Shown here piece after piece: positions 1 to 50,132 of a DNA stretch of 50,132 nucleotides; position 1 is the stretch's first letter; the number at the start of each line of letters is the position of its first letter. Both the position numbers and the translations under genes were made by a program. The DNA comes from Clostridia bacterium (lineage in GTDB: Bacteria; Bacillota; Clostridia; Lachnospirales; JAOARL01), in the NCBI GenBank assembly GCA_025210555.1, contig JAOARL010000003.1:1-50132 (forward strand). Reading direction: 5' to 3'. The notes below the pieces were generated by a model that searched no databases, had not been told where the DNA came from, and saw only the letters and a list, made by a program, of their open reading frames with translations.

Positions 1-25
1 GAGAATATTCCTGTAAAATAGACTC
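1..25 (+). repeat. left terminal inverted repeat of the IS
   Basis: Positions 1-25 match the reverse complement of 1280-1304 at about 16 of 25 bases. The innermost GACTC (21-25) is identical and the AAA-rich part at 14-17 is conserved. The outer limit is uncertain because the window starts here. Confidence 0.55.
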
Positions 26-27
26 AT

Positions 28-71
28 AAAAAAAGACTGTGATATCATGTTAATGATATATGGTCTTTTTT
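28..71 (+). terminator. hairpin shielding the IS transposase from outside transcription
   Basis: The arm at 29-37 (A-rich, ending GAC) pairs with GTC plus a T run at 63-71, with further partial pairing of TGATATCA to TGATATAT inside. The T run makes it look like an intrinsic terminator reading rightward. Such hairpins between the IS end and the transposase start are known to block read-through transcription into transposase genes; that role is inferred here. Confidence 0.5.
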
Positions 72-97
72 GATTATAAAAAATAAAGGAGCATCCT

Positions 98-421
98 ATG
101 AAAAGAATAAAACGAACTATTGAAGAAAAAAATAAAATTGTGGAAGAATATTTAAACAGCACTTCTAGAAATATTGATATTGTTAGAAAATACTCAATTA
201 CAACTAGTATGCTTAGTAAGTGGTCAAGGCAATACAGGGAAAATGGAACGGTTTTAGATAATAGAGGAAAATCTAGTAAAAAAGGAATTAACGGTATAGG
301 AAGAAAAAAAGTTGTTAGACCTGAAGATATGACAAGAGAAGAGCTAATTGAATATGTAAAGGCTGTAGAAGATATAAAAAAGTTAATAGCCTACCAAAAA
401 AAGCCAAAGAAAAATATTTAA
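98..421 (+). CDS. IS3-family transposase OrfA (helix-turn-helix)
   Basis: This 107-residue, strongly basic protein is the DNA-binding half of an IS150-type transposase. Residues about 8-50 read as a helix-turn-helix (KNKIVEEYLN, then SMLSKWSRQYRENG), which in this family recognises the IS ends. The start is supported by AAGGAG six bases upstream of the ATG. The gene ends by running over the A-rich slippery site at 397-403 into a stop at 419-421, so normal reading gives OrfA alone and slippage gives the OrfAB transposase. Length and layout are normal for the family. Confidence 0.85.
   Translation: MKRIKRTIEEKNKIVEEYLNSTSRNIDIVRKYSITTSMLSKWSRQYRENGTVLDNRGKSSKKGINGIGRKKVVRPEDMTREELIEYVKAVEDIKKLIAYQKKPKKNI
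397..403 (+). other. programmed -1 frameshift site A_AAA_AAG
   Basis: In the OrfA frame the codons AAA (398-400) and AAG (401-403) follow an A at 397, giving the canonical X_XXY_YYZ heptamer A_AAA_AAG. A -1 slip moves reading into the OrfB frame, which is open from 352 to 1266. This matches the known strategy of IS3-family elements. No obvious stimulatory stem was found immediately downstream. Confidence 0.75.
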
Positions 422-1266
422 TTATAGATGAATTAAAATATAAATATAAAATTACACTTTTATGTTATATATTAAAGTGTTCTAAAAGCGGATATTACAA
501 ATGGATTAAATCTGGTAGGCCTAAATATAAATCTTATAATAACAAAATAGCTAGCATTATATTAGAACAATATAATAAAGATGAAAGACAAGGAATAGTA
601 AGACTAAGAATGAATATAAAAAAAGTATATGGCCTATCTCTCACAAATAAGACCATATACAGATATATGAAGTTGCATGGTATACAATCAATTATACGAA
701 AAAAACGCAAAAGATATAGTAAGGTCTCTCACCACAGAATACCTAATCTTATTAAGCGCAATTTCAAAGCATCAAGACCAAATGAAAAATGGTCTATTGA
801 TGTTACCTATATACATACAACTCAAGGTGTCGAATATCTCTGTGCAATCAAAGATATGTATGACAAATCAATTATAGCATATAATTCGTCCGATTATAAT
901 GATAATCATCTAGTCTTAACGACAATAAAAAAGGCACTCTTTAAAACAAAATATAAAGATAGAAAAAGTTTAATTATACATTCTGATCAAGGACATCAAT
1001 TTACATCAAATGAATATAAGAAACACTTAGAAAAGAATGGTATAACACACAGTGTTTCAAACAGAGGTAGTTGCGCAGATAATGTACCAATAGAATCTTG
1101 GTTTAGTGCATTAAAAACTGAATGCATTTATTTACATAAACGAATAAATAGATTTATTGCAAAACAATTAATAAAAGAATATGTATGTTTTTACAATACG
1201 AAAAGATATCAAGAACAACTAAAAGAGCTAACACCTATTCAATATAGAATGTTAGCTCTTGCATAG
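397..1266 (+). CDS. IS3-family transposase OrfB (DDE), made by -1 frameshift
   Basis: This is the catalytic half of the IS transposase, which cuts and joins the IS ends through an RNase H-like fold. The frame is open from 352 with no good start of its own near the beginning, so it should be translated as a fusion after slippage at 397-403; an internal ATG at 610 would make only a truncated form. The first part reads KAKEKYLIIDELKYKY. The DDE residues lie in SIDVTYIHT, IIHSDQGHQF and IESWFSALKTE, and the tail FYNTKRYQEQL...LTPIQYR is typical of the family. Nothing appears broken. Confidence 0.85.
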   Translation, partial: KKAKEKYLIIDELKYKYKITLLCYILKCSKSGYYKWIKSGRPKYKSYNNKIASIILEQYNKDERQGIVRLRMNIKKVYGLSLTNKTIYRYMKLHGIQSIIRKKRKRYSKVSHHRIPNLIKRNFKASRPNEKWSIDVTYIHTTQGVEYLCAIKDMYDKSIIAYNSSDYNDNHLVLTTIKKALFKTKYKDRKSLIIHSDQGHQFTSNEYKKHLEKNGITHSVSNRGSCADNVPIESWFSALKTECIYLHKRINRFIAKQLIKEYVCFYNTKRYQEQLKELTPIQYRMLALA

Positions 1267-1279
1267 TTTCTTTTTTAAA

Positions 1280-1304
1280 GAGTCCACTTTAAGGGTATTG
1301 ACTC
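1280..1304 (-). repeat. right terminal inverted repeat of the IS
   Basis: The reverse complement of this stretch resembles positions 1-25, with GACTC identical at the inner end. The palindrome ACTCTTGAGAGT straddles the outer boundary (about 1301-1312), and it is unclear whether it belongs to the IS or to the target. Confidence 0.55.
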
Positions 1305-1325
1305 TTGAGAGTTCTAAATTTTATA

Positions 1326-1472
1326 TTATTCAACTATTGCTTCTGTTTCTTCTACTTCTTCGTTATTGAAGTTTGGAGTTTCAACATTTTCTAACTTTTC
1401 CTTATTACTTTTCACATAAAAGTCTTTAATATTTCCATCTTCCCCTTCAAATCCAAATAATGTCATTGACAT
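1326..1472 (-). CDS. small acidic protein of 48 residues, unknown function
   Basis: I do not recognise this protein. It begins MSMTLFGFEGEDGNIKDFYV and ends EEVEETEAIVE; the C-terminal half is rich in Glu and Asn, and there is no membrane segment or Cys. The gene is supported by TAAGGAGGCG eight bases before the ATG and by a textbook promoter (TTGACA, 17 bases, TATACT) at 1518-1546. It stands alone between the proS terminator and the IS end, so its own terminator may have been separated from it by the insertion. Coding status is supported mainly by these signals; the function is open. Confidence 0.6.
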   Translation of the reverse strand: MSMTLFGFEGEDGNIKDFYVKSNKEKLENVETPNFNNEEVEETEAIVE

Positions 1473-1517
1473 CTCTAACGCCTCCTTATATTATGTATTT
1501 TTTTAAGATGTATTATC

Positions 1518-1546
1518 AGTATATAAAAATTTGTGGTCATTGTCAA
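1518..1546 (-). promoter_or_regulatory. sigma-A-type promoter of the 48-residue gene
   Basis: On the minus strand TTGACA (1541-1546) and TATACT (1518-1523) are separated by exactly 17 bases. The promoter lies about 45 bases upstream of the start at 1472 and beyond the proS terminator, so it drives an independent unit. Confidence 0.75.
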
Positions 1547-1580
1547 TGATTGTTTTAAATTTTCTGATAATTTCCCCAAG

Positions 1581-1608
1581 CAAAAGAAAAGACGTACTAT
1601 TAGTACGC
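1581..1608 (-). terminator. intrinsic terminator of proS
   Basis: Reading leftward, GCGTACT and AGTACGT form a stem with a three-base loop followed by CTTTTCTTTT. The proS stop codon (1600-1602) lies in the loop, so the terminator overlaps the end of the gene. Confidence 0.75.
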
Positions 1609-3036
1609 CTTAGCCCATACAACCATCTTTTCTGCTGGTTTACCACAACACATACATACATCTGAAATTTTCTCTTGTTCAAATGGCATACATCTACTTG
1701 ATACACCTAACTCGTCTTTAATTTTTTCTTCACATTCAAGACTTTCACACCACATACCTTTAACAAATCCTTGCTTTTCTTTGAATATATTAGTTAATTC
1801 CTCCATATTCTTAGCTACGTATGTTCTTTCTTCTCTATGATTTTTAGCTTTTTCAAACATATCATTATGCATTGTTTCTAATAAATCTTTTATTTCATTT
1901 TCTATATTATCTAGTTTAACTGTTATTTTTTCTCTAGTATCTCTTCTTACAAGTACAGCTTCCCCATTTTCTATATCTCTTGGTCCAAGCTCTACTCTTA
2001 CAGGTATACCTTTCATTTCAGCTTCACTAAACTTCCATCCTGGTGTTTTATCTGTATCATCTAACTTAACTCTTAAATCAGATGCAATAAGTTTAGTTTT
2101 AAGTTCATTTGCTTTTTCAAGTACACCTTCTTTATGAGATGCAATTGGGATTATAATTGTTTGGATTGGTGCAATTCTTGGTGGCATTACAAGTCCATTA
2201 TTATCACTATGAACCATTATCATTCCACCAATAATTCTAGTTGAAATACCCCATGAAGTTTGATGAACAAACTTTTGAGTATTATCTTTATCTGTAAATT
2301 TAATATCAAATGCTTTAGCAAATCCATCTCCAAAATAATGAGAAGTTCCTGCTTGTAAAGCTTTTCCATCATGCATTAAACTTTCAATAGTATATGTACT
2401 ATGAGCCCCTGCAAATTTTTCTTTTTCTGTTTTTCTTCCTTTAATAACTGGTATTGCTAAATAATTTTCAGCAAAATCTCCGTATATATCAAGCATTCTT
2501 AATGTTTCTTCTAAAGCTTCTTCACCTGTAGCATGAATAGTATGTCCCTCTTGCCATAAAAACTCTAAACTTCTAAGGAAAGGTCTTGTTGTCTTTTCCC
2601 ATCTTACTACTGAACACCATTGATTATATAATTTTGGTAAATCTTTATAAGATTCTACTATATTTGAATAATGATCACAGAATAAAACTTCTGATGTTGG
2701 TCTAACACAAAGTCTTTCTTCAAGTCTTTCATTTCCACCATGCGTCACCCATGCAACTTCTGGTGCAAACCCTTCAATATGATCTTTTTCCTTGTTCAAT
2801 AAACTTTCTGGAATAAACATTGGCATTGAAACATTTTCATGTCCTGTTTCTTTAAACTTTTTGTCTACTACATTTTGGATATTTTCCCATATAGCATATC
2901 CATACGGTCTAAGTATCATACATCCTCTTACATTTGAATAATCAATTAATTCTGCCTTTTTTACTATGTCTGTATACCACTGTGAAAAGTCTACGTCCAT
3001 ATCTGTAATTTCTCTTACTACTTTATCTTTACTCAT
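1600..3036 (-). CDS. proS: prolyl-tRNA synthetase, archaeal/eukaryal-like type
   Basis: This enzyme attaches proline to tRNA-Pro in the cytoplasm. The 478 residues fit the shorter ProRS class found in archaea, eukaryotes and some bacteria, which lacks the inserted editing domain of the E. coli type. Class II motif 2 appears as [20 protein letters not shown] with EGHTIH, and motif 3 as [10 protein letters not shown] after [11 protein letters not shown]-terminal anticodon-binding domain and a tail with a Cys pair ([10 protein letters not shown]) follow, ending in the conserved Tyr (WAKAY). I chose the ATG at 3036 because AAGGA lies eight bases upstream; a longer reading from a GTG at 3087 would begin inside a leader hairpin. 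Expression is controlled by the upstream T-box and perhaps by a leader peptide. Confidence 0.95.
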
Positions 3037-3076
3037 TTCTACCATCCTTTTTATATTTTTTTCTTTATACCTTGCT

Positions 3077-3118
3077 TTAGTTAACACCCCAAAGGGGTGG
3101 AAGTTTACTTTTTTTCAT
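3077..3118 (-). CDS. possible 13-residue Pro-Pro leader peptide before proS
   Basis: An ATG at 3118 opens a short frame reading [13 protein letters not shown] and stopping 40 bases before proS. A GGGG-containing ribosome binding site (3123-3130) lies six bases upstream. Two adjacent proline codons (CCA CCC) fall in a GC-rich patch that can form either a local hairpin (CACCCC with GGGGTG) or pair eight bases with its own ribosome binding site. It lies after the T-box terminator, so it would be made only on read-through transcripts. Translation is unproven. Confidence 0.35.
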
Positions 3119-3147
3119 TTTTTACCCCTTTCGTCTATTTTAAAATA

Positions 3148-3385
3148 TAAAAAAACTCCGTCCCATAAAAGGGACGAAGTTTATTCGCGTTACCACCCTA
3201 GTTAGTATAATAATATACTCACCTCGAAACTTTTAACGGAGTTACCCGACACATTTTACCTTACGTTCAATATGCTGCTCCAAGGTAGGATTCAATATAA
3301 TCTAACTAAAAACTTTCACCAAACGTTTTCTCTCTAAAAGTATTATTATATTTACTTCACCTTTTCAATGCTTTATCTTTTTATT
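3148..3385 (-). promoter_or_regulatory. T-box leader (tRNA-Pro sensing) of proS
   Basis: Read leftward, the leader carries a stem I region with GGTGAAAG, a specifier loop GAAT-CCT-ACC whose codon CCT (complement of 3287-3289) is proline, and the T-box sequence AGGGTGGTAACGCGA near 3182-3197. It ends in a terminator hairpin (3155-3180, ACTTCGTCCC with GGGACGGAGT) and a T run. Uncharged tRNA-Pro would stabilise the antiterminator and switch proS on. The specifier agrees with the downstream gene. Confidence 0.92.
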
Positions 3386-3413
3386 ATTATACTAGCTTTT
3401 GCTAAGTTGTCAA
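3386..3413 (-). promoter_or_regulatory. promoter of the proS T-box transcript
   Basis: TTGACA (3408-3413) and TATAAT (3386-3391) on the minus strand are spaced by 16 bases. The -35 box lies only three bases past the stop of the preceding surface-protein gene, with no terminator between them, so any read-through from the large operon would enter the T-box and be tested by it. Confidence 0.8.
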
Positions 3414-3415
3414 CA

Positions 3416-6400
3416 TTATTTAGTTCTTACACCTTCATATCTTTCAACTCCGGCATTATTAAATAAGTCATACCAGAAAATTTGTCCATCATGTTTATCG
3501 TAAGTTTTGTTGTATACGTCAAAGATATTTTCTTTATGTATATTATTACTCTTACCATATGGTACATTATTTCCTCTATCATGCCATCCATCTTCATAGT
3601 ATGTATAGCTATGATAATCTGACTCATAACTCTTCTTAAATTGAATATCATACACTACAAGTATAGCATCATATCCTAGTATATCTTCCATAGTAACTTT
3701 ATCTGTTACTAAATTAAATTCTTTATCCGCTCTGGCGTTAGCATCATATCTTAAATATTTAGCATTAAATGGAATATTATAAGTCCAAATATATCTTGCT
3801 CCCGGTTTACTTAATGTTCCTCTAGCCTCATGTCTATCTAACCTAAATTCATCCTTATCTGGATAAACTTCCTCAAGTCTTTTATAAACTTTATTCTTAA
3901 TATCTAATGCATAAATCTGAATTGGTTCATATTGGCTAATCATATTTGCCTTTTTAGCTCCATAGAAGTAAGCTTTAACTTTTACTTCATCACCTTTAGT
4001 TGTATCATATCCTACTGTATCTAATAAGAAATCTACATTATATCCAAGTCCCATAACGTCATCTCTATATCCAGCTGGCGTGCTGTATACTGACATTTCT
4101 TCAACTGGAATTTGTTTAACTAAGTCTCCTGAACTATTTCTAAACCAATTTCTCCAATGTGGATCTTGTGAATCTGTAATAACAAATTTCTCAACCTTAT
4201 TTACAAACATTGGAATTCTTGAAACTCCTCTTCTTTTACTTGAGTCTCCATAACTAAATTCATGAGGTGGTATTACTGTTGTATGATTTCTTCTACCATC
4301 ATTAGGATTTGGATCTTGATGTCCTTGCCACGAACTTCCATGTGCCGCTTTAGCTTCCGCTATGTTAGTAGCGTAATCTGAAACTTCAACATCTAAGTAT
4401 CTCTTACCACTCTTAATATCTGCATATAAACTTGCATCATCAATTTGAACTGTTCTTCTAACATTTAAATCTTCATCATTTGAAATATTTATAGTCTTAT
4501 ACGAAGGTGTTTCGCCTTCTGAATAGAAACTATATTTAATATACTTAACTCCTGACAAGTCATCTGTAATATCAAATGTTACTGTATTACCATCTTTAGC
4601 TATATAATCTATTGTTTCATTTTGAATAACTGAATCATTAAACGTTATTCTAATTTCCGGTGATCTATAGTCAATTTGATACTCTCTTGAATTAGTATAT
4701 GAATTATCTTCTGTAGCCTCTCCGTATAGAATAGTTTCCCCTCTACGGTAAATATCAAACTCATCGCCATCATTATATTTACCTAAAACTTCATTATCTC
4801 CTGACTTAAGGTTATAACTTCTTACTTCTATATCTTGTTCCCTTAAATCTCTTATATCATCCTTATAGTCATCCATGTCATCGTTATATTCATCTACTTC
4901 ATCTTCGTCATCTCTGTCTACATCTCTATCCAGATCATATTTGTCCCATAACTCATCTTTTTTCTCATCTGTAACTTCTACTATCAATTCAACGTTTAAT
5001 ACTGATGTATTGTGCCAGTATCTTTCATTCGGATCAAATCTTATCTGAATGTCATCCCAGTCTTTTTTACCAGGATTTCCACCGCCACCACCATTATTAT
5101 CGTCTCCTCCAAAGTTAACATAGTGAGTAACTTCTTTAGTATTTGGTAATTCATTTGCTTTTACTACTTGTTTAAATGTTGCTGAACCAGTTACAGATAT
5201 ACTAGCTGGATTAACTGGTGTATCTACTCCACCAATAATTCTATACCATGTTACCGACTCTTCTGTTATTCCTGCATCGTATGTCGTATCATCAAAAAGT
5301 GATACAACTCCATTTTCTTCTGGTAAAGTCATATCTGTTACATTAATGCCATTTCTTCTGATTTCAAACTCTGGTTGGAAATCTCCAGTTGGAACATCTG
5401 TAAATGTTACATAATGCGTTCCAGATTTCTTATCTCCCGTTGTTTTTTCAGTTACTGTTAACCTATAATTATAAGTTCCTGTTGCTGGTATATTTACATC
5501 ATCTGGACTTGAAAGATCAACCCAAGTACCACCTTGCTGATATTCCCATTCCTCACTACCAGAAACTGCATTTCCTGTGAAATTTGTATTTGGCTCCAAA
5601 TCAACTGTTGTTGGGTATGTAGTCCAAAATACACTACTATCTGTTACGTCATTGCTTTGGTGAATAATTGCAAAAGCTTGACCAAACCCTCCATTATCTC
5701 CACCATTGTTTCCACCGTTTCCGCCGTCGCCTCCACCGTTTCCACCATCTGGATCTTCTGGATTTGGATCTGGATTTTCTGAAGGTTTTCCATCTTTAAG
5801 AATAGTTCTTCTACCTTGCTGGCATTTATCCATTATTTCATCTCTTTTTGACTTACTTAAAAGCATCGCTAAAAATCCACTATCTTTATCAAGATCGTTA
5901 TAATAATTGTCACTATCTCCTCTATTTTCATAACTAAATTCAATAGTTCCTGTAGTTCCTGGTATGTATCCATAATTTTTAGATCCCTCTAGATACATAA
6001 CATTAAGTACAACTTTTACATAAACTGATATTTCTGTAGCCTTTTCTTCAGCTGTAGGTATTTTACCTAAATAATAAAGCTCATCATTATTTAAGTTATA
6101 ATCCTCTAAGTTTTTCTTTAAAAGATTAGAAAAACTTGAAAACTCATGCTCTTTTACCTTTTCTTTTTCTCTTTGTGTATCTATGTTATAAAACTCATAA
6201 TACTCTTCTATGTAACCCTCTATTCCGTCTTTTTTTACTATCGATGCTACTCTAGTTCTATCATACGAAACATCACCCTCTGACATACCAGTTTCATCAT
6301 ATACATTACCACCTTCAGTCATTGTTTTTTCATTATCCGTTGTGTAATTTACTTGACCTGCATATGCTGACATATTAAATACCATCGAAAACATTAGTAT

Positions 6401-6430
6401 GATTGCGGTTATTTTACGCAAACTATTCAT
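3416..6430 (-). CDS. large secreted surface protein, second SLH module
   Basis: The 1004-residue product starts with a signal peptide (RKITAIILMFSMVFNMSAYA, cleavage near AYA-GQ) and has no later membrane anchor or LPXTG motif. After an N-terminal region comes a Gly/Asn/Asp-rich linker (about residues 220-250), then Ig-like stretches, a second Gly-rich linker and an acidic segment. The last roughly 230 residues resemble the end of the 1315-frame protein encoded at 8387-12325 (shared LGYNVDFLLDTVGYD versus LGYEVNFEIDTIGFD, and IFWYDL versus VFWYKL). It overlaps the upstream SLH gene by eight bases, with GGAGGAG seven bases before its ATG, so the pair is translationally coupled. The likely role is a non-covalently held surface fibre or adhesin; the exact function is unknown. 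Confidence 0.75.
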   Translation of the reverse strand: MNSLRKITAIILMFSMVFNMSAYAGQVNYTTDNEKTMTEGGNVYDETGMSEGDVSYDRTRVASIVKKDGIEGYIEEYYEFYNIDTQREKEKVKEHEFSSFSNLLKKNLEDYNLNNDELYYLGKIPTAEEKATEISVYVKVVLNVMYLEGSKNYGYIPGTTGTIEFSYENRGDSDNYYNDLDKDSGFLAMLLSKSKRDEIMDKCQQGRRTILKDGKPSENPDPNPEDPDGGNGGGDGGNGGNNGGDNGGFGQAFAIIHQSNDVTDSSVFWTTYPTTVDLEPNTNFTGNAVSGSEEWEYQQGGTWVDLSSPDDVNIPATGTYNYRLTVTEKTTGDKKSGTHYVTFTDVPTGDFQPEFEIRRNGINVTDMTLPEENGVVSLFDDTTYDAGITEESVTWYRIIGGVDTPVNPASISVTGSATFKQVVKANELPNTKEVTHYVNFGGDDNNGGGGGNPGKKDWDDIQIRFDPNERYWHNTSVLNVELIVEVTDEKKDELWDKYDLDRDVDRDDEDEVDEYNDDMDDYKDDIRDLREQDIEVRSYNLKSGDNEVLGKYNDGDEFDIYRRGETILYGEATEDNSYTNSREYQIDYRSPEIRITFNDSVIQNETIDYIAKDGNTVTFDITDDLSGVKYIKYSFYSEGETPSYKTINISNDEDLNVRRTVQIDDASLYADIKSGKRYLDVEVSDYATNIAEAKAAHGSSWQGHQDPNPNDGRRNHTTVIPPHEFSYGDSSKRRGVSRIPMFVNKVEKFVITDSQDPHWRNWFRNSSGDLVKQIPVEEMSVYSTPAGYRDDVMGLGYNVDFLLDTVGYDTTKGDEVKVKAYFYGAKKANMISQYEPIQIYALDIKNKVYKRLEEVYPDKDEFRLDRHEARGTLSKPGARYIWTYNIPFNAKYLRYDANARADKEFNLVTDKVTMEDILGYDAILVVYDIQFKKSYESDYHSYTYYEDGWHDRGNNVPYGKSNNIHKENIFDVYNKTYDKHDGQIFWYDLFNNAGVERYEGVRTK

Positions 6431-8234
6431 TTAGCATCTCCTCCTTCCCTGCTAGCTGATCGCTTAGCTCATAAATTTCATTTAAAACAACTCTTCCTTC
6501 AACTCCATAAACAAATTCTAGCTCTAAATCTTTGTAATAAACTTTGTTTAATTTTCTGTCTGAGATTCCTTCTTTGTTAATATATTTATAATATACTCTA
6601 CCTCTAATCCTTAACGTTCCTACTTTTGTTATATAAGTAAGTCCTGGGTATGTATAAAATTTACTTACCATTTTTGTTTTAGAATCTTGTATTTCTTCAA
6701 AAAGATAATTTGCATACTCATTTGCTGTATAAACTTTACCATTATCTGCAAAATCTCCTACACCATATACATTTACATAATTTTTAAAGAATGGCTCTGG
6801 CATTTCTTTTAATTTTTCATAATCTACGCCATAACTCATATCATTAATATAAGTTTTTGATTTTTCTACCATTACTAGTGCAACTTTTCCTAACCTTATA
6901 TATGCTTCATCAAAATCTTTATATCTATTTGTATTTTTTATATCTGGCATATTTTTATTTTGCTTATAATTTTTTAAATACTGCATTGCTATATTGTTAA
7001 GTTCTAACTCAGGCTTAGTCCTATCTTTATTTAGTATTCTCTGAATAACAACTACTGCTTCCGCTCTTGTCAATTCATTCATACCTCTAAAAGTATTATC
7101 TTCATAACCTGTTATTATACCTTCTTTATAAACTTTTAAGATGTGTTCCATATTCTTTGAATCTTTTATATCTGAAAGATCGAAGTAAAAATCTATATAA
7201 TCTCCTTCAATATCCAGAAATTCTGAAACTATAAATGCTAACTCATCTCTAGTTAAGTTATAATTATATTTTTCTTTTGTTTCTATGAGTTTAAGCTCTC
7301 TTGCCTTTTGAATATATCCATGAGCCCAATAACTTGTTTCATTTTTAGTTTTTATTTTCTTTGCTTCAAATAACATCTTCAAAAATTGTTCTAATGTAAG
7401 TTTGTCATTTGGTTTAAACGTTCCATCATTAAATCCATTAACAATTTTCTTGTTATACAATTCAATTATGTTATTTTTAGCCCAATGTCCTTCTAAATCT
7501 GTAAACTCTTTTTCTTTTAAAGTTTCTTCAACTTCTTCTACCTTTGCTGTTTCTTCAGACATCTCTTTTTCCAAGCTTTCTTCAGTTTCTTTTACAACTT
7601 CCTTAGTCTCTTCCAATTTATTTTTAGATTCTTCATAAAGCTCTTCTTTAGTTTTCTTTCTTACATAGCCGACTCTCTCATCTTTATATATTATTCTGTT
7701 TATTATCACACTAGACTCTGCTCTTGTTAGACTCTTATTTGGCCTAAAAGTTCCATCTTCATAGCCTGTTAATATTCCTAGCGTTATTAGTTTTTCCACC
7801 GCTTCTTCATTTTCTATATATTTACTATCTGTAAATTTTATATCTTTCTTATCTTCAGCTACTCTTTCTTCCTCAAGAAACTTTGCTACTATTTTAGCTA
7901 CTTCATCCCTTGTTATATTTCTATTATATTCTTTAAATTCTTTTGAGCCTATGTATTTTTTCTTTTTTGCTATCTTAATATAATTCTCTGCCCAATAATC
8001 CTTATCTACTTCTACATCCTTATTGTTAATGCTTACTATCATTTTTATAAATTGGTCAACTTTTACAGACTCTTCTGGTCTATAGGTATTATCCCAAAAA
8101 CCTGAAACCATTCTTAAAATTTCGAGTCTCTCTATACCTTCTTTAGCCCAATGCCCTTCTAAATCTATAAACTTTGCATTTGCTTTTGTATTTACTACAA
8201 CTATTGCCAATATTACTACTAATAATTTCTTCAT
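6423..8234 (-). CDS. SLH-domain cell-surface anchoring protein (two SLH sets)
   Basis: SLH domains bind pyruvylated secondary wall polymers and hold proteins on the Gram-positive wall. After a short signal peptide (MKKLLVVILAIVVVNTKANA) there are two groups of SLH units. Group one shows DLEGHWAKEGIERL and GILTGYEDGTFRPNKSLTRA; group two, after a charged Glu/Lys linker near residues 200-240, shows DLEGHWAKNNIIELYNKK and GIITGYEDNTFRGMNELTRA. The C-terminal 200 residues are of unknown fold. The ATG at 8234 is preferred over 8249 because GGAGG lies seven bases before it. It is followed with overlap by the large surface protein at 3416-6430, which it may tether. Confidence 0.88.
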   Translation of the reverse strand: MKKLLVVILAIVVVNTKANAKFIDLEGHWAKEGIERLEILRMVSGFWDNTYRPEESVKVDQFIKMIVSINNKDVEVDKDYWAENYIKIAKKKKYIGSKEFKEYNRNITRDEVAKIVAKFLEEERVAEDKKDIKFTDSKYIENEEAVEKLITLGILTGYEDGTFRPNKSLTRAESSVIINRIIYKDERVGYVRKKTKEELYEESKNKLEETKEVVKETEESLEKEMSEETAKVEEVEETLKEKEFTDLEGHWAKNNIIELYNKKIVNGFNDGTFKPNDKLTLEQFLKMLFEAKKIKTKNETSYWAHGYIQKARELKLIETKEKYNYNLTRDELAFIVSEFLDIEGDYIDFYFDLSDIKDSKNMEHILKVYKEGIITGYEDNTFRGMNELTRAEAVVVIQRILNKDRTKPELELNNIAMQYLKNYKQNKNMPDIKNTNRYKDFDEAYIRLGKVALVMVEKSKTYINDMSYGVDYEKLKEMPEPFFKNYVNVYGVGDFADNGKVYTANEYANYLFEEIQDSKTKMVSKFYTYPGLTYITKVGTLRIRGRVYYKYINKEGISDRKLNKVYYKDLELEFVYGVEGRVVLNEIYELSDQLAGKEEMLNE

Positions 8235-8324
8235 TAATCCACCTCCCATTTTAGCTAGCTACCTAACTATATAATAACACACTTTATGTAAAATAAAAAG
8301 ATAAGGCTTTAGTATTTTCATGAC

Positions 8325-8352
8325 GTGTAGAAATTGTAAGAATTTTCTACAC
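8325..8352 (-). repeat. inverted repeat upstream of the second SLH module
   Basis: GTGTAGAAA (8325-8333) and TTTCTACAC (8344-8352) are perfect inverted arms of nine bases with a ten-base centre, between the terminator of the 8387-12325 gene and the SLH gene at 8234. It could be an operator or part of a second hairpin. No convincing consensus promoter was found here; the best candidate is an extended TGTTATTAT nearer the gene. Confidence 0.45.
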
Positions 8353-8354
8353 AA

Positions 8355-8382
8355 AACAAAAAGGATAGCTAAGCTATCCTTT
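8355..8382 (-). terminator. terminator after the first SLH module
   Basis: Reading leftward, AAAGGATAGCT (8372-8382) and AGCTATCCTTT (8360-8370) form a perfect 11-base stem with a one-base centre (so a slightly shorter stem in practice), followed by TTGTTTT. It directly follows the stop at 8387 and should end or reduce transcription before the second SLH module. Confidence 0.8.
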
Positions 8383-8386
8383 AATA

Positions 8387-11300
8387 TTAATGTGATATTC
8401 CACCTTCAAACCCTAAATCATCGGCAGTTTGCTTAAGTTTATACCAGAAAACTTGTCCTTTGTAATTTCCTCTACCTATAAGGTCTAGATTAATCCATCT
8501 CTGAGCATTTTCATCTCTTATTCCAGTTTTACTTATACCATACTCTGGTATGTATGCGTTATCTTCATTAACTACATACGCCCATTCTGTTTCTTTTTCG
8601 GTATAATACAACTTATCATCATGTCCAGCTCTAGTTCCAACTATATCAAACACAACCAATATATTTCTATAGTCTTTATTTTTATAAATAGTATTATCAT
8701 TACCATATTGATCAAATGTATCTTTAGTTCCATTACTGTATGGTAAAACTCTTATATCGTATGGAATCAATGTTCTAAATGGCCAAGTTCTTGAAGCATT
8801 TATATCCTCCGTCGACATAGTTCTATGCCCTCTATATGGCTCTGAATTAATTAATCTTTGGTTAACTATTTCTGTTTCATATTGACTAAGGTCATCTATT
8901 CTTCTATATTCACTTCCATTTTTAACGAATACATCTACCCTCTCAATTTTTCCACTTCTACTCTCAGCATAATAACTTGTTGTTATGTCAATATAATCTG
9001 CTGGAGCATCAAAACCGATAGTATCAATTTCAAAATTAACTTCATATCCTAATCCTATATATCCAAGAACTTTACCTGAAATAGTTGTAGAATTATAATT
9101 ATTTCTTCTATATACTCCCATATCTCTTACTGGTAAATATTTACCTGTTCCATCAAAAAATGTTCCCCATCTCAAATCTTTTATATCTACTATTCTAAGA
9201 CCTTCTATCTTATTCATCTTAAATAAATCTAGCGGATTATCATTATCATCCATTCCATCTTTATTCCCATCATCATCTGGATCATAAGTTCTTCCTTCAT
9301 TATCATCACCCGGATTTTTGCTTCCTCCACCATCTGAATCATCTGGATCTTCTGTAAACGGATTTATATCTGAATTAGTTCTTATATTCCCCGCTCTATC
9401 TTGTATCCAATAATAGAAATTTATATGTCCACTTTTAAGATTTATAAATTTAGTTATATCCTTGTTAACTTCTACTTCTACAACGTCAGATGGTCTTATA
9501 GCACTAAGATCTTCTCCTGGAGCTCTTGAATTTATACTAAGTCCAAATTCATATCTCCATGCACCTGTCTCATCTTCTATTCTTTTCTCATCATCGCTTT
9601 CGTCATAATAGGTAAACCAATATACTGCTTTATCAGGTTCAACTCCTGATAGATTGTCCGAAACTCTAAATTTTATTTTATTACTAAAATCTGTAACAAA
9701 TTCTAAATTTGGAATTTCATCTCCTGCTGTATTTAAGATTGTAAGATCATCTATTCTAGGCGCAGTCGTATCAATTTTAAATGGACCATGTTTAAATGTC
9801 ATACTATTACCTGCAGCATCCTCTGCTGACCCTGTTATAGTATGCACTCCTTCTTCTGTAAAAGTTCTATTCCATGTGAAATCTTTAAGTGTTGTTTCAT
9901 TATTTGCATTGGGCGCAGAACTTCCACTTGATGGTGTATTGCTTTCGCTCTTACTATTTTCTCCTGAAACATATTGTCTTCTATAATTAAAATTATAATC
10001 TGTCATTCCAGATTCATTTCTATCTTCTAAGTCAATACCTATAGCAACATTATGGTTTACCCATATATTTTGCAAATGAATATCTCCTGTCATATTATCT
10101 GTTGGCTCATCATTATCAATCCAAAACCAGTCATTTGGATCCATTACAACGTTTCTTGCAACATCTTGTAAGTCAGATGAGTCAAGTTTATATTTCCCAG
10201 TTACATTACTTCCTGTTGTAAGCTTCATTAAATCAGTAACTCTATATCCTTGAGCCTTGCTTGGGAGTCTACTCCCACCTGAAGTTACATACTGATTAGT
10301 TCCCGCTAGACTCATTCTTGCATTTTCCCAAACTCCAGATTCTATTGTTTCAATATCATCTTTAAGTTTATAATTTATATCTACTTGTCCTTTTGTCCAG
10401 TATTCAGTTCTGAAATCTGTTGATGTTCCTGCTTTTTTATGTTCATACACTTCTAAAGTAGGGTCTGTAACATCTATTTTATATATCTCAGCCCCTCCGG
10501 TATATGTTAAGCTTGGCAACTTAACATCACCAAATACATCATCCATAAGTTCTGGATCATCATCTATTCTATCTCTTGTATCCTCTGTTTCTCCAGAAGC
10601 CTTATGTTCTCTTTCTCCAACTTCATATAGATAAAAACTAGGTCCCCCGCTACTTACTCTGTAGTCCTCATCATCATCTTCATCTTCTTCTTTACCTTCT
10701 AGATCAACCATATCTTCCCAGTCATCTTCTTCCATTTCATATGTAGTCGCGCTACCATGATCTTTCCAATATGGATGAGGATTCCACCAGTTATTTATAA
10801 GTTCTAACCCTATATTATTTTTATTTTGTTCTGGAATAGTTATAGTATCACCAGACGCAATATTAAAAGTTTTATTTGACTGCATATTTGAAGTTTCTAC
10901 TTCTCCTCTTTGCTCTGCGTCATATATAGCTTTCCAATTATAAGAAGTATACTGATCTATTTCTATTTCATCTAACCAAGTTGTTCTATCTCTACCTTTA
11001 TAAGTATAATACTCTTTATAAGATTCTTTAAGGTAGAATTGGTATTCTCTATTATATCCATCTTTTTCCTGTCTCACGTTTGGTACGTTGTTAAAAGTAA
11101 CTCTAACTGGTATAGAATGGTTAACCCAACCTAATCTATTACCAGAAACGCTATATGAACTAGCTGGATAAAAAGTAACATTACCCCATTTTTTTATATC
11201 TTCATCTGTTGTTACATCTCCTGGATCAACGTCCGAAGGATCGTAAACATTAATTTTAATTTGACTCGGCTTAATAACTACGTCTGAACTATCTTTTATG

Positions 11301-12325
11301 TTTGTTACTGTACAAGATTGATCAAGTGTATATGTTCCTGTCGAATTAAATTGTATTCTATAACTTATTTTTGAGCTTTTTTCCGTTGGATAAGTTTGAG
11401 GGTTTTTCACAACCCCACTTATTCCAGGACTTATACTTAAGTCGCTAAATTCAAACGATGTCTTATCAACTAAGTCTGCATTTGATTCTGTAACAGTAAA
11501 TTCTATAGTTTGAGAGTCCCCAACTGGAATGTTAGCATTATATCCAGTACTTATTCTCGGATCAATTCTTGGTATTTCTATTTCTAAAAATACCAATTCT
11601 GATTTATTTAATTTTGCTATTATATCATCTCTATTAGCCCAATCAATTTTATTTTTATCACTAAAAGCCTGCTCATTTTCATAATATTGTTCTACCCCAT
11701 CTATTTCAAGCCATTTAATAGGATCTGAATAAGGTACCTTTGTAGCTCCTATCTCTGATTCCATTTCAACTCTTATTGCATCAACTTGATCCAAATTTTC
11801 AAAAATTTCATCAACATCCGATTTAGAATTTGTTCTTCTTGCTAACTCTTCTATTGAAAATGGCGAATCTGTTTTACTAAGCTCTATTGTTCCATCCACT
11901 ATAGTTTCGCATTCGCTTCTTCCATTCCCACCAACAAGTGGTATTCTTATAACCGTTTCAAAAGAATCTCCGTAATAATCATCAACTGTTTCAAGCTCTT
12001 TATCATGCCAAAGAATACTGTATAAATCAGCTTCTGTTAACTCAAGTGGAATCATTTTAGACCCACCACCTAATTTTCTAAAAGTTACAAACAACCTTAC
12101 TTTATTTGTTCTATATACAGTAAAAGACCCTTCAGACCTTTTAGTTCCGGCAAATTTCATTTCAAGATAATAATCTTTTGTTTCTTTATCTCCGTCTTCT
12201 CTAGTTATTCTAAAGTTTTCTCCTAATCCACTAGCAGCATCTTCTGAATAGCTAGGCAAAAAAGCAACAATTAGAAGCATACTCATTACTAAAAGCATTT
12301 TTTTAATTATTTTTTTATTTTTCAC
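8387..12325 (-). CDS. very large secreted surface protein, first SLH module
   Basis: About 1312 residues with a lysine-rich start and a hydrophobic signal segment (KKMLLVMSMLLIVAFLPSYS). No C-terminal anchor is visible. Much of the chain reads as Ig/cadherin-like beta repeats (VTDPTLEVYEHKKAGTS, FKIDTTAPRIDDLTI), with acidic linkers (EGKEEDEDDDEDY) and a calcium-loop-like DPDDDGNKDGMDDNDNP near the C-terminal domain. That last domain is shared with the 1004-residue protein at 3416-6430. The GTG at 12325 is chosen because an earlier GTG (12334) lies inside the AGGTGA ribosome binding site. It overlaps the SLH gene upstream and ends at a terminator. A surface fibre or adhesin is inferred. Confidence 0.75.
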   Translation of the reverse strand: MKNKKIIKKMLLVMSMLLIVAFLPSYSEDAASGLGENFRITREDGDKETKDYYLEMKFAGTKRSEGSFTVYRTNKVRLFVTFRKLGGGSKMIPLELTEADLYSILWHDKELETVDDYYGDSFETVIRIPLVGGNGRSECETIVDGTIELSKTDSPFSIEELARRTNSKSDVDEIFENLDQVDAIRVEMESEIGATKVPYSDPIKWLEIDGVEQYYENEQAFSDKNKIDWANRDDIIAKLNKSELVFLEIEIPRIDPRISTGYNANIPVGDSQTIEFTVTESNADLVDKTSFEFSDLSISPGISGVVKNPQTYPTEKSSKISYRIQFNSTGTYTLDQSCTVTNIKDSSDVVIKPSQIKINVYDPSDVDPGDVTTDEDIKKWGNVTFYPASSYSVSGNRLGWVNHSIPVRVTFNNVPNVRQEKDGYNREYQFYLKESYKEYYTYKGRDRTTWLDEIEIDQYTSYNWKAIYDAEQRGEVETSNMQSNKTFNIASGDTITIPEQNKNNIGLELINNWWNPHPYWKDHGSATTYEMEEDDWEDMVDLEGKEEDEDDDEDYRVSSGGPSFYLYEVGEREHKASGETEDTRDRIDDDPELMDDVFGDVKLPSLTYTGGAEIYKIDVTDPTLEVYEHKKAGTSTDFRTEYWTKGQVDINYKLKDDIETIESGVWENARMSLAGTNQYVTSGGSRLPSKAQGYRVTDLMKLTTGSNVTGKYKLDSSDLQDVARNVVMDPNDWFWIDNDEPTDNMTGDIHLQNIWVNHNVAIGIDLEDRNESGMTDYNFNYRRQYVSGENSKSESNTPSSGSSAPNANNETTLKDFTWNRTFTEEGVHTITGSAEDAAGNSMTFKHGPFKIDTTAPRIDDLTILNTAGDEIPNLEFVTDFSNKIKFRVSDNLSGVEPDKAVYWFTYYDESDDEKRIEDETGAWRYEFGLSINSRAPGEDLSAIRPSDVVEVEVNKDITKFINLKSGHINFYYWIQDRAGNIRTNSDINPFTEDPDDSDGGGSKNPGDDNEGRTYDPDDDGNKDGMDDNDNPLDLFKMNKIEGLRIVDIKDLRWGTFFDGTGKYLPVRDMGVYRRNNYNSTTISGKVLGYIGLGYEVNFEIDTIGFDAPADYIDITTSYYAESRSGKIERVDVFVKNGSEYRRIDDLSQYETEIVNQRLINSEPYRGHRTMSTEDINASRTWPFRTLIPYDIRVLPYSNGTKDTFDQYGNDNTIYKNKDYRNILVVFDIVGTRAGHDDKLYYTEKETEWAYVVNEDNAYIPEYGISKTGIRDENAQRWINLDLIGRGNYKGQVFWYKLKQTADDLGFEGGISH

Positions 12326-13412
12326 TACTTTCACCTACCATTTTTTCTCCTATTCTATCCATACTCTCATAGATCATCTTACCGTTTTTTCGTAAATAAA
12401 ATTTCAGCTTAACTATTTGCTTATATAAAACACCATTTTTCTCATCTTCATTTAATATTTTATTTTTTTCTTTTCCTGTTGTTCTATATTCAATAAAACC
12501 ATAAATATAAACAGTATCTTTACTATTTAGTGTTACATATTCCTTATCTGTTTTAAGTTTAAATTCTTTAATTACGTTTCCATCTGTAAACTTCTTAAAG
12601 TAACCTTCTAATGCAGTTTTTCTTCCTACATCGTAATATTTCATAGCTCTATTTATATAATCTTCATTTATATTTTTATAATCTACATTGTATAAAAGTC
12701 CAACAAATTCTTTTGCTTCTGAAATATAATCATAAGATATATTATTTCCTATGAATTTACCACTATATATTTCATCTAGATCTTGTCTATCCGGACCTGA
12801 TAACTCACTCTTTATAAATTTCTTATCAACATCTAATCTTTTATTAGTAAGTTCTTTTCTAGTTAATAATGTTGCCGCTTCTGCTCTAGTTCCAGTTCCT
12901 TGTGGCTTAAATGTCCCATCCGAATAACCATTAACTATTCCCTTAAAGTATACTTTAATTAAATATTCTTTTTCTTCTTTTGTTAAATCATTTATATCTA
13001 CAAATTCGCTTATATAATCTTCTACTTTGAATTCTCCTGGTTCATTTATAGAAAGTGCCATAATCTTGGCCATTTCTATTCTTGTTATTGGTCTTTCATA
13101 AGTATCAAATTCCCCTTCTTTTACAAGATTCAATTCAATAGCTTTATTAACATAATTTTGAGCCCAATAACCCTCTTGAGGAATTTCTTCATAATTCCCA
13201 TCAGATGTAAGTATTAATTTTATAAACTGGTCAACTTGTATTTTATCATCCGGTTTAAAGGTTCCATCCGGATACCCATTTATAATACCTCTACTTATCA
13301 TAGCATTTATATTATTTTCAGCCCAATGCCCCTTTAAATCTTTTAATTCTGCATATGAACTTATGCTCAGCATTACAAAAGCTAAAGTCAATACAACTAG
13401 TTTCTTAAGCAT
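12315..13412 (-). CDS. SLH-domain surface protein (one SLH set)
   Basis: The 365-residue protein has a signal peptide (MLKKLVVLTLAFVMLSISSYA) and three SLH units: DLKGHWAENNINAMISR with GIINGYPDGTFKPDDKIQVD, a central unit around EGYWAQNYVNKAIELNLV, and GIVNGYSDGTFKPQGTGTRA. The rest (about residues 195-365) is an extracytoplasmic domain I do not recognise. GAGGTG before the ATG sets the start. It overlaps the next gene by 11 bases, so the SLH anchor and the giant surface protein at 8387-12325 are coupled, exactly as in the second module at 3416-8234. It probably docks the partner or the filament to the wall. Confidence 0.88.
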   Translation of the reverse strand: MLKKLVVLTLAFVMLSISSYAELKDLKGHWAENNINAMISRGIINGYPDGTFKPDDKIQVDQFIKLILTSDGNYEEIPQEGYWAQNYVNKAIELNLVKEGEFDTYERPITRIEMAKIMALSINEPGEFKVEDYISEFVDINDLTKEEKEYLIKVYFKGIVNGYSDGTFKPQGTGTRAEAATLLTRKELTNKRLDVDKKFIKSELSGPDRQDLDEIYSGKFIGNNISYDYISEAKEFVGLLYNVDYKNINEDYINRAMKYYDVGRKTALEGYFKKFTDGNVIKEFKLKTDKEYVTLNSKDTVYIYGFIEYRTTGKEKNKILNEDEKNGVLYKQIVKLKFYLRKNGKMIYESMDRIGEKMVGESSEK

Positions 13413-13423
13413 TTCTTCACCTC

Positions 13424-14293
13424 TTAATATTTATATTCTTTAAGTGTAAACCCTACTACGTTATAGTTTTTAAAATCATATCTATCATTTTGTAAGAATA
13501 TGTTCTTATCTTCTTTATATACTACAAAAAATGTTATTCCTTCAAGCGGATTAAAGTTATCCTGCGAGAAGTTATTAACCCTATTAGATTCTGAAGCTCT
13601 ATTACTTGCAAATTCTATTGCAAGACCATTTGTATATGCTGGTTTTGCTATAATTGCATTTATTCTATTTGTTATATAATAACCTTTTAATCTATGAAGT
13701 TCTTCTTCAAATCTTTCTTTATTCTCATAACTGTCATCCGATTCATCATAATATCTATCAATCTCTTCCGTACCATCATGTGGATTATTAAAAACAGTAT
13801 ACAAAGAAACTCTTGTATCAGTATCTGCTTCTATTCCCTCATCATATAATGTATTTAAATAATACACTTTATTTGTATGTCTGTTTGTATAACTATAAAA
13901 ATATGGGGCTGACCACTTATCATTAACCCCTGCAACAAAAAACTTTTCATAATCTGCAACCACTTTTACAGTTAAGTTTTGTGTTATTTTACTTTTATAT
14001 TTAACAGCATCTCCATAATTTTTAGCCATCATTATATGAAAATCATCCATTAACTTTTCTTTATTTATATCTATTTTAGGCACTCTTTTTTCTGAAAAAA
14101 ACGTATATCCTTGTGCAATCTCTTCAAAGTTAGCATGTGTTTCATTTATGTTATTTATCAAAACCTTAGAAGATAAATTTAGAGAATGCTTTAATATTTG
14201 TTTTTCATAATTTGTTCCTTCAAAGTATGCCATAACCGTAAATACTAAAATTGACATAAATACAAGTATTATGGTTGTATATGTTTGCTCCAT
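13424..14293 (-). CDS. TadE/TadF-like membrane protein (minor pilin candidate)
   Basis: The 289 residues have one N-terminal membrane helix (about residues 5-24, TIILVFMSILVFTVMAYF) followed by a mainly extracellular domain rich in Tyr and Asn. That layout and the position just after the other pilin-like genes of a Tad block resemble TadE/TadF minor pilins, which are small assembly factors of Flp pili; this protein is longer than usual. GGGAGG lies seven bases before the ATG. It is spaced 15 bases from the preceding gene and 11 bases from the SLH gene that follows. Sequence similarity is too weak for a firm assignment. Confidence 0.55.
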   Translation of the reverse strand: MEQTYTTIILVFMSILVFTVMAYFEGTNYEKQILKHSLNLSSKVLINNINETHANFEEIAQGYTFFSEKRVPKIDINKEKLMDDFHIMMAKNYGDAVKYKSKITQNLTVKVVADYEKFFVAGVNDKWSAPYFYSYTNRHTNKVYYLNTLYDEGIEADTDTRVSLYTVFNNPHDGTEEIDRYYDESDDSYENKERFEEELHRLKGYYITNRINAIIAKPAYTNGLAIEFASNRASESNRVNNFSQDNFNPLEGITFFVVYKEDKNIFLQNDRYDFKNYNVVGFTLKEYKY

Positions 14294-14308
14294 ATAGCAT
14301 CCTCCCTT

Positions 14309-15259
14309 CTAACTTCCTGCATAAGTATATTTAATATATGTATATGATGGATATCTATTACTTCCATCAACACCTTCTAAATCCACCACTACTTCTTTTT
14401 CAAATTTCCCTGAAACCGGAATATAAAATGATTCTGCTGGATCTGTAGCAAATGAATAACTTGAGCCAGTTCTTGCATTACCAGCTGGTATAGTTAAAAA
14501 ATTAGCCTTCACGGTTGTACTTAAATTTACGTTCAATGAATCAACATTTACATTGTGCATATAAAAACGCTTCTCTGAATTTGCTCCAGCAGCATTTTTA
14601 TTAGCTCTAGTTTCAACTTCTATAATTACATCATCCCCACTAGCTAAGTAATCATCTATATCAAACTTAACATCATATCCTGTATCTATATTGTGTGGAT
14701 TGTTACTTATTGGAACTGATTTAATCGCTTGTATCTTTTTATCAATAAAAGTATCTGGCGCAGCTCCTAAAAGAGATGCATTTATAAGTCTTCCAAACAT
14801 TGTTAAGTCTGTTCCTTCAACGAGAATAGTTACTCTATCTCCAATTTTAAACTTATTGTTTGCAACTTTTACTGTATTAAACTTATAATTTCTTCCACTT
14901 ACAACATCAATTTCTTTTGCATGTGATTTAGCTGTAGCCTCATCTGGCGTATCCATATCAAAATATGCCAAGAACAATTCATAATTATCATCAAAGTAAG
15001 GCTCATAATGACCATTACCTATGTATTCTTCATACTTTATTTTAATATCAAAATTTCCATATCTTTTTAATTGCTGGCTTAAGTATCTATATGAATTCGC
15101 TGAGAATTCAGCACTTGTTGATATATTATCTGTAACCTCATATAATAACTGCTCTACATTTTCCTGCATACCTTGATGCACATAGTAAAATGCAATAAAA
15201 AGTATTATATACGTTATAAAAAATATATTAAATATTGTTATCATAACACGACCTGTCAT
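14309..15259 (-). CDS. TadE/TadG-like membrane protein (minor pilin candidate)
   Basis: The 316 residues start MTGRVMITIFNIFFITYIIL, a single N-terminal membrane helix with a short basic tail, then an extracellular domain with beta-rich ends (VDLEGVDGSNRYPSYTYIKY). The arrangement matches proteins encoded beside Tad pilins that are thought to act at the pilus base or tip. GAGGTG lies five bases before the ATG. It is the first gene after the terminator at 15281-15316, so it depends on read-through or an unseen promoter. I cannot assign a specific family by eye. Confidence 0.5.
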   Translation of the reverse strand: MTGRVMITIFNIFFITYIILFIAFYYVHQGMQENVEQLLYEVTDNISTSAEFSANSYRYLSQQLKRYGNFDIKIKYEEYIGNGHYEPYFDDNYELFLAYFDMDTPDEATAKSHAKEIDVVSGRNYKFNTVKVANNKFKIGDRVTILVEGTDLTMFGRLINASLLGAAPDTFIDKKIQAIKSVPISNNPHNIDTGYDVKFDIDDYLASGDDVIIEVETRANKNAAGANSEKRFYMHNVNVDSLNVNLSTTVKANFLTIPAGNARTGSSYSFATDPAESFYIPVSGKFEKEVVVDLEGVDGSNRYPSYTYIKYTYAGS

Positions 15260-15280
15260 TTTATCACCTCTCTAATTTAT

Positions 15281-15316
15281 AAAAACCTCTACAATATTAA
15301 ATTAATTGTAGAGGTT
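15281..15316 (-). terminator. terminator after the pilin-like pair
   Basis: On the minus strand AACCTCTACAAT (15305-15316) pairs perfectly over 12 bases with ATTGTAGAGGTT (15284-15295), followed by TTTTTAT. It follows the stop at 15332 and would cap transcripts that begin at the promoter at 16203-16232, leaving some read-through to the downstream genes. Confidence 0.85.
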
Positions 15317-15331
15317 ATCTCGCTTTATTTA

Positions 15332-15742
15332 TTACATTTCAGTTAATACTATTTTTTCCATTTCACCATCTGGATTTACAGTGTTTTTTCTTTTAAAATA
15401 TCTTTGATTTAAATCATTATTATCAATTGTATCTCTAACTGTCTCTAAATTTGTTTCATCTGTTACATAAGCATCTCCAACTTTTCTGTTTATGCTTATT
15501 TCTATATCATTTGTTCCATCCCCTGGATTTGTATCTTTTATTTCCTCATCTGCTATAGTATAAGTTAAATCTATAATACCATCACCAGATATTCCACCTT
15601 TTGATGCATTTGTAATATTGTTAATTTGATCATTATTAGCCTCTCCAGCTTGTAATGCCTTTTCATTATTTGGTAAGATTACCCCTACAAATAGTCCCAT
15701 AACTACTCCTAACATAATTACGGTTGCCATGATTTTTTCCAT
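15332..15742 (-). CDS. short pilin-like protein, second of a pair
   Basis: The 136-residue product has an N-terminal hydrophobic helix (IMATVIMLGVVMGLFVGVIL) and a hydrophilic C-terminal domain (KALQAGEANNDQINNITNAS onward). The class III signal expected of Flp or type IV prepilins (Gly or Ala followed by a hydrophobic run with Glu at +5) is not evident. It is paired with the equally long neighbour at 15755-16165, twelve bases away, and the two lie between their own promoter and a strong terminator, as expected of abundant subunits. AGGAGG lies eight bases before the ATG. A major or minor pilin role is inferred from size, topology and context. Confidence 0.55.
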   Translation of the reverse strand: MEKIMATVIMLGVVMGLFVGVILPNNEKALQAGEANNDQINNITNASKGGISGDGIIDLTYTIADEEIKDTNPGDGTNDIEISINRKVGDAYVTDETNLETVRDTIDNNDLNQRYFKRKNTVNPDGEMEKIVLTEM

Positions 15743-15754
15743 TATTTTTTCCTC

Positions 15755-16165
15755 CTAATTAATTGGTATAAATATATATCTTTCAACATCACCGTCAGCA
15801 TCTTCCTGTCTAGACTGAGTAAAAGTCTTATCTAGAAAGTCATAATCATCATAGTCATCTAAAACGTCTCCTATTCTACCCGAATCAGCTGCATAACTAT
15901 ATACGCTTCCGTCAATTTCAATTTCTACTTTAGACATATGTCCTTCTAACATATACTTAAGAATTCCTCTTATATCAGATCCTTTTACTTCTGCATCAAC
16001 ATCCTCAACATCAACCAACGAATTTGTTTTTACTTTTCCTGTATCAACAATCGTTTCTGATGCACCTCTGATGAATCCCATACTATCTCTAAATAATGCT
16101 ATTGCCATTAATAGAAGACCTAATATTACAGCTCCAATTAAAACCTCAAAAACTATCTCTTTCAC
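15755..16165 (-). CDS. short pilin-like protein, first of a pair
   Basis: This 136-residue protein starts with GTG and has GGAGG seven bases upstream. Residues about 5-25 (VFEVLIGAVILGLLLMAIAL) form a membrane helix; the remainder is acidic and soluble, with SYAADSGRIGDVLDDYDDYD near the middle of the C-terminal domain. It shares length, topology and the C-terminal sense of the partner at 15332-15742 (both end in an Arg/Asp/Glu-rich segment followed by a short beta strand), which suggests an old duplication. No prepilin peptidase site is obvious. It is the first gene of the unit driven from 16203-16232. Confidence 0.55.
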   Translation of the reverse strand: MKEIVFEVLIGAVILGLLLMAIALFRDSMGFIRGASETIVDTGKVKTNSLVDVEDVDAEVKGSDIRGILKYMLEGHMSKVEIEIDGSVYSYAADSGRIGDVLDDYDDYDFLDKTFTQSRQEDADGDVERYIFIPIN

Positions 16166-16202
16166 TTCCAGACCTCCTCACTTAAGGTTTGTTTTCTCCT
16201 TA

Positions 16203-16232
16203 ATTTTACTATATTCTCTCTTTTTGTGTCAA
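16203..16232 (-). promoter_or_regulatory. promoter of the pilin-like pair
   Basis: TTGACA (16227-16232) and TAAAAT (16203-16208) on the minus strand are 18 bases apart, in the 71-base gap after the TadC-like gene. Together with the terminator at 15281-15316 it makes the two 136-residue genes a separate unit. Confidence 0.65.
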
Positions 16233-16236
16233 TAGG

Positions 16237-17385
16237 CTACATATTAAAATCACTAAAATTATAAGCTGATAGCCATGGTTGTAACATATATCCTATTATA
16301 AGAAGTATTAAAACTATAAATCCAACTACTCCCCACATGTTTATCATTTCAACTTGTTTCTTTATTTTTCTAGTTTCAACACGTTTTTCAAGTTCAAACT
16401 CATTTTTTATATTTAAAATAGCTTGATCAAAATCGTAGTTATTTGCTTCGTCTAACTTTTCATAGAAAAGTTTAATATTTATATCTTTTGCTCTTGATAT
16501 ATAACCTTTATAGATACTAGTATTATCTATATAATTTCTTTTATTTAAATCTTCTATATCTTTAAGCATATTTTTATGATACTTTGATTTTTCAATTAAA
16601 TCCTTTAAAAGATCCATAAAGTCTACCGGCTTTATACTTCCATTCATTATTATGAGTCTTTTTAAGAATCTAAGCTCTCTTCTAGCATCAACACCTGCAA
16701 AGAAATTATAAAGAGCTACATATATTTCTGGTATAAAGTATACAAAAGCCAAAATTAATAGCTGAACCGTTCTATTTATTTCAAAGGTACTATTATAAGC
16801 TTCTATTCTATAATATATTCTATTAGCTAATTCCTCTACTGTTACGTTATGTTTTTCTTCATACTTATCTCTAATATCATAATATATTCTTTTCTCTGCT
16901 CTTTGTTTCGGCATTGTTTTAAGTTTTTCAGCTTCTCCTTCTTCAATGTAAGCTCTCAAAAAACCTTGTTCTTCTATATATATTTCATGCGCTTGTTCAG
17001 GTGTAAGTCCTTTTTCTCTAACGCTATATATAGCATCTACTTCAAACGCTACATGATTATATATTTTATTTAAACTATCTGCTATATTTGTTTGCTGTAT
17101 CCCTATTAATAAAACAACAACAAACATTGCCAGGTAAAACTTAATTCTAAAAAACTTTTCAACATCTGTATTACCTAAATATCTTAAGAATACTTGGTAC
17201 TTATGATGAATACTCCAATCTTTAGAAGGCACAAATATATTTGCAATTCTCATTATAGTTGCTTGAATAAAATTAGTTTTAAAATCTAATTGTTTTATAG
17301 ATTTTACTTTAAGATGATTTTTTCTTTCAAACATATATCCAACAACTATTACAATTGCTACTATTAATATTAATAAATATCCCAT
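16237..17385 (-). CDS. tadC: TadC-like pilus assembly platform protein
   Basis: TadB and TadC are paired inner-membrane proteins of the T2SF/GspF fold that transmit the motion of the TadA ATPase to the pilin. This 382-residue protein has membrane helices at the extreme N terminus, near residue 90, near residue 215 and near the C terminus (GVVGFIVLILLIIGYML), with a charged helical cytoplasmic domain between (KRLIIMNGSIKPVDFMDLLK). It is slightly longer than usual. It follows the TadB-like gene by 12 bases with AGGAGG before the ATG. The family call rests on topology, order after tadA and tadB, and general pattern; it could equally be called a second TadB. Confidence 0.65.
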   Translation of the reverse strand: MGYLLILIVAIVIVVGYMFERKNHLKVKSIKQLDFKTNFIQATIMRIANIFVPSKDWSIHHKYQVFLRYLGNTDVEKFFRIKFYLAMFVVVLLIGIQQTNIADSLNKIYNHVAFEVDAIYSVREKGLTPEQAHEIYIEEQGFLRAYIEEGEAEKLKTMPKQRAEKRIYYDIRDKYEEKHNVTVEELANRIYYRIEAYNSTFEINRTVQLLILAFVYFIPEIYVALYNFFAGVDARRELRFLKRLIIMNGSIKPVDFMDLLKDLIEKSKYHKNMLKDIEDLNKRNYIDNTSIYKGYISRAKDINIKLFYEKLDEANNYDFDQAILNIKNEFELEKRVETRKIKKQVEMINMWGVVGFIVLILLIIGYMLQPWLSAYNFSDFNM

Positions 17386-17397
17386 TTCTTACACCTC

Positions 17398-18411
17398 CTA
17401 AGCCTTTCTCTCTAAGAATAACATTGATCCAACATACATTATCATAGCTATTATTATTGCTATTTTATATTGTATAGCCCCTGTTGTTGAATAGAATTTA
17501 ATCGCTTCTTCACCTAATGCATGTTCATTAAAAATTTCTATTCCTCTTATACTAAATGGTATAAGCAATGATAACAATATATATGATCTTGTTGCTGCCG
17601 TTAAGTCTTTTTGATTTTCTATAGATACTAATATATCTTCTGTTGCTGACTCAAATTGATGTTTTATAGTCTCGCTTCCACCTTTGAAGTGAGCTTGCTT
17701 TATTAGATTTAAAAGCAATGTTAAATATTCATTTTTATATGTCTTTTCTATATCATCAAAAACCCTATCTATTTCTGACATATCATTTTTCTTAAGCACA
17801 TCGTATATTTTTCTCATTTCTCTTTTTATAGACTTATCAAAATCTCCCATTGATATATTAATAGCCTTTAATATATTTCCAGTATTTATATATCTACTGT
17901 TAAGTATTTTAAAAGTATCTGGAAGTTGTCTTGTAAAATGAGATATCGCCATTAATGAGAATACATACATTATTAGTACTAAGAATCCAAATGCTAACCC
18001 TATTGTGAATAATGCTACATACCAAACAGTTATCTTAGAAGGCATAAATAACATTAACATTATAAGAGCAAACACAAATGTTCCAAGCCCTAACATTGTT
18101 GCATATTCCATATTTTTCTCTTTCGAGTACTGAGTATACATACCTATTTTTACAGCTAGATTTGATAATATTTTTTCCATAAATTTAATCTTTTTCAAAT
18201 CTCTTGTTAAATATGTAAAGAATCCCTTTTTATTCTTTTTAATCAAGTACTCTCTCTTCTTTTGGTTATACTTTATTTGAGCTTTAATATAAGTCCAAAC
18301 ATATATAGCCGCAACAAAGAGTAATACTATATAAAAGAAATTAGTACTCAAAAACGATGATAGGTTTGTTAAATTAGAAATAACACCTACCCCTTGAGCT
18401 GATCCACCCAT
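17398..18411 (-). CDS. tadB: TadB-like pilus assembly platform protein
   Basis: The roughly 337-residue integral membrane protein has an N-terminal helix (FFYIVLLFVAAIYVW), a pair of helices near residues 105-165, and C-terminal helices (KIAIIIAMIMYVGSMLFLE). The cytoplasmic T2SF-type domain includes LLLNLIKQAHFKGGSETIKH, typical of TadB proteins. It sits directly after the TadA ATPase gene and before tadC, the standard Tad order. The ATG at 18411 is preferred to a GTG at 18420, because that GTG is part of the AGGTGAG ribosome binding site. Role: platform for pilin insertion driven by TadA. Confidence 0.75.
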   Translation of the reverse strand: MGGSAQGVGVISNLTNLSSFLSTNFFYIVLLFVAAIYVWTYIKAQIKYNQKKREYLIKKNKKGFFTYLTRDLKKIKFMEKILSNLAVKIGMYTQYSKEKNMEYATMLGLGTFVFALIMLMLFMPSKITVWYVALFTIGLAFGFLVLIMYVFSLMAISHFTRQLPDTFKILNSRYINTGNILKAINISMGDFDKSIKREMRKIYDVLKKNDMSEIDRVFDDIEKTYKNEYLTLLLNLIKQAHFKGGSETIKHQFESATEDILVSIENQKDLTAATRSYILLSLLIPFSIRGIEIFNEHALGEEAIKFYSTTGAIQYKIAIIIAMIMYVGSMLFLERKA

Positions 18412-18420
18412 TCTTCTCAC

Positions 18421-20097
18421 CTACTTTATTTTTGATTGTTCAAGTTTAAATTTTTCTTTAAAGTTATTTATTGTTTCTTTTGAAACATATTTTGATACTT
18501 TGCTAAAATACGCATCTGTTGGTAAGTTAACAGGTATCCAAACATTTTTGTCTCTATCAAATCTTACAATTTCATTATATACATAATACTTACTATATAA
18601 GTATTTTGATATTGCCATTTGTGTCATATTCATTAGATTGTCAATTTTATCTTTTAATGTTCCATTCAATACTGGATCCATCTTATGATCTTGAGGAATA
18701 TATACAACTTCTACTATATTTTCAACTATTATTCTACCGTTATCAAGCTTAGCTAAGTGAACTACTAAATCTACCCCTCTAGCAATATCCGCTTCTGCTA
18801 TATCACTATCGTTATACATATCCGTTCTCATCATAAGGTTACGTAAGTTAACAACCGTTTCAAATGGTGAAAGTGAATGCAGTGTTGCCCCTACCCCAGA
18901 GTTAAGACGTAAGCTGGCATTTACTAGTTCAGCTACCTCATCTGGTTGAGTTATCTCCCCTACATATAATACATCTCTCGCCATCTTAAGCATTATTGCA
19001 AATGAGTTTTTAAGGTTTACCTGCTCATTTTCTATAATAGTTAAAACATTTTTCCAAGGATATTTCTTTTTAGCTTGAAGCTCATCCTGTTTATCCAGAA
19101 CTCCAATCCCCCAAATATTGGGAACTTTTTCCATCATAGCTAGCATGAATGTAGACTTACCAACACCCATGTCAGATCCTGTAACGAAGTGAGATCCTCT
19201 TCCTGTTTGATTTATCATAATCATGTCATACATTAAATCATTTATTGTGTTGTATCTATCTCTCATCTCTTCTAAATTAATTTTATCTAAGTTGAATATA
19301 CGTTCATTGTAATACAAAGATCCTGAATCTGGAGTCGACTTAAATCCAGCAACCGTAATACGGCTTGAGTTAAGTTTTGATGTAACAAGAACCGGAGTCT
19401 GCTCATCATAGTTGTCTGCAGATTTTTGAGTTGTCTTCTTTTGTATATTCATTATTATACTTTCATTTCTGAAATGTAAAAACTTAAGATGTATTTTTCT
19501 ACCTCTAAAAACAATATAAATATAGTCTTTATCAATTATACCAATCTCATTTATATCATGATATTGAAGTGTATCTATACAATCTTGTCCATATTCTTTT
19601 GAATATATCATAGAAGCGATTAATTTAACTTTTGTTGAAAGTTCTTTAAAATGTTCTTTTATTGCAACTTCTTCTTTTATTACTACATCTAAAAGCATTT
19701 CATCATCAATACACGGAAACTCAACTTGCTTCTCCATATTTTCATTAGTATAAAAATGATTAACTAAAACTTGCTTTAAATCATAAACATCTAAAAGCAT
19801 TTCGAACAACACTTCTATACTATTATTTTTTATTGTATGGAAATCAACATAATTTGTAATATTATTATCTGTCAAATTATACTTTTGCATTAAAAGTCTT
19901 GAATATTGATTAACTAAATAAGCTTTTGCTGATCTATCTCCTAAAGATGCTTTATCTTTAAGCTCAGTGTAAAGTCTTATATCATTTTCAGCTTCTTCTC
20001 TTTTAATTTTAAATATCTCCATGTACTGATCTGGATCACCCAGAATAGCATCTAATTCTTTTGCCATACTGACAAAAGATACTGAATCTAGTAACAT
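18421..20097 (-). CDS. tadA: TadA-type secretion ATPase (VirB11/PulE superfamily)
   Basis: This is the hexameric motor that powers Flp/Tad pilus assembly from the cytoplasm. The 558 residues show Walker A as GSDMGVGKST (Lys314), an Asp-box-like region with VGEITQPDEV (Glu381), and the His box GATLHS (His407), all in the correct order. The N-terminal half (about 250 residues) is the variable helical domain. GAGGTG lies upstream of the ATG. It precedes tadB and tadC and follows a ParA-like gene by 16 bases. All catalytic residues I can recognise are present, so it should be active. VirB11 of type IV secretion belongs to the same superfamily, but the neighbours favour TadA. Confidence 0.88.
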   Translation of the reverse strand: MLLDSVSFVSMAKELDAILGDPDQYMEIFKIKREEAENDIRLYTELKDKASLGDRSAKAYLVNQYSRLLMQKYNLTDNNITNYVDFHTIKNNSIEVLFEMLLDVYDLKQVLVNHFYTNENMEKQVEFPCIDDEMLLDVVIKEEVAIKEHFKELSTKVKLIASMIYSKEYGQDCIDTLQYHDINEIGIIDKDYIYIVFRGRKIHLKFLHFRNESIIMNIQKKTTQKSADNYDEQTPVLVTSKLNSSRITVAGFKSTPDSGSLYYNERIFNLDKINLEEMRDRYNTINDLMYDMIMINQTGRGSHFVTGSDMGVGKSTFMLAMMEKVPNIWGIGVLDKQDELQAKKKYPWKNVLTIIENEQVNLKNSFAIMLKMARDVLYVGEITQPDEVAELVNASLRLNSGVGATLHSLSPFETVVNLRNLMMRTDMYNDSDIAEADIARGVDLVVHLAKLDNGRIIVENIVEVVYIPQDHKMDPVLNGTLKDKIDNLMNMTQMAISKYLYSKYYVYNEIVRFDRDKNVWIPVNLPTDAYFSKVSKYVSKETINNFKEKFKLEQSKIK

Positions 20098-20113
20098 TTA
20101 ATCACCTCTAAAT

Positions 20114-20977
20114 TTATCTCATAAAATATCTTCTTATAAGCTTAAGCTTATACTTTTTAAACATCTCAACCCATCTCTTGGCTGCACTTTTTTTTCTTTT
20201 TAATACCTTCTCTTTTAATACATAATTTGTATGTTTTCTAAATATGTACTCTACTATTTTTTCCATTTGGAATGTATAAGCTACATCTTCTATTCTTGTA
20301 CCTAATACAAAATTAAGTATTGACCCATAATTACACTCATTTATAAGGTCTAAGTTAAAGTCTAAGGTAAACACAGGCGAATCAAAGCCCATGTCCCTTA
20401 TCTCTTTCTTTATTTGTGTAACTTGATATTCAAGTTTTGCATAATCATATTTTTCAAAATATCTATTAACTACGAAAATTACTCTTTCTTTATGCTTTTT
20501 ATATCCTTCTATTTCGTCTATAAGCTTAACTACGCTCTTTATTGGATTAAGTACAACTATTATTGCATTTGATTTTTCAAAAAACATTTCTGAAGTTCTA
20601 TTATCTCCACTTATAGTATCTATTATTGCAAATTTATAAATTTCATTTGCATATTCCATAAGTGCCTTTATATTATCTTCTGTTACTTCAAAAAATCTAT
20701 GCGCCGCCATAATATCAATATTAAATTTAAGTTTCTTTACACAAGTTTCAAACGAATCTCTAGATAACAAACCTGAATTATGCAAGTTTATAAAATCGTC
20801 TAACCCTTTTGTAAAGTGAGCATCACTTAAGTAGTTTTCTATGTCTTTACAATATTTATTTATATCTACGAATATTATTTGTTCATTTTTTAAAATTTTT
20901 GTTATCATTGCCCCTATATTTATGGCAGTCACCGTTTGACCTAATCCTTTTCTTGGAGCCGTTACCGAAATAAGCAA
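20114..20977 (-). CDS. ParA/MinD-like protein with altered P-loop
   Basis: The fold is that of deviant-Walker ATPases (ParA, MinD, TadZ). The protein is 287 residues. The P-loop reads APRKGLGQTV, keeping the signature lysine (Lys10) but with Gln14 where the phosphate-binding lysine is expected, so ATP hydrolysis is doubtful. Further family traits are IIFVDINKY, KFAIIDTISGD and a late VVLNP. The basic C-terminal tail (KRKKSAAKRW...KLIRRYF) could bind membrane or DNA. The start is TTG with AGAGGTG six bases before it; a stop lies just upstream. It is located between the CpaB-like gene and tadA. A structural polar-localisation role, like that of TadZ, is inferred. Confidence 0.65.
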   Translation of the reverse strand: MLISVTAPRKGLGQTVTAINIGAMITKILKNEQIIFVDINKYCKDIENYLSDAHFTKGLDDFINLHNSGLLSRDSFETCVKKLKFNIDIMAAHRFFEVTEDNIKALMEYANEIYKFAIIDTISGDNRTSEMFFEKSNAIIVVLNPIKSVVKLIDEIEGYKKHKERVIFVVNRYFEKYDYAKLEYQVTQIKKEIRDMGFDSPVFTLDFNLDLINECNYGSILNFVLGTRIEDVAYTFQMEKIVEYIFRKHTNYVLKEKVLKRKKSAAKRWVEMFKKYKLKLIRRYFMR

Positions 20978-20996
20978 TTTTCACACCTCTTCCATA

Positions 20997-22001
20997 TTAA
21001 TTGTTAAGTGGAAAGTTTCCATTTGGCATAGTTGTAGCTGGCTTTGCAGCTGCATCTGCTGCTGCTTGAGCATCTAAAGCCTTTTTTACAGCACTTGATA
21101 AATCTATATCTTTTTGGCTATACCACTTTATAAACATCTTATCTGAATATTTCATTCTCTTGAATGAAGCTATTTGACTGTCTATTGTTCCACTTGAAGT
21201 TCTTTCAATACTATCCATAATTGCTAAAACTAAGTTCTTTGCTTGCTCATAACTAAATGTTACTCTTGCAGCTGGTTGTTCAGAGTTATTATACTTTCTA
21301 AGTTCTAACTTTCCTAAACCTTCTGCCATATTTAAATCTCTATATTCTTTTTCATTTACTGATAGAATTATTATTGCCGGATCATTAGTACCACTTTCAT
21401 CTGGAGCAATTAATTTTTCTACTCTTTTCTTAGCTGCAACAACTTCATAAGCACCATTTTCAAGGTTTACTAAAACGTCTACTTCTTGTCCTTCTTCAAG
21501 AGTTCCTGCTAAGAAGTTTGACACTTCATAATCTTTAAGTTTTTCATCGTTAGTTGCCCAAGATTTTCCTGAATTATCAATACTGCTTCTTAATATTTGT
21601 TCTTTTGCACTTAATGTTTCAGTTGTAAATTTCCCTTTAAGTCTAGCATTTTCAATTAATTCTTGCTTAACTCTACTTCTAGTACTCTTTTTACCTACAT
21701 CATCATTTAAAAAATATCCTGTATCTAATGTCGCTGTTATAGCTCCTTTTACTAAGAAACCTTCTACGTCATCTTTTGGAACTAACATTACATCAATTGA
21801 ATTGTTTATAATATCCTCTGTAATTCTTGTGCTTTGCTCAATTTCATTTGTTGCTGTTAATACCCATACAGCATCTTCCTTAAATGTCTTTTCCATTTCT
21901 ATTCTTACTTGTGGAATTCTTACCTCATTATAATAGAAGAATATTCCCGTTATTAGAACTAGAAAGAATGCAATAATTAAGTACGATCTTTGTTTTTTCA
22001 T
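20997..22001 (-). CDS. CpaB/RcpC-like SAF-domain pilus assembly protein
   Basis: The protein has about 334 residues, one N-terminal membrane helix (RSYLIIAFFLVLITGIFFYY) and an extracytoplasmic SAF-like part (ITEDIINNSIDVMLVPKDDV), followed by a beta-rich domain and an Ala/Pro-rich tail. CpaB/RcpC proteins act in the envelope at the pilus channel; in Gram-positive cells there is no secretin partner, so this one probably works at the membrane-wall interface. The ATG at 22001 has GGAG eight bases before it; a GTG at 22010 lies too close to the same site. It sits between two ParA-like genes in the Tad block. Confidence 0.65.
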   Translation of the reverse strand: MKKQRSYLIIAFFLVLITGIFFYYNEVRIPQVRIEMEKTFKEDAVWVLTATNEIEQSTRITEDIINNSIDVMLVPKDDVEGFLVKGAITATLDTGYFLNDDVGKKSTRSRVKQELIENARLKGKFTTETLSAKEQILRSSIDNSGKSWATNDEKLKDYEVSNFLAGTLEEGQEVDVLVNLENGAYEVVAAKKRVEKLIAPDESGTNDPAIIILSVNEKEYRDLNMAEGLGKLELRKYNNSEQPAARVTFSYEQAKNLVLAIMDSIERTSSGTIDSQIASFKRMKYSDKMFIKWYSQKDIDLSSAVKKALDAQAAADAAAKPATTMPNGNFPLNN

Positions 22002-22039
22002 ATTTACCACTCCTTATGTTTTTTTGACATTAATTTTTG

Positions 22040-24160
22040 TTAATTAAATAAATTTTTAACTTTTCTTCTCATGTTAAAACTTATTTTACTACAAAAATTA
22101 ACATATTCTTGTTTTTCTTTCTTGTTTAAGTATTCGTAACTTGGATTTCTATTTGCTAAACCTTTAAGCATAGCTTCATTATTTCCAGTAATCACATGCA
22201 AGTCCTTTATATTAATATTGGCATCATTTAAAATGTCACCAATAGTATTGTTTATATCATAATTATAAATTTCATGATAATCATTTACAACTACAACTAT
22301 GTTTTTAACACTATTTTTAATATTATTTATATACTGCTTGTGTTTGAATTTCTTTAATTCATTTTGATTTATTACAAGTATTACTAAATCTGAATTTAAT
22401 AATATTTCCCTTTGAACTTTCAAATCTAACTCACTTGAAACATCTATAATTAATTTTTCTTGAATACTTCTTTCTTGTTCTATAAGTCTAATTATATCAC
22501 AGCCATCAAACCTTGTCATTATCTCTGGATGCTCTGAATATACATATAAATTTTTTGTTATTTTTTGCTTTAATTTTGTTACATCATCACTTACTTTTAA
22601 TAAACTCATTGAATTAGCATAATTTTTTGGAAAATGGTAATAAATATCTTTGTGCTTATAATCAGAGTCTACAAGAACTACCCTTTCTCCATTTTCACTA
22701 AGCACCCATGCAATATTTGTTGCCAGATTTGTTTTTCCTATTCCTGATGCTCCAATTATTGATATAGTTTTAATCTGTTCTAATTCATATTCTGTATAAC
22801 CCTTATATTTTTTTGGCTTAACCAACTTTTTTCTAATTATCTTTTCATTTTCTGTAAAATTAGCTAATCCATCTTTTATCATTGCATATGTATGTTCATT
22901 AGATATACTATTTATATTTTTAATTTCTCTTTGATGCTTTCTAAGTTCTTTTTCAAGCTCCAGAACATCTATATTATCTTTTTTTACTATTGTTTCATTT
23001 ATAGTTTCCATAATATCTCTACTTTTAAGTTCATCTAGCATAACTAACTCTGCCGTTTTTATATCTGATGTATAATAAACGGTATTTTTAAGTAATAATT
23101 CATTCTCTATGAATTCTATATTTCTAGCAGAATAGCTTTTACTATATTTTTCATTTTCGTTCTTATATTCTTCTATACCTAAAACTGCTGATTTTAAAAC
23201 ATAATCATCAGATAAGTTGTTAAGAATAGTTTCATTCTCTTCTAGTTGATTAACCATATATATATCTTTTTGATTATCAACATTACTTATTGAACTAGCA
23301 ATCTCGTCTATCTTCTCTAATTCTTCTACCCTTACTTTCTGATTATCAATGTACTCTACTAGTATTTCTTCATCTTTTTGATTTTCTATAAATTCAACAT
23401 TTTCTCTGATGTAATCTGTCTTTTCTAAGTCATCTAAGATGCCTAGTTCATTTTCATAAGTATATGCTATGTTTTCGTTTTTGATATTTTCAACAAAGTT
23501 TATTGTTTTTTCAACATTATCCACATTTTCCAGCTTGTCTAATGTTAATAAGTAATCTTCCTTTGCCCTATTTGTGATATCTTCTTTTATATTTATTATA
23601 CTATCTATAGCCTTTGCTATTTCATCTTTATAATTAAGTTCTTCTATTTTAGATTCATCTTTATATATTACACTATACGTTTCAGGTTCCACTATCATTC
23701 TTATATTTTTAAGAACTTCTGGTTCGTCTTCATATAATTCCAAAGAATCAATAGCATGATCTTTATTACTATCTTGATAAAAGAATATTTCACCGTTAAT
23801 CATAAAAGATATATGTGACATAAATTCAATTTCTTCTTCAGTATCATCTTCTACTTTTGCAACTTCTTCAATATATTCTTTTACCTCTTTTATGACCTCT
23901 TCTTCTTTTGAAGTTATGAAGTTACTATTAATATATTGATCCTTTTCATCATCTTTTTCTGAATTATTTGCTTTGTTTTCATACAATTCATCAAAACTAC
24001 TTACTTCACTACTTTGTTTTGTATTTGAAATACTTTTGCTATATTTCATTATAGCTATTGTTAAAGCTAGCACCGTAAATATAATTTTCAGATCAACTAC
24101 TTCATCTATTTTAGAAAGTAAAATGCTCCAACCATGTAAAGCATTTATAAGTATTTCCAC
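22040..24160 (-). CDS. membrane-attached protein with C-terminal ParA/TadZ-like ATPase
   Basis: The 706-residue protein has a GTG start. An N-terminal hydrophobic stretch (LKIIFTVLALTIAIM, about residues 24-40) may anchor it. A long acidic Glu/Asn/Lys-rich helical middle (residues about 60-440) has no recognised domain. The C-terminal 240 residues form a ParA-type ATPase: GASGIGKTNLATN (Lys476), RVVLVDSDYKHKD and KLIIDVSSELD, here with an ordinary P-loop Lys. Its closest relative in the window is the 692-residue protein encoded at 24179-26257, whose ATPase shares the DxDxxxKDIxxHF pattern. It may localise or recruit the machine; that is inference from TadZ. Confidence 0.6.
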   Translation of the reverse strand: MEILINALHGWSILLSKIDEVVDLKIIFTVLALTIAIMKYSKSISNTKQSSEVSSFDELYENKANNSEKDDEKDQYINSNFITSKEEEVIKEVKEYIEEVAKVEDDTEEEIEFMSHISFMINGEIFFYQDSNKDHAIDSLELYEDEPEVLKNIRMIVEPETYSVIYKDESKIEELNYKDEIAKAIDSIINIKEDITNRAKEDYLLTLDKLENVDNVEKTINFVENIKNENIAYTYENELGILDDLEKTDYIRENVEFIENQKDEEILVEYIDNQKVRVEELEKIDEIASSISNVDNQKDIYMVNQLEENETILNNLSDDYVLKSAVLGIEEYKNENEKYSKSYSARNIEFIENELLLKNTVYYTSDIKTAELVMLDELKSRDIMETINETIVKKDNIDVLELEKELRKHQREIKNINSISNEHTYAMIKDGLANFTENEKIIRKKLVKPKKYKGYTEYELEQIKTISIIGASGIGKTNLATNIAWVLSENGERVVLVDSDYKHKDIYYHFPKNYANSMSLLKVSDDVTKLKQKITKNLYVYSEHPEIMTRFDGCDIIRLIEQERSIQEKLIIDVSSELDLKVQREILLNSDLVILVINQNELKKFKHKQYINNIKNSVKNIVVVVNDYHEIYNYDINNTIGDILNDANINIKDLHVITGNNEAMLKGLANRNPSYEYLNKKEKQEYVNFCSKISFNMRRKVKNLFN

Positions 24161-24178
24161 AGTAAGAGCACCTCTTTT

Positions 24179-26257
24179 CTATTGATTGTCTTTTTTTGTT
24201 AAATTTAAGAAGTCAAATATTTTCTTCAATGCGCTTTCTTCTTCTTGCGGCATATAATAAAAATTCATGATTTTCTTAATATCTTCTATTACTTTATTGT
24301 CTGTTTGATCTGTCGCTGGTTCTCTTGCTATCAATCCTTCTAGTATTGATTTATTATCTTCAGATACTGTAAATACATTTGTTACAGGTATGTCAAAAGT
24401 TGCATACTCATCAATTTCAATATCTCCAAAAAAGTTCTTTATTGTTTTAGAGTTTAAAAATTTAAGATCTTCGTATTTATTTATAATTACATCAACATTA
24501 TTATTTAAATACTTACTATACTTAAATAATTTTTGAGGTAATCTATTCATAATATTTACTCTTTGATCAACTACTATTAATGTGTTATCTGCAATTTCTA
24601 ATATATCATTAACGTAATCCGTATCTAAATGCTTACCTATGTCAATTATAACAACTTGTGATTCTTTTTTTGCAGTTGTTACAAGCTTGACTAAGTCATA
24701 CTTTGTAATTTCAACATCTTTATCCTTATGCTCTGAGAAAACTTTTAAGTTTTCATTAATATCTTGACCATAATCCATAATTCTACTATGATCACCAATA
24801 TTGCTCATACATCCAACATAATCTTTATTAAAATGGAAGAATATATCTTTATTTTCAAAATCTGTATCTATTAACACTGTACTTATATTTGCTTTACTAA
24901 ACTCATTTGCAAGATTGACAGCTATTGTTGTTTTACCCGTTGACTCTGGACTTAAAACAGCAAACACCTTTGTATAATCAGTTGGAACCTTATATACTTT
25001 TTCCTGCTCAATTTCTCTCATTATGCGAGTCTCTTCAAGCTTTTTTTGTTTTTCTTCTAACTCTTTTTGTTTTCTCTCATATTCTTTTTGGACTTTTTCA
25101 AGTTCCATTTGTTTAGATTGCATTTCTCTTTGTAATTGGTTTCTAAGTTCTGTTTCGCTTTCTATTGAAACTGTACTTGAATGTTTCGCAAGATCACTTA
25201 TTTTCTTTTTAGCTTCTTCAAGTTCTCTTTTTTCTCTTTCAAGCTTATCTTTATATTCCGCTTCAAGCTCTGCTTTTATTTTTTCTTCATTTGCTTTTGA
25301 TGCAGCTTTAGCTTCTTCAAGTTCTTTTTTCTCTTTTTCAAGTTTTTCTCTATATTCCGCTTCTACTTTAGCTGCAACTTCAGCTTTAACTTTTTCAGCA
25401 TCTTCTTTTATTTTATCTATTCTTGTTTTTTCTTCTTCAATCTCTACTCTTCTTTGCTCTAATTCTTTTTCAAGCGCTAATCTTATTTCTCTTTCTTTTT
25501 CTAATTCTTCTTTAGGTAAATTTGAATGCGAATTAACATTTTCTTCTAACTGTTTAAGATATTTTTCTTTTTCTGCAAGTTCTTGCTCTTTTTGATTCAT
25601 TTCATCTTCAAGCGCTTTTCTTAATTCTTCTTCTTTTTTCTTTTGAGCTTCAACAGCATTCTTTTGCATATCTTCTATTTCTTTTTGACGAGTTTCAAGT
25701 TCCTGTTGTTTTTTTAAAATTTCAGCTTCTAAAACTTCTCTAAGTTCATTAACTCTTTGTTGTTGCTGTTTATCTGTTTCTTCAGCCATTTCTTCGATTT
25801 GCTTTTGTCTCTCTTCAAGTTCTTGTTGCTTTCTCTCTATCTCTTCTTGCTCTTTTTCAAGCATTTCAGAGAAGTTGATTTTTTCATCGTCAACTTCTCC
25901 GTTTACTCTTAAGAACATTCTTTTATTATCCGCAAATGTTTTAGGATTATCTACTGCTTCAATGATTTTATTAACATCAATAGGGTCAAAAACTAAATCA
26001 TAGATAGCATATCTAAAACACATTCTTACTTCTGCTACTGCGTCTTCTTCAGTTAAATATATTATTCTTGTATTCTTTTGTCTTAAATAAAGGATTAGAT
26101 GCTCCATCTCAACATTTCCTACTAAATGTCTTGAAAGTATTACTATATCAAACGGGTTCTTTTGTAAAAACTCTCTATAGTTAACTATTTGCGAGTCTTT
26201 AAGCACCTCATTTAATTTTTTATCGAGCATATCATATCCTGTTGCTATAGCTATCAT
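24179..26257 (-). CDS. TadZ/CpaE-like protein with receiver-like domain, long coiled coil and ATPase
   Basis: TadZ/CpaE proteins have an atypical receiver domain and a ParA-like ATPase and direct pilus localisation. Here the N-terminal 120 residues resemble such a receiver (PFDIVILSRHL, RIIYLTEEDAV, YAIYDLVFDPIDV). Residues about 130-410 are a highly charged Glu/Lys/Gln coiled coil (EEIERKQQELEERQKQIEEM and repeats), and the ATPase follows with SPESTGKTTIAVN (Lys442) and STVLIDTDFENKD. The coiled-coil insertion between receiver and ATPase is unusual for the family and could span tens of nanometres. It is the first gene of the Tad section, with a candidate promoter and phased repeats just upstream. 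Confidence 0.75.
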   Translation of the reverse strand: MIAIATGYDMLDKKLNEVLKDSQIVNYREFLQKNPFDIVILSRHLVGNVEMEHLILYLRQKNTRIIYLTEEDAVAEVRMCFRYAIYDLVFDPIDVNKIIEAVDNPKTFADNKRMFLRVNGEVDDEKINFSEMLEKEQEEIERKQQELEERQKQIEEMAEETDKQQQQRVNELREVLEAEILKKQQELETRQKEIEDMQKNAVEAQKKKEEELRKALEDEMNQKEQELAEKEKYLKQLEENVNSHSNLPKEELEKEREIRLALEKELEQRRVEIEEEKTRIDKIKEDAEKVKAEVAAKVEAEYREKLEKEKKELEEAKAASKANEEKIKAELEAEYKDKLEREKRELEEAKKKISDLAKHSSTVSIESETELRNQLQREMQSKQMELEKVQKEYERKQKELEEKQKKLEETRIMREIEQEKVYKVPTDYTKVFAVLSPESTGKTTIAVNLANEFSKANISTVLIDTDFENKDIFFHFNKDYVGCMSNIGDHSRIMDYGQDINENLKVFSEHKDKDVEITKYDLVKLVTTAKKESQVVIIDIGKHLDTDYVNDILEIADNTLIVVDQRVNIMNRLPQKLFKYSKYLNNNVDVIINKYEDLKFLNSKTIKNFFGDIEIDEYATFDIPVTNVFTVSEDNKSILEGLIAREPATDQTDNKVIEDIKKIMNFYYMPQEEESALKKIFDFLNLTKKDNQ

Positions 26258-26281
26258 TTAACACATTCCCCTTTCTTTGCA

Positions 26282-26311
26282 TAACTCTCTTTATTATACC
26301 GTAACTCTCTT
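26282..26311 (-). promoter_or_regulatory. candidate promoter with two phased direct repeats
   Basis: The gap of 75 bases before the TadZ-like gene contains TATAAT (minus strand, 26293-26298). It is flanked by two copies of the ten-base repeat AAGAGAGTTA (complements of 26282-26291 and 26302-26311), exactly 20 bases apart, about two helical turns. The -35 region (near TTTTAA) is weak. This looks like an activator- or repressor-controlled promoter for the Tad section; no regulator is identified. Confidence 0.5.
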
Positions 26312-26332
26312 AATTTTAAAAGACTTTGCTAC

Positions 26333-26860
26333 TTATTCTACTATTTTTATTATCTTTCCATTTTTATCTAAAATAAATGTGAAAATATTTTCTTCGACAC
26401 TTTCTTCTTCTACTGCTGCCACATCTTTAATATCATCATTTTCAAATTCTTCAAACATCACTTTTACTTCATATGTTCCATCTTTTTTTAATACATTATC
26501 AATAACAGAAACCGTATCTTCATTTATAAAATCAAACCTATCGAATATTTCATCTGCAGTATTATTTGAAGTGTCAAATAATTCTAAAACTGCTGCGTCT
26601 TTATTCGAAACAAACAATATAAAATTATTTACTGTTACTTGCATAAGAATGTAGTTTTCTAAATTATCTCCTTGATGTTTTTCAACCTCACTAACATAAT
26701 TTTCTTTTATATTTTCAATTATCTCATTTTCAACTCTTCTACTTCTAAACTTCCCAAATATTACTAACAATAGTACAAGTACAGCTACGGTTATTCCCAT
26801 TATTAATTTCAAGTTTTTTCTTATAGCTATTTTGAAACTCATTTTTTTAAAACTATTCAT
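26333..26860 (-). CDS. small single-pass membrane protein, VirB8-like position
   Basis: I do not recognise the family. The 175 residues start with a basic tail, then a membrane helix (LIMGITVAVLVLLLVIFG, about residues 19-37), then a soluble extracellular domain of about 135 residues ending in beta-like FTFILDKNGKIIKIVE. Topology, size and placement after a VirB6-like gene resemble VirB8/TcpC-type T4SS proteins (short cytoplasmic tail, one helix, NTF2-like domain), but this is only structural analogy. Its ATG overlaps the end of the NlpC-fusion gene by eight bases, so the two are coupled. Confidence 0.5.
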   Translation of the reverse strand: MNSFKKMSFKIAIRKNLKLIMGITVAVLVLLLVIFGKFRSRRVENEIIENIKENYVSEVEKHQGDNLENYILMQVTVNNFILFVSNKDAAVLELFDTSNNTADEIFDRFDFINEDTVSVIDNVLKKDGTYEVKVMFEEFENDDIKDVAAVEEESVEENIFTFILDKNGKIIKIVE

Positions 26861-29800
26861 CTATAAAATCCCCCTTATATTTACTAATTCTAGGTTTACC
26901 AAAATATTTAAATCTTGATGGCTCATTGCCTTTAAAATAATCTTTTGGCTTAGCTGCTGATCCATCTGATATATTATAAGATACCAAAACTCTACCGTTT
27001 TTTCTCAAAGGATCTCCTGGAACTTTCCAAGTTTTCCCTCCCGCATGTATAAACATTTTATTTCCAGTTTCCTCATCAACACCTATATAAATACCAACAT
27101 GCTTTGCTTTTCCTTTTGAATTAGTATATGGGTTATCATAAAATCCTAAATCTCCGATTTCTAGTTCACTTTCTGAAACAATATCACAATTTTTGAATTG
27201 ACTATTAGCAGCTCCATTCATTTCATCACTTGAAATGAAGTGTTTGTAAACCCAGTGTACAAAACCACTACAGTCAAATCCAAATGGTTGATTACTTCCT
27301 GGTGGCTGATTTTTCTCATTTCCAGCAGCAGTTACTTCTTGTAAAGTAAACCACTTTTCATTATATTGTCCTGTTGTATATGTTCTTCCACCCCAGAAAT
27401 AAGGTAGTCCTAATACTGATGTAGCAACTTCTACAAAATCTGCTCTTTCAAACCTATCTCCAATTTGAGGTATGTTAAAGTTCTCTACAAACTGATTTAT
27501 TTCGCTTAAGTTTGCAAGTAGGTTATGTATGTTATTAGCGTTTTTATCTAAATATATCATGTATTCATTTGTATACCCTCTTATATCCGAATCTGTTCTA
27601 GGTACTATTGTTCTTCTAATAGAGTTTCTTCCACCTGGAAAATCATCTACAGTTTTTAAGTAAGTACCCATAGTATAATCAAATAATTGATAAGTATCTA
27701 AACCATAATATCTTCTTTTGTTATAGAACTCACCTCTCATACTATCTTGTAGTATTCTTAAAAATCTATCAGACTTATCTTCAACTTTAGTTAAAGAAGT
27801 ATCTTCTTGAATATATCTACTAACCGATGTTTCTTCTCTTACACCACTATAAGACACTTCTATTCTCACGTATCTATTCATATCATCAAAGCCGACATCT
27901 TCTAAATCTTCCATAAACTCTTCAAGTTCTTCTGTAATCTCTATGTCTGAGCTGTAATCACCCTCGCCTAAGCTTTCATGAGTTATATCTGGTTCATAAG
28001 TTTTTCTTTCAAATTCTTCATTTCTATCTAAAATCTGACTCTTTTTAAGTTCTTTTGGCTCTTTAACTTTTACTTTTTGCCTTACTTTATATGCTATATC
28101 TTTGTTTATAAACATGTCTTTCTTTGATTTTTCAAGGAAACTAGCTCTTGTTCTCGCAATTTCTTTGTCTACATATACTCTTTGATAATAATTCTCTGCT
28201 ACAAAATCTGGTTCATCCGTATCCTTAAAATATTTCTTACCATTATCTTTCTTATCTACCTCGAGATTATATATCTCAACTTTCATAGTAATTATATCTT
28301 TCACTTTATCTGTTTCATATTCATCAAGAGGGTTACCTTCAAATTCTGCTACTTCTGAAACTATTATTCCATCTTCATACTCTGGTTTGTAAATTTCACC
28401 ATCATCTTTTACGTACCAATCAACAATTTTATTTTTAACCAATTTCTTTGGATACTCTTTTCCATAATCAAGGAATCTATTATCAACAGCCTTAATTTTA
28501 TCTTCAACATTATTTATTCCTGTTTGATTAGGGAATATATATTCTTTATTAGTTAACAATCCTGAATCATATATATTATCTGTTGCCGGCTTATATATAC
28601 CTTTTAAAAACTCATCTAACTTTCCTGATTCATTAACTACAAAATGCTTTTTAAACGCTGCCACAAACTGCCAAGGTAATCTTTCATCATAATATATTCC
28701 ATATTGTTTCTCCTCAGGAACATAAGACTCATCTTCCTTTATGTGATCTGTGAATTTAGTACTCACCATTCTTTCTTTTCTTCTCCAAGCATCTTCTTCC
28801 ATATGACTTTCATATTCTTCATTTATTTCAATATGGTCTTTAATTATATCTACTTTTATAGCTCTATCTTCATATTCATCTTCATCATATGATTTTATTA
28901 GTTGGAAATATGTTGCTCTTTCCATATCTAAGAACTTTATCATGTCATTGTAATCTGTTAAAGCATCTTCTCTTATTTCATCCTTCTTGTTTTCTATTTT
29001 ATTTTCTATAAAATCATCAGTAATTTGATTTGCATCATCTATACTTTTATTAAGACCATCAATCCCACCAACTCCAAATTGACTTGATGAATTTGCATTA
29101 CTATTAACATTTTTCACTTCTGTTTCTGTTTTTATTCCAGCTTCTTTTTTAGCATCTTCAAGCGATCTTTTATCTGCTTCCGATAAAGCATTATCTACTT
29201 CAAGTTGAGCATCTAAAATTTCACCATAATCTTCTCCAGTTTTGTATTTAATACTTCTAGCTGCTAAATCCAGATACTCTTCTTCTCCCATAGATTTAAA
29301 TGCATCAATTGCTTTTTCTGCAAGTTCTGTACTAAGATTAAATACATCTTCATTAGATATGTTAGCCTTATCTATAACAATAGATGCCATACTAAGCTTT
29401 TTATCATAAGTATGTAAATTAAGCATAACTGAAACTATATACATAACTATAATTAGTACTGTAACTACCCATGTTATATAGCATATTGGTGGAGTAGTAA
29501 ATAATAATTTTATTAATTGCCAAAGTTTTTTAAATCCTTTTCCTATTTTCTTTAGTACATTTGCACCTCGTTGAACTCTTTTTTCAGCTTTCTTCTTTTT
29601 ATGTTCTTTATATCTTTTTTCTCCGTCTTTACCATGAACTCTTTTGAAGTTAGCTTCTTTCATTTTGTCCCATGTTCCTAATTTTCCACTTACAAAAGAT
29701 ACTACATTAAGCTTCGATCCAAGTCCTTTTGCCATGTTTTTCTCATCTATACCATGCATTCTTTTATATGGATTTACATATATAGAATTTCTAATAGTCT

Positions 29801-31775
29801 CTCCTATTTGTAGCGCTGCAATTAACCATATTGCATTATATATCCAGTTATAATCTCCTACATGAATAAATACTATAGCAAAAAACAATCCAATCGCATA
29901 TGCTATTTGCATTATCATATTTGAAACAAGTTCTTTTATCCATATTTCTCCCATTTCAACTTCTGGAGAAATTCCCCATAGAACCAAAGCAACTGGCGCT
30001 AATGGCAAGAATAAACTTATCATTACTTTTCTTACTGCTAGCATTAAAAATATATTAAATTCAATCCATACAAATATTGTTTTTAATATTACTGTACTAC
30101 CAACATCTCTTCCTGTAAGTATTGGCGCAATTTCTAAGGTATCATTTAACGGTATTGCATATGTCGCTTCTATTATAAATGACATTACAATTCTATATAA
30201 ATGTGGAAACATAGTTATTAAAAATATTGATGCAAGCCACCTTACATAAGAAGATTTTATTTTTTTCCTTTCAAATGCTGAAAATCCTTTTGATATATAA
30301 TCATAGCCTGTTTTAGCAACTATAACAATTATAAGCGGAAGTGAAAACGCCATTATTATTTTATATAATTTCATTATGCTATTCCACTCTGTAGGTGTGA
30401 ACGGTTCTATATCTAATATTCTTTCGCCTTCTTTAACCCTTAAGAATACCATTCTATCTATAGATGCATCACTTTTAAAAATCCACGTTTTACCATCTTG
30501 CAATATTTTTATTATTGAATTTAAAAATGAAGCAAAATTTCTATCAGTAAAGTTTTCTGGTTTTTCAAACTCACCATTACTATCTCTTTCAGCTTCAGCA
30601 ACCAAAGCAACGCTTGGATATTCATCTACATTTTCTTCATATCTACTAGTTCTCACAATATTCTCTTCAGTGATTGTTCTAAAGAAATTTCCAAACAATA
30701 CTAAGTTCGATAATATAAGACCTCCAATTGCAACGTACACCAAACTATACATAGCTTGTGCTCTTTCTGTTGGAGCCGCTTTTGATATCATCATTCTAAC
30801 TCCTATAGCTATTACAACTAAAAATATAGTTATAGGTCCTAATACTTCTATCAGAGATATTAATCTAATTATAATAGATGTATTATTATCCTTTATTGTT
30901 AATTTATCTATACCGATTTCATTTAATATAGTATGTTTCAGCTTTTCATCTTCAATCCAAAATTCTGCAACTTTCTTTTTGAGCTCAGCTCCTTCTTGAT
31001 CATATACTTTTTCAAATACGGTAATTTTAACTTTTTCAAATTTAGGAAATTTGTATATTATATAATTTCCTTCTGCATATATTCTTTTTTCTATACCCCT
31101 TGCATATATTTGATTTGTTATAATGTTATCTGTTTCTTCAAAACTAGGTTTACTATTTAAATACATTTTTTCAGTTTCAAGATCTAATTCCATTTTTCTT
31201 CCGTAATAATCTATATACTTTACAAGAGTGTCGTCAACTTTCTTAAAGTCTACTAACTTATTAATATCTTTAATGTCTAAATGGTCTCTTACTTTGTAAT
31301 AAAAAATTCCATTTTTTTCTTCATATATACTTATAATGATTCCCTTTTCTAAAGGATCTATTTCATATCCAAAATTATCATCTTCATCTTCTTTTGTTTC
31401 ATCTGATAAGTTTATTATTACTTCTTCTCCATTAAGTAAAGTATATTTAATTTTTATTGAACCTTCTTCTTGATATATTATTCTATTTTCATCATTAAAT
31501 TTTATATGTTCAATAACATCTGAAGCTTCATTGTATTTCTCTTTTAATATATCTTTTAATTTCTCAGGATATTTTGATTTGGTTATTTCTTTTTTCTCAC
31601 CATTAATAATAACTGAATACTTTCCGTTAACTAAATCTAATAGTTCGAAATTGTTTGATGTAGTTACAATTTCTCCACTAAAAGTTTCACTTAATTCTAT
31701 CTCTGCAAAGCTATTTAGAAAACCAATTGCAAAAACAAATAATATCCCAATTAAACTTTTATATAATTTATTCAT
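26853..31775 (-). CDS. giant VirB2/VirB6-like membrane protein with C-terminal NlpC/P60 peptidase
   Basis: The 1640-residue protein combines parts usually encoded separately. A signal peptide (LIGILFVFAIGFLNSFAE) and an extracellular region of about 280 residues come first. A two-helix unit with ERAQAMYSLVYVAIGGLIL (about 305-370) resembles TrbC/VirB2 pilins. A polytopic VirB6-like region (about 460-670) and another helix near 775 follow. The long external part ends in an NlpC/P60 domain with FDCSGFVHW (Cys1502), KHVGIYIG (His1559) and FIHAGG. Such domains cleave peptidoglycan peptides, so this could open the wall for the machine. It has its own promoter and overlaps the 175-residue gene. Confidence 0.8.
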   Translation of the reverse strand: MNKLYKSLIGILFVFAIGFLNSFAEIELSETFSGEIVTTSNNFELLDLVNGKYSVIINGEKKEITKSKYPEKLKDILKEKYNEASDVIEHIKFNDENRIIYQEEGSIKIKYTLLNGEEVIINLSDETKEDEDDNFGYEIDPLEKGIIISIYEEKNGIFYYKVRDHLDIKDINKLVDFKKVDDTLVKYIDYYGRKMELDLETEKMYLNSKPSFEETDNIITNQIYARGIEKRIYAEGNYIIYKFPKFEKVKITVFEKVYDQEGAELKKKVAEFWIEDEKLKHTILNEIGIDKLTIKDNNTSIIIRLISLIEVLGPITIFLVVIAIGVRMMISKAAPTERAQAMYSLVYVAIGGLILSNLVLFGNFFRTITEENIVRTSRYEENVDEYPSVALVAEAERDSNGEFEKPENFTDRNFASFLNSIIKILQDGKTWIFKSDASIDRMVFLRVKEGERILDIEPFTPTEWNSIMKLYKIIMAFSLPLIIVIVAKTGYDYISKGFSAFERKKIKSSYVRWLASIFLITMFPHLYRIVMSFIIEATYAIPLNDTLEIAPILTGRDVGSTVILKTIFVWIEFNIFLMLAVRKVMISLFLPLAPVALVLWGISPEVEMGEIWIKELVSNMIMQIAYAIGLFFAIVFIHVGDYNWIYNAIWLIAALQIGETIRNSIYVNPYKRMHGIDEKNMAKGLGSKLNVVSFVSGKLGTWDKMKEANFKRVHGKDGEKRYKEHKKKKAEKRVQRGANVLKKIGKGFKKLWQLIKLLFTTPPICYITWVVTVLIIVMYIVSVMLNLHTYDKKLSMASIVIDKANISNEDVFNLSTELAEKAIDAFKSMGEEEYLDLAARSIKYKTGEDYGEILDAQLEVDNALSEADKRSLEDAKKEAGIKTETEVKNVNSNANSSSQFGVGGIDGLNKSIDDANQITDDFIENKIENKKDEIREDALTDYNDMIKFLDMERATYFQLIKSYDEDEYEDRAIKVDIIKDHIEINEEYESHMEEDAWRRKERMVSTKFTDHIKEDESYVPEEKQYGIYYDERLPWQFVAAFKKHFVVNESGKLDEFLKGIYKPATDNIYDSGLLTNKEYIFPNQTGINNVEDKIKAVDNRFLDYGKEYPKKLVKNKIVDWYVKDDGEIYKPEYEDGIIVSEVAEFEGNPLDEYETDKVKDIITMKVEIYNLEVDKKDNGKKYFKDTDEPDFVAENYYQRVYVDKEIARTRASFLEKSKKDMFINKDIAYKVRQKVKVKEPKELKKSQILDRNEEFERKTYEPDITHESLGEGDYSSDIEITEELEEFMEDLEDVGFDDMNRYVRIEVSYSGVREETSVSRYIQEDTSLTKVEDKSDRFLRILQDSMRGEFYNKRRYYGLDTYQLFDYTMGTYLKTVDDFPGGRNSIRRTIVPRTDSDIRGYTNEYMIYLDKNANNIHNLLANLSEINQFVENFNIPQIGDRFERADFVEVATSVLGLPYFWGGRTYTTGQYNEKWFTLQEVTAAGNEKNQPPGSNQPFGFDCSGFVHWVYKHFISSDEMNGAANSQFKNCDIVSESELEIGDLGFYDNPYTNSKGKAKHVGIYIGVDEETGNKMFIHAGGKTWKVPGDPLRKNGRVLVSYNISDGSAAKPKDYFKGNEPSRFKYFGKPRISKYKGDFIDE

Positions 31776-31809
31776 AAATATACCATCCTTAGTCTATAAT
31801 ATCCCTTTA

Positions 31810-31841
31810 ATTATAACATTTAGCTCTTTCTTTTTCATCAA
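31810..31841 (-). promoter_or_regulatory. promoter before the NlpC-fusion gene
   Basis: TATAAT (31810-31815, minus strand) is preceded by TGT, an extended -10. A TTGATG lies 20 bases further upstream (31836-31841), a rather long spacing, so the extended -10 probably carries most of the strength. It lies just past the terminator at 31851-31879. Confidence 0.55.
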
Positions 31842-31850
31842 TTTTATTCA

Positions 31851-31879
31851 AAAAAATAAAACCACATGTGTGGTTTTAT
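31851..31879 (-). terminator. terminator between the two VirB6-like genes
   Basis: ATAAAACCACA and TGTGGTTTTAT form a perfect 11-base stem around CA on the minus strand, followed by a run of six T. It follows the stop at 31882 closely and splits the type IV secretion genes into two units. Confidence 0.88.
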
Positions 31880-31881
31880 CT

Positions 31882-34800
31882 TTATGATTTATATCCATAA
31901 TTATTTGATTTTTTAAATTCACCTCTTCCGCCTATATATTGACCTTCACTTGAAGGATCTGTATATTTGCTATCTTTACCTTTTGTAAGGATTACTGAAT
32001 TATCGCTAACCATAACTTCTTTAACGTACTTTCCGCCTCCAAAACTTTTACTGTTAGCTAATGTAGTAGCAAATTTAGATACTTGTTCTGGCTTTAATCC
32101 TTCATCAATTGATTTTTGAATTGAGTCAACCAAAACTCCTCTTATATCTTTTTCACTTGCTACCCCATTCATATTCCAAGGCATTTTACCCTTTGCCTTA
32201 CTCCAAGATTTCGCATCTCCTGTATGATGAGTAACACCTGCATCTATAGCTTTATCAACTGTACCTGCTATATCACTCGCTATCCCTTGAAGTTGTTTTG
32301 TAACTCCAGCTCCTTCGAATCCCATAGTTCCCCAACTAGCTGTACCAATCATGGCTTCTTTTATACTATCTTTTATAGCATTTTTATTAGCTAAATTATC
32401 TTCTTCTAACTTCTTAATATCATCTGCAGCTTTTTTATTAATGTCTGCTTGAGCCATCTTACTCATAACTGCATTTGAAACAGCATCAGCGAATCTATCC
32501 ATATCTTGACTATCTAGACCTGATCCATTTCCGCCTCCAAATGGATTTCCACCTCCACTATTTCCATCATTTCCAGCATCTCCTGTTGGATCTGGTTGAT
32601 ACCCTGAACCTTTTTTAAACTCAGTTGGCTTATTAACTCCAGCTTGCTTAAACATTTTAAGGCCTGCTCCAGCTGCTTTAGCCGTAACTCCTGTAACGTT
32701 TTTAACTACTCCAAGAGTATTTCCAACTTGTCCCATAACTCCACTAGCAACTTTCTCTTCATCGATACCCATTTTACTAGCAAAGAATGTTTGAAGTGAG
32801 TTCTTAAGCATTTTAGCTACTTGCATAGCCATCATCATCCATACTAAGAAATACAACCAACTTTGATCTGTTGAAACTAATAAATATGCCATAACATAGA
32901 ATGTTAATGCATAGAAAAATTGAGTTGATAAGTTTGAGAAAATTTCTCCAAACCATATTTTAATAGTATTTCCTGGTGCTCTCATTCCCCACATAAATAT
33001 TGCAAGTGGTGATATAACAAATAATATTGTTAACATTATTTTTCTTACTAAGAATATAAAGTATATATTAAGTTCTATCCCCACAAAGAACAATCTAAAA
33101 ATTGCATCACCCAAAGGATTGTTTGTGTTAATTATATCCATATAATCAATATTCATACTAGATACTGGTAAAACTAGAACCAATTCATTAAATACTATTA
33201 TAAGCATTTTAAATATCCAAGGGAATATTGGCATAATAAATACACTCATTATCCATTTAAAGAAATCACCCTTAAGAACTGATCTTTTATCAACTGATTG
33301 ACTAAATATAATATATTCAAATCCTGTTTTAGCAACCATTAAAAACACTAGTGGTATAGCTATTGATGCTATTGTAGCATATATTTTCAGTAGCACATTC
33401 CATTCCTTTGGTGAGAATGGTTCAAGTGCACTTAAATTCGCATCACCTTCTACATCATTTAAGAATAGCACTGTATTTATGTCGGATTTTTCTCCAAATA
33501 TCATATCTTTTATACTTCTACCTAAATCTATAATACTATCCATAACTCCTACCATACCTTTGATAGCAAGTCCAGCGATTCCACCAACATCTTCTTTTAC
33601 TTCTCCGTCTAATTTAACACTATTAGTTTCTTCTACAACATATTCTTCCATTTCATATTTTTCTTCAAATGTTTCGAACATGTTATTTGCAGTATTTATA
33701 ACAAATGATGATATAAATAACAAGTTTCCTAATATAAATCCTCCTATTGCTATATATACTAAGCTGTACATAGCTTGAGCTCTCTCTACTGGTGCAGCTT
33801 TAGTTACTATCATTTGAATACCTACAGCCATTATTGCTGCAAAGGTTATAAACGCACCTAAATTTCTAATTATTTCCATTATAGTTCCCAAAAATACATT
33901 TAACGCTTTTTCATTAGGACCATCGCCTAAAACTGCTGAAATAGTATTTCCTTCAATAATATCAACTAAATCATTTTTATTGAACCACAATACAACCAAG
34001 TCGTAAGTTGAATTAGATACTGTTGACATTTCAATCTTACTTGTATTATTTGCACTAGTATCATAAGTCCCTTCGTAATCACTAAATAAAACTCTTATCT
34101 TATACATATTACTTGATTTTCCCAAACTTTCAGGTTCTAAAGTAATCCTTTCGTTGTCCGCTACAAAATCAATTACTCCATTTCCTACATCGCTAGCCAC
34201 AATCGTAAACCTTACAGGTAACTTCTTAGTTTTGATTGTAGTAGCAGCACTTGCTCTATCTTGACCATACCCATCTATAAAAAATTTATTTGTTTGCTCT
34301 ATCGGATCTAAAATAAATTCAACTTGACTAAGCTTCATATGGTCAGATCCAACCATAACATTATTTCCACCTAGCGCAATTTTAACTTTACCATCATATA
34401 AATAATCAATATTTATTGCTGGATTCACTTCTATTCTATTACCTTCAGCATCATATACTCTAACAAATTCCCACATGTACTCATTGTTTTTCTTATTTAA
34501 ACCATCTGAGATATTTATTATATATTCTGAGTAAAGTGTATCTTTTAAATAACCTTCCCCTTTATACTTTGCTATAATAGCATATCTACTTTCATGCTTT
34601 ATTTTGTCATATGCATCAGGAGTTTTATCAAAATCCACAACTTTATAAACAACTCCCGATGTTCCATTTTTCATTTTTTTATAAAAACTACTTACAGAAG
34701 TTCTATAAACATAATCATCATTTATTTTTATGATAATCTCTCCATTATCTTTTTCTATATCAGCCTTTACTCCATTCAAGCTAGATGGTGCATCTATTAG

Positions 34801-35283
34801 TTCACCGTTATCCAGGTTTACTTCAAAGGAATCACCTAGAGTTTTAGCTTTATAATAATAAACTTTTAAAACTCTTCTTTTTTCACTTAAAATAACACTT
34901 CTAGCCGTTACATATGCATCATAAAATTTAACACCGTAATTTTTATTAACAACTGTAATTTTAAGACCATTTACAGTGACATTCGCAGTCGCTATACATT
35001 CATCAAACTTTTTATCTGGTTCCCCTAAGTTTTTTAACTCAACAACATTTTTATTTTCACCTATTAATTTACCCATATCAAATTTTGCTAAAGCTCTATA
35101 CTTATCATCACCTATATAAAAATCAAATTCATAATTAATTATTTCACCATCTGTTTCATCACCATACGTTTTATATTCATCAGCTTTTTCCCCTGTCATT
35201 GTTCCAACAGCTTCATAAGCAAATGTCCAGTTAAATGTCATAAAGAACATTAATGAAATAATTAACAGCATTTTCTTCATCAT
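31882..35283 (-). CDS. giant VirB2/VirB6-like polytopic membrane protein
   Basis: The protein has about 1133 residues. A signal peptide (MLLIISLMFFMTFNWTFA) leads into an external region of about 450 residues. Then come a VirB2/TrbC-like helix pair (VERAQAMYSLVYIAIGG, about 470-530) and a VirB6-like region of several helices (about 630-830, including MVAKTGFEYIIFSQSVDK). The C-terminal tail, probably cytoplasmic, has a Gly/Asn-rich stretch (NSGGGNPFGGGNGSGL). It is a clear paralogue of the protein encoded at 26853-31775, without the NlpC/P60 domain. VirB6 forms the inner-membrane channel of type IV secretion. The ATG at 35283 has GAGGTGAG before it; an earlier ATG at 35301 lacks one. Confidence 0.78.
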   Translation of the reverse strand: MMKKMLLIISLMFFMTFNWTFAYEAVGTMTGEKADEYKTYGDETDGEIINYEFDFYIGDDKYRALAKFDMGKLIGENKNVVELKNLGEPDKKFDECIATANVTVNGLKITVVNKNYGVKFYDAYVTARSVILSEKRRVLKVYYYKAKTLGDSFEVNLDNGELIDAPSSLNGVKADIEKDNGEIIIKINDDYVYRTSVSSFYKKMKNGTSGVVYKVVDFDKTPDAYDKIKHESRYAIIAKYKGEGYLKDTLYSEYIINISDGLNKKNNEYMWEFVRVYDAEGNRIEVNPAINIDYLYDGKVKIALGGNNVMVGSDHMKLSQVEFILDPIEQTNKFFIDGYGQDRASAATTIKTKKLPVRFTIVASDVGNGVIDFVADNERITLEPESLGKSSNMYKIRVLFSDYEGTYDTSANNTSKIEMSTVSNSTYDLVVLWFNKNDLVDIIEGNTISAVLGDGPNEKALNVFLGTIMEIIRNLGAFITFAAIMAVGIQMIVTKAAPVERAQAMYSLVYIAIGGFILGNLLFISSFVINTANNMFETFEEKYEMEEYVVEETNSVKLDGEVKEDVGGIAGLAIKGMVGVMDSIIDLGRSIKDMIFGEKSDINTVLFLNDVEGDANLSALEPFSPKEWNVLLKIYATIASIAIPLVFLMVAKTGFEYIIFSQSVDKRSVLKGDFFKWIMSVFIMPIFPWIFKMLIIVFNELVLVLPVSSMNIDYMDIINTNNPLGDAIFRLFFVGIELNIYFIFLVRKIMLTILFVISPLAIFMWGMRAPGNTIKIWFGEIFSNLSTQFFYALTFYVMAYLLVSTDQSWLYFLVWMMMAMQVAKMLKNSLQTFFASKMGIDEEKVASGVMGQVGNTLGVVKNVTGVTAKAAGAGLKMFKQAGVNKPTEFKKGSGYQPDPTGDAGNDGNSGGGNPFGGGNGSGLDSQDMDRFADAVSNAVMSKMAQADINKKAADDIKKLEEDNLANKNAIKDSIKEAMIGTASWGTMGFEGAGVTKQLQGIASDIAGTVDKAIDAGVTHHTGDAKSWSKAKGKMPWNMNGVASEKDIRGVLVDSIQKSIDEGLKPEQVSKFATTLANSKSFGGGKYVKEVMVSDNSVILTKGKDSKYTDPSSEGQYIGGRGEFKKSNNYGYKS

Positions 35284-35304
35284 TTTCTCACCTCTATCCA
35301 TAAA

Positions 35305-37128
35305 CTAAGTTTTTATGTATCCCCATTCAAAGTTGAATGCATTCATCTTAAGCACTACTTGATCTTGTTCTGTTAAAAGCATTCCTGTACCTGCTGTAAA
35401 ACTTCCTAAGAAATCCGCAGATTTATCTGACAGATCAAAGAAATCTGCTACAACTTTAGCAACACTTGGATCCTGCTTCATTATAAGCTTAGTAGCACAC
35501 TGGTGAATAACAGCTTTACCAGAGTCACTTCCTAAAAACTCATTTATCATTTGAGATGCTATAACTAATGATATTTTGTACTTTCTACCACGTCTAGCGA
35601 TTTCTTCAAGGAAGGCTGCTGATCTTTCATATTTAGCAAATAACCATCCCTCATCAACTATAACTCTCTTTTTAATATCTTTATATTTCCAATTTGAGAA
35701 TTTACCCCAAATCCATGAAAGTATATTAACCATTGCATAGAACTTCATGAAATCGTCCCCAATGTGTTTAAAACTTATACCAATTATTCTTTTATTTAAA
35801 TCTACTTTTGTTTGCCCATCAAACATTGCAAGCGATCCATCTCCTGTAATAATTTTTATAGTTTGAGCTAAATCTTGCGTATATGGGTTTTTAGCTAATT
35901 CTTCTCTAAGTTCTGATAAAGTTGGCATTTCTTTTTTCACTTTACCCATGAAGAATTTACCATCTACTTCTTCAGATTTTGCTTCATATAAACTATCTCC
36001 ATCTTTAGTTATTCCACGCTTTGTATACATTTCTTTCATTATTTCTTCTACCGATGTTATTTCTTCTCCTTTAAGAGGCATTTGTCTATACTTCTCACAG
36101 AATAAAGAAATCATCTCTCTTATTTCAGAAATTTTAGCGTATATATCCAGTTGTCCATCACTCTCTACTTCAAGTTCAAATGGATTTATACCAATATTGC
36201 TACCTGCTTTAATTTCTATATACTGACCACCTAAATGATCTACTATATCTTTATACTCTTGCTCAGGGTCAAGTATTATTACCCACTCTCCTGACGCTGC
36301 ACCTCTAGATGCAACAAGTTTCATTGTAACAGACTTTCCAGCCCCTGCCATACCGAATATACCCATCATTGGGTTTGTTACTTCTGGCGGTCCTATAAAA
36401 TTATCAAAAAATATAGGAGAGTTTGTAAATACATTATTTCCTAAATATATCCCTGATTTATGTGACATCTCTGTATTACCTGTTGGCACAAAAGAAGCAA
36501 TTGCTCCACTTGTCATATTTCTAATACTGTCATCATGTTTTATATTTTTATATGGTAAAGAACTTATAAATGCTCCTCCTTGATCAAAAGTTAATACTCT
36601 TGGTTTAAGAGCCTTTCTAGAACATATATCTTCAAAAACTGAACATTTTTCTTTAAGTTCTTGTTCACTATCTCCCCATATTGTTATTATTACTTGAACA
36701 ACAAACATTCTATCTGTATTAGTTTGAATACTTTCACGCAAATTATCTAAATCGGCAATAGCTTTACGTAAACCATAGTTAGATGCTGAAACATTTTTTT
36801 CTTCTAATATAAGATTAGATTGTAATGCTGTCATTTTATTTGTTAAAGTTCTAATTATTTGACTGTTAGGTATATTTTCTATATACGTACTAATATCAAT
36901 ATTTCCTAACTCCGCAAAGAATTCATTTAATATCCCTACATAAACATTATGTGGATATACAGATATTGCATGCATTCTTGCATATTTATTTGGTCCTAAA
37001 TATATATAATCTTTTGTTTCTTGATAAGCATCAGGCATTATCATATCAACTAACGATAATTTTCCTTTTTCTAAAGTCTCTTCTACGTTTCTTTTTACCT
37101 CTTGTTTTTCTTTAACTTTCTTCGCCAT
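35305..37128 (-). CDS. virB4: VirB4-family type IV secretion ATPase
   Basis: VirB4 is the conserved cytoplasmic ATPase that energises type IV secretion and pilus biogenesis. The 607 residues contain Walker A GMAGAGKSVTMK (Lys265), Walker B KRVIVDEGWLF, and the downstream family block ASQMINEFLGSDSGKAV with a C-terminal arginine-finger-like region around IHQCATKLIMKQD. All look intact. The N-terminal third matches the VirB4 N domain in length but is shorter than in Gram-negative VirB4. The ATG at 37128 has GAGGGTG upstream; a longer reading from 37170 lacks a binding site. It overlaps the TraC-like gene before it and lies between it and a VirB6-like gene. Confidence 0.9.
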   Translation of the reverse strand: MAKKVKEKQEVKRNVEETLEKGKLSLVDMIMPDAYQETKDYIYLGPNKYARMHAISVYPHNVYVGILNEFFAELGNIDISTYIENIPNSQIIRTLTNKMTALQSNLILEEKNVSASNYGLRKAIADLDNLRESIQTNTDRMFVVQVIITIWGDSEQELKEKCSVFEDICSRKALKPRVLTFDQGGAFISSLPYKNIKHDDSIRNMTSGAIASFVPTGNTEMSHKSGIYLGNNVFTNSPIFFDNFIGPPEVTNPMMGIFGMAGAGKSVTMKLVASRGAASGEWVIILDPEQEYKDIVDHLGGQYIEIKAGSNIGINPFELEVESDGQLDIYAKISEIREMISLFCEKYRQMPLKGEEITSVEEIMKEMYTKRGITKDGDSLYEAKSEEVDGKFFMGKVKKEMPTLSELREELAKNPYTQDLAQTIKIITGDGSLAMFDGQTKVDLNKRIIGISFKHIGDDFMKFYAMVNILSWIWGKFSNWKYKDIKKRVIVDEGWLFAKYERSAAFLEEIARRGRKYKISLVIASQMINEFLGSDSGKAVIHQCATKLIMKQDPSVAKVVADFFDLSDKSADFLGSFTAGTGMLLTEQDQVVLKMNAFNFEWGYIKT

Positions 37129-37951
37129 CGCTAGTTTCACCCTCTTCCTCTGTTGCTTTATTAAATTCATCTAAAGAAATAACTTCTTTTTCTGGTGCTG
37201 TTACATACATAGATAATGCATCTTTACCTATTAGGTTTTCGATAGATACATTTTGACCTTTATTAAATACTGATGATAGAAGTTCTGCTATCTCAACACT
37301 GTGTAAATGTTTAATACTAACGCCGTGTGCAGTTTCTAATCCTTCAGCTATCATTCTTTTTCTTATTTCTAATTCTTTTAATGCTTTTGCATCATCATAT
37401 ATTCCATCTACCCCAAATACACAATAACTTTTTCTAACATATAATCCTGCATTGTTTTCAATTTCAGATAGTTTATCTCTAAGCATACTTGCATAATCCC
37501 TAAGTTCATGTGTTACACCAGCACTGTCATCTTCTATAAGTGCTTCAACATTTTCAACTGACTTTTTAGTACTTACTTTTACAGTTGTAGTAAAAAACTG
37601 AATTGGAAAATTTAATCCTATTGCAAATTGTATAAGCGCATTTTCAAAATGAACTTGATCCGCATCTGTTAAAAGCTCAAAGTCTGTTGTTGAAATACTA
37701 ACTACCGACCTTTTTGCATTTCTTTTAAAAAGATTTATTACACCAAGCCCGTAATGATCTTCTATACTCTTAATTTCAAACTTATCTATAATTTTACTTC
37801 TTTTATCTTTTTTAATACTTGCTTTTGCTTTCGTTGTCTGTTGCTGTGGTATAACAAGATCTGGATTCAATCCACCCTTTTTATCAAAGTGTGAATATAA
37901 TGCTATCCCTATTGCACCAAGAACTGACATTATTAGAAAAAACGCTGTCAT
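37112..37951 (-). CDS. TraC-like small T4SS protein between PrgI and VirB4
   Basis: The 279-residue protein has one N-terminal membrane helix (TAFFLIMSVLGAIGIALYS) and a soluble domain with SVVSISTTDFELLTDADQV and ALIQFAIGLNFPIQFFTT. That pattern recalls the small TraC-like proteins found next to PrgI and VirB4 in Gram-positive systems, in which a strand-rich block resembles the VirB4 N domain. It probably pairs with VirB4 at the membrane. GAGG lies before the ATG; the gene starts two bases after prgI and overlaps virB4 by 17 bases. The C-terminal tail is acidic (EEEGETSDGEES). Confidence 0.6.
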   Translation of the reverse strand: MTAFFLIMSVLGAIGIALYSHFDKKGGLNPDLVIPQQQTTKAKASIKKDKRSKIIDKFEIKSIEDHYGLGVINLFKRNAKRSVVSISTTDFELLTDADQVHFENALIQFAIGLNFPIQFFTTTVKVSTKKSVENVEALIEDDSAGVTHELRDYASMLRDKLSEIENNAGLYVRKSYCVFGVDGIYDDAKALKELEIRKRMIAEGLETAHGVSIKHLHSVEIAELLSSVFNKGQNVSIENLIGKDALSMYVTAPEKEVISLDEFNKATEEEGETSDGEES

Positions 37952-37953
37952 TT

Positions 37954-38289
37954 CTATCTACCTCTCTCATATCTAAATTTTCTTTTTCTCACTCTATATT
38001 TTAACATTTTAAAGGTATATTTGTCAGCATTTAAACCACCCATTTTTATAAAAGACATATATATTCCAATACAAGCAGCCCCCATCATAAGCAAAATCTT
38101 ACCAAATATAGCTCCTGTATCTATTTGCATTTCACCATACTCATTATATAAATAACCTCTATCTATAAAAAACTGCTGTACAAGAACAACTAATGGTAAT
38201 GCACACCATGCAAGTTGTCTAATAGATAATAAACCACCAAATATTTTATCTTCCGTTTGTAATTCAAACGGTATTTGGAACATTCTCAT
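37954..38289 (-). CDS. prgI: PrgI-family T4SS membrane protein
   Basis: PrgI-family proteins are small two-helix membrane proteins (VirB3-like) of Gram-positive conjugation systems. The 111 residues start MRMFQIPFELQTEDKIFGGL, followed by LSIRQLAW, the signature of the family, and have membrane segments at about residues 28-45 and 65-85. A basic tail (RVRKRKFRYERGR) should lie in the cytoplasm. GGGGGAG lies four bases before the first ATG. Placement directly ahead of the TraC-like gene and virB4 is the usual order. Confidence 0.85.
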   Translation of the reverse strand: MRMFQIPFELQTEDKIFGGLLSIRQLAWCALPLVVLVQQFFIDRGYLYNEYGEMQIDTGAIFGKILLMMGAACIGIYMSFIKMGGLNADKYTFKMLKYRVRKRKFRYERGR

Positions 38290-38307
38290 AACACTCCCCC
38301 TTTATAC

Positions 38308-38335
38308 AAAAAAGGGTCGGGCCAATGCCCAACCC
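38308..38335 (-). terminator. terminator between the VirB2-like gene and prgI
   Basis: On the minus strand GGGTTGGGC and GCCCGACCC form a nine-pair stem (one G-T pair) with a four-base loop, followed by TTTTTT. It lies in the 57-base gap after the VirB2-like stop (38347) and before prgI, so it should let only part of the transcripts continue. Confidence 0.9.
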
Positions 38336-38346
38336 TAATAATTAAA

Positions 38347-39042
38347 TTACATATTTAATTCTCTAACAACTTCAACTGTGTTGAATGATGTCTCGTCTTC
38401 AGTATTAGTCTTAAGTGACCATACGAAAGATGCAATAAGTGATGCAGCTCCAATAATTAAAGCTCCCACTGCTAAGAATAAAATTGAAGTCATTGACTTA
38501 GTTCTTTCTTCTGCATTGTTTTTATGTCTAATTACATCGAATCCTACCATAACTACTGCAAAGAATATAAGAACTGAACCAAAGTTACTAATAAGTGGTG
38601 AAATAACACCATACATATCATTAATAATTTCTTCTGAATCTGTATTTCTTGTTAAATCTCCAAGAATACCGTCAGCCTTTTTGTCATCATCGTCATCATC
38701 AACTGCTGGTCCAGATGTTTGTGTCCATTCATTATCTCCTACATCATAATTAAATTCATAACTATAACCGTCAAACTTAAAAGTTACTTCGTCACTATCA
38801 CTAGTAGGTTTTAACACTTTATTTCTTTCTGAGTCGCTCAAACTACTTAAATCACTATCAAATTTTATTTTACTTGAACTCATTCCTGCTTCAAATTCAT
38901 CGCTACTATCTTTCAAGTCGAAAATTGCTTTCATAAGTCCTATATCACTGTATGTCTTGTCAAGTTTAGCTGCATAAGTTGATACAGTAGCACCTATTAA
39001 TACAAGTAACGTCAAACTTAGTATTTTAAAATATTTTTTCAT
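38347..39042 (-). CDS. VirB2/TrbC-like secreted membrane protein (pilin candidate)
   Basis: The 231-residue product has a signal peptide (ILSLTLLVLIGATVSTYAA), an external region of about 130 residues with an Asp-rich patch (AVDDDDDDKKADG), and a C-terminal helix pair (about 155-212) with FGSVLIFFAVVMVGFDVI and AEERTKSMTSILFLAVGALI. This hairpin of two helices joined by a short basic/acidic turn is the VirB2/TrbC layout; the N-terminal soluble part is longer than in standard VirB2. AGGAGG lies upstream and a perfect consensus promoter drives it. The same helix pair recurs in the two VirB6-like giants. It probably forms a subunit of the channel or filament. Confidence 0.7.
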   Translation of the reverse strand: MKKYFKILSLTLLVLIGATVSTYAAKLDKTYSDIGLMKAIFDLKDSSDEFEAGMSSSKIKFDSDLSSLSDSERNKVLKPTSDSDEVTFKFDGYSYEFNYDVGDNEWTQTSGPAVDDDDDDKKADGILGDLTRNTDSEEIINDMYGVISPLISNFGSVLIFFAVVMVGFDVIRHKNNAEERTKSMTSILFLAVGALIIGAASLIASFVWSLKTNTEDETSFNTVEVVRELNM

Positions 39043-39091
39043 TGTTTTTTTCCTCCTGTTTTTTGAAAATTTAATTTTTTATTTCTTTATA

Positions 39092-39120
39092 ATTATAAAA
39101 TGTAATCCTTCTTATGTCAA
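39092..39120 (-). promoter_or_regulatory. consensus sigma-A-type promoter of the T4SS operon
   Basis: TTGACA (39115-39120) and TATAAT (39092-39097) match the consensus exactly on the minus strand with the optimal 17-base spacing. It starts just seven bases past the stop of the preceding gene and is the strongest promoter seen in the block. Confidence 0.9.
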
Positions 39121-39126
39121 TACTTG

Positions 39127-40923
39127 TCAGTCTTTTTCGTAATAAAATTTAATTACTCTATCCCTGTCTATTTTAATTTTTTGAAAATTACTACTTTTTT
39201 TCAGTTCATACCCATCTATTTCAGGTGCATATACTCTTATATATTTATTTTCTTTGTCATAATCTTTTATTTTATGATATATAACTTCTCCTGAATAATA
39301 GTTATAACACTTTATTGTTATCTCTATATCCGACGCATCTCTTTCATAATCAAATTCCACCAAATCATCATCAATATATTTGTATTTTTTATAACTGCTT
39401 CCTTTTACTTTAAAACCATTGATTTCAGGCGCATAGACCTTTGCTGTAGATTTTTCTTCTATTACAACTTTTTTTTCTTCAATCAAATCACCATCATAGT
39501 AACAATTAATTTTAATTGTTACACCCTTTTCATAATAAAACTTAACTGTTTTTTCTCTATCTACATATTTATAATTATTATTCCCCTCTAAAATATATCC
39601 ATCTATTTCAGGCGCATATATTCTCATACCTTCTTTTATTTTAATCTTTTCTTCATCTATAATTTTTCCATTATAATAAGCTTTAACTTTAACCTCTATA
39701 TCATATTCTTTTTCTTTTTTATATTCAAATTTTACTACTTTAGTTTTTGATCCGCCAACCCTGTAATATTTTTCATCTTTCAATTCATATTCACTAATAG
39801 CTGGAGCATATATATTTCTATATTTTCTATCCTCATAAACTTCTCTTACTTGCTTTATTAGTTTATCTTCTTGGTCATAACATCTTATCAAGACAACCAT
39901 CGTTTCTTTTTTTTCATATTCGAATTCTATAATTTGTCCATTGTATACTTCGATTTGTTTGCTCGTAAGGTCTATCATTTCGTAATCATCATTTTTAATT
40001 TCGAGTGGATATATTCTTTTTAGTCCTCCATCGTCAAAACTAATTATTTCTTCATCAATTATATTTTTATCCTCATCCACAGCTCTAACCGTAACATTAA
40101 CTTTTCCATTGTCACCTTTTGATGTTATTGACTTTTTCTTATATTTATATTCTATAATACTATATCCGTTTTTAATAACATATATTTCATCATCTTCAAA
40201 ATCATAACCAATAACTTTTTCTGCTATAATGAAAAACTTCTCTAAGTTCGAATATCTATTACTTTCTTTTATTACATATCCAGTTGTAGAGTCTATATAT
40301 CTAACCAAAACTTTCTTTGCTGCATTTTTAGTGTAATTAAAAACCACTGCTATTCCATTTATATCCTCTATATATTTTCTAGATTTTTCTTTTATTTCAT
40401 ATCCTCCAAAATATCTAGCTGATATCCATTCATTTTTATTTTTATAATATCTTACTTCTTCATTAAATTTAATACCATCTACATACGAATCTATTCTCAC
40501 TCTATTTAAATTTGTTTTCTTCAAACTATATGTTTTAACAATTTTATCTTTTATTATACTATTTTTTTTATATTCTATTTGTACAGATATATAATCTGCA
40601 TCCACACTTTCAACTTTGTAGTTAACATACTTATTTTGTCCATAATTTTCAATTTTATTAACTTTCAATATTTTTTCAGCTTCGTTATAGTATTTATCTT
40701 TATTTCTTTTATCATTGAAATAATAAATTTTAATGTCATATTTGTAATCATTTTTTTCTTTCCACTCCAAATTTAAAGTTTCATTATTATAAATAATTTC
40801 ATCTACACTTTCGTCTCCTCTTAATACATCAATTTCAAATGCTAAAGCGTTAACTTTTAAAATTAATATTGAAGCTAGCACAATCGCTAGCTTCAATATT
40901 ATATTTTTTTTATTCTTCTTCAT
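39127..40923 (-). CDS. secreted protein with six MucBP-like repeats
   Basis: The roughly 598-residue protein starts with a signal peptide (KLAIVLASILILKVNALAFE). From about residue 200 to the end it consists of six repeats of about 60 residues, each ending in a Y-K or Y-E-K strand, and four carry a YAPEIDGY-like motif (YAPAISEY, YAPEIDGY, YAPEINGF, YAPEIDGY). They resemble MucBP domains of surface adhesins. There is no LPXTG, SLH or membrane anchor, so it is released or held by partners. The ATG at 40923 lies inside the end of the previous gene. A perfect 15-base inverted repeat falls in the signal-peptide codons. Confidence 0.7.
   Translation of the reverse strand: MKKNKKNIILKLAIVLASILILKVNALAFEIDVLRGDESVDEIIYNNETLNLEWKEKNDYKYDIKIYYFNDKRNKDKYYNEAEKILKVNKIENYGQNKYVNYKVESVDADYISVQIEYKKNSIIKDKIVKTYSLKKTNLNRVRIDSYVDGIKFNEEVRYYKNKNEWISARYFGGYEIKEKSRKYIEDINGIAVVFNYTKNAAKKVLVRYIDSTTGYVIKESNRYSNLEKFFIIAEKVIGYDFEDDEIYVIKNGYSIIEYKYKKKSITSKGDNGKVNVTVRAVDEDKNIIDEEIISFDDGGLKRIYPLEIKNDDYEMIDLTSKQIEVYNGQIIEFEYEKKETMVVLIRCYDQEDKLIKQVREVYEDRKYRNIYAPAISEYELKDEKYYRVGGSKTKVVKFEYKKEKEYDIEVKVKAYYNGKIIDEEKIKIKEGMRIYAPEIDGYILEGNNNYKYVDREKTVKFYYEKGVTIKINCYYDGDLIEEKKVVIEEKSTAKVYAPEINGFKVKGSSYKKYKYIDDDLVEFDYERDASDIEITIKCYNYYSGEVIYHKIKDYDKENKYIRVYAPEIDGYELKKSSNFQKIKIDRDRVIKFYYEKD
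40865..40900 (-). repeat. 15-base perfect inverted repeat inside signal-peptide codons
   Basis: AATATTGAAGCTAGC (40865-40879) and its exact complement (40886-40900) enclose a six-base loop, about 20 bases after the ATG of the 39127-40923 gene and ten bases beyond the stop of the gene before it. On the minus strand it is preceded by eight A and followed by AATTTTAAAA; on the plus strand it is followed by eight T and would look like a terminator. It may limit expression of the second gene of the pair. Confidence 0.75.
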
Positions 40924-42928
40924 ATACAAACTTCACTTCTTTCACGCCTGTACCCTCAATATACTTAAACTTAACCTTAGGTGTGTAATTTTTAACATCA
41001 TTAGGCGCATATAATCTTTGCCCTTCTTCCAAATAACTTGACTCTTCTTTTCTTATAAAAATTTCTTTTCCGTTTTCTATTTTATATAATTTCATGATTG
41101 CTATATTATCAACACTTGTTTTTTTACTGTTTTTTTCATATTTATATACTATAGTTTGATTTTTATTTCCATATAAAATTTCATAATTTTTTATAGGATC
41201 ATATCCCTCTATTTCTTCTGCATATAATCTCTTTCTCGGTCCTCTGTAAGTTTTTTCAACTTGCCCATCACCTATAACTGCTCCATCTAAACTTCTGAAT
41301 TTTATAGTTATTTTATATCCATTTTTACTTCCTGAAGACTTGCTACCAGGTGTATAATAAGCTTTTATAGTTTCATCTTTTAATGGTGTTAAAATTTTAT
41401 AACTATCATCTTTTGTATATCCATCAATTTCTTTATCAATATACACTCTAGTTCTTATGCCTTTTTTATAATTTTTAACTTCATCAGAAATATTTTCTAT
41501 TGGCTTTCTAGTTTTTGAATTATAATGAACTATTCTAACTTCAGCAGTTTCTATATCTTTAACTTTATCTGACCCCTTTTTTACATAAAAAACTCTAATG
41601 CTTTTATCTTTGTAACTAGTCATCAATGTTCCGTAAGCCTTATAATACTCATAATCATCTATTTCTTCATAAAACCCGCTTATTCTCGAATTTTTCTTAT
41701 AATCATATTTTTTTGTTTCTGTTTTAGCCAACTTTTTAAATGTTTCATACTCATAGTAATTTATCGTTACTGTTATTTGTTTATTTGCTTCATCTTTATA
41801 TTGTAATGTTGCTTTAGGGCTACTCTTTTTAACTGTTCTTGGTGTTGATGAAGGCTCCCAACCTCTTACGTATGGTGGGTAAACTTTAACATCATTATCC
41901 TTTGTATAATATGTTAATTCTTTAGTTTCTTTTTCGCTTCCTCTTTGAAGAGTTAACTTCACATCTACCATATATTTGCTATCTGCTTTTTCTAATTCAA
42001 ATACTCTACCTCTGAATTTTCCATATCTTGTTTCTCCGTCATCCCTAATTTTAGGTTGAACAAATATACCTACATAATCTCCATTACCAACGTTTAATTC
42101 TAATCCGTTATATTCTTCATCTTTAATTCTGTCAGAAATATCAACTATACTTCCTGTTGTTTCAGGAAAACCATCAAACTTTCCGTCTTCTAATCTTTCA
42201 AAATCAGATTCACTATCAAATGCTACAGCATAAATTCTATACTCAACATCTCCATTTTCTTTTTCCCAAGTTAAGTTAACCGTTTCACCTCTATAAAGAG
42301 TTTTAGTTTGTTTTGAATTTTCTCTCTTAACTGTAAGTGCTCTTAATCTATAATATCCATCAGGATTTGAACTGTTTTTTGCACTAGTGTTAGTTTTGTT
42401 TGTTGATGAACTTGTTGTTGTACTTGTTTTTGTACTACTAGTTGAACTTGATTTCTTAACGTCTCTATTTGGTTCATGTTTTACAATTCTATAATCAATC
42501 TTATTAGTATTACCTAAAGGAGTTATAGCAATTAACATATAATCAAAATCTTTTTCTGTGACTTTTACTTTTGCATAGTCAGACTTTGATTTTCCATCAA
42601 TAATTACATCCTCAACCCCTTCAACCTTTGATGAATGATTCATTGAGTTAATTGTAAGTTTTTTACTATCGTACAACTTCTTTATATCATCACCCTCAAA
42701 AAAGTTATAATAAACTCTTAATTTTTTTGTACTACTTTCCCAGTTTGTGCTATATGTAGACAACCTTATTTCCTGCCCTCTTCCTACACTAGTCAAACCT
42801 GAAGTTTTCGTAACATCTCCAGTTGTTTTTGTAACTTTAACATAATCATACGTGCTAGCTGCCATACTTGTAATTGCCATTGTCATCATAACCATGAAGA
42901 CCATTAATTTTTTTATTATTTTTTTCAT
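40910..42928 (-). CDS. secreted protein with MucBP-like repeats, first of a pair
   Basis: The 672-residue product has a signal peptide (LMVFMVMMTMAITSMAAS), a Ser/Thr-rich linker (about residues 155-185), and, from about 320 on, five MucBP-like repeats recognisable by VYPPYVRGW, VYIDKEIDGY, LYAEEIEGY and LYAPNDVKNY followed by a terminal aromatic strand. It is a diverged paralogue of the 39127-40923 product. No wall anchor is visible. GGGAGG lies seven bases before the ATG, and a promoter sits at 42981-43009. As the first gene of the block it could be an adhesive or tip component; that is inference from repeats and context. Confidence 0.7.
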   Translation of the reverse strand: MKKIIKKLMVFMVMMTMAITSMAASTYDYVKVTKTTGDVTKTSGLTSVGRGQEIRLSTYSTNWESSTKKLRVYYNFFEGDDIKKLYDSKKLTINSMNHSSKVEGVEDVIIDGKSKSDYAKVKVTEKDFDYMLIAITPLGNTNKIDYRIVKHEPNRDVKKSSSTSSTKTSTTTSSSTNKTNTSAKNSSNPDGYYRLRALTVKRENSKQTKTLYRGETVNLTWEKENGDVEYRIYAVAFDSESDFERLEDGKFDGFPETTGSIVDISDRIKDEEYNGLELNVGNGDYVGIFVQPKIRDDGETRYGKFRGRVFELEKADSKYMVDVKLTLQRGSEKETKELTYYTKDNDVKVYPPYVRGWEPSSTPRTVKKSSPKATLQYKDEANKQITVTINYYEYETFKKLAKTETKKYDYKKNSRISGFYEEIDDYEYYKAYGTLMTSYKDKSIRVFYVKKGSDKVKDIETAEVRIVHYNSKTRKPIENISDEVKNYKKGIRTRVYIDKEIDGYTKDDSYKILTPLKDETIKAYYTPGSKSSGSKNGYKITIKFRSLDGAVIGDGQVEKTYRGPRKRLYAEEIEGYDPIKNYEILYGNKNQTIVYKYEKNSKKTSVDNIAIMKLYKIENGKEIFIRKEESSYLEEGQRLYAPNDVKNYTPKVKFKYIEGTGVKEVKFVYEEE

Positions 42929-42980
42929 TTAAATTCCTCCCTTTGAATTTTCTGATAATTTGTTTTTCTCACATGTATAT

Positions 42981-43009
42981 ATAATAACATCAAAGCACTT
43001 GATTTTCAA
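42981..43009 (-). promoter_or_regulatory. promoter of the MucBP-like gene pair
   Basis: TTGAAA (43004-43009) and TATTAT (42981-42986) lie 17 bases apart on the minus strand, with TGT just before the -10 (extended). It occupies the 140-base divergent gap to rsmG. Confidence 0.7.
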
Positions 43010-43068
43010 GGAAAATTATCATATTATTAGTGAAAACTAATGAAAAACGCATGAAATGAGGAAATATT

Positions 43069-43779
43069 TTGACAATTTATCTAAGCGAGTTGGCTCTAGA
43101 GCTAGGGATAACGCTATCAGAAAAACAATTATTACAATTTAGTAAATATAAGAACTTATTACTTGAATGGAACTCTAAAATGAATCTAACAGCAATTACT
43201 GACGAAAAAGAAATTGTTGTTAAACATTTTATAGATTGCTTAGCGTTAGCTAAATATTCTAATCTAAAACCTGATTCAACAGTTATTGACGTTGGAACTG
43301 GAGCAGGTTTCCCAGGAATTCCAATCAAAATTCTTTATCCAGAGCTGAAAATAACATTATTAGATTCTTTAAATAAAAGAATTAACTTTTTACAAGTTGT
43401 TGTGGATGAATTAGAATTAGAAAACGTTGAACTTATCCACGGTAGGGCGGAAGATTTTGGACAAGATGTGGATTATAGAGAAAAATTTGAATATTGTTTA
43501 TCAAGAGCTGTTGCTTCATTGAACATTTTAACCGAATATTCACTGCCTTTTATAGAAAAAAACGGATATTTTGTTCCGATGAAATCTGAAAAAACAGAAG
43601 AAGAAATAAAAAATGCTGAAAATGCTTTAAAGGTGCTAGGCGGAGAAATAAAAGGTATAAACAAATTTAATATTCCAGGTTCTAGCGATAAAAGAACTAC
43701 TATATTAATAAAAAAAGTAGGGGATACACCTTCAAAATATCCTAGAAAAGCCGGAAAACCTACAAAATCACCATTATAG
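43069..43779 (+). CDS. rsmG: 16S rRNA 7-methylguanosine methyltransferase RsmG
   Basis: RsmG (GidB) methylates N7 of G527 in 16S rRNA using S-adenosylmethionine. The 236 residues include the cofactor loop VIDVGTGAGFPGIPIKILYP (about residues 69-88), LLDSLNKRINFL, the RAED element (GRAEDFG) and SRAVASL, all typical of the family. The start is TTG with GAGG seven bases upstream; no better ATG is near. The gene is commonly found beside parA and parB close to the origin, as here, though argS is inserted between them. No terminator is obvious before the argS promoter. Confidence 0.96.
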   Translation: MTIYLSELALELGITLSEKQLLQFSKYKNLLLEWNSKMNLTAITDEKEIVVKHFIDCLALAKYSNLKPDSTVIDVGTGAGFPGIPIKILYPELKITLLDSLNKRINFLQVVVDELELENVELIHGRAEDFGQDVDYREKFEYCLSRAVASLNILTEYSLPFIEKNGYFVPMKSEKTEEEIKNAENALKVLGGEIKGINKFNIPGSSDKRTTILIKKVGDTPSKYPRKAGKPTKSPL

Positions 43780-43782
43780 TAG

Positions 43783-43812
43783 TTGACTTTACTATTTAAT
43801 ATATGTTATTAT
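43783..43812 (+). promoter_or_regulatory. promoter of the argS T-box transcript
   Basis: TTGACT (43783-43788) and TATTAT (43807-43812) are spaced by 18 bases, with TGT before the -10 forming an extended element. The promoter lies directly after the rsmG stop. Confidence 0.7.
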
Positions 43813-43819
43813 TTTACAA

Positions 43820-44050
43820 ATTTAATATTTAAGTATCTATGATAAGGAGAGTAATTAATCTCTTGTTTTAAGCGAGTTAGGGACTGGTGAAAGCCTAATA
43901 AACAAATTTTAATGAACCGCACCTTTGAGATTTTAATTGAACTTAGTAGATTAAATGGTTCCCGCCATTATGGGAAAGTGAGCAAAACGCTAATTAGAGT
44001 GGTACCGCGGATTTATTCGTCTCTTGTATATTTATACAAGGGACTTTTTT
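43820..44050 (+). promoter_or_regulatory. T-box leader (tRNA-Arg sensing) of argS
   Basis: The leader contains stem I elements (GGTGAAAG near 43886), a specifier loop GAAC-CGC-ACC with the arginine codon CGC at 43918-43920, and the T-box GTGGTACCGCGG ending at 44010. A terminator hairpin (GTCTCTTGTATA with TATACAAGGGAC, 44019-44044) and six T follow. Uncharged tRNA-Arg should favour the antiterminator and switch argS on. It accounts for the gene-free stretch from 43780 to 44080. Confidence 0.95.
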
Positions 44051-44080
44051 ATTTAAAAAAATTAAAATAGGAGTGATAAA

Positions 44081-45781
44081 ATGAATTTTAAAAATGAACT
44101 AATAGAATTACTTTCATCTAATATAGAAGAATTAGATAAAGCAACTATTGAAAAACTAATAGAAACACCAAAAGATCCAAAGATGGGGAATTTTGCTTTT
44201 CCTTGTTTTAGCTTAGCTAAAGCATTTAAAAAAGCACCTAACATGATTGCTGAAGAATTAAAAACAAAATTATCAAGTGAATTATTTGAAAAAATTGAAA
44301 ACGTAGGCCCTTATTTGAACTTTACAATAAACAAAGAAACTTACTTAAAACAAGTTCTTAATGAAGTGTTTACAAAAAAAGATAAATTTGGATACTCTAA
44401 TATAGGAAAAGAGAAAAATGTTATAGTTGAGTTCTCTTCTCCAAATATCGCAAAACCTTTCCATATAGGGCATTTAAGAACTACTATGATAGGTAATGCA
44501 ATTAATAACATTTATAAAGCTTTAGGATATAACACTACATCTGTAAACCACTTAGGGGATTATGGTAAGCAATTTGGTCTTTTAATTACAGCTTATAAAG
44601 CATGGGGAGATAGAGAAACAATTGAAAAAGATCCTATAAATGAATTACTCAAACTTTATGTGCATGTTAATCAAGAAATAGAAAACGATCCTTCTATTGA
44701 TGATACAGCAAGAGCTTGGTTCAAAAAACTTGAAGATGGAGACAAAGAAGCACATGAAATTTGGGAATGGATTAGAGAAGTTAGTTTAGCTGAATTTAAG
44801 CGTGTATATGATATGTTAGGTGTTGACTTTGATTCTTATGCTGGAGAAAGTTTCTATTCAGATAAGATGCCTGCTGTACTAAAAGAACTTAGAGAAAAAA
44901 AGATTGTTAAAGAAGATAACGGAGCTGAAATTGTAGATTTTGAAAGTTTTGGAGAAAACCTTCCTACAGCACTTATAACAAAGAGTGATGGTTCGTCTTT
45001 ATATATAACTCGTGATATGGCTGCTGCTATATATAGAAAAAACACATATAAGTTTGAGAAAAATATTTATGTTGTAGGATCAGAACAATCACTACACTTT
45101 AAGCAATGGATTAAAACTTTGGATTTAATGGGTAAAGAGTGGGCTAATGATTGTGTTCATGTTGGGTATGGCTTAATACATTTAGCTGAAGGTAAGATGT
45201 CTACAAGAAAAGGTACTATTGTAAAACTTGAGGATGTTTTAAATAAGTCAATAGAAAAAACATTAGAAATAATAAATGATAAAAATCCTAACCTACCTAA
45301 TAAAGAATTAGTTGCTAAACAAGTTGGTGTTGGAGCAATAGTGTTCCAAGACTTATTTAATAATAGAATTAAGGATTACACATTTGATTGGGATAAAACT
45401 TTATCATTTGAAGGCGAGAGTGGTCCTTATGTTCAATATACCCACGCAAGAGCTTGTAGTATATTAAGAAAATTTAATGATATGGACTTATTAGATATTA
45501 ATTATTCTTTAATAAAAGATGATGAAGTTATTAATATAATAAACATATTATCTAAATACGAAACTACGATAATTCAAGCAGGAGAAAAATTAGAACCTTA
45601 TATAATAACTAGATTCTCTGCTGAACTTGCAAAAGCTTTTAATAAATTCTATCATGATTATTCTATATCAGATTCTGATGAAGAAACTAAAAGAGCAAGA
45701 TTATCTATAGTATATGCTGTTAAGACTGTATTAAAGTCTTCATTAGCATTAATTGGTGTAGAAGCACCTGAAGAAATGTAA
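44081..45781 (+). CDS. argS: arginyl-tRNA synthetase
   Basis: This class I synthetase charges tRNA-Arg. The 566 residues include the HIGH motif in FHIGHLRTTMIGNA (His128-His131), the KMSKS-like loop GKMSTRKGTIVKLEDV, the N-terminal Add-1 domain (FAFPCFSLAKAF) and the C-terminal DALR anticodon domain (QYTHARACSILRK onward). The length is normal. The ATG follows a GGAG ribosome binding site. It is regulated by the T-box at 43820-44050 and ends four bases before the first parS site, which forms its terminator. Confidence 0.97.
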   Translation: MNFKNELIELLSSNIEELDKATIEKLIETPKDPKMGNFAFPCFSLAKAFKKAPNMIAEELKTKLSSELFEKIENVGPYLNFTINKETYLKQVLNEVFTKKDKFGYSNIGKEKNVIVEFSSPNIAKPFHIGHLRTTMIGNAINNIYKALGYNTTSVNHLGDYGKQFGLLITAYKAWGDRETIEKDPINELLKLYVHVNQEIENDPSIDDTARAWFKKLEDGDKEAHEIWEWIREVSLAEFKRVYDMLGVDFDSYAGESFYSDKMPAVLKELREKKIVKEDNGAEIVDFESFGENLPTALITKSDGSSLYITRDMAAAIYRKNTYKFEKNIYVVGSEQSLHFKQWIKTLDLMGKEWANDCVHVGYGLIHLAEGKMSTRKGTIVKLEDVLNKSIEKTLEIINDKNPNLPNKELVAKQVGVGAIVFQDLFNNRIKDYTFDWDKTLSFEGESGPYVQYTHARACSILRKFNDMDLLDINYSLIKDDEVINIINILSKYETTIIQAGEKLEPYIITRFSAELAKAFNKFYHDYSISDSDEETKRARLSIVYAVKTVLKSSLALIGVEAPEEM

Positions 45782-45785
45782 TTAA

Positions 45786-45801
45786 TGTTTCACGTGAAAC
45801 T
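45786..45801. other. parS centromere site 1
   Basis: TGTTTCACGTGAAACT matches the 16-base parS consensus of Bacillus-type chromosomes (TGTTNCACGTGAAACA) except for the last base. ParB binds such sites and spreads as a CTP clamp. It lies just upstream of parA and parB. Confidence 0.92.
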
Positions 45802-45810
45802 TTCAAAAGT

Positions 45811-45826
45811 TGTTTCACGTGAAACA
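45811..45826. other. parS centromere site 2
   Basis: TGTTTCACGTGAAACA is a perfect parS palindrome, ten bases after site 1. Two tandem sites in front of parAB suggest both a segregation role and possible autoregulation of parA. Confidence 0.95.
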
Positions 45827-45869
45827 TTTTTATTTTTTTGCTTTTTCTATATTTTTTCTTCTTTTTTTA

Positions 45870-45878
45870 TGTTATAAT
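45870..45878 (+). promoter_or_regulatory. extended -10 promoter of parAB
   Basis: TGTTATAAT (extended -10, with TATAAT at 45873-45878) lies about 25 bases before the parA ATG. The -35 region is T-rich with no clear TTGACA, so the extended element probably suffices. Confidence 0.6.
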
Positions 45879-45902
45879 TATCAAAGAAAATGGGGTGAAA
45901 CA

Positions 45903-46670
45903 ATGGGTAGAATAATAGCTATAACAAACCAAAAAGGTGGCGTAGGTAAGACTACGACTAGCATAAATCTATCTGCTGCACTTGCCGAAAAAGGAAAAAA
46001 AGTCTTAACAATTGACTTAGATCCTCAAGGAAATACAAGTACAGGATTAGGTGTAGATAAAAACAAAATCAAACATAATGTTTATTCACTTATGTTAGAT
46101 AATTCAGATTTTAAAAAAACTTTAACTAAAACAAAAATCAAAAATCTCTATCTATTAACTTCTAATATGGAGTTAGCCGGTGCTGAGATTGAATTGGCAT
46201 CGTTTGAAGACAGAGAATTTTTACTAAAAAAGAAGTTAATTGATTACACGGAAGACTTTGATTATATTATTATTGATTGTCCTCCATCGCTTAACTTATT
46301 AACTATCAACGCTCTAACATTTGCAGATAGCGTTTTGGTTCCTATACAGTGTGAGTTTTTTGCACTAGAAGGTTTAACTCAACTTATGTATACTATTAAA
46401 TTAGTAAAGAAAAAATTAAATCCTTTCCTTAATGTAGAAGGTTTAGTTTTTACTATGTATGATTCAAGAACTAATTTATCTATGCAAGTAGTTGAAGAAG
46501 TTAAAAAATATATAAAAGAAAATGTTTATAAAGCAATCATTCCTAGAAATGTGAGGTTAGCTGAAGCTCCAAGTCATGGTATGCCTATTACAAAATATGC
46601 TCCAGAATCAAAAGGTGCTGATAGCTATAGACTCCTTGCCGATGAAGTGATTGAAAAGGAGGATAATTAA
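45903..46670 (+). CDS. parA: chromosome partitioning ATPase ParA (Soj)
   Basis: ParA/Soj is a deviant-Walker ATPase that binds DNA when ATP-bound and moves or organises ParB-parS complexes near the origin. The 255 residues begin MGRIIAITNQKGGVGKTTTS with both the signature Lys11 and Lys16, then VLTIDLDPQGNTSTGLG and DYIIIDCPPSLNLLT. The ATG at 45903 has GGGGTG upstream; the longer frame that begins inside parS site 2 is not used. The stop overlaps the ATG of parB. Confidence 0.96.
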   Translation: MGRIIAITNQKGGVGKTTTSINLSAALAEKGKKVLTIDLDPQGNTSTGLGVDKNKIKHNVYSLMLDNSDFKKTLTKTKIKNLYLLTSNMELAGAEIELASFEDREFLLKKKLIDYTEDFDYIIIDCPPSLNLLTINALTFADSVLVPIQCEFFALEGLTQLMYTIKLVKKKLNPFLNVEGLVFTMYDSRTNLSMQVVEEVKKYIKENVYKAIIPRNVRLAEAPSHGMPITKYAPESKGADSYRLLADEVIEKEDN

Positions 46671-47518
46671 TGAAAAAAACTGGTTTAGGTAGAGGATTAT
46701 CTGCATTATTAGATGAAGATGTTTTATCAGATTCATATGAAAATGTAGAATTAATTAATATTAATAAAATTGAACCAAACAAAGATCAACCTAGAAAACA
46801 ATTTGATGATGAAAAACTAACAGAACTTTCTAATTCAATAAAGGAACATGGTATAATTCAACCCTTAATAGTTAGAAAAACTGATGACACATATCAAATA
46901 ATAGCTGGTGAAAGACGCTGGAGAGCTTCTAGACTTGCTAAATTAAAAGAACTTCCTGTTATTGTTAGAACAGTCGAAGATGATGAAAAATTATTAGAAC
47001 TTGCTCTAATAGAAAATATCCAAAGAGAGAATTTAAATCCTATTGAAGAAGCTGTTTCATATGAATCATTAAAAAAGAAATTTAAATTAACACAAGATGA
47101 AATAGCAACAAAAGTTGGGAAAAGTAGAAGTGTAATAACAAACGCATTGCGACTTTTAAAGCTTGAAGAAGAAATTAAATTTTTACTTGAAACTGGTGAG
47201 ATAAGTACTGGCCATGCAAGAACATTATTAGGATTAACAGAATCATCTGACAGAATTGAACTTGCTAATAAAATTGTTGAATTCAATCTTTCTGTAAGAG
47301 AGGTAGAAAAGATTATATATGATATAAATAATCCAAAAGAATCTGCTAAAGAAAAAAGTGTTAGTCCCGTATTTAAAAGATTTGAAAATAATCTTAAATC
47401 TTTCTTAGATACAAAAGTAAATATAAAGCCTGGAAAAAGAAAAGGTAAAATTGAAATTGAATATTACTCTGAAGATGATCTTGAGAGAATATTACATTTA
47501 ATACAAAAGAATAACTAA
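46670..47518 (+). CDS. parB: chromosome partitioning protein ParB (Spo0J)
   Basis: ParB binds parS and, with CTP, slides along DNA to build the partition complex that loads condensin. The 282 residues show RGLSALLDED at the start, the CTP-binding motif region with GERRWRASRLAKL, ENIQRENLNPIEEA, and the helix-turn-helix LTQDEIATKVGKSRSVITNA that reads parS. AAAGGAGG precedes the ATG, which shares one base with the parA stop. Its binding sites are the two parS copies at 45786-45826. Confidence 0.97.
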   Translation: MKKTGLGRGLSALLDEDVLSDSYENVELININKIEPNKDQPRKQFDDEKLTELSNSIKEHGIIQPLIVRKTDDTYQIIAGERRWRASRLAKLKELPVIVRTVEDDEKLLELALIENIQRENLNPIEEAVSYESLKKKFKLTQDEIATKVGKSRSVITNALRLLKLEEEIKFLLETGEISTGHARTLLGLTESSDRIELANKIVEFNLSVREVEKIIYDINNPKESAKEKSVSPVFKRFENNLKSFLDTKVNIKPGKRKGKIEIEYYSEDDLERILHLIQKNN

Positions 47519-47535
47519 TACCAAAGGAGAAAAAA

Positions 47536-48000
47536 ATGGAATTTATTATGAATTACTCTTTTGAAATAATAATAGGTTTACTAGTAATTAACTTATTCTC
47601 ATTCATTAGATTAATAGTTTTACAAAAAAAATACACAAATTATATGACAAAATCTACTGCGAAAAATGTTGAAGGTCTTATTAATGAATACCTTGAACAA
47701 GTAGAATCTTCAGTTAATAAATTAAAAAACATTGATAATAGAGTTGAAAATTTAGAAGCTGAAATACTTACATGTGTAAAAAAAGTAGGTATCGTAAGAT
47801 ACAACGCATTTGAAAATATGGGATCTAACTTATGTTTTGCTTTAGCATTATTAGATGAACACAATGATGGTGTAGTAATAAATGGTATACATGGTAGAGA
47901 TGGATGTATGACATATGCTAAACCAATTAAAGATAGCAAAAGTGAATATAACCTTTCAGTAGAAGAGGTTGAAGCAATAGATAAAGCAAAAAAATTCTAA
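47536..48000 (+). CDS. DUF4446-family membrane protein
   Basis: The 154 residues have one N-terminal membrane helix (FEIIIGLLVINLFSFIRLIV), a short coiled coil with NVEGLINEYLEQVESSVNKL, and the family block KVGIVRYNAFENMGSNLCFA followed by ALLDEHNDGVVINGIHGRDG. DUF4446 proteins are often encoded just after parB in Firmicutes; their function is not established. The gene lies 17 bases after parB with AAGGAG six bases before the ATG, and 13 bases before the VirD4-like start. Confidence 0.85.
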   Translation: MEFIMNYSFEIIIGLLVINLFSFIRLIVLQKKYTNYMTKSTAKNVEGLINEYLEQVESSVNKLKNIDNRVENLEAEILTCVKKVGIVRYNAFENMGSNLCFALALLDEHNDGVVINGIHGRDGCMTYAKPIKDSKSEYNLSVEEVEAIDKAKKF

Positions 48001-48013
48001 GTAGGTGTTTTAT

Positions 48014-49981
48014 ATGAAGAAACATTTAGGATTGTCAGCTTTTGTAGTTGGAAGTATATTGTTTTATATAGCTGCTATGTGGTTTGCTGGACTAATTGTT
48101 CAAATTAGTAAAACAAACCTCTTAGGAAGCATTATAGAGGATTCTAAATATGTTTTAACTCAAGATACAGCATTTGTTGATTATAGTTTTGAAATATCAA
48201 AATCTGCTATGGGCGAAACATTTCTAGTTCATCCTCTTACATACTTTGTGAATATACTTAGTAATGTAAGATATTTAGCAATATACTTTATAGTTATAAC
48301 TCTAATATATTCTGTATATTATTTCTTTCATAATCCAATTAAATTTAAAAAGAAAGAAAAGAAAAAAGAAGTTAGAGTTGAAACTGAATGGGCTGATGAA
48401 ACAGATTTAAAAACATTTGAAAAAGACAATTTAATATCAAAAAAACAAGCTGGATTAGCATTAGGTAGTATAAAAACAATAAAGAAGACAAAAGTTTCTA
48501 CAAATGAAGTTACTAATATATATTCATTATCAAATGATATACATTCAATTAACAATATGCTTGTAATAGGTGGTAGTGGAACAAAAAAATCTAGATCTTT
48601 TGTAAAACCATCAATTATAAATCTTAGTAATGAAAACCATAGTATAATAGTTACTGACCCAAAGGCAGAATTATTTGAAGAAACTTCGAAGTATCTTGAG
48701 AAAAAAGGATATGAAGTTAAAGTTTTAAATTTATCAAATTTAAGCTTATCAAACAAATGGAATCCTTTATCAGTAGTAGATACAGAAATGTCTGCACTTT
48801 ATTTAGCTAATATAATTATAGATAGTGATAAAAAAGATTCTGATGATATAAATCATCAAGCTGAACTTTATTTATTAAAATCTTTAATTCTTTATGTAAA
48901 AGGTTATTTACCAAAAAAAGAACAAACTTTAGGAGATATTTATAAATTAATATCTACGAGTAACTATAAAACTTTGGATTCTATTTTTAGTAATATACCT
49001 AATCATAAAACTTGTAAAGTTACTTATAATTTGTTTTCTAAATTAAATGAAGAGAGTAAAGAAAAGATACTTTTAAATCTTATCTCAAAGCTCCAAATAT
49101 TTAGCATGCCTGAAGTTAAAAATTTAACTAGTATTAATGATATAAACATTGAAAATCCAAAGAAAAAGCCATGTGCATTTTATTGTATTTTTTCAAATGA
49201 ATATCAAAGCTTAAACTTAATAGCAAATATGTTTTTCTCTTTCTTGTTTTATAGATTATCAAATATTCACGATATATCTACAAGTGATGATATAAAAAAC
49301 AGAAAAGTATTTTTTATGCTTGATGATTTCCAAAACATAGGAGAAATACCTAATTTCAAAAAGAGAATATCTAATATGTTAAGTAGAAACTTGTTCTGCA
49401 GTTTAATATTACAAAATATATCTCAAATAAAGAACATGTATCCAGATTCTTGGAGTGAAATTATATCTAATTTTGAAACTACTCTTTTCATGGGTTCTAA
49501 TGATCAAAAAACTTTAGAATTTATGAGCAATGAAGTAGGTCACAAGAGATTAATTAAGGATCATTCAAACATAATAGATACAAATGAACTTAAAAATCTT
49601 GATGAAAACAAGTGTATTATTACAATAAAATCAAAAAAACCAATAATTTTCAATAAAATTAATTGGAATACATATATAGAGGCGTATCATTTAAATGATT
49701 TCAAAAATTCAATAACGAATTTTGAAGAAAATGACAGCTTTTTTGAGGAATATGTATCAATAGAAGAAAATAGAACTACTATTGACACGATAACAGATAA
49801 TACAAAGTATCAATTAGATAATCATCAGATTTTCAAACAATTTAAAAGGTTAAAACCTTTACTATCTGAAAACATAACTTTAGATGAAGTTAAAATAGAC
49901 TCAGACAGCAGTGAAATGCTTAATAAACAATTAACCCACTTAGTTAGTAAAATTAAAAATAAAGAAAACGAAGAAAATTAA
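48014..49981 (+). CDS. virD4: VirD4/TraG-like coupling protein with altered P-loop
   Basis: VirD4/TraG coupling proteins bring substrates to type IV secretion channels. The roughly 655-residue protein has two N-terminal membrane helices (about 8-30 and 90-112), then the family landmarks NMLVIGGSGTKKSRSFVKPS, IVTDPKAELFEE, KWNPLSV and FFMLDDFQNIGEIPNFKKRI. Two active-site features are off: the P-loop reads GGSGTKKS (residues 186-193), lacking the usual Gly before the Lys, and Walker B has DD instead of DE. The ATG at 48014 has AGGTG six bases upstream. It sits in the parAB unit, away from the rest of the T4SS genes, and probably serves that machine. Confidence 0.82.
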   Translation: MKKHLGLSAFVVGSILFYIAAMWFAGLIVQISKTNLLGSIIEDSKYVLTQDTAFVDYSFEISKSAMGETFLVHPLTYFVNILSNVRYLAIYFIVITLIYSVYYFFHNPIKFKKKEKKKEVRVETEWADETDLKTFEKDNLISKKQAGLALGSIKTIKKTKVSTNEVTNIYSLSNDIHSINNMLVIGGSGTKKSRSFVKPSIINLSNENHSIIVTDPKAELFEETSKYLEKKGYEVKVLNLSNLSLSNKWNPLSVVDTEMSALYLANIIIDSDKKDSDDINHQAELYLLKSLILYVKGYLPKKEQTLGDIYKLISTSNYKTLDSIFSNIPNHKTCKVTYNLFSKLNEESKEKILLNLISKLQIFSMPEVKNLTSINDINIENPKKKPCAFYCIFSNEYQSLNLIANMFFSFLFYRLSNIHDISTSDDIKNRKVFFMLDDFQNIGEIPNFKKRISNMLSRNLFCSLILQNISQIKNMYPDSWSEIISNFETTLFMGSNDQKTLEFMSNEVGHKRLIKDHSNIIDTNELKNLDENKCIITIKSKKPIIFNKINWNTYIEAYHLNDFKNSITNFEENDSFFEEYVSIEENRTTIDTITDNTKYQLDNHQIFKQFKRLKPLLSENITLDEVKIDSDSSEMLNKQLTHLVSKIKNKENEEN

Positions 49982-50016
49982 AAATACTGAGATTAAGGCA
50001 GTGATACCTGTATAGT

Positions 50017-50049
50017 AGACACGAAATAAAAAAGTTTCGTGTCTTTTTT
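50017..50049 (+). terminator. terminator of the parAB-virD4 unit
   Basis: AGACACGAAA (50017-50026) pairs with TTTCGTGTCT (50035-50044) and is followed by six T. Read leftward it also has an A-rich other side, so it could serve the minus-strand gene fragment that ends at 50048. Confidence 0.85.
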
Positions 50050-50132
50050 ATACAATTAAATTTAATCTAGTTGTATTATAGAACTTAAGCCAGTCTTTTA
50101 CAAGAACTATCAATTCTTCCAGATTTTTGATA
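50048..50132 (-). CDS. partial: C-terminal tail of a probable transposase
   Basis: On the minus strand a frame enters from the right edge and ends at 50048, reading EELIVLVKDWLKFYNTTRLN before the stop. The block LVKDWLKFYNTTR resembles the IS3-type OrfB tail (compare LIKEYVCFYNTKR in the element at the left edge). The usual L-TP-Y end is missing, so it may be a truncated copy or another family. Only 27 residues are visible. Confidence 0.4.
   Translation of the reverse strand, partial: IKNLEELIVLVKDWLKFYNTTRLNLIV

Follow-up and report, generated by a model that had tools for sequence, protein, structure and literature searches.

Type IV secretion systems (T4SSs) are export channels through which other cells receive DNA or proteins; Tad systems build pili used for gripping surfaces. 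A precedent for pairing a type IV pilus with a T4SS is provided by the IncI plasmids and by PAPI-1 of Pseudomonas; the IncI thin pilus helps mating in liquid, and the PAPI-1 pilus is required for transfer (PMC12857230). On the Cutibacterium acnes plasmids p15.1.R1 and pIMPLE-HL096PA1, a Tad locus adjoins VirB4-, TcpC- and FtsK-like genes, and a role in conjugation has been proposed (PMC5696575). According to one description, Gram-positive T4SSs have no major pilin and depend on surface adhesins for contact (PMC12102498). The locus analyzed here, from a Clostridia bacterium of the order Lachnospirales, lies in a stretch of 50,132 nucleotides of contig JAOARL010000003.1, the whole of which is called the window below, and it carries genes of both kinds of apparatus in one block.

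Organization of the T4SS-Tad block

An earlier note on this DNA had described a single-strand block with tiny gaps and overlaps that contains both T4SS and Tad genes, and the ORF map together with family and profile matches confirmed that description (Table 1). From 39042 to 13424 every ORF lies on the minus strand, with intergenic distances of -59 to +106 bp, and the minus-strand run in fact reaches from 42928 to 1600. Genes of a monoderm, MPF-FATA-like T4SS come first (a VirB2-like protein, PrgI, a split VirB4 and two VirB6-like proteins, one with an NlpC/P60 end), followed by those of a divergent Tad apparatus of the type IVc pilus class (three TadZ proteins, CpaB, TadA, TadB, a TadC-like protein and pilin-like proteins). 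Two corrections apply to the gene list of the note: it lacks a second coupling protein, encoded at 48005-49981, and the transposase genes at the contig edge (98-1266). Perfect TTGACA-17-TATAAT sites occur twice in the window, against about 0.17 expected from Markov-shuffled sequence. Strong promoter-like sites stand separately ahead of the virB2-like gene and ahead of pilin 1, and no terminator-like site was found on the coding strand at the T4SS/Tad border.

Table 1. Positions of the features discussed, in window coordinates
Feature	Position	Strand	Remarks
VirD4-like coupling protein (CD1115 family)	48005..49981	+	NF045973 3.3e-92; degenerate Walker A GSGTKKS
Two secreted proteins ahead of T4SS	39127..42928	-	without homologs in compared loci
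Sigma-70 type promoter, perfect TTGACA-17-TATAAT	39092..39120	-	upstream of virB2-like gene
VirB2-like small membrane protein	38347..39042	-	weak T4SS_pilin 1.1e-3; own perfect promoter, terminator after
Terminator-like hairpin	38313..38336	-	between virB2-like gene and prgI
PrgI/VirB3	37954..38289	-	PF12666 6.5e-12, over cut-off
TraC-like, N-terminal part of VirB4, separately encoded	37112..37951	-	hhalign
VirB4 ATPase	35305..37170	-	TraG P-loop 9.3e-16, over cut-off; Walker A GMAGAGKS intact
VirB6-like 1	31882..35301	-	7 TM-like segments; T4SS_pilin-like hairpin, weak T4SS_pilin match
VirB6-like 2 fused to NlpC/P60 wall hydrolase	26853..31775	-	9 TM-like segments; weak T4SS_pilin match
Small membrane-anchored protein, VirB8 candidate	26333..26860	-	position and one TM
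TadZ1	24179..26257	-	receiver-like domain, coiled coil, P-loop; CbiA 3.5e-4, Response_reg 9.5e-3
TadZ2 P-loop protein	22040..24160	-	CbiA 1.6e-6
CpaB/RcpC	20997..22010	-	TIGR03177 6.3e-5; hhalign 97.1%
TadZ3	20114..20977	-	hhalign 96.0% to plasmid TadZ
TadA/CpaF-type ATPase	18421..20097	-	CpaF structures 6.7e-10; orthologs 55-58%; Walker A GSDMGVGKST
TadB (T2SSF family)	17398..18420	-	hhalign 95.8% to plasmid TadBs
TadC-like platform protein	16237..17385	-	four TM-like segments; weak EpsF-like domain, residues 233-349
Pilin-like protein 1, without leader peptide	15755..16165	-	hydrophobic segment from residue 1
Pilin-like protein 2, without leader peptide	15332..15742	-	hydrophobic segment from residue 3
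TadE-position protein 1	14309..15259	-	N-terminal TM; G002 ortholog near virB2-like gene
TadE-position protein 2	13424..14293	-	N-terminal TM; G002 ortholog near virB2-like gene
SLH protein, large surface protein, SLH protein	6423..13412	-	PF00395 SLH
Large surface protein, paralogous to 8387-12334	3416..6430	-	25% over 479 aa

Homologs of the virB2-like gene occupy the same place in the genomes G013, G031 and G002 and on the plasmid pVpro. The TraC-like protein aligns with the N-terminus of the VirB4 of plasmid pESS17301a (hhalign 99.3%, 1.4e-20), where VirB4 is one protein in contrast to the split form in the window. The VirB4 ATPase matched NF045971, the model of the CD1110-type VirB4, at 6.4e-78, under that model's curated cut-off. 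The two VirB6-like proteins are paralogs, and neither matched a VirB6 family; both were assigned by position and by their 7-9 TM-like segments. The NLPC_P60 domain at the end of VirB6-like 2 (2.1e-12) is predicted to play a VirB1-like role. The protein at 26333-26860 is a VirB8 candidate by position and by its one TM, its structure model being poor (pLDDT 48), and the VirB6 and VirB8 assignments are weak predictions.

In the Tad part, the N-terminal part of TadZ1 is common to a pVpro protein that stands directly after the T4SS genes. The best solved-structure match of TadA was CpaF, at 6.7e-10 against 1.4e-3 for VirB11, a difference that rules out reading it as a VirB11; the match of TadA to TIGR03819 (7.2e-10) lies far under the curated cut-off, and curated family cut-offs were not reached. 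For the pVpro TadB, one of the plasmid TadBs used for comparison, the T2SSF match (3.3e-5) itself falls slightly short of the Pfam cut-off. By sequence, the TadC-like protein matched neither the plasmid TadB/TadC profiles nor any solved structure; its model weakly resembles the EpsF cytoplasmic domain (Z 5.0 over 107 residues, amid unrelated helical rows), a resemblance that is only suggestive of a TadC identity. The two TadE-position proteins gave no profile match to DUF4320 proteins, so that the TadE naming was rejected and these names denote place only.

The starts of both pilin-like genes are set by an in-frame stop, a Shine-Dalgarno sequence and the start. Neither window pilin is an Flp prepilin with a cleavable leader; both begin directly at the hydrophobic segment, and a leader peptide is absent from the pilins of the paired genomes. 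The genome contains one prepilin peptidase gene (PF01478), on contig C29, outside the block.

Conservation, plasmid relatives and mobility

A close VirB4 (58-59%), a close TadA (52-64%) and a canonical coupling protein (55-58%) were found in the identical 5 of the 392 genomes of the order, and these five span three families. The lineage genomes that keep the T4SS-Tad pair on the chromosome measure 1.4-2.0 Mb. G013 and G031, which belong to another family, retain both the order of the block and its rsmG-parA-parB border. Between the window and G013, identity is 59% for VirB4, 58% for TadA and 55% for the coupling protein, and the comparison genes give 48% (rsmG), 49% (parB), 66% (parA) and 69% (proS); the divergence of the block thus falls within their range. 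The VirB4 and TadA trees are congruent inside the group. The insertion site is not variable, with the identical rsmG-parA-parB site in two families, and this shared site together with the housekeeping-like divergence rules out a recent horizontal gain in this lineage. The suggestion that the block is fixed is upheld for this lineage on the same grounds (chromosomal location, same order and neighbourhood, housekeeping-like divergence); of the proposed conserved position between proS and rsmG, the rsmG side stands, with its parA-parB border, and the proS side is not conserved.

The two parts are also found apart. Other Clostridia carry the Tad part without a close VirB4, and in genome G431 the neighbourhood examined around a same-family T4SS contains no TadA. 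Independent occurrence at unrelated loci had been named by the earlier note as evidence against its reading, and on this point the outcome is mixed: besides the Tad-only Clostridia there is G002, where the T4SS and Tad parts lie on different contigs, yet two TadE-position genes precede virB2-like-prgI-traC-virB4 and so head the T4SS cluster. The existence of Tad-only relatives implies that the Tad part can work alone. An SLH or cell-wall-binding protein and a large surface protein follow the Tad genes on pVpro, on pESS17301a and in the Tad-only genome L036 as well; given the Tad-only case, the claim that the flanking surface proteins serve both parts is unsupported.

The T4SS-Tad pairing occurs in addition on Vallitalea pVpro, Clostridioides pESS17301a, Paenibacillus pSC2 and Geobacillus pGspE55-1. 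The seven plasmids whose VirB4 matches that of pSC2 by at least 64% are the same seven whose TadA matches that of pSC2 by at least 59%, and on several large plasmids the T4SS and Tad genes are 30-200 kb apart. The premise of the earlier note, separate Tad and VirB systems as the norm, consequently does not hold for the Bacillota, and the recurrence of the pairing on their plasmids makes a conjugative or plasmid-transfer origin likely. The plasmid TadAs fall in a different clade from the window TadA, which argues that the two parts have not been one evolving unit throughout and, with the Tad-only relatives, that the Tad partner has been exchanged. Most likely, machinery for plasmid transfer gave rise to the module and became fixed in this lineage.

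A canonical VirD4 coupling protein is encoded elsewhere in the genome, on contig C16. Alignment of the coupling protein at 48005-49981 shows a degenerate Walker A motif in the window and in both G013 and G031, whereas the relatives from pVpro and G176 have it intact, and for this reason we doubt that the 48005-49981 protein is the working one. No PF03432 relaxase was found across the five paired genomes, so the reported lack of a relaxase holds for that family in those genomes (a PF13814 search was run without a positive control).

Possible functions of the paired systems

We consider it rather likely that two machines act together at cell contact, with the Tad filament making the contact and the T4SS delivering. 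A Tad-type filament would attach the cell to its neighbour and may pull the neighbour close, and SLH and surface proteins would anchor this filament in the S-layer and wall. The monoderm VirB4-type T4SS, equipped with its own wall hydrolase, would then deliver a substrate loaded by a coupling protein that has its gene at another place in the genome. Cooperation of filament and channel is our inference, as is a present-day substrate of protein or chromosomal DNA in place of a mobile element. In favour of this reading are the shared occurrence in the same five genomes, the retained order and border, the G002 arrangement, the absence of a PF03432 relaxase from the five genomes, the plasmid relatives and the IncI and PAPI-1 precedents; against it count the Tad-only relatives, the different clade of the plasmid TadAs, the 30-200 kb spacing on several large plasmids and the weakness of the TadC, TadE-position, VirB6 and VirB8 assignments.

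The two machines might instead be independent, with a common operon and regulatory signal as their only link; the Tad pilus would adhere and the T4SS secrete, neither needing the other. The Tad-only genomes, the G431 T4SS and the separate promoter-like sites of the virB2-like gene and of pilin 1 are consistent with such independence, but the repetition of the pairing across families and on plasmids and the TadE-position genes within the G002 T4SS cluster argue against it, and we regard it as unlikely. Much the same doubt attaches to a single physical machine, a T4SS-Tad chimera in a monoderm in which the base of the filament would be the delivery channel; leaderless pilins, unprocessed by prepilin peptidase, would here be built up on a platform that the VirB4/VirB6 channel also uses or is docked to.

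It is improbable that the locus serves DNA uptake, with the Tad filament binding DNA and T4SS-derived ATPases importing it. Flp/Tad pili have been reported in Micrococcus luteus transformation, as cited in PMC8370563, and in Liberibacter DNA uptake (PMC8513845), but a conserved canonical coupling protein would be expected of export instead, and the plasmid relatives also fit export. Very improbable is a conjugative element, whether still mobile or a decaying remnant: the plasmid relatives, the degenerate coupling protein and the contig-edge transposase genes could be so explained, but the core ATPases are intact, one chromosomal site is common to two families, and the five genomes gave no relaxase of the PF03432 family. 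Contact-dependent delivery by two cooperating machines remains our preferred reading.

Because the pairing recurs in Bacillota, there may be a class of monoderm transfer systems that use a type IV filament for contact, which would be a testable answer to the question of how their partners are found. Some large plasmids that have been typed as non-mobilizable may be self-transmissible, and the leaderless pilins offer a test of whether a Tad filament needs prepilin processing.

Comparison with known systems

Plasmid pVpro of Vallitalea pronyensis has, like the window, the order virB2-like, PrgI, TraC-like, VirB4, VirB6-like and wall hydrolase, and next TadZ, TadA, TadB, TadC, pilins, an SLH protein and a giant surface protein. 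Unlike the window, the pVpro locus is plasmid-borne, with an integrase and a TubZ-like gene; its TadA is of the other clade, M23 replaces NlpC/P60, the pilin has a leader, and CpaB is placed after the pilins.

The Myxococcus Kil system resembles the window in deploying a Tad-like apparatus at cell contact (PMC8460266), but it belongs to a diderm, kills prey, and has no T4SS reported as a part. A literature search for a described Bacillota T4SS-Tad block, with subscription papers largely outside its reach, gave the C. acnes plasmids alone; these are likened to the window by description and not by sequence, and differ in being actinobacterial and in that chromosomal fixation is not described for them. 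IncI plasmids such as R64 resemble the window in that one element encodes a T4SS together with a type IV filament, but they are mobile proteobacterial plasmids with a Dot/Icm-type T4SS and a type IV thin pilus in place of Tad. In PAPI-1, likewise, a type IV pilus accompanies VirB4 and VirD4; these two alone are clearly recognized there, whereas the window adds PrgI and VirB6-like proteins and a predicted Tad filament, in a monoderm and without recognized mobility. The window block is a further variant of the known alliances between T4SS and type IV pilus represented by IncI and PAPI-1.

A block inherited within the order

The earlier note described type IV secretion (T4SS) and Tad pilus genes interleaved in a single block (39042 to 13424, minus strand), an observation that proves real and also more general than was supposed. 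Intergenic distances inside the block range from -59 to +106 bp, and all long genes from 42928 down to 1600 lie on the minus strand. The window genome (1.56 Mb, 99.6% complete) belongs to the order Lachnospirales, as does Vallitalea pronyensis, and is the sole representative of its family in the comparison set.

A search of 392 genomes of the order found a close TadA (52-64% where covered) in the window genome and in four others, G002, G013, G031 and G043, and the same five carry a VirB4 at 58-59%; three of the five come from one genus, so that they are counted as three families rather than five independent events. The whole block of G013 starts beside rsmG-parA-parB exactly as in the window, and the block order is kept in G043 and in G031, where it is split over two contigs. 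The G002 assembly (69% complete) has the T4SS and Tad parts on different contigs, and there TadE-position genes directly precede virB2-like-prgI-traC-virB4. Of the proS and rsmG borders that the earlier note proposed to check, the rsmG side is conserved and the proS side is not. Between the window and G013, identities for VirB4 (59%), TadA (58%) and the coupling protein (55%) fall inside the range of the neighbours rsmG (48%), parB (49%), parA (66%) and proS (69%). It follows that the lineage has long inherited the module.

Components of the two parts

The T4SS part encodes VirB2-like, PrgI, TraC-like and VirB4 proteins and two large VirB6-like proteins, the second with a C-terminal NlpC/P60 hydrolase. 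The TraC-like gene separately encodes the VirB4 N-terminus; on the Clostridioides plasmid pESS17301a the two form a single protein (hhalign 99.3%). In G002, virB4 is followed by a tandem array of four VirB6-like paralogs (748-1580 aa). Consensus matching predicts that the virB2-like gene has a perfect promoter ahead of it and a terminator-like hairpin behind, as expected for an abundant subunit, and revealed no coding-strand terminator between the T4SS and Tad parts.

The Tad part comprises three TadZ-like P-loop proteins, CpaB, TadA, TadB, a TadC-like protein, two pilin-like proteins and two TadE-position proteins. Because Pfam matches were weak, these assignments were tested further. TadA matched CpaF among solved structures (6.7e-10); TadB, CpaB and TadZ3 gave profile matches of 96-97% to plasmid counterparts, and TadB, TadC and CpaB of the Vallitalea plasmid pVpro have T2SSF and SAF matches of their own (the T2SSF ones slightly under cut-off). 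The TadC-like protein showed weak fold likeness to EpsF (Z 5.0), and the TadE-position proteins, which gained no support from the profile or fold tests, are named by position. The last genes of Tad loci, in the window and in three compared loci, tend to encode a protein that binds the wall or S-layer through SLH or cell-wall-binding repeats and, after it, a large surface protein, possibly a filament anchor or exit in a monoderm. Beyond its Tad block, the window genome encodes a second Tad-type ATPase with adjoining Tad-like genes and three further T2SSE-family ATPases, many filament systems for 1.56 Mb.

Across the five paired genomes, each of the 17 pilin-like genes encodes a protein whose hydrophobic segment starts at or near its N-terminus (one G031 frame is possibly longer; its relatives start at the inner Met), and a leader ending in GG is found in 5/7 pilins of Tad-only MAGs. 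Window pilins 1 and 2 are directly preceded by stop codons in frame and by a Shine-Dalgarno sequence, with a near-perfect promoter by consensus match ahead of pilin 1. The single prepilin peptidase gene of the window genome lies outside the block; as far as the predicted proteins go, the enzyme is present yet these pilins give it no leader to cut.

Overlooked in the earlier note was a VirD4-like protein of the CD1115 family, encoded after argS-parA-parB. Its Walker A motif is degenerate (GSGTKKS), as in its 31%-identity relatives in G013 and G031 (GTKKS, GFKKS and GELEKT across the three genomes), whereas GKS is kept in the relatives on pVpro and in G176, a genome outside the window group. A second, canonical coupling protein is encoded on contig C16 of the window genome, and the other genomes with the degenerate motif likewise carry a canonical one elsewhere. 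Among the 392 genomes it occurs at 55-58% in the five paired genomes, with none elsewhere at 1e-60. Directly upstream of it in 4/5 of these lies a conserved membrane protein of 125-135 aa, without NCBIfam match.

Coordinates of features in the window and in compared loci (L-numbers)
Feature	Location	Remark
VirD4-like, CD1115 family	window 48005-49981	degenerate Walker A
VirD4-like relative	L077:9746-11701	degenerate Walker A
VirD4-like relative	L078:5673-7604	degenerate Walker A
Transposase genes, IS3-like make-up	window 98-1266	HTH_Tnp_1 and rve; contig edge
Terminal wall-binding and surface proteins	window 3416-13412	also L124, L125, L133
VirB6-like paralogs	G002 contig C48 11984-28004
Small membrane protein	L073:8825-9217	counterparts L074, L075, L076
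Second Tad-type ATPase with adjoining Tad-like genes	L050:11826-13373	contig C16 of the window genome; relative in G002
Ser/Thr kinase domain fused to TadZ-like P-loop domain	L036:1655-3304	Tad-only Clostridia MAG; PF00069 2.6e-51; cpaB directly downstream

Pairings outside the lineage

The same TadA type (44-63% identity) is found in four MAGs from other Clostridia, together with TadB, TadC and, as far as the contigs extend, TadZ3, CpaB and the TadE-position genes. A search of these genomes found no close VirB4, so the window's Tad type exists on its own. The nearest VirB4s outside the window group (44%) are those of G176 and pVpro (78.6 kb), in both of which T4SS genes lead straight into a Tad set and then an SLH protein, pVpro adding a giant surface protein. 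The same pairing occurs on pESS17301a, Paenibacillus pSC2 and Geobacillus pGspE55-1, and on C. difficile pCd5_2 a Tad set stands with VirD4 and a conjugation gene of the pLS20 type. In PLSDB, a VirB4 at least 64% identical to that of pSC2 and a TadA at least 59% identical to that of pSC2 mark the same set of seven plasmids, with virB4 and tadA about 10 kb apart in five and 33 and 96 kb apart in two. A TadA-like gene is present on at least 21 of the 40 plasmids of the pSC2-VirB4 set, several far from virB4 (a raw count, uncorrected for phylogeny or plasmid size), and 39 of the 40 are typed as non-mobilizable.

The proposal of a fixed hybrid machine holds in part: the block is fixed in the window lineage, by its shared site and housekeeping-like divergence, but it belongs to a wider pairing that is probably plasmid-derived. 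The TadA tree groups the window group with the Tad-only MAGs (100/100) and sets them apart from all plasmid TadAs (100/100), a deep split to be taken with care because long branches meet there; in the VirB4 tree the window group falls with pVpro, G176 and pESS17301a. Taken at face value, the trees suggest that this T4SS has had partners from two Tad lineages, by replacement or separate recruitment, which would favour a functional basis for the pairing and speak against one fused machine whose parts strictly co-evolved.

Proposed working and known alliances

The T4SS and the Tad system likely act jointly. S-layer-anchored proteins would hold the Tad filament at the surface, and the filament would make contact and perhaps shorten it; the T4SS with its own wall hydrolase would carry out delivery, its substrates loaded by the canonical coupling protein encoded on C16. 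Judging by the plasmid relatives, the ancestral task was likely DNA transfer. A search for the PF03432 relaxase family found none in the five paired genomes; with this and the fixed site, the substrate in the window lineage may be protein effectors or chromosomal DNA.

No description of Bacillota T4SS-Tad blocks was found in the open-access literature searched. Alliances between a T4SS and a type IV pilus are on record for IncI and PAPI-1 (reviewed in PMC12857230), and on plasmids of C. acnes genes for VirB4 and TcpC lie next to a Tad locus (PMC5696575).

Follow-up and report, generated by a model that had tools for sequence, protein, structure and literature searches.

Three genes coding for ParA/MinD-like proteins, designated Z1, Z2, and Z3, were located in the window, i.e., the whole 50,132-nucleotide stretch of contig JAOARL010000003.1 from a Clostridia bacterium that was analyzed. 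The open reading frames named in the original prediction were real, all encoded on the minus strand and part of a single co-directional run with homologs of CpaB and TadA/B/C:

26853-39042, minus: type IV secretion module, upstream in the same run (T4SS pilin-like at 38347, PrgI at 37954, VirB4 at 35305, VirB6-like at 31882, VirB6-like with NlpC/P60 at 26853)
24179-26257, minus: Z1 (P0001, 692 aa), receiver-like N-terminus, charged coil, and ParA/MinD-like C-terminal domain
25913-26257, minus: Z1 residues 1-115, degenerate receiver-like domain with Ser for the phospho-acceptor Asp and "DP" for "KP"
24983-25885, minus: Z1 residues 125-425, heptad-rich coiled-coil linker
24926-24952, minus: Z1 P-loop SPESTGKTT, P-loop Lys present and signature Lys missing
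22040-24160, minus: Z2 (P0002, 706 aa), membrane helix, acidic linker, and ParA/MinD-like C-terminal domain; sister paralog of Z1
24047-24103, minus: Z2 membrane helix, residues 20-38 (Kyte-Doolittle 2.00)
22730-22753, minus: Z2 P-loop GASGIGKT, ordinary Walker A with signature Lys missing
20997-22010, minus: CpaB/RcpC-like protein (NCBIfam pilus_cpaB E 6.3e-5, below cut-off)
20114-20977, minus: Z3 (P0003, 287 aa), minimal protein of ParA/MinD fold, occupying the TadZ slot
20933-20953, minus: Z3 degenerate P-loop RKGLGQT, Gln for the P-loop Lys in 9/9 family members
18421-20097, minus: TadA/CpaF motor ATPase (NCBIfam TadA-family ATPase E 7.2e-10, below cut-off)
17398-18420, minus: TadB-like platform protein, named from its position and conservation (no library match)
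16237-17385, minus: TadC-like platform protein, likewise named from position and conservation (no meaningful library match)
15332-16165, minus: two small single-helix pilin-like proteins (15755-16165 and 15332-15742; no Pfam match)

Gene order and selection

Z3 occupied the slot between CpaB and TadA, directly upstream of TadA with a gap of 16 bp, while Z1 and Z2 preceded CpaB within the run. Homologs of TadA, TadB, TadC, and CpaB were all present, and one A24 peptidase was encoded elsewhere in the genome (G000:C29). The Tad genes and the type IV secretion module shared one run in the window; the VirB6 and pilin-like names in that module reflect position and weak T4SS_pilin matches below cut-off.

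The order Z1-Z2-CpaB-Z3-TadA-TadB-TadC was conserved in all five genomes with an orthologous readable locus (the window genome, G013, G031, G043, and G002, where the locus was divided across two contigs with the break inside TadA), spanning three families (f1, f14, and f3). Z1, Z2, and Z3 are under purifying selection, with dN/dS values of 0.042-0.169 among G013, G031, and G043 and corresponding values of 0.057 for TadA and 0.127 for TadB. Decay of Z3 into a pseudogene was ruled out by its dN/dS of 0.08-0.10.

Domain architecture and Walker motifs

A ParA/MinD (SIMIBI) fold was indicated for Z3 by predicted structure and for Z1 and Z2 by sequence profiles. The AlphaFold2 model of Z3 (pLDDT 72.7, pTM 0.76) resembled 3ea0, MinD, and FlhG, with VIA Z scores of 21.4 (3ea0) and 18.4 (3fkq, the TadZ of Eubacterium rectale). 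Profile evidence for Z3 comprised NCBIfam MinD (E 3.5e-5, below cut-off) and a match to the PDB 3ea0 profile (E 4e-10). The C-terminal domain of Z2 matched Pfam CbiA above the family cut-off (E 1.6e-6), and that of Z1 gave matches below cut-off to Pfam CbiA (E 3.5e-4) and NCBIfam CpaE_hom (E 1.3e-7).

The proposed receiver and coiled coil of Z1 fared differently. Heptad periodicity in residues 125-425 was matched by only 1/500 shuffles, and the lengths of Z1-type proteins ranged from 458 to 692 aa across relatives (the G002 Z1, for which a wrong GKT had been taken, was excluded from the figures for P-loop position and linker length). In contrast, the receiver assignment is weakly supported: the Pfam match was below cut-off (E 0.0095), the phospho-acceptor was replaced by Ser, and the single-sequence fold reached a pLDDT of only 38.9. 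Compared with canonical TadZ N-termini, the Z1 N-terminus gave an hhalign E of 4.7e-4 (probability 33%) vs. 0.10-0.88 for four unrelated profiles, and the receiver-like domain was retained in 5/5 Z1 orthologs. Searches with the TadZ_N family were uninformative, as it had no match in this genome or in any of 14 control genomes.

The description of Z2 as carrying a membrane helix and an acidic middle was correct, the latter having 101 D/E vs. 53 K/R in residues 45-455, and the helix was more hydrophobic in the other four Z2 proteins (Kyte-Doolittle 2.27-2.77). Z3 was as minimal as predicted, with its P-loop at residue 13. Neither protein showed an N-terminal receiver, since Z3 comprises only 287 aa with the P-loop near its start and Z2 begins with the membrane helix.

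The expectation of three deviant-Walker ATPases held for the ParA/MinD domain but not for the motif, KGGxxK[S/T] being found in 0/3 window proteins (SPESTGKT in Z1, GASGIGKT in Z2, and RKGLGQT in Z3). The losses differed between the proteins. All ten Z1/Z2 proteins from the five genomes kept the P-loop Lys and lacked the signature Lys; in all ten the P-loop was otherwise complete and the two switch Asp residues were present. Gln replaced the P-loop Lys throughout the nine Z3 proteins, with basic residues remaining at or beside the signature position. The Walker A-prime Asp was likewise kept in every Z1/Z2 protein and was Asn in 8/9 Z3 proteins. There was no general support for a MinD-type membrane tail shared by Z1 and Z3; among C-terminal 11-residue windows scored for amphipathicity, the best one exceeded at least about 94% of shuffles in 3/5 Z1 and 3/9 Z3 proteins.

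Relationships and recurrence at other Tad loci

Phylogeny did not place the three proteins in unrelated families, the outcome that would have contradicted a TadZ relationship. Each was tied to TadZ by hhalign (E 1e-8 to 1e-14) and a single clade of Z1, Z2, and Z3 was not rejected (AU p 0.30); nevertheless, they are not three equal TadZs, as grouping Z3 with canonical TadZ was rejected (AU p 0.005). In these trees, Z1 and Z2 are sister paralogs (support 100/97) and Z3 is in a separate clade of receiver-less proteins (98/92 and 98/93), ruling out three independent TadZ copies. Pairwise, Z1 and Z2 matched with E 1e-56 to 1e-58, followed as nearest relatives by ParA-like domains fused to Ser/Thr kinases (E 1e-14 to 1e-18), and Z3 was closest to Z3x (8e-22), M3 (2e-14), and canonical TadZ (1.5e-13). 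A 95/91 branch split all 40 atypical domains from 23 TadZ, MinD, Soj, and FlhG rows. For the window lineage, the best tree recovered neither Z1 nor Z2 as a single clade, but constraining either to be one was not rejected (AU p 0.34 for Z1 and 0.225 for Z2), so that Z1/Z2 orthology may or may not be strict there. The deep branches were long and partly weakly supported, and the window Z2 evolved fast (end branch 1.5). One row, L078_MinD, came from the wrong ORF (end branch 5.07) and was removed following the first tree, L089 was left out as its P-loop motif was not found, and L091 and the MinD-like L094-L098 were unused.

The premise that Tad loci usually have one TadZ applied to the canonical loci examined, but members of the atypical Tad subtype usually had two or three ParA-like proteins; the trio is therefore not peculiar to the window genome, and its uniqueness was ruled out by other loci carrying several ParA-like genes. 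A second set of three (kinase-ParA, small ParA, and Z3, with TadA) occurred at 12 of 26 further loci of the order. Its KC/KD domains formed their own clade apart from Z1/Z2 (SH-aLRT 98, quick tree), so that a single origin of the three-gene set was not supported and the second set was apparently duplicated independently. Plain redundancy, with Z3 as the working TadZ and Z1/Z2 as duplicated accessory genes of minor consequence, could explain the widely varying Z1/Z2 linkers and the rapid evolution of the window Z2, yet it is very improbable considering that Z1/Z2 were retained in 5/5 genomes at dN/dS 0.04-0.17 and that an equivalent pair evolved separately elsewhere.

The neighboring module raises the alternative of separate clients, in which Z1 and Z2, as homodimeric ATPases, would position the type IV secretion module and only Z3 would act as TadZ for the Tad genes. 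Z1/Z2 do have the T4SS genes on one side and CpaB on the other, and PrgI, VirB4, and VirB6-like genes adjoined the trio in G013 and G043 as well as in the window. However, a kinase-ParA stood in the same place at loci that shared the Tad core but gave no T4SS match in the stretch covered (L037, L058, and the second loci L046-L048), and the examined stretches of the 26 loci, including the 12 with three ParA-like genes, gave no VirB4 or PrgI match, which makes this division unlikely.

Kinase fusions were identified in L035, L037, L058, L059, L046-L049, and many loci of the order (L036 and L038, starting in or near TadA, were not scored, and the kinase part of L060 was cut by the contig end), and the L035 kinase retained YRDMKPSN and DFG. 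Most ParA domains of the subtype had dead P-loops. These features would suit a signaling rather than a positioning role, in which Z1 and the relatives fused to kinases act as inputs gating TadA activity, and the ParA fold, no longer switching with nucleotide, serves only as a scaffold for docking. Such a role is doubtful, as the intact Z1/Z2 P-loops and switch residues and the Z1 receiver without a phospho-acceptor speak against it.

A possible division of TadZ/CpaE functions

Textbook Tad systems have one ParA/MinD-type protein (TadZ/CpaE). The window proteins share with the TadZ/CpaE of canonical Tad (Flp) pili the ParA/MinD fold, the CpaB-TadA slot, the Z3 fold match to 3fkq, and, in Z1, the joining of a receiver-like to a ParA-like domain. 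They differ in being three rather than one, in Z3 lacking the receiver and P-loop Lys and not grouping with TadZ, and in the position of Z1/Z2 upstream of CpaB without the signature Lys. The reading preferred here, with a probability of about 0.5, is that Z1, Z2, and Z3 form a subfunctionalized TadZ/CpaE set anchoring and timing the TadA motor as a mixed complex. Z3 would be the receiver-less, P-loop-dead ParA-fold subunit seated on TadA, Z1 would bring a phosphate-dead receiver-like module, and Z2 may serve as the membrane tether via its helix and long charged linker, with Z1 and Z2 retaining P-loops able to hold nucleotide. The resulting mixed ring or cap would hold and time TadA at the membrane in place of the single CpaE ring of Caulobacter, and the input module would be exchangeable, a receiver here and a Ser/Thr kinase in relatives. 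The heteromeric complex originally suggested is plausible and fits the conserved gene order and complementary motif losses; physical contact, a ring around TadA, the nucleotide states, a membrane role of the tails, and the positioning function are inferred. Points against this reading are the weak receiver assignment, the inconsistent amphipathic tails, the long deep branches, and the single large partner in L035, L037, G401, and G309, which is missing the P-loop Lys, so that nucleotide switching by that partner cannot be general.

As a precedent for such a ring, six CpaE dimers were modeled around the CpaF hexamer in one study, likely joined via their receiver domains (PMC13170226). A composite ATP site is a further, rather improbable, proposal: an obligate Z1:Z3 or Z2:Z3 heterodimer in which Z1/Z2 would give the P-loop Lys and switch Asp and Z3, itself without a P-loop Lys, its basic residue at or next to the signature position in trans, such that asymmetric heterodimers rather than CpaE homodimers would ring TadA and a split three-gene TadZ would have evolved at least twice.

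BcsQ functions in cellulose secretion and McdA in carboxysome positioning. Both are ParA-family proteins with changed Walker A motifs (RGGVGTT and SGGQGKT, respectively; PMC9178275, Table 1), whereas in the window different Walker A losses are distributed among the three genes of a single operon. By description, the window locus is akin in gene set to atypical clostridial tad-like loci with tadA, tadC, tadZ, and rcpC homologs, which are only distantly related to the remaining clostridial tad genes and show no clear prepilin motifs; the portion of that report available makes no mention of several ParA-like proteins per locus or of kinase fusions (Imam et al., 2011, PMC3244431). The T7SSf-h loci, as far as the accessible account extends, also have a TadZ-like receiver joined to a different ATPase (TsfV), as well as Tad genes beside a second secretion system and kinase-like components; their neighbor is a T7SS rather than the T4SS (PrgI, VirB4) of the window, and three ParA-fold proteins are not described in that account (PMC11217815).

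The receiver-like domain, membrane anchor, and motor-adjacent ParA fold lie in separate genes with different Walker A lesions, making their roles separable by single gene deletions. Linkage with type IV secretion genes prompts the question of whether both machines act jointly, and the repeated three-gene layout with exchange of receiver and kinase inputs suggests a general way of wiring signals to the Tad motor.

Gene organization of the Tad locus

The original prediction had placed three ParA/TadZ-like genes in one pilus locus, and all three open reading frames were present at the predicted positions on the reverse strand of contig G000:C22, which the window covers completely and which comes from a 1.56 Mb genome, the single one of its family in the searched set.

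24179-26257, - strand: Z1 (P0001), receiver-like N-terminus, coil and ParA/MinD-like domain
22040-24160, - strand: Z2 (P0002), membrane helix, acidic linker and ParA/MinD-like domain
20114-20977, - strand: Z3 (P0003), minimal ParA/MinD-type protein
26853-39042: T4SS module (PrgI, VirB4, two VirB6-like proteins, NlpC/P60), in one co-directional run with the Tad genes at 13424-22010
3416-13412: genes downstream of the Tad set, encoding two very large exported-looking proteins and a pair of S-layer-homology-like proteins
48005-49981, + strand: VirD4/TraG-type coupling protein (Pfam T4SS-DNA_transf, E 2.5e-41), adjoining ParA/ParB
98-1266: contig-terminal ORFs resembling IS3 transposases, identified by eye

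The 5' to 3' gene order was Z1, Z2, CpaB-like, Z3, TadA, TadB-like, TadC-like, and two pilin-like proteins; starting with the gene that precedes Z1 and continuing through the pilin-like genes, adjacent genes lay 0 to 75 bp apart. Upstream of Z1 the same run included T4SS pilin-like, PrgI, VirB4, and VirB6-like genes, with the NlpC/P60 domain carried by a VirB6-like protein. This T4SS-Tad linkage was also kept in genomes G013 and G043, and in G013, G031, and G043 the T4SS pilin-like genes had rsmG-ParA-ParB next to them. Both very large proteins displayed 24% similarity to L106:12963-17357, an ORF that G043 carries close to a canonical Tad locus.

Distribution of multiple ParA-like genes in Lachnospirales

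A TadA protein search over 295 genomes of the order gave matches in 71, among which a close orthologue beyond the window was limited to G013, G031, G043, and G002; all four maintained the order Z1, Z2, CpaB, Z3, TadA, TadB, TadC, the G002 locus being divided over two contigs by a break inside TadA. At E 1e-20 the Z3 profile matched 5/295 order genomes and 4/391 genomes of the class Clostridia (the window genome, G309, G401, and G545). Loci L035, L037, L058 (G401), and L059 (G309) encoded one large Ser/Thr kinase with a ParA-like tail in place of Z1 and Z2, with minimal Z3 still adjoining TadA; Pfam Pkinase was identified in the two scanned, L035 (E 2.6e-51) and L037 (E 1.2e-44). Genes of Tad loci that join a Ser/Thr kinase to a degenerate ParA/MinD-like domain were located at:

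L035:1655-3304
L037:6656-8413
L046:11797-13425
L049:3332-5029

In G013, G031, and G043 a second Tad locus encoded two ParA-like proteins ahead of TadA, one a kinase-ParA fusion and the other a stand-alone protein of 263 residues, and G031 and G043 additionally held a Tad locus with canonical TadZ. A Z3-like ORF at L060:7451-8821 matched over its first 84 residues, the remainder being unrelated, and may be a MAG chimera, a frameshift, or a fusion.

A further 26 order TadA loci (nine from L061-L065 and L069-L072, 17 from L111-L127), picked mostly by TadA resemblance to the window's rather than at random, carried a Z3-profile match directly upstream of TadA in 24 cases; six of the 24 were profile seeds, and 18 of the 20 non-seeds matched. 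Three ParA-like genes were present in 12/26 (three of them seeds of the second-protein profile): a kinase-ParA fusion came first, a stand-alone protein of ~195-228 residues second, and Z3 third. In these 12 the stand-alone protein and Z3 were separated by a gene of ~270-370 residues that scored as CpaB in some loci only, this part of the order being by position. Two ParA-like genes were found in nine loci and one was visible in three (one of these at a contig end), while L064 held the kinase fusion and second gene without a separate Z3 match and L072 had no ParA-like gene match. Neither VirB4 nor PrgI gave a match in the examined stretches of the 26 loci.

Motifs, relationships, and constraint

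The three proteins had been described as deviant-Walker ATPases, a label not borne out by alignment to MinD, in which KGGxxK[S/T] occurred in 0/3 window proteins. All five Z1 and all five Z2 orthologues retained the P-loop Lys and were missing the signature Lys. In the Z3 family the P-loop Lys was replaced by Gln in 9/9, position 11 was basic in 8/9 (Cys in L037), and position 12 in 9/9. The Walker A-prime Asp (D40 in MinD numbering) was retained in 10/10 Z1/Z2 rows and was Asn in 8/9 Z3 rows; D38 and D120 were retained in all 10 Z1/Z2 and nine Z3 rows. Canonical TadZ rows in the motif table (Bacillota, Arthrobacter) had both lysines in 8/8. Precedent for the Z3 loss comes from the S. meliloti CpaE-like protein, likewise without the P-loop Lys, and from BcsQ, whose Walker A is given as RGGVGTT (PMC9178275).

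Z2 matched Pfam CbiA over the cut-off (E 1.6e-6), and Z1 matched CbiA (E 3.5e-4) and NCBIfam CpaE_hom (E 1.3e-7), each below its own cut-off. The predicted Z3 structure, folded with two relatives (pLDDT 72.7, pTM 0.76), had ParA-family 3ea0 as top Foldseek match (E 2.4e-11), with MinD and FlhG ranking next. VIA gave 3ea0 at Z 21.4 (rmsd 3.0, 230 residues) and 3fkq at Z 18.4 (rmsd 3.1, 214 residues), rows no more than 1 Z apart being tied, so that on this model Z3 is of the ParA/MinD fold class, with the match settling class and not subfamily.

A careful tree (63 rows, 251 columns, a faulty row removed) recovered Z1+Z2 (100/97) and Z3 (98/93) clades and split 40 atypical domains from 23 canonical rows (95/91); with many rows long, long-branch attraction could have contributed to grouping the degenerate domains. 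Z1+Z2 with the kinase-fused domains KA (80/90; 97/95 in an earlier tree including the faulty row) and Z3 with its relatives Z3x (63/90) were not starred. Constraining Z1+Z2+Z3 to one group was not rejected (p 0.30); grouping Z3 with TadZ was (p 0.005). Profile comparisons agreed with the tree groupings. In an 89-row quick tree with more loci, the ParA-like domains KC and KD of other order loci formed one group (98) apart from Z1/Z2/KA (89), and the two upstream copies therefore seem to have arisen separately in both lineages.

Nei-Gojobori dN/dS among G013, G031, and G043 was 0.042-0.075 for the Z1 ATPase domain, 0.088-0.169 for that of Z2, and 0.081-0.097 for Z3, with TadA at 0.057 and TadB at 0.127 in the one pair computed, ratios that are rough since most dS exceeded 1, near saturation. 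Constraint is nonetheless plain for all three genes, even for Z3 with its dead P-loop.

A putative mixed ring at the motor

Denise et al. (2019; PMC6668835) count TadZ as a single secondary ATPase within the Tad system, and no paper listed from the open-access literature searched pointed to several TadZ per locus or to kinase-linked TadZ. For Caulobacter, PMC13170226 models six CpaE dimers around the CpaF (TadA) hexamer, in which receiver domains likely link the dimers and an amphipathic helix attaches them to the membrane, with CpaE relocating to the CpaF base in the piliated state. The Z2 linkers of close relatives (L039:14317-16638, L041:6224-8845) differ in length and are built of long charged repeats resembling RLEEV and RQEEL, with the look of single-alpha-helix tethers. 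In window-type loci, the residues would allow a bolder form of the mixed ring, with a composite ATP site of the Z1/Z2 P-loop and a Z3 basic residue; such a site cannot be general, since the partner in L035, L037, G401, and G309 is also without the P-loop Lys. Slot, domain content, and motif pattern suggest a ring around the motor built from differing subunits, in which Z3 would be the subunit at the motor, Z1 would supply a receiver-like contact module, and Z2 would be a tethered subunit anchored in the membrane.

Follow-up and report, generated by a model that had tools for sequence, protein, structure and literature searches.

A VirB6-like T4SS protein of a Clostridia bacterium with a predicted NlpC/P60 wall peptidase at its C-terminus

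VirB6 proteins and wall hydrolases of described T4SSs

VirB1-like hydrolases of Gram-positive T4SSs (TcpG of pCW3, PrgK of pCF10, CstB1 of pCS1, and the NlpC proteins of CD1110/CD1115-type elements) are TM-anchored and exported proteins with an NlpC/P60 or CHAP domain, encoded by separate genes in T4SS loci; many of the VirB1-like hydrolases, though not all, have an SLT domain. A polytopic core is found in VirB6, TrbL and the extended VirB6 proteins (PrgH-like proteins, TrwI, DotA, and the VirB6 paralogues of Rickettsiales), and tandem VirB6 paralogues and long extensions are described for Rickettsiales (PMC2653234, PMC7648143). The VirB2-like pilins of family PF18895 contain a helix pair in a free protein. 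The T4SSs of Patescibacteria have a monoderm-type core and VirB2-like pilins and frequently lie close to the replication origin; the text consulted on these systems describes no VirB1-VirB6 fusion and places the VirB1 homologues mostly away from virB4 (PMC12102498). Gram-positive T4SSs are devoid of VirB10, and a 2025 review names as open both the subunit that bridges translocon and wall and the purpose of wall disruption (PMC12857230).

We analysed a 50,132-nucleotide stretch of DNA from a Clostridia bacterium (the window), which encodes a 1640-residue protein with features of several of these components. It resembles the Gram-positive hydrolases in that it is, by sequence prediction, an exported, TM-anchored wall hydrolase within a T4SS operon; it shares the polytopic core with the VirB6 proteins, along with a tandem paralogue and a long extension, and its system is similar to those of Patescibacteria in its monoderm-type core and VirB2-like pilins. 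Unlike the described hydrolases, it is not encoded as a separate polypeptide: its NlpC domain hangs on a VirB6 core and lacks SLT, and its pilin-like helix pair is built into VirB6 rather than free. Each of these parts is known separately in T4SSs, and the novelty is a single frame that joins a VirB6-like core to a VirB1-like hydrolase. Such a natural fusion would indicate that the two partners can work when covalently joined, predicts that VirB6 and VirB1 touch each other in systems that encode them apart, and provides a single-gene handle for testing this contact.

Layout of the 1640-residue protein

The protein is encoded by an uninterrupted ATG frame of 1640 codons on the minus strand (26853-31775; this and the features below are all on this strand), with coding codon usage throughout, its own frame being favoured in all 100-codon blocks. 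The frame starts with a signal peptide (residues 1-24, 31704-31775; hydropathy at 8-26, cleavage site placed by eye), followed by a domain predicted by topology to be exported (residues 25-307, 30855-31703), which is unmatched among the N-terminal regions of other VirB6 proteins. A VirB2-like helix pair (residues 303-362, 30690-30869) matches the T4SS_pilin family (PF18895) over residues 303-354 with E 8e-4 and 19.9 bits, under the cut-off of 26.6, and aligns with pilins that these operons encode as free-standing proteins, sharing a P-x-ER...M-x-S pattern; the relative in genome G043 passes the cut-off with 31.5 bits. The VirB6-like core (residues 436-673, 29757-30470) is defined by the family alignment A1. 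A basic stretch (residues 640-766, 29478-29858; 28 K/R and 10 D/E), predicted to be cytosolic, leads to an extra TM helix (residues 767-785, 29421-29477), placed by hydropathy and loop charge, which takes the chain to the outside. The remainder consists of an exported linker of about 655 residues with no recognised fold (residues 786-1440, 27456-29420) and an NlpC/P60 region (residues 1441-1640, 26856-27455). The original prediction had put a signal peptide, the helix pair, a VirB6-like region and NlpC/P60 in one chain, and all of them are present in the frame, with the motif ERAQAMYSLVYVAIGG at residue 337, Cys at 1502 and His at 1559 as it had listed them. The strand, the 767-785 helix, the long linker and a tandem paralogue at 31882-35301 were absent from it.

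A simple hydropathy window places TM segments of the fusion at 308, 344, 467, 517, 562, 584, 621 and 767 (start positions). Net charge per 100 residues strictly alternates between the inside loops (+11.8, +16.1, +66.7, +14.2) and the outside loops (-5.7, -7.7, -11.5, -16.7, -6.1), and residues 640-766 are therefore predicted to be cytosolic and residues 786-1640 to be exported. A wall-cutting domain at the end of an arm rooted in the channel, as proposed originally, is a fair reading of this predicted topology.

The VirB6 assignment relies on the position in which the protein family is found and on a low-confidence structural model whose three top matches are VirB6 proteins. The core is 31% identical to that of the tandem paralogue, VirB6a, and matches no VirB6 model of Pfam or NCBIfam at the limits used. 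The A1 profile finds the family in 7/392, 6/391 and 21/398 genomes, in overlapping samples that each include the genome of the window. The VirB6-segment model has a mean pLDDT of 54.3 and pTM of 0.43; VIA-align 2 matched residues 436-675 best to TrwI/VirB6 and DotA chains (7o3v_F, Z 9.4 over 217 residues; 8rt9_F, Z 8.8; 9ngy DotA, Z 8.8), where Z below about 13 can be chance for helical bundles, and Foldseek E-values for VirB6 chains are 1.3-1.5 with the same low-confidence model. Structure prediction, which could have spoken against a VirB6 fold, thus lends it weak support. A sequence search of PDB with the VirB6 profile returned only a chemokine receptor (E 0.0028), which we take as a chance match between membrane proteins.

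We scanned 38 VirB6-family proteins with Pfam. The set excludes short pilin-only frames (L038, L039, L041) and second fragments (L068, L069), and includes a VirB6 of a Clostridioides plasmid and a 1399-aa protein of genome G002 from its own stretch; one member (L029) lacks the N-terminus and another (L047) about 84 C-terminal residues. T4SS_pilin is matched by 20 of the 38 proteins (best E 1e-17), and a family of NlpC or other wall hydrolases by the fusion only; the extensions of the other 37 hold no recognisable wall peptidase. Of the originally predicted VirB2-VirB6-NlpC fusion, then, the three parts stand, but the pairing of VirB2 with VirB6 is not unusual and is ruled out as the novelty. 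Judged by these family matches, the helix pair and VirB6 are ordinary, and the predicted NlpC end is the unusual part.

The NLPC_P60 match covers residues 1467-1583 (E 2.1e-12, 47.4 bits with a cut-off of 23). Loss of the catalytic triad would have counted against the prediction; Cys1502 (27270-27272) and His1559 (27099-27101) are conserved, as is His1577 (27045-27047), which we take to be the third catalytic residue of NlpC/P60. No SLT domain was matched by Pfam in the fusion, or at E <= 0.01 in its genome. The NlpC domain is 32.6% identical over 181 aa (E 2e-19) to a hydrolase of Clostridiales bacterium GWD2_32_19 (G013), which has the same insertion between YFWGG and DCSG. In a comparison of 15 loci, 14 lack the insertion and one (L008) has it; the insertion of the incomplete L009, outside this set, was read by eye. 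Neighbours were available for four NlpC loci of the order: VirB4 lies near L076 and L077, which carry the insertion, but not near L078 and L079, which lack it. A MOBP plasmid of Paenibacillus encodes an insertion-bearing NlpC protein directly after a CD1110 VirB4. Because this subtype occurs beside VirB4, we regard the NlpC end as a probable VirB1-like enzyme. At E <= 1e-14, the subtype is found in 11 of 378 genomes of the phylum, own genome included. The nine loci inspected all carry the insertion, with a spacing of 37-38, and are devoid of a polytopic region: seven have a single TM segment, another has two, and the last has none.

We compared the linker with TM-anchored proteins of 780, 833 and 1486 aa in the relatives, which agree with it in layout and position alone. 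The best hmmsearch domain has E 0.16, hhalign gives one match of 16 columns at 6% probability, and Smith-Waterman scores for five proteins are equalled or exceeded by 15, 21, 34, 52 and 147 of 300 shuffles; homology is not supported. The predicted structure of linker and NlpC is uninformative (mean pLDDT 31.0).

The operon and its relatives

The fusion gene sits within a Gram-positive T4SS operon, recognised by its gene families and, like the fusion, on the minus strand. It includes a candidate stand-alone VirB2-like pilin of 231 aa (38347-39042; T4SS_pilin E 1e-3, below cut-off, and alignment A4), PrgI, which is VirB3-like (37954-38289; PF12666, E 6.5e-12), a split VirB4, and VirB6a (31882-35301), an 1139-aa paralogue that shares the helix pair and core of the fusion but has no hydrolase. 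The VirB4 ATPase part (35305-37170) is closest to the CD1110 family; the preceding gene (37112-37951), with no Pfam family above cut-off, is probably its separate N-terminal domain, judging from its place in the operon and from a resemblance, assessed by eye, to the unsplit Clostridioides VirB4 at its N-terminus. A VirD4 coupling protein of the CD1115 family is encoded nearby on the plus strand (48005-49981; NF045973, 309.7 bits with a cut-off of 250). Of the MPF_FATA/CD1110-type markers, VirD4 and PrgI score above cut-off, and VirB4, whose N-terminal part is a separate gene, scores 262.8 bits against 325. Relaxases of families PF03432 and PF01076 are absent from all five genomes with this T4SS, so that conjugation is unproven.

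VirB6a and the fusion are followed by a 175-aa protein with a single TM segment (26333-26860) and a TadZ-like protein. The 175-aa protein has no Pfam family above cut-off, and its position and a blastp match to a G013 protein (E 4e-4) make it a candidate VirB8-like subunit. In G013, the order is VirB6 (1041 aa), a TM-anchored protein (780 aa), a hydrolase with SLT and NlpC (505 aa), a small TM protein (175 aa) and a TadZ-like protein, and G031 has the same set spread over two contigs; small TM proteins thus follow the hydrolase in both. In G043, VirB6 precedes a TM protein with a C-terminal Amidase_2 domain (E 6e-12), and then SLT+M23; in G002, several VirB6 genes precede a TM protein whose C-terminal end matches Peptidase_C39_2 (E 3e-18). 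PrgI, VirB4, VirB6 and NlpC are neighbouring genes in the Clostridioides plasmid. VirB6 and the predicted wall hydrolase are separate neighbours in these relatives, which agrees with the earlier claim that known Gram-positive systems keep the hydrolase apart, and with the 2025 review (PMC12857230).

The fusion is seen in one genome, the sole genome of its family among those compared. Scans of genome and viral contigs with the fusion protein, and of viral contigs with VirB4, had no matches; matches in 5 of 72,556 plasmids and 4 of 50,697 phages did not include the VirB6 and NlpC parts at one place. No report of a VirB6-hydrolase fusion was found in the mostly open-access literature that the search covered.

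Possible origin and role of the fusion

The fused and the tandem VirB6 core are sisters in the tree (99.7/100), with branches of 1.56 and 0.70, respectively, and are 18-21% and 21-29% identical to other lineages. We infer that the fused VirB6 is a fast-evolving duplicate of VirB6a. In the explanation that we favour and consider fairly probable, it serves as a second translocon subunit of the VirB6 type, in which a TM-anchored VirB1-like hydrolase has taken the place of the cytosolic tail at the C-terminus; a spare VirB6 copy would thereby anchor the hydrolase and tether wall cleavage to the translocon. VirB6a would have been duplicated in this lineage; the copy would have diverged, fused to the downstream TM-anchored hydrolase, and lost its long tail and the SLT domain. 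Within the membrane, the VirB6 part may join the VirB6 ring or lie next to it, and the linker would extend into the wall so that the peptidase reaches it immediately outside the channel; we propose that the wall would then be opened only at translocon sites and in fixed ratio to translocons. This suggests a machine that keeps a wall-cutting enzyme of its own on a tether.

It is unlikely, in our estimate, that the one gene yields two proteins, either by proteolysis between the VirB6 core and the 767 helix or from an internal start near codon 705, which would free a TM-anchored VirB1-like hydrolase. An AGGA motif lies about 12 nt before the ATG at codon 705, and a start there would restore the separate-hydrolase layout (cytosolic stub, TM, exported region, NlpC); VirB1 of A. 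tumefaciens is cleaved, as described in PMC2653234. The motif, however, is weak and its distance to the start codon is longer than usual, none precedes the ATGs at 778, 784 and 796, and the fusion is missing the long VirB6 tail of its relatives, which indicates more than the loss of a stop codon that separated two full-length genes. We also doubt that the VirB6 half, as a duplicate, has decayed to the point of being a membrane anchor only, with VirB6a doing the channel work. A branch more than twice as long as its sister's, together with the lower identity to other lineages, would fit such decay, but positions invariant in the family are retained, loop charge still alternates, and G002 likewise keeps several divergent VirB6 copies.

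An extension of the tethered-subunit explanation, speculative and decidedly improbable, is that this VirB6 subunit provides the mechanical bridge that Gram-positive T4SSs are missing, taking over from a VirB10-like component in linking the translocon to the wall, in a chromosomal, non-conjugative T4SS-Tad hybrid. Each machine would have a set number of cutters, and an engaged channel would switch on the peptidase via the 767 helix and linker. It is quite improbable that the NlpC end faces a partner cell, acting as an adhesin or killing module that binds or opens the wall of its target. Such a role would fit the proposal that inactive homologues of VirB1 are adhesins (PMC12857230) and the absence of the two relaxase families, but the catalytic residues are conserved and the long linker could equally serve the cell's own wall. 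That a lost stop joined two genes by an assembly or sequencing error is very improbable: there is one assembly, in 38 contigs, of the sole genome of the family among those compared, but codon usage is frame-consistent across the junction, which is compact and devoid of the long tail that VirB6 has in the relatives, and the genome is rated 99.57% complete and 0.45% contaminated.

Anatomy of the fusion protein and its VirB6-like core

The genome containing the window is 1.56 Mb in size and 99.57% complete, and the window is a complete contig of 50,132 bases. The fusion protein, P0001, is encoded on the minus strand (26853-31775) by a single frame of 1640 codons. It starts with a signal peptide (hydropathy) and exported residues 25-307 (hydropathy and Pfam layout), followed by a helix pair at residues 308-362 (Pfam T4SS_pilin, E 8e-4, under cut-off), five further TM segments within residues 467-639 (hydropathy), a basic stretch (640-766), an additional TM segment (767-785, hydropathy), and an exported part (786-1640) that ends with NLPC_P60 (Pfam, residues 1467-1583, E 2.1e-12, over cut-off). 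The basic stretch is predicted inside and the last part outside because loop charge alternates in every loop of the protein. The signal peptide, VirB2-like pair, polytopic region and NlpC/P60 domain that the original prediction placed in one chain are thus all present by hydropathy and Pfam; Cys1502 and His1559 are where it put them, and His1577 is likewise conserved. Tn916-like hydrolases (9ubf, 4hpe) are among the nearest NlpC sequences with a solved structure.

The helix pair aligns with stand-alone pilins from the same operons, with a common P-x-ER-x3-M-x-S pattern. T4SS_pilin is matched by 20 of 38 VirB6-family proteins at E <= 0.001 (best 1e-17), and over the curated cut-off in the relative from genome G043, so the combination of a VirB2-like pair with VirB6 is a trait of the family.

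P0001 matched none of the VirB6 models of Pfam and NCBIfam. Its relatives are polytopic proteins, a family that occupies the VirB6 position in T4SS operons. The family core profile (A1) found members in 7 of 392 genomes of the order, 6 of 391 of the class and 21 of 398 of the phylum, in overlapping samples that each include the genome studied here. The three top VIA-align 2 matches to residues 436-675 of an AlphaFold2 model (residues 295-799; 7 sequences, mean pLDDT 54.3, pTM 0.43) are TrwI/VirB6 of R388, twice (7o3v: Z 9.4 over 217 residues at 4.7 A; 8rt9: Z 8.8), and Legionella DotA (9ngy: also Z 8.8), although Z values of 8.8-9.4 can arise by chance among helical proteins. The predicted VirB6-like region is weakly favoured in that its top structural matches are VirB6 proteins, but the model is of low confidence and Foldseek E-values for VirB6 chains are 1.3-1.5; sequence and model together suggest that the core is likely VirB6.

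The wall hydrolase in related loci

NLPC_P60 was matched by P0001 alone among the 38 VirB6-family proteins, and the same scan found no other wall-hydrolase family in them. In G013 (Clostridiales bacterium GWD2_32_19) this place is taken by three genes: one codes for a 1041-aa VirB6, one for a TM-anchored protein of 780 aa, and one for a 505-aa hydrolase with SLT and NlpC domains. Next comes a protein of 175 aa to which the window's small protein is related; G031 has the same set spread over two contigs. The TM-anchored protein itself ends with Amidase_2 in G043, where an SLT+M23 protein is next, and with Peptidase_C39_2 in G002. A Clostridioides plasmid encodes consecutively PrgI, VirB4, VirB6 (664 aa) and an NlpC protein (603 aa) with one TM segment and an SLT match under cut-off. 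As these layouts differ, the position of the wall enzyme in T4SS operons is variable. The original prediction has the hydrolase as a separate protein in known Gram-positive systems, and in the relatives examined it is indeed separate from VirB6; among the loci examined, the two are joined nowhere outside the window. Searches of an open-access literature collection showed no report of such a fusion. A 2025 review describes all known Gram-positive VirB1 homologues as membrane-anchored, with extracellular enzyme domains (PMC12857230). A T4SS operon of Clostridiales bacterium GWE2_32_10 encodes a 1486-aa TM-anchored protein with a C-terminal N-acetylmuramoyl-L-alanine amidase (L072:7239-11699).

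The NlpC domain of P0001 has an insertion between YFWGG and DCSG that also occurs in the hydrolases of G013 and G031 and in loci L076 and L077, both near VirB4; no VirB4 was found in the stretch examined around L078 and L079, which have no insertion. An insertion-bearing protein also comes just after a CD1110 VirB4 in a Paenibacillus MOBP plasmid. Within the order, 15 further NlpC loci were read, and 14 of them have no such insertion. With a profile built for this subtype, 11 of 378 genomes of the phylum (own included) gave a match; nine of these loci were read, and all carry the insertion and are free of polytopic regions. Since this subtype occurs beside VirB4, the hydrolase end is, by sequence, best called VirB1-like.

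Origin and possible role of the fusion

When 11 VirB6 cores are placed in a maximum-likelihood tree, P0001 groups (99.7/100) with its tandem paralogue VirB6a (31882-35301, minus strand, 1139 aa), on branches of 1.56 and 0.70, respectively. VirB6a has the helix pair and core without the hydrolase, and matches P0001 with 32% over 406 residues (E 7e-60). We read the tree as indicating a lineage-specific duplication with a fast-evolving second copy. Five VirB6 genes, some of about 1400-1580 aa, occur in the 69%-complete genome G002 (L023, L024, L025), an independent amplification.

The junction is compact, with about 55 residues from the aligned core end to TM 767; the G013 VirB6 continues some 360 residues beyond its core. 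Residues 786-1440 are laid out as in the TM-anchored proteins of relatives, with no significant similarity to them and no confident fold in the predicted structure. Internal initiation at ATG 705, which has a weak AGGA upstream, might yield a shorter product. As no SLT domain is found in this genome at E <= 0.01, the glycan-cutting half present in G013, G031 and G043 is missing here.

In the fusion as predicted, the VirB6 part would anchor the putative hydrolase in or beside the translocon, so that the wall would be cut only where channels stand. We hold this anatomy and tether, taken together, to be fairly probable, on a case made from one genome, sequence and models. The Gram-positive component in a VirB10-like role is described as unidentified in the review (PMC12857230). 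No relaxase (PF03432 or PF01076) was found in five genomes with the system, and in the window as in G013 and G031 the locus has parA, parB and rsmG close by; it may therefore be a resident apparatus and not a mobile element.

The surrounding operon

On the minus strand, P0001 has as neighbours a protein resembling a pilin (38347-39042), PrgI, what is probably the N-domain of VirB4 as a separate protein (37112-37951), and the VirB4 ATPase part (35305-37170); VirD4 of the CD1115 family is at 48005-49981. VirB4 is apparently split in the same way in G013, G031, G043 and G002, and unsplit in the Clostridioides plasmid relative.

Downstream of P0001 come the 175-aa single-TM protein and, right after the T4SS genes, Tad-type pilus genes (13424-26257, minus strand) for a TadA-like ATPase with VirB11/TrbB similarity, CpaB-like, TadZ/CpaE-like and pilin-like proteins. 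T4SS and Tad-type genes also occur together in G013, G031 and one Clostridioides plasmid (L026, L028, L080). VirB11 is said in the review to be absent from Gram-positive T4SSs (PMC12857230); the ATPase of the Tad genes might therefore work for both machineries. A TadZ-like protein (L028:6224-8845) has a long EELRQ-type repeat, and similar repeats appear as opposite-strand frames at L026:17685-18703.

The window starts with transposase-like genes (98-1266, IS3-type by eye). Large exported proteins encoded downstream of the Tad genes (3416-13412), two with S-layer-homology-like repeats (by eye) and one with an Ig-like domain match under cut-off, are possible surface or pilus-tip proteins.
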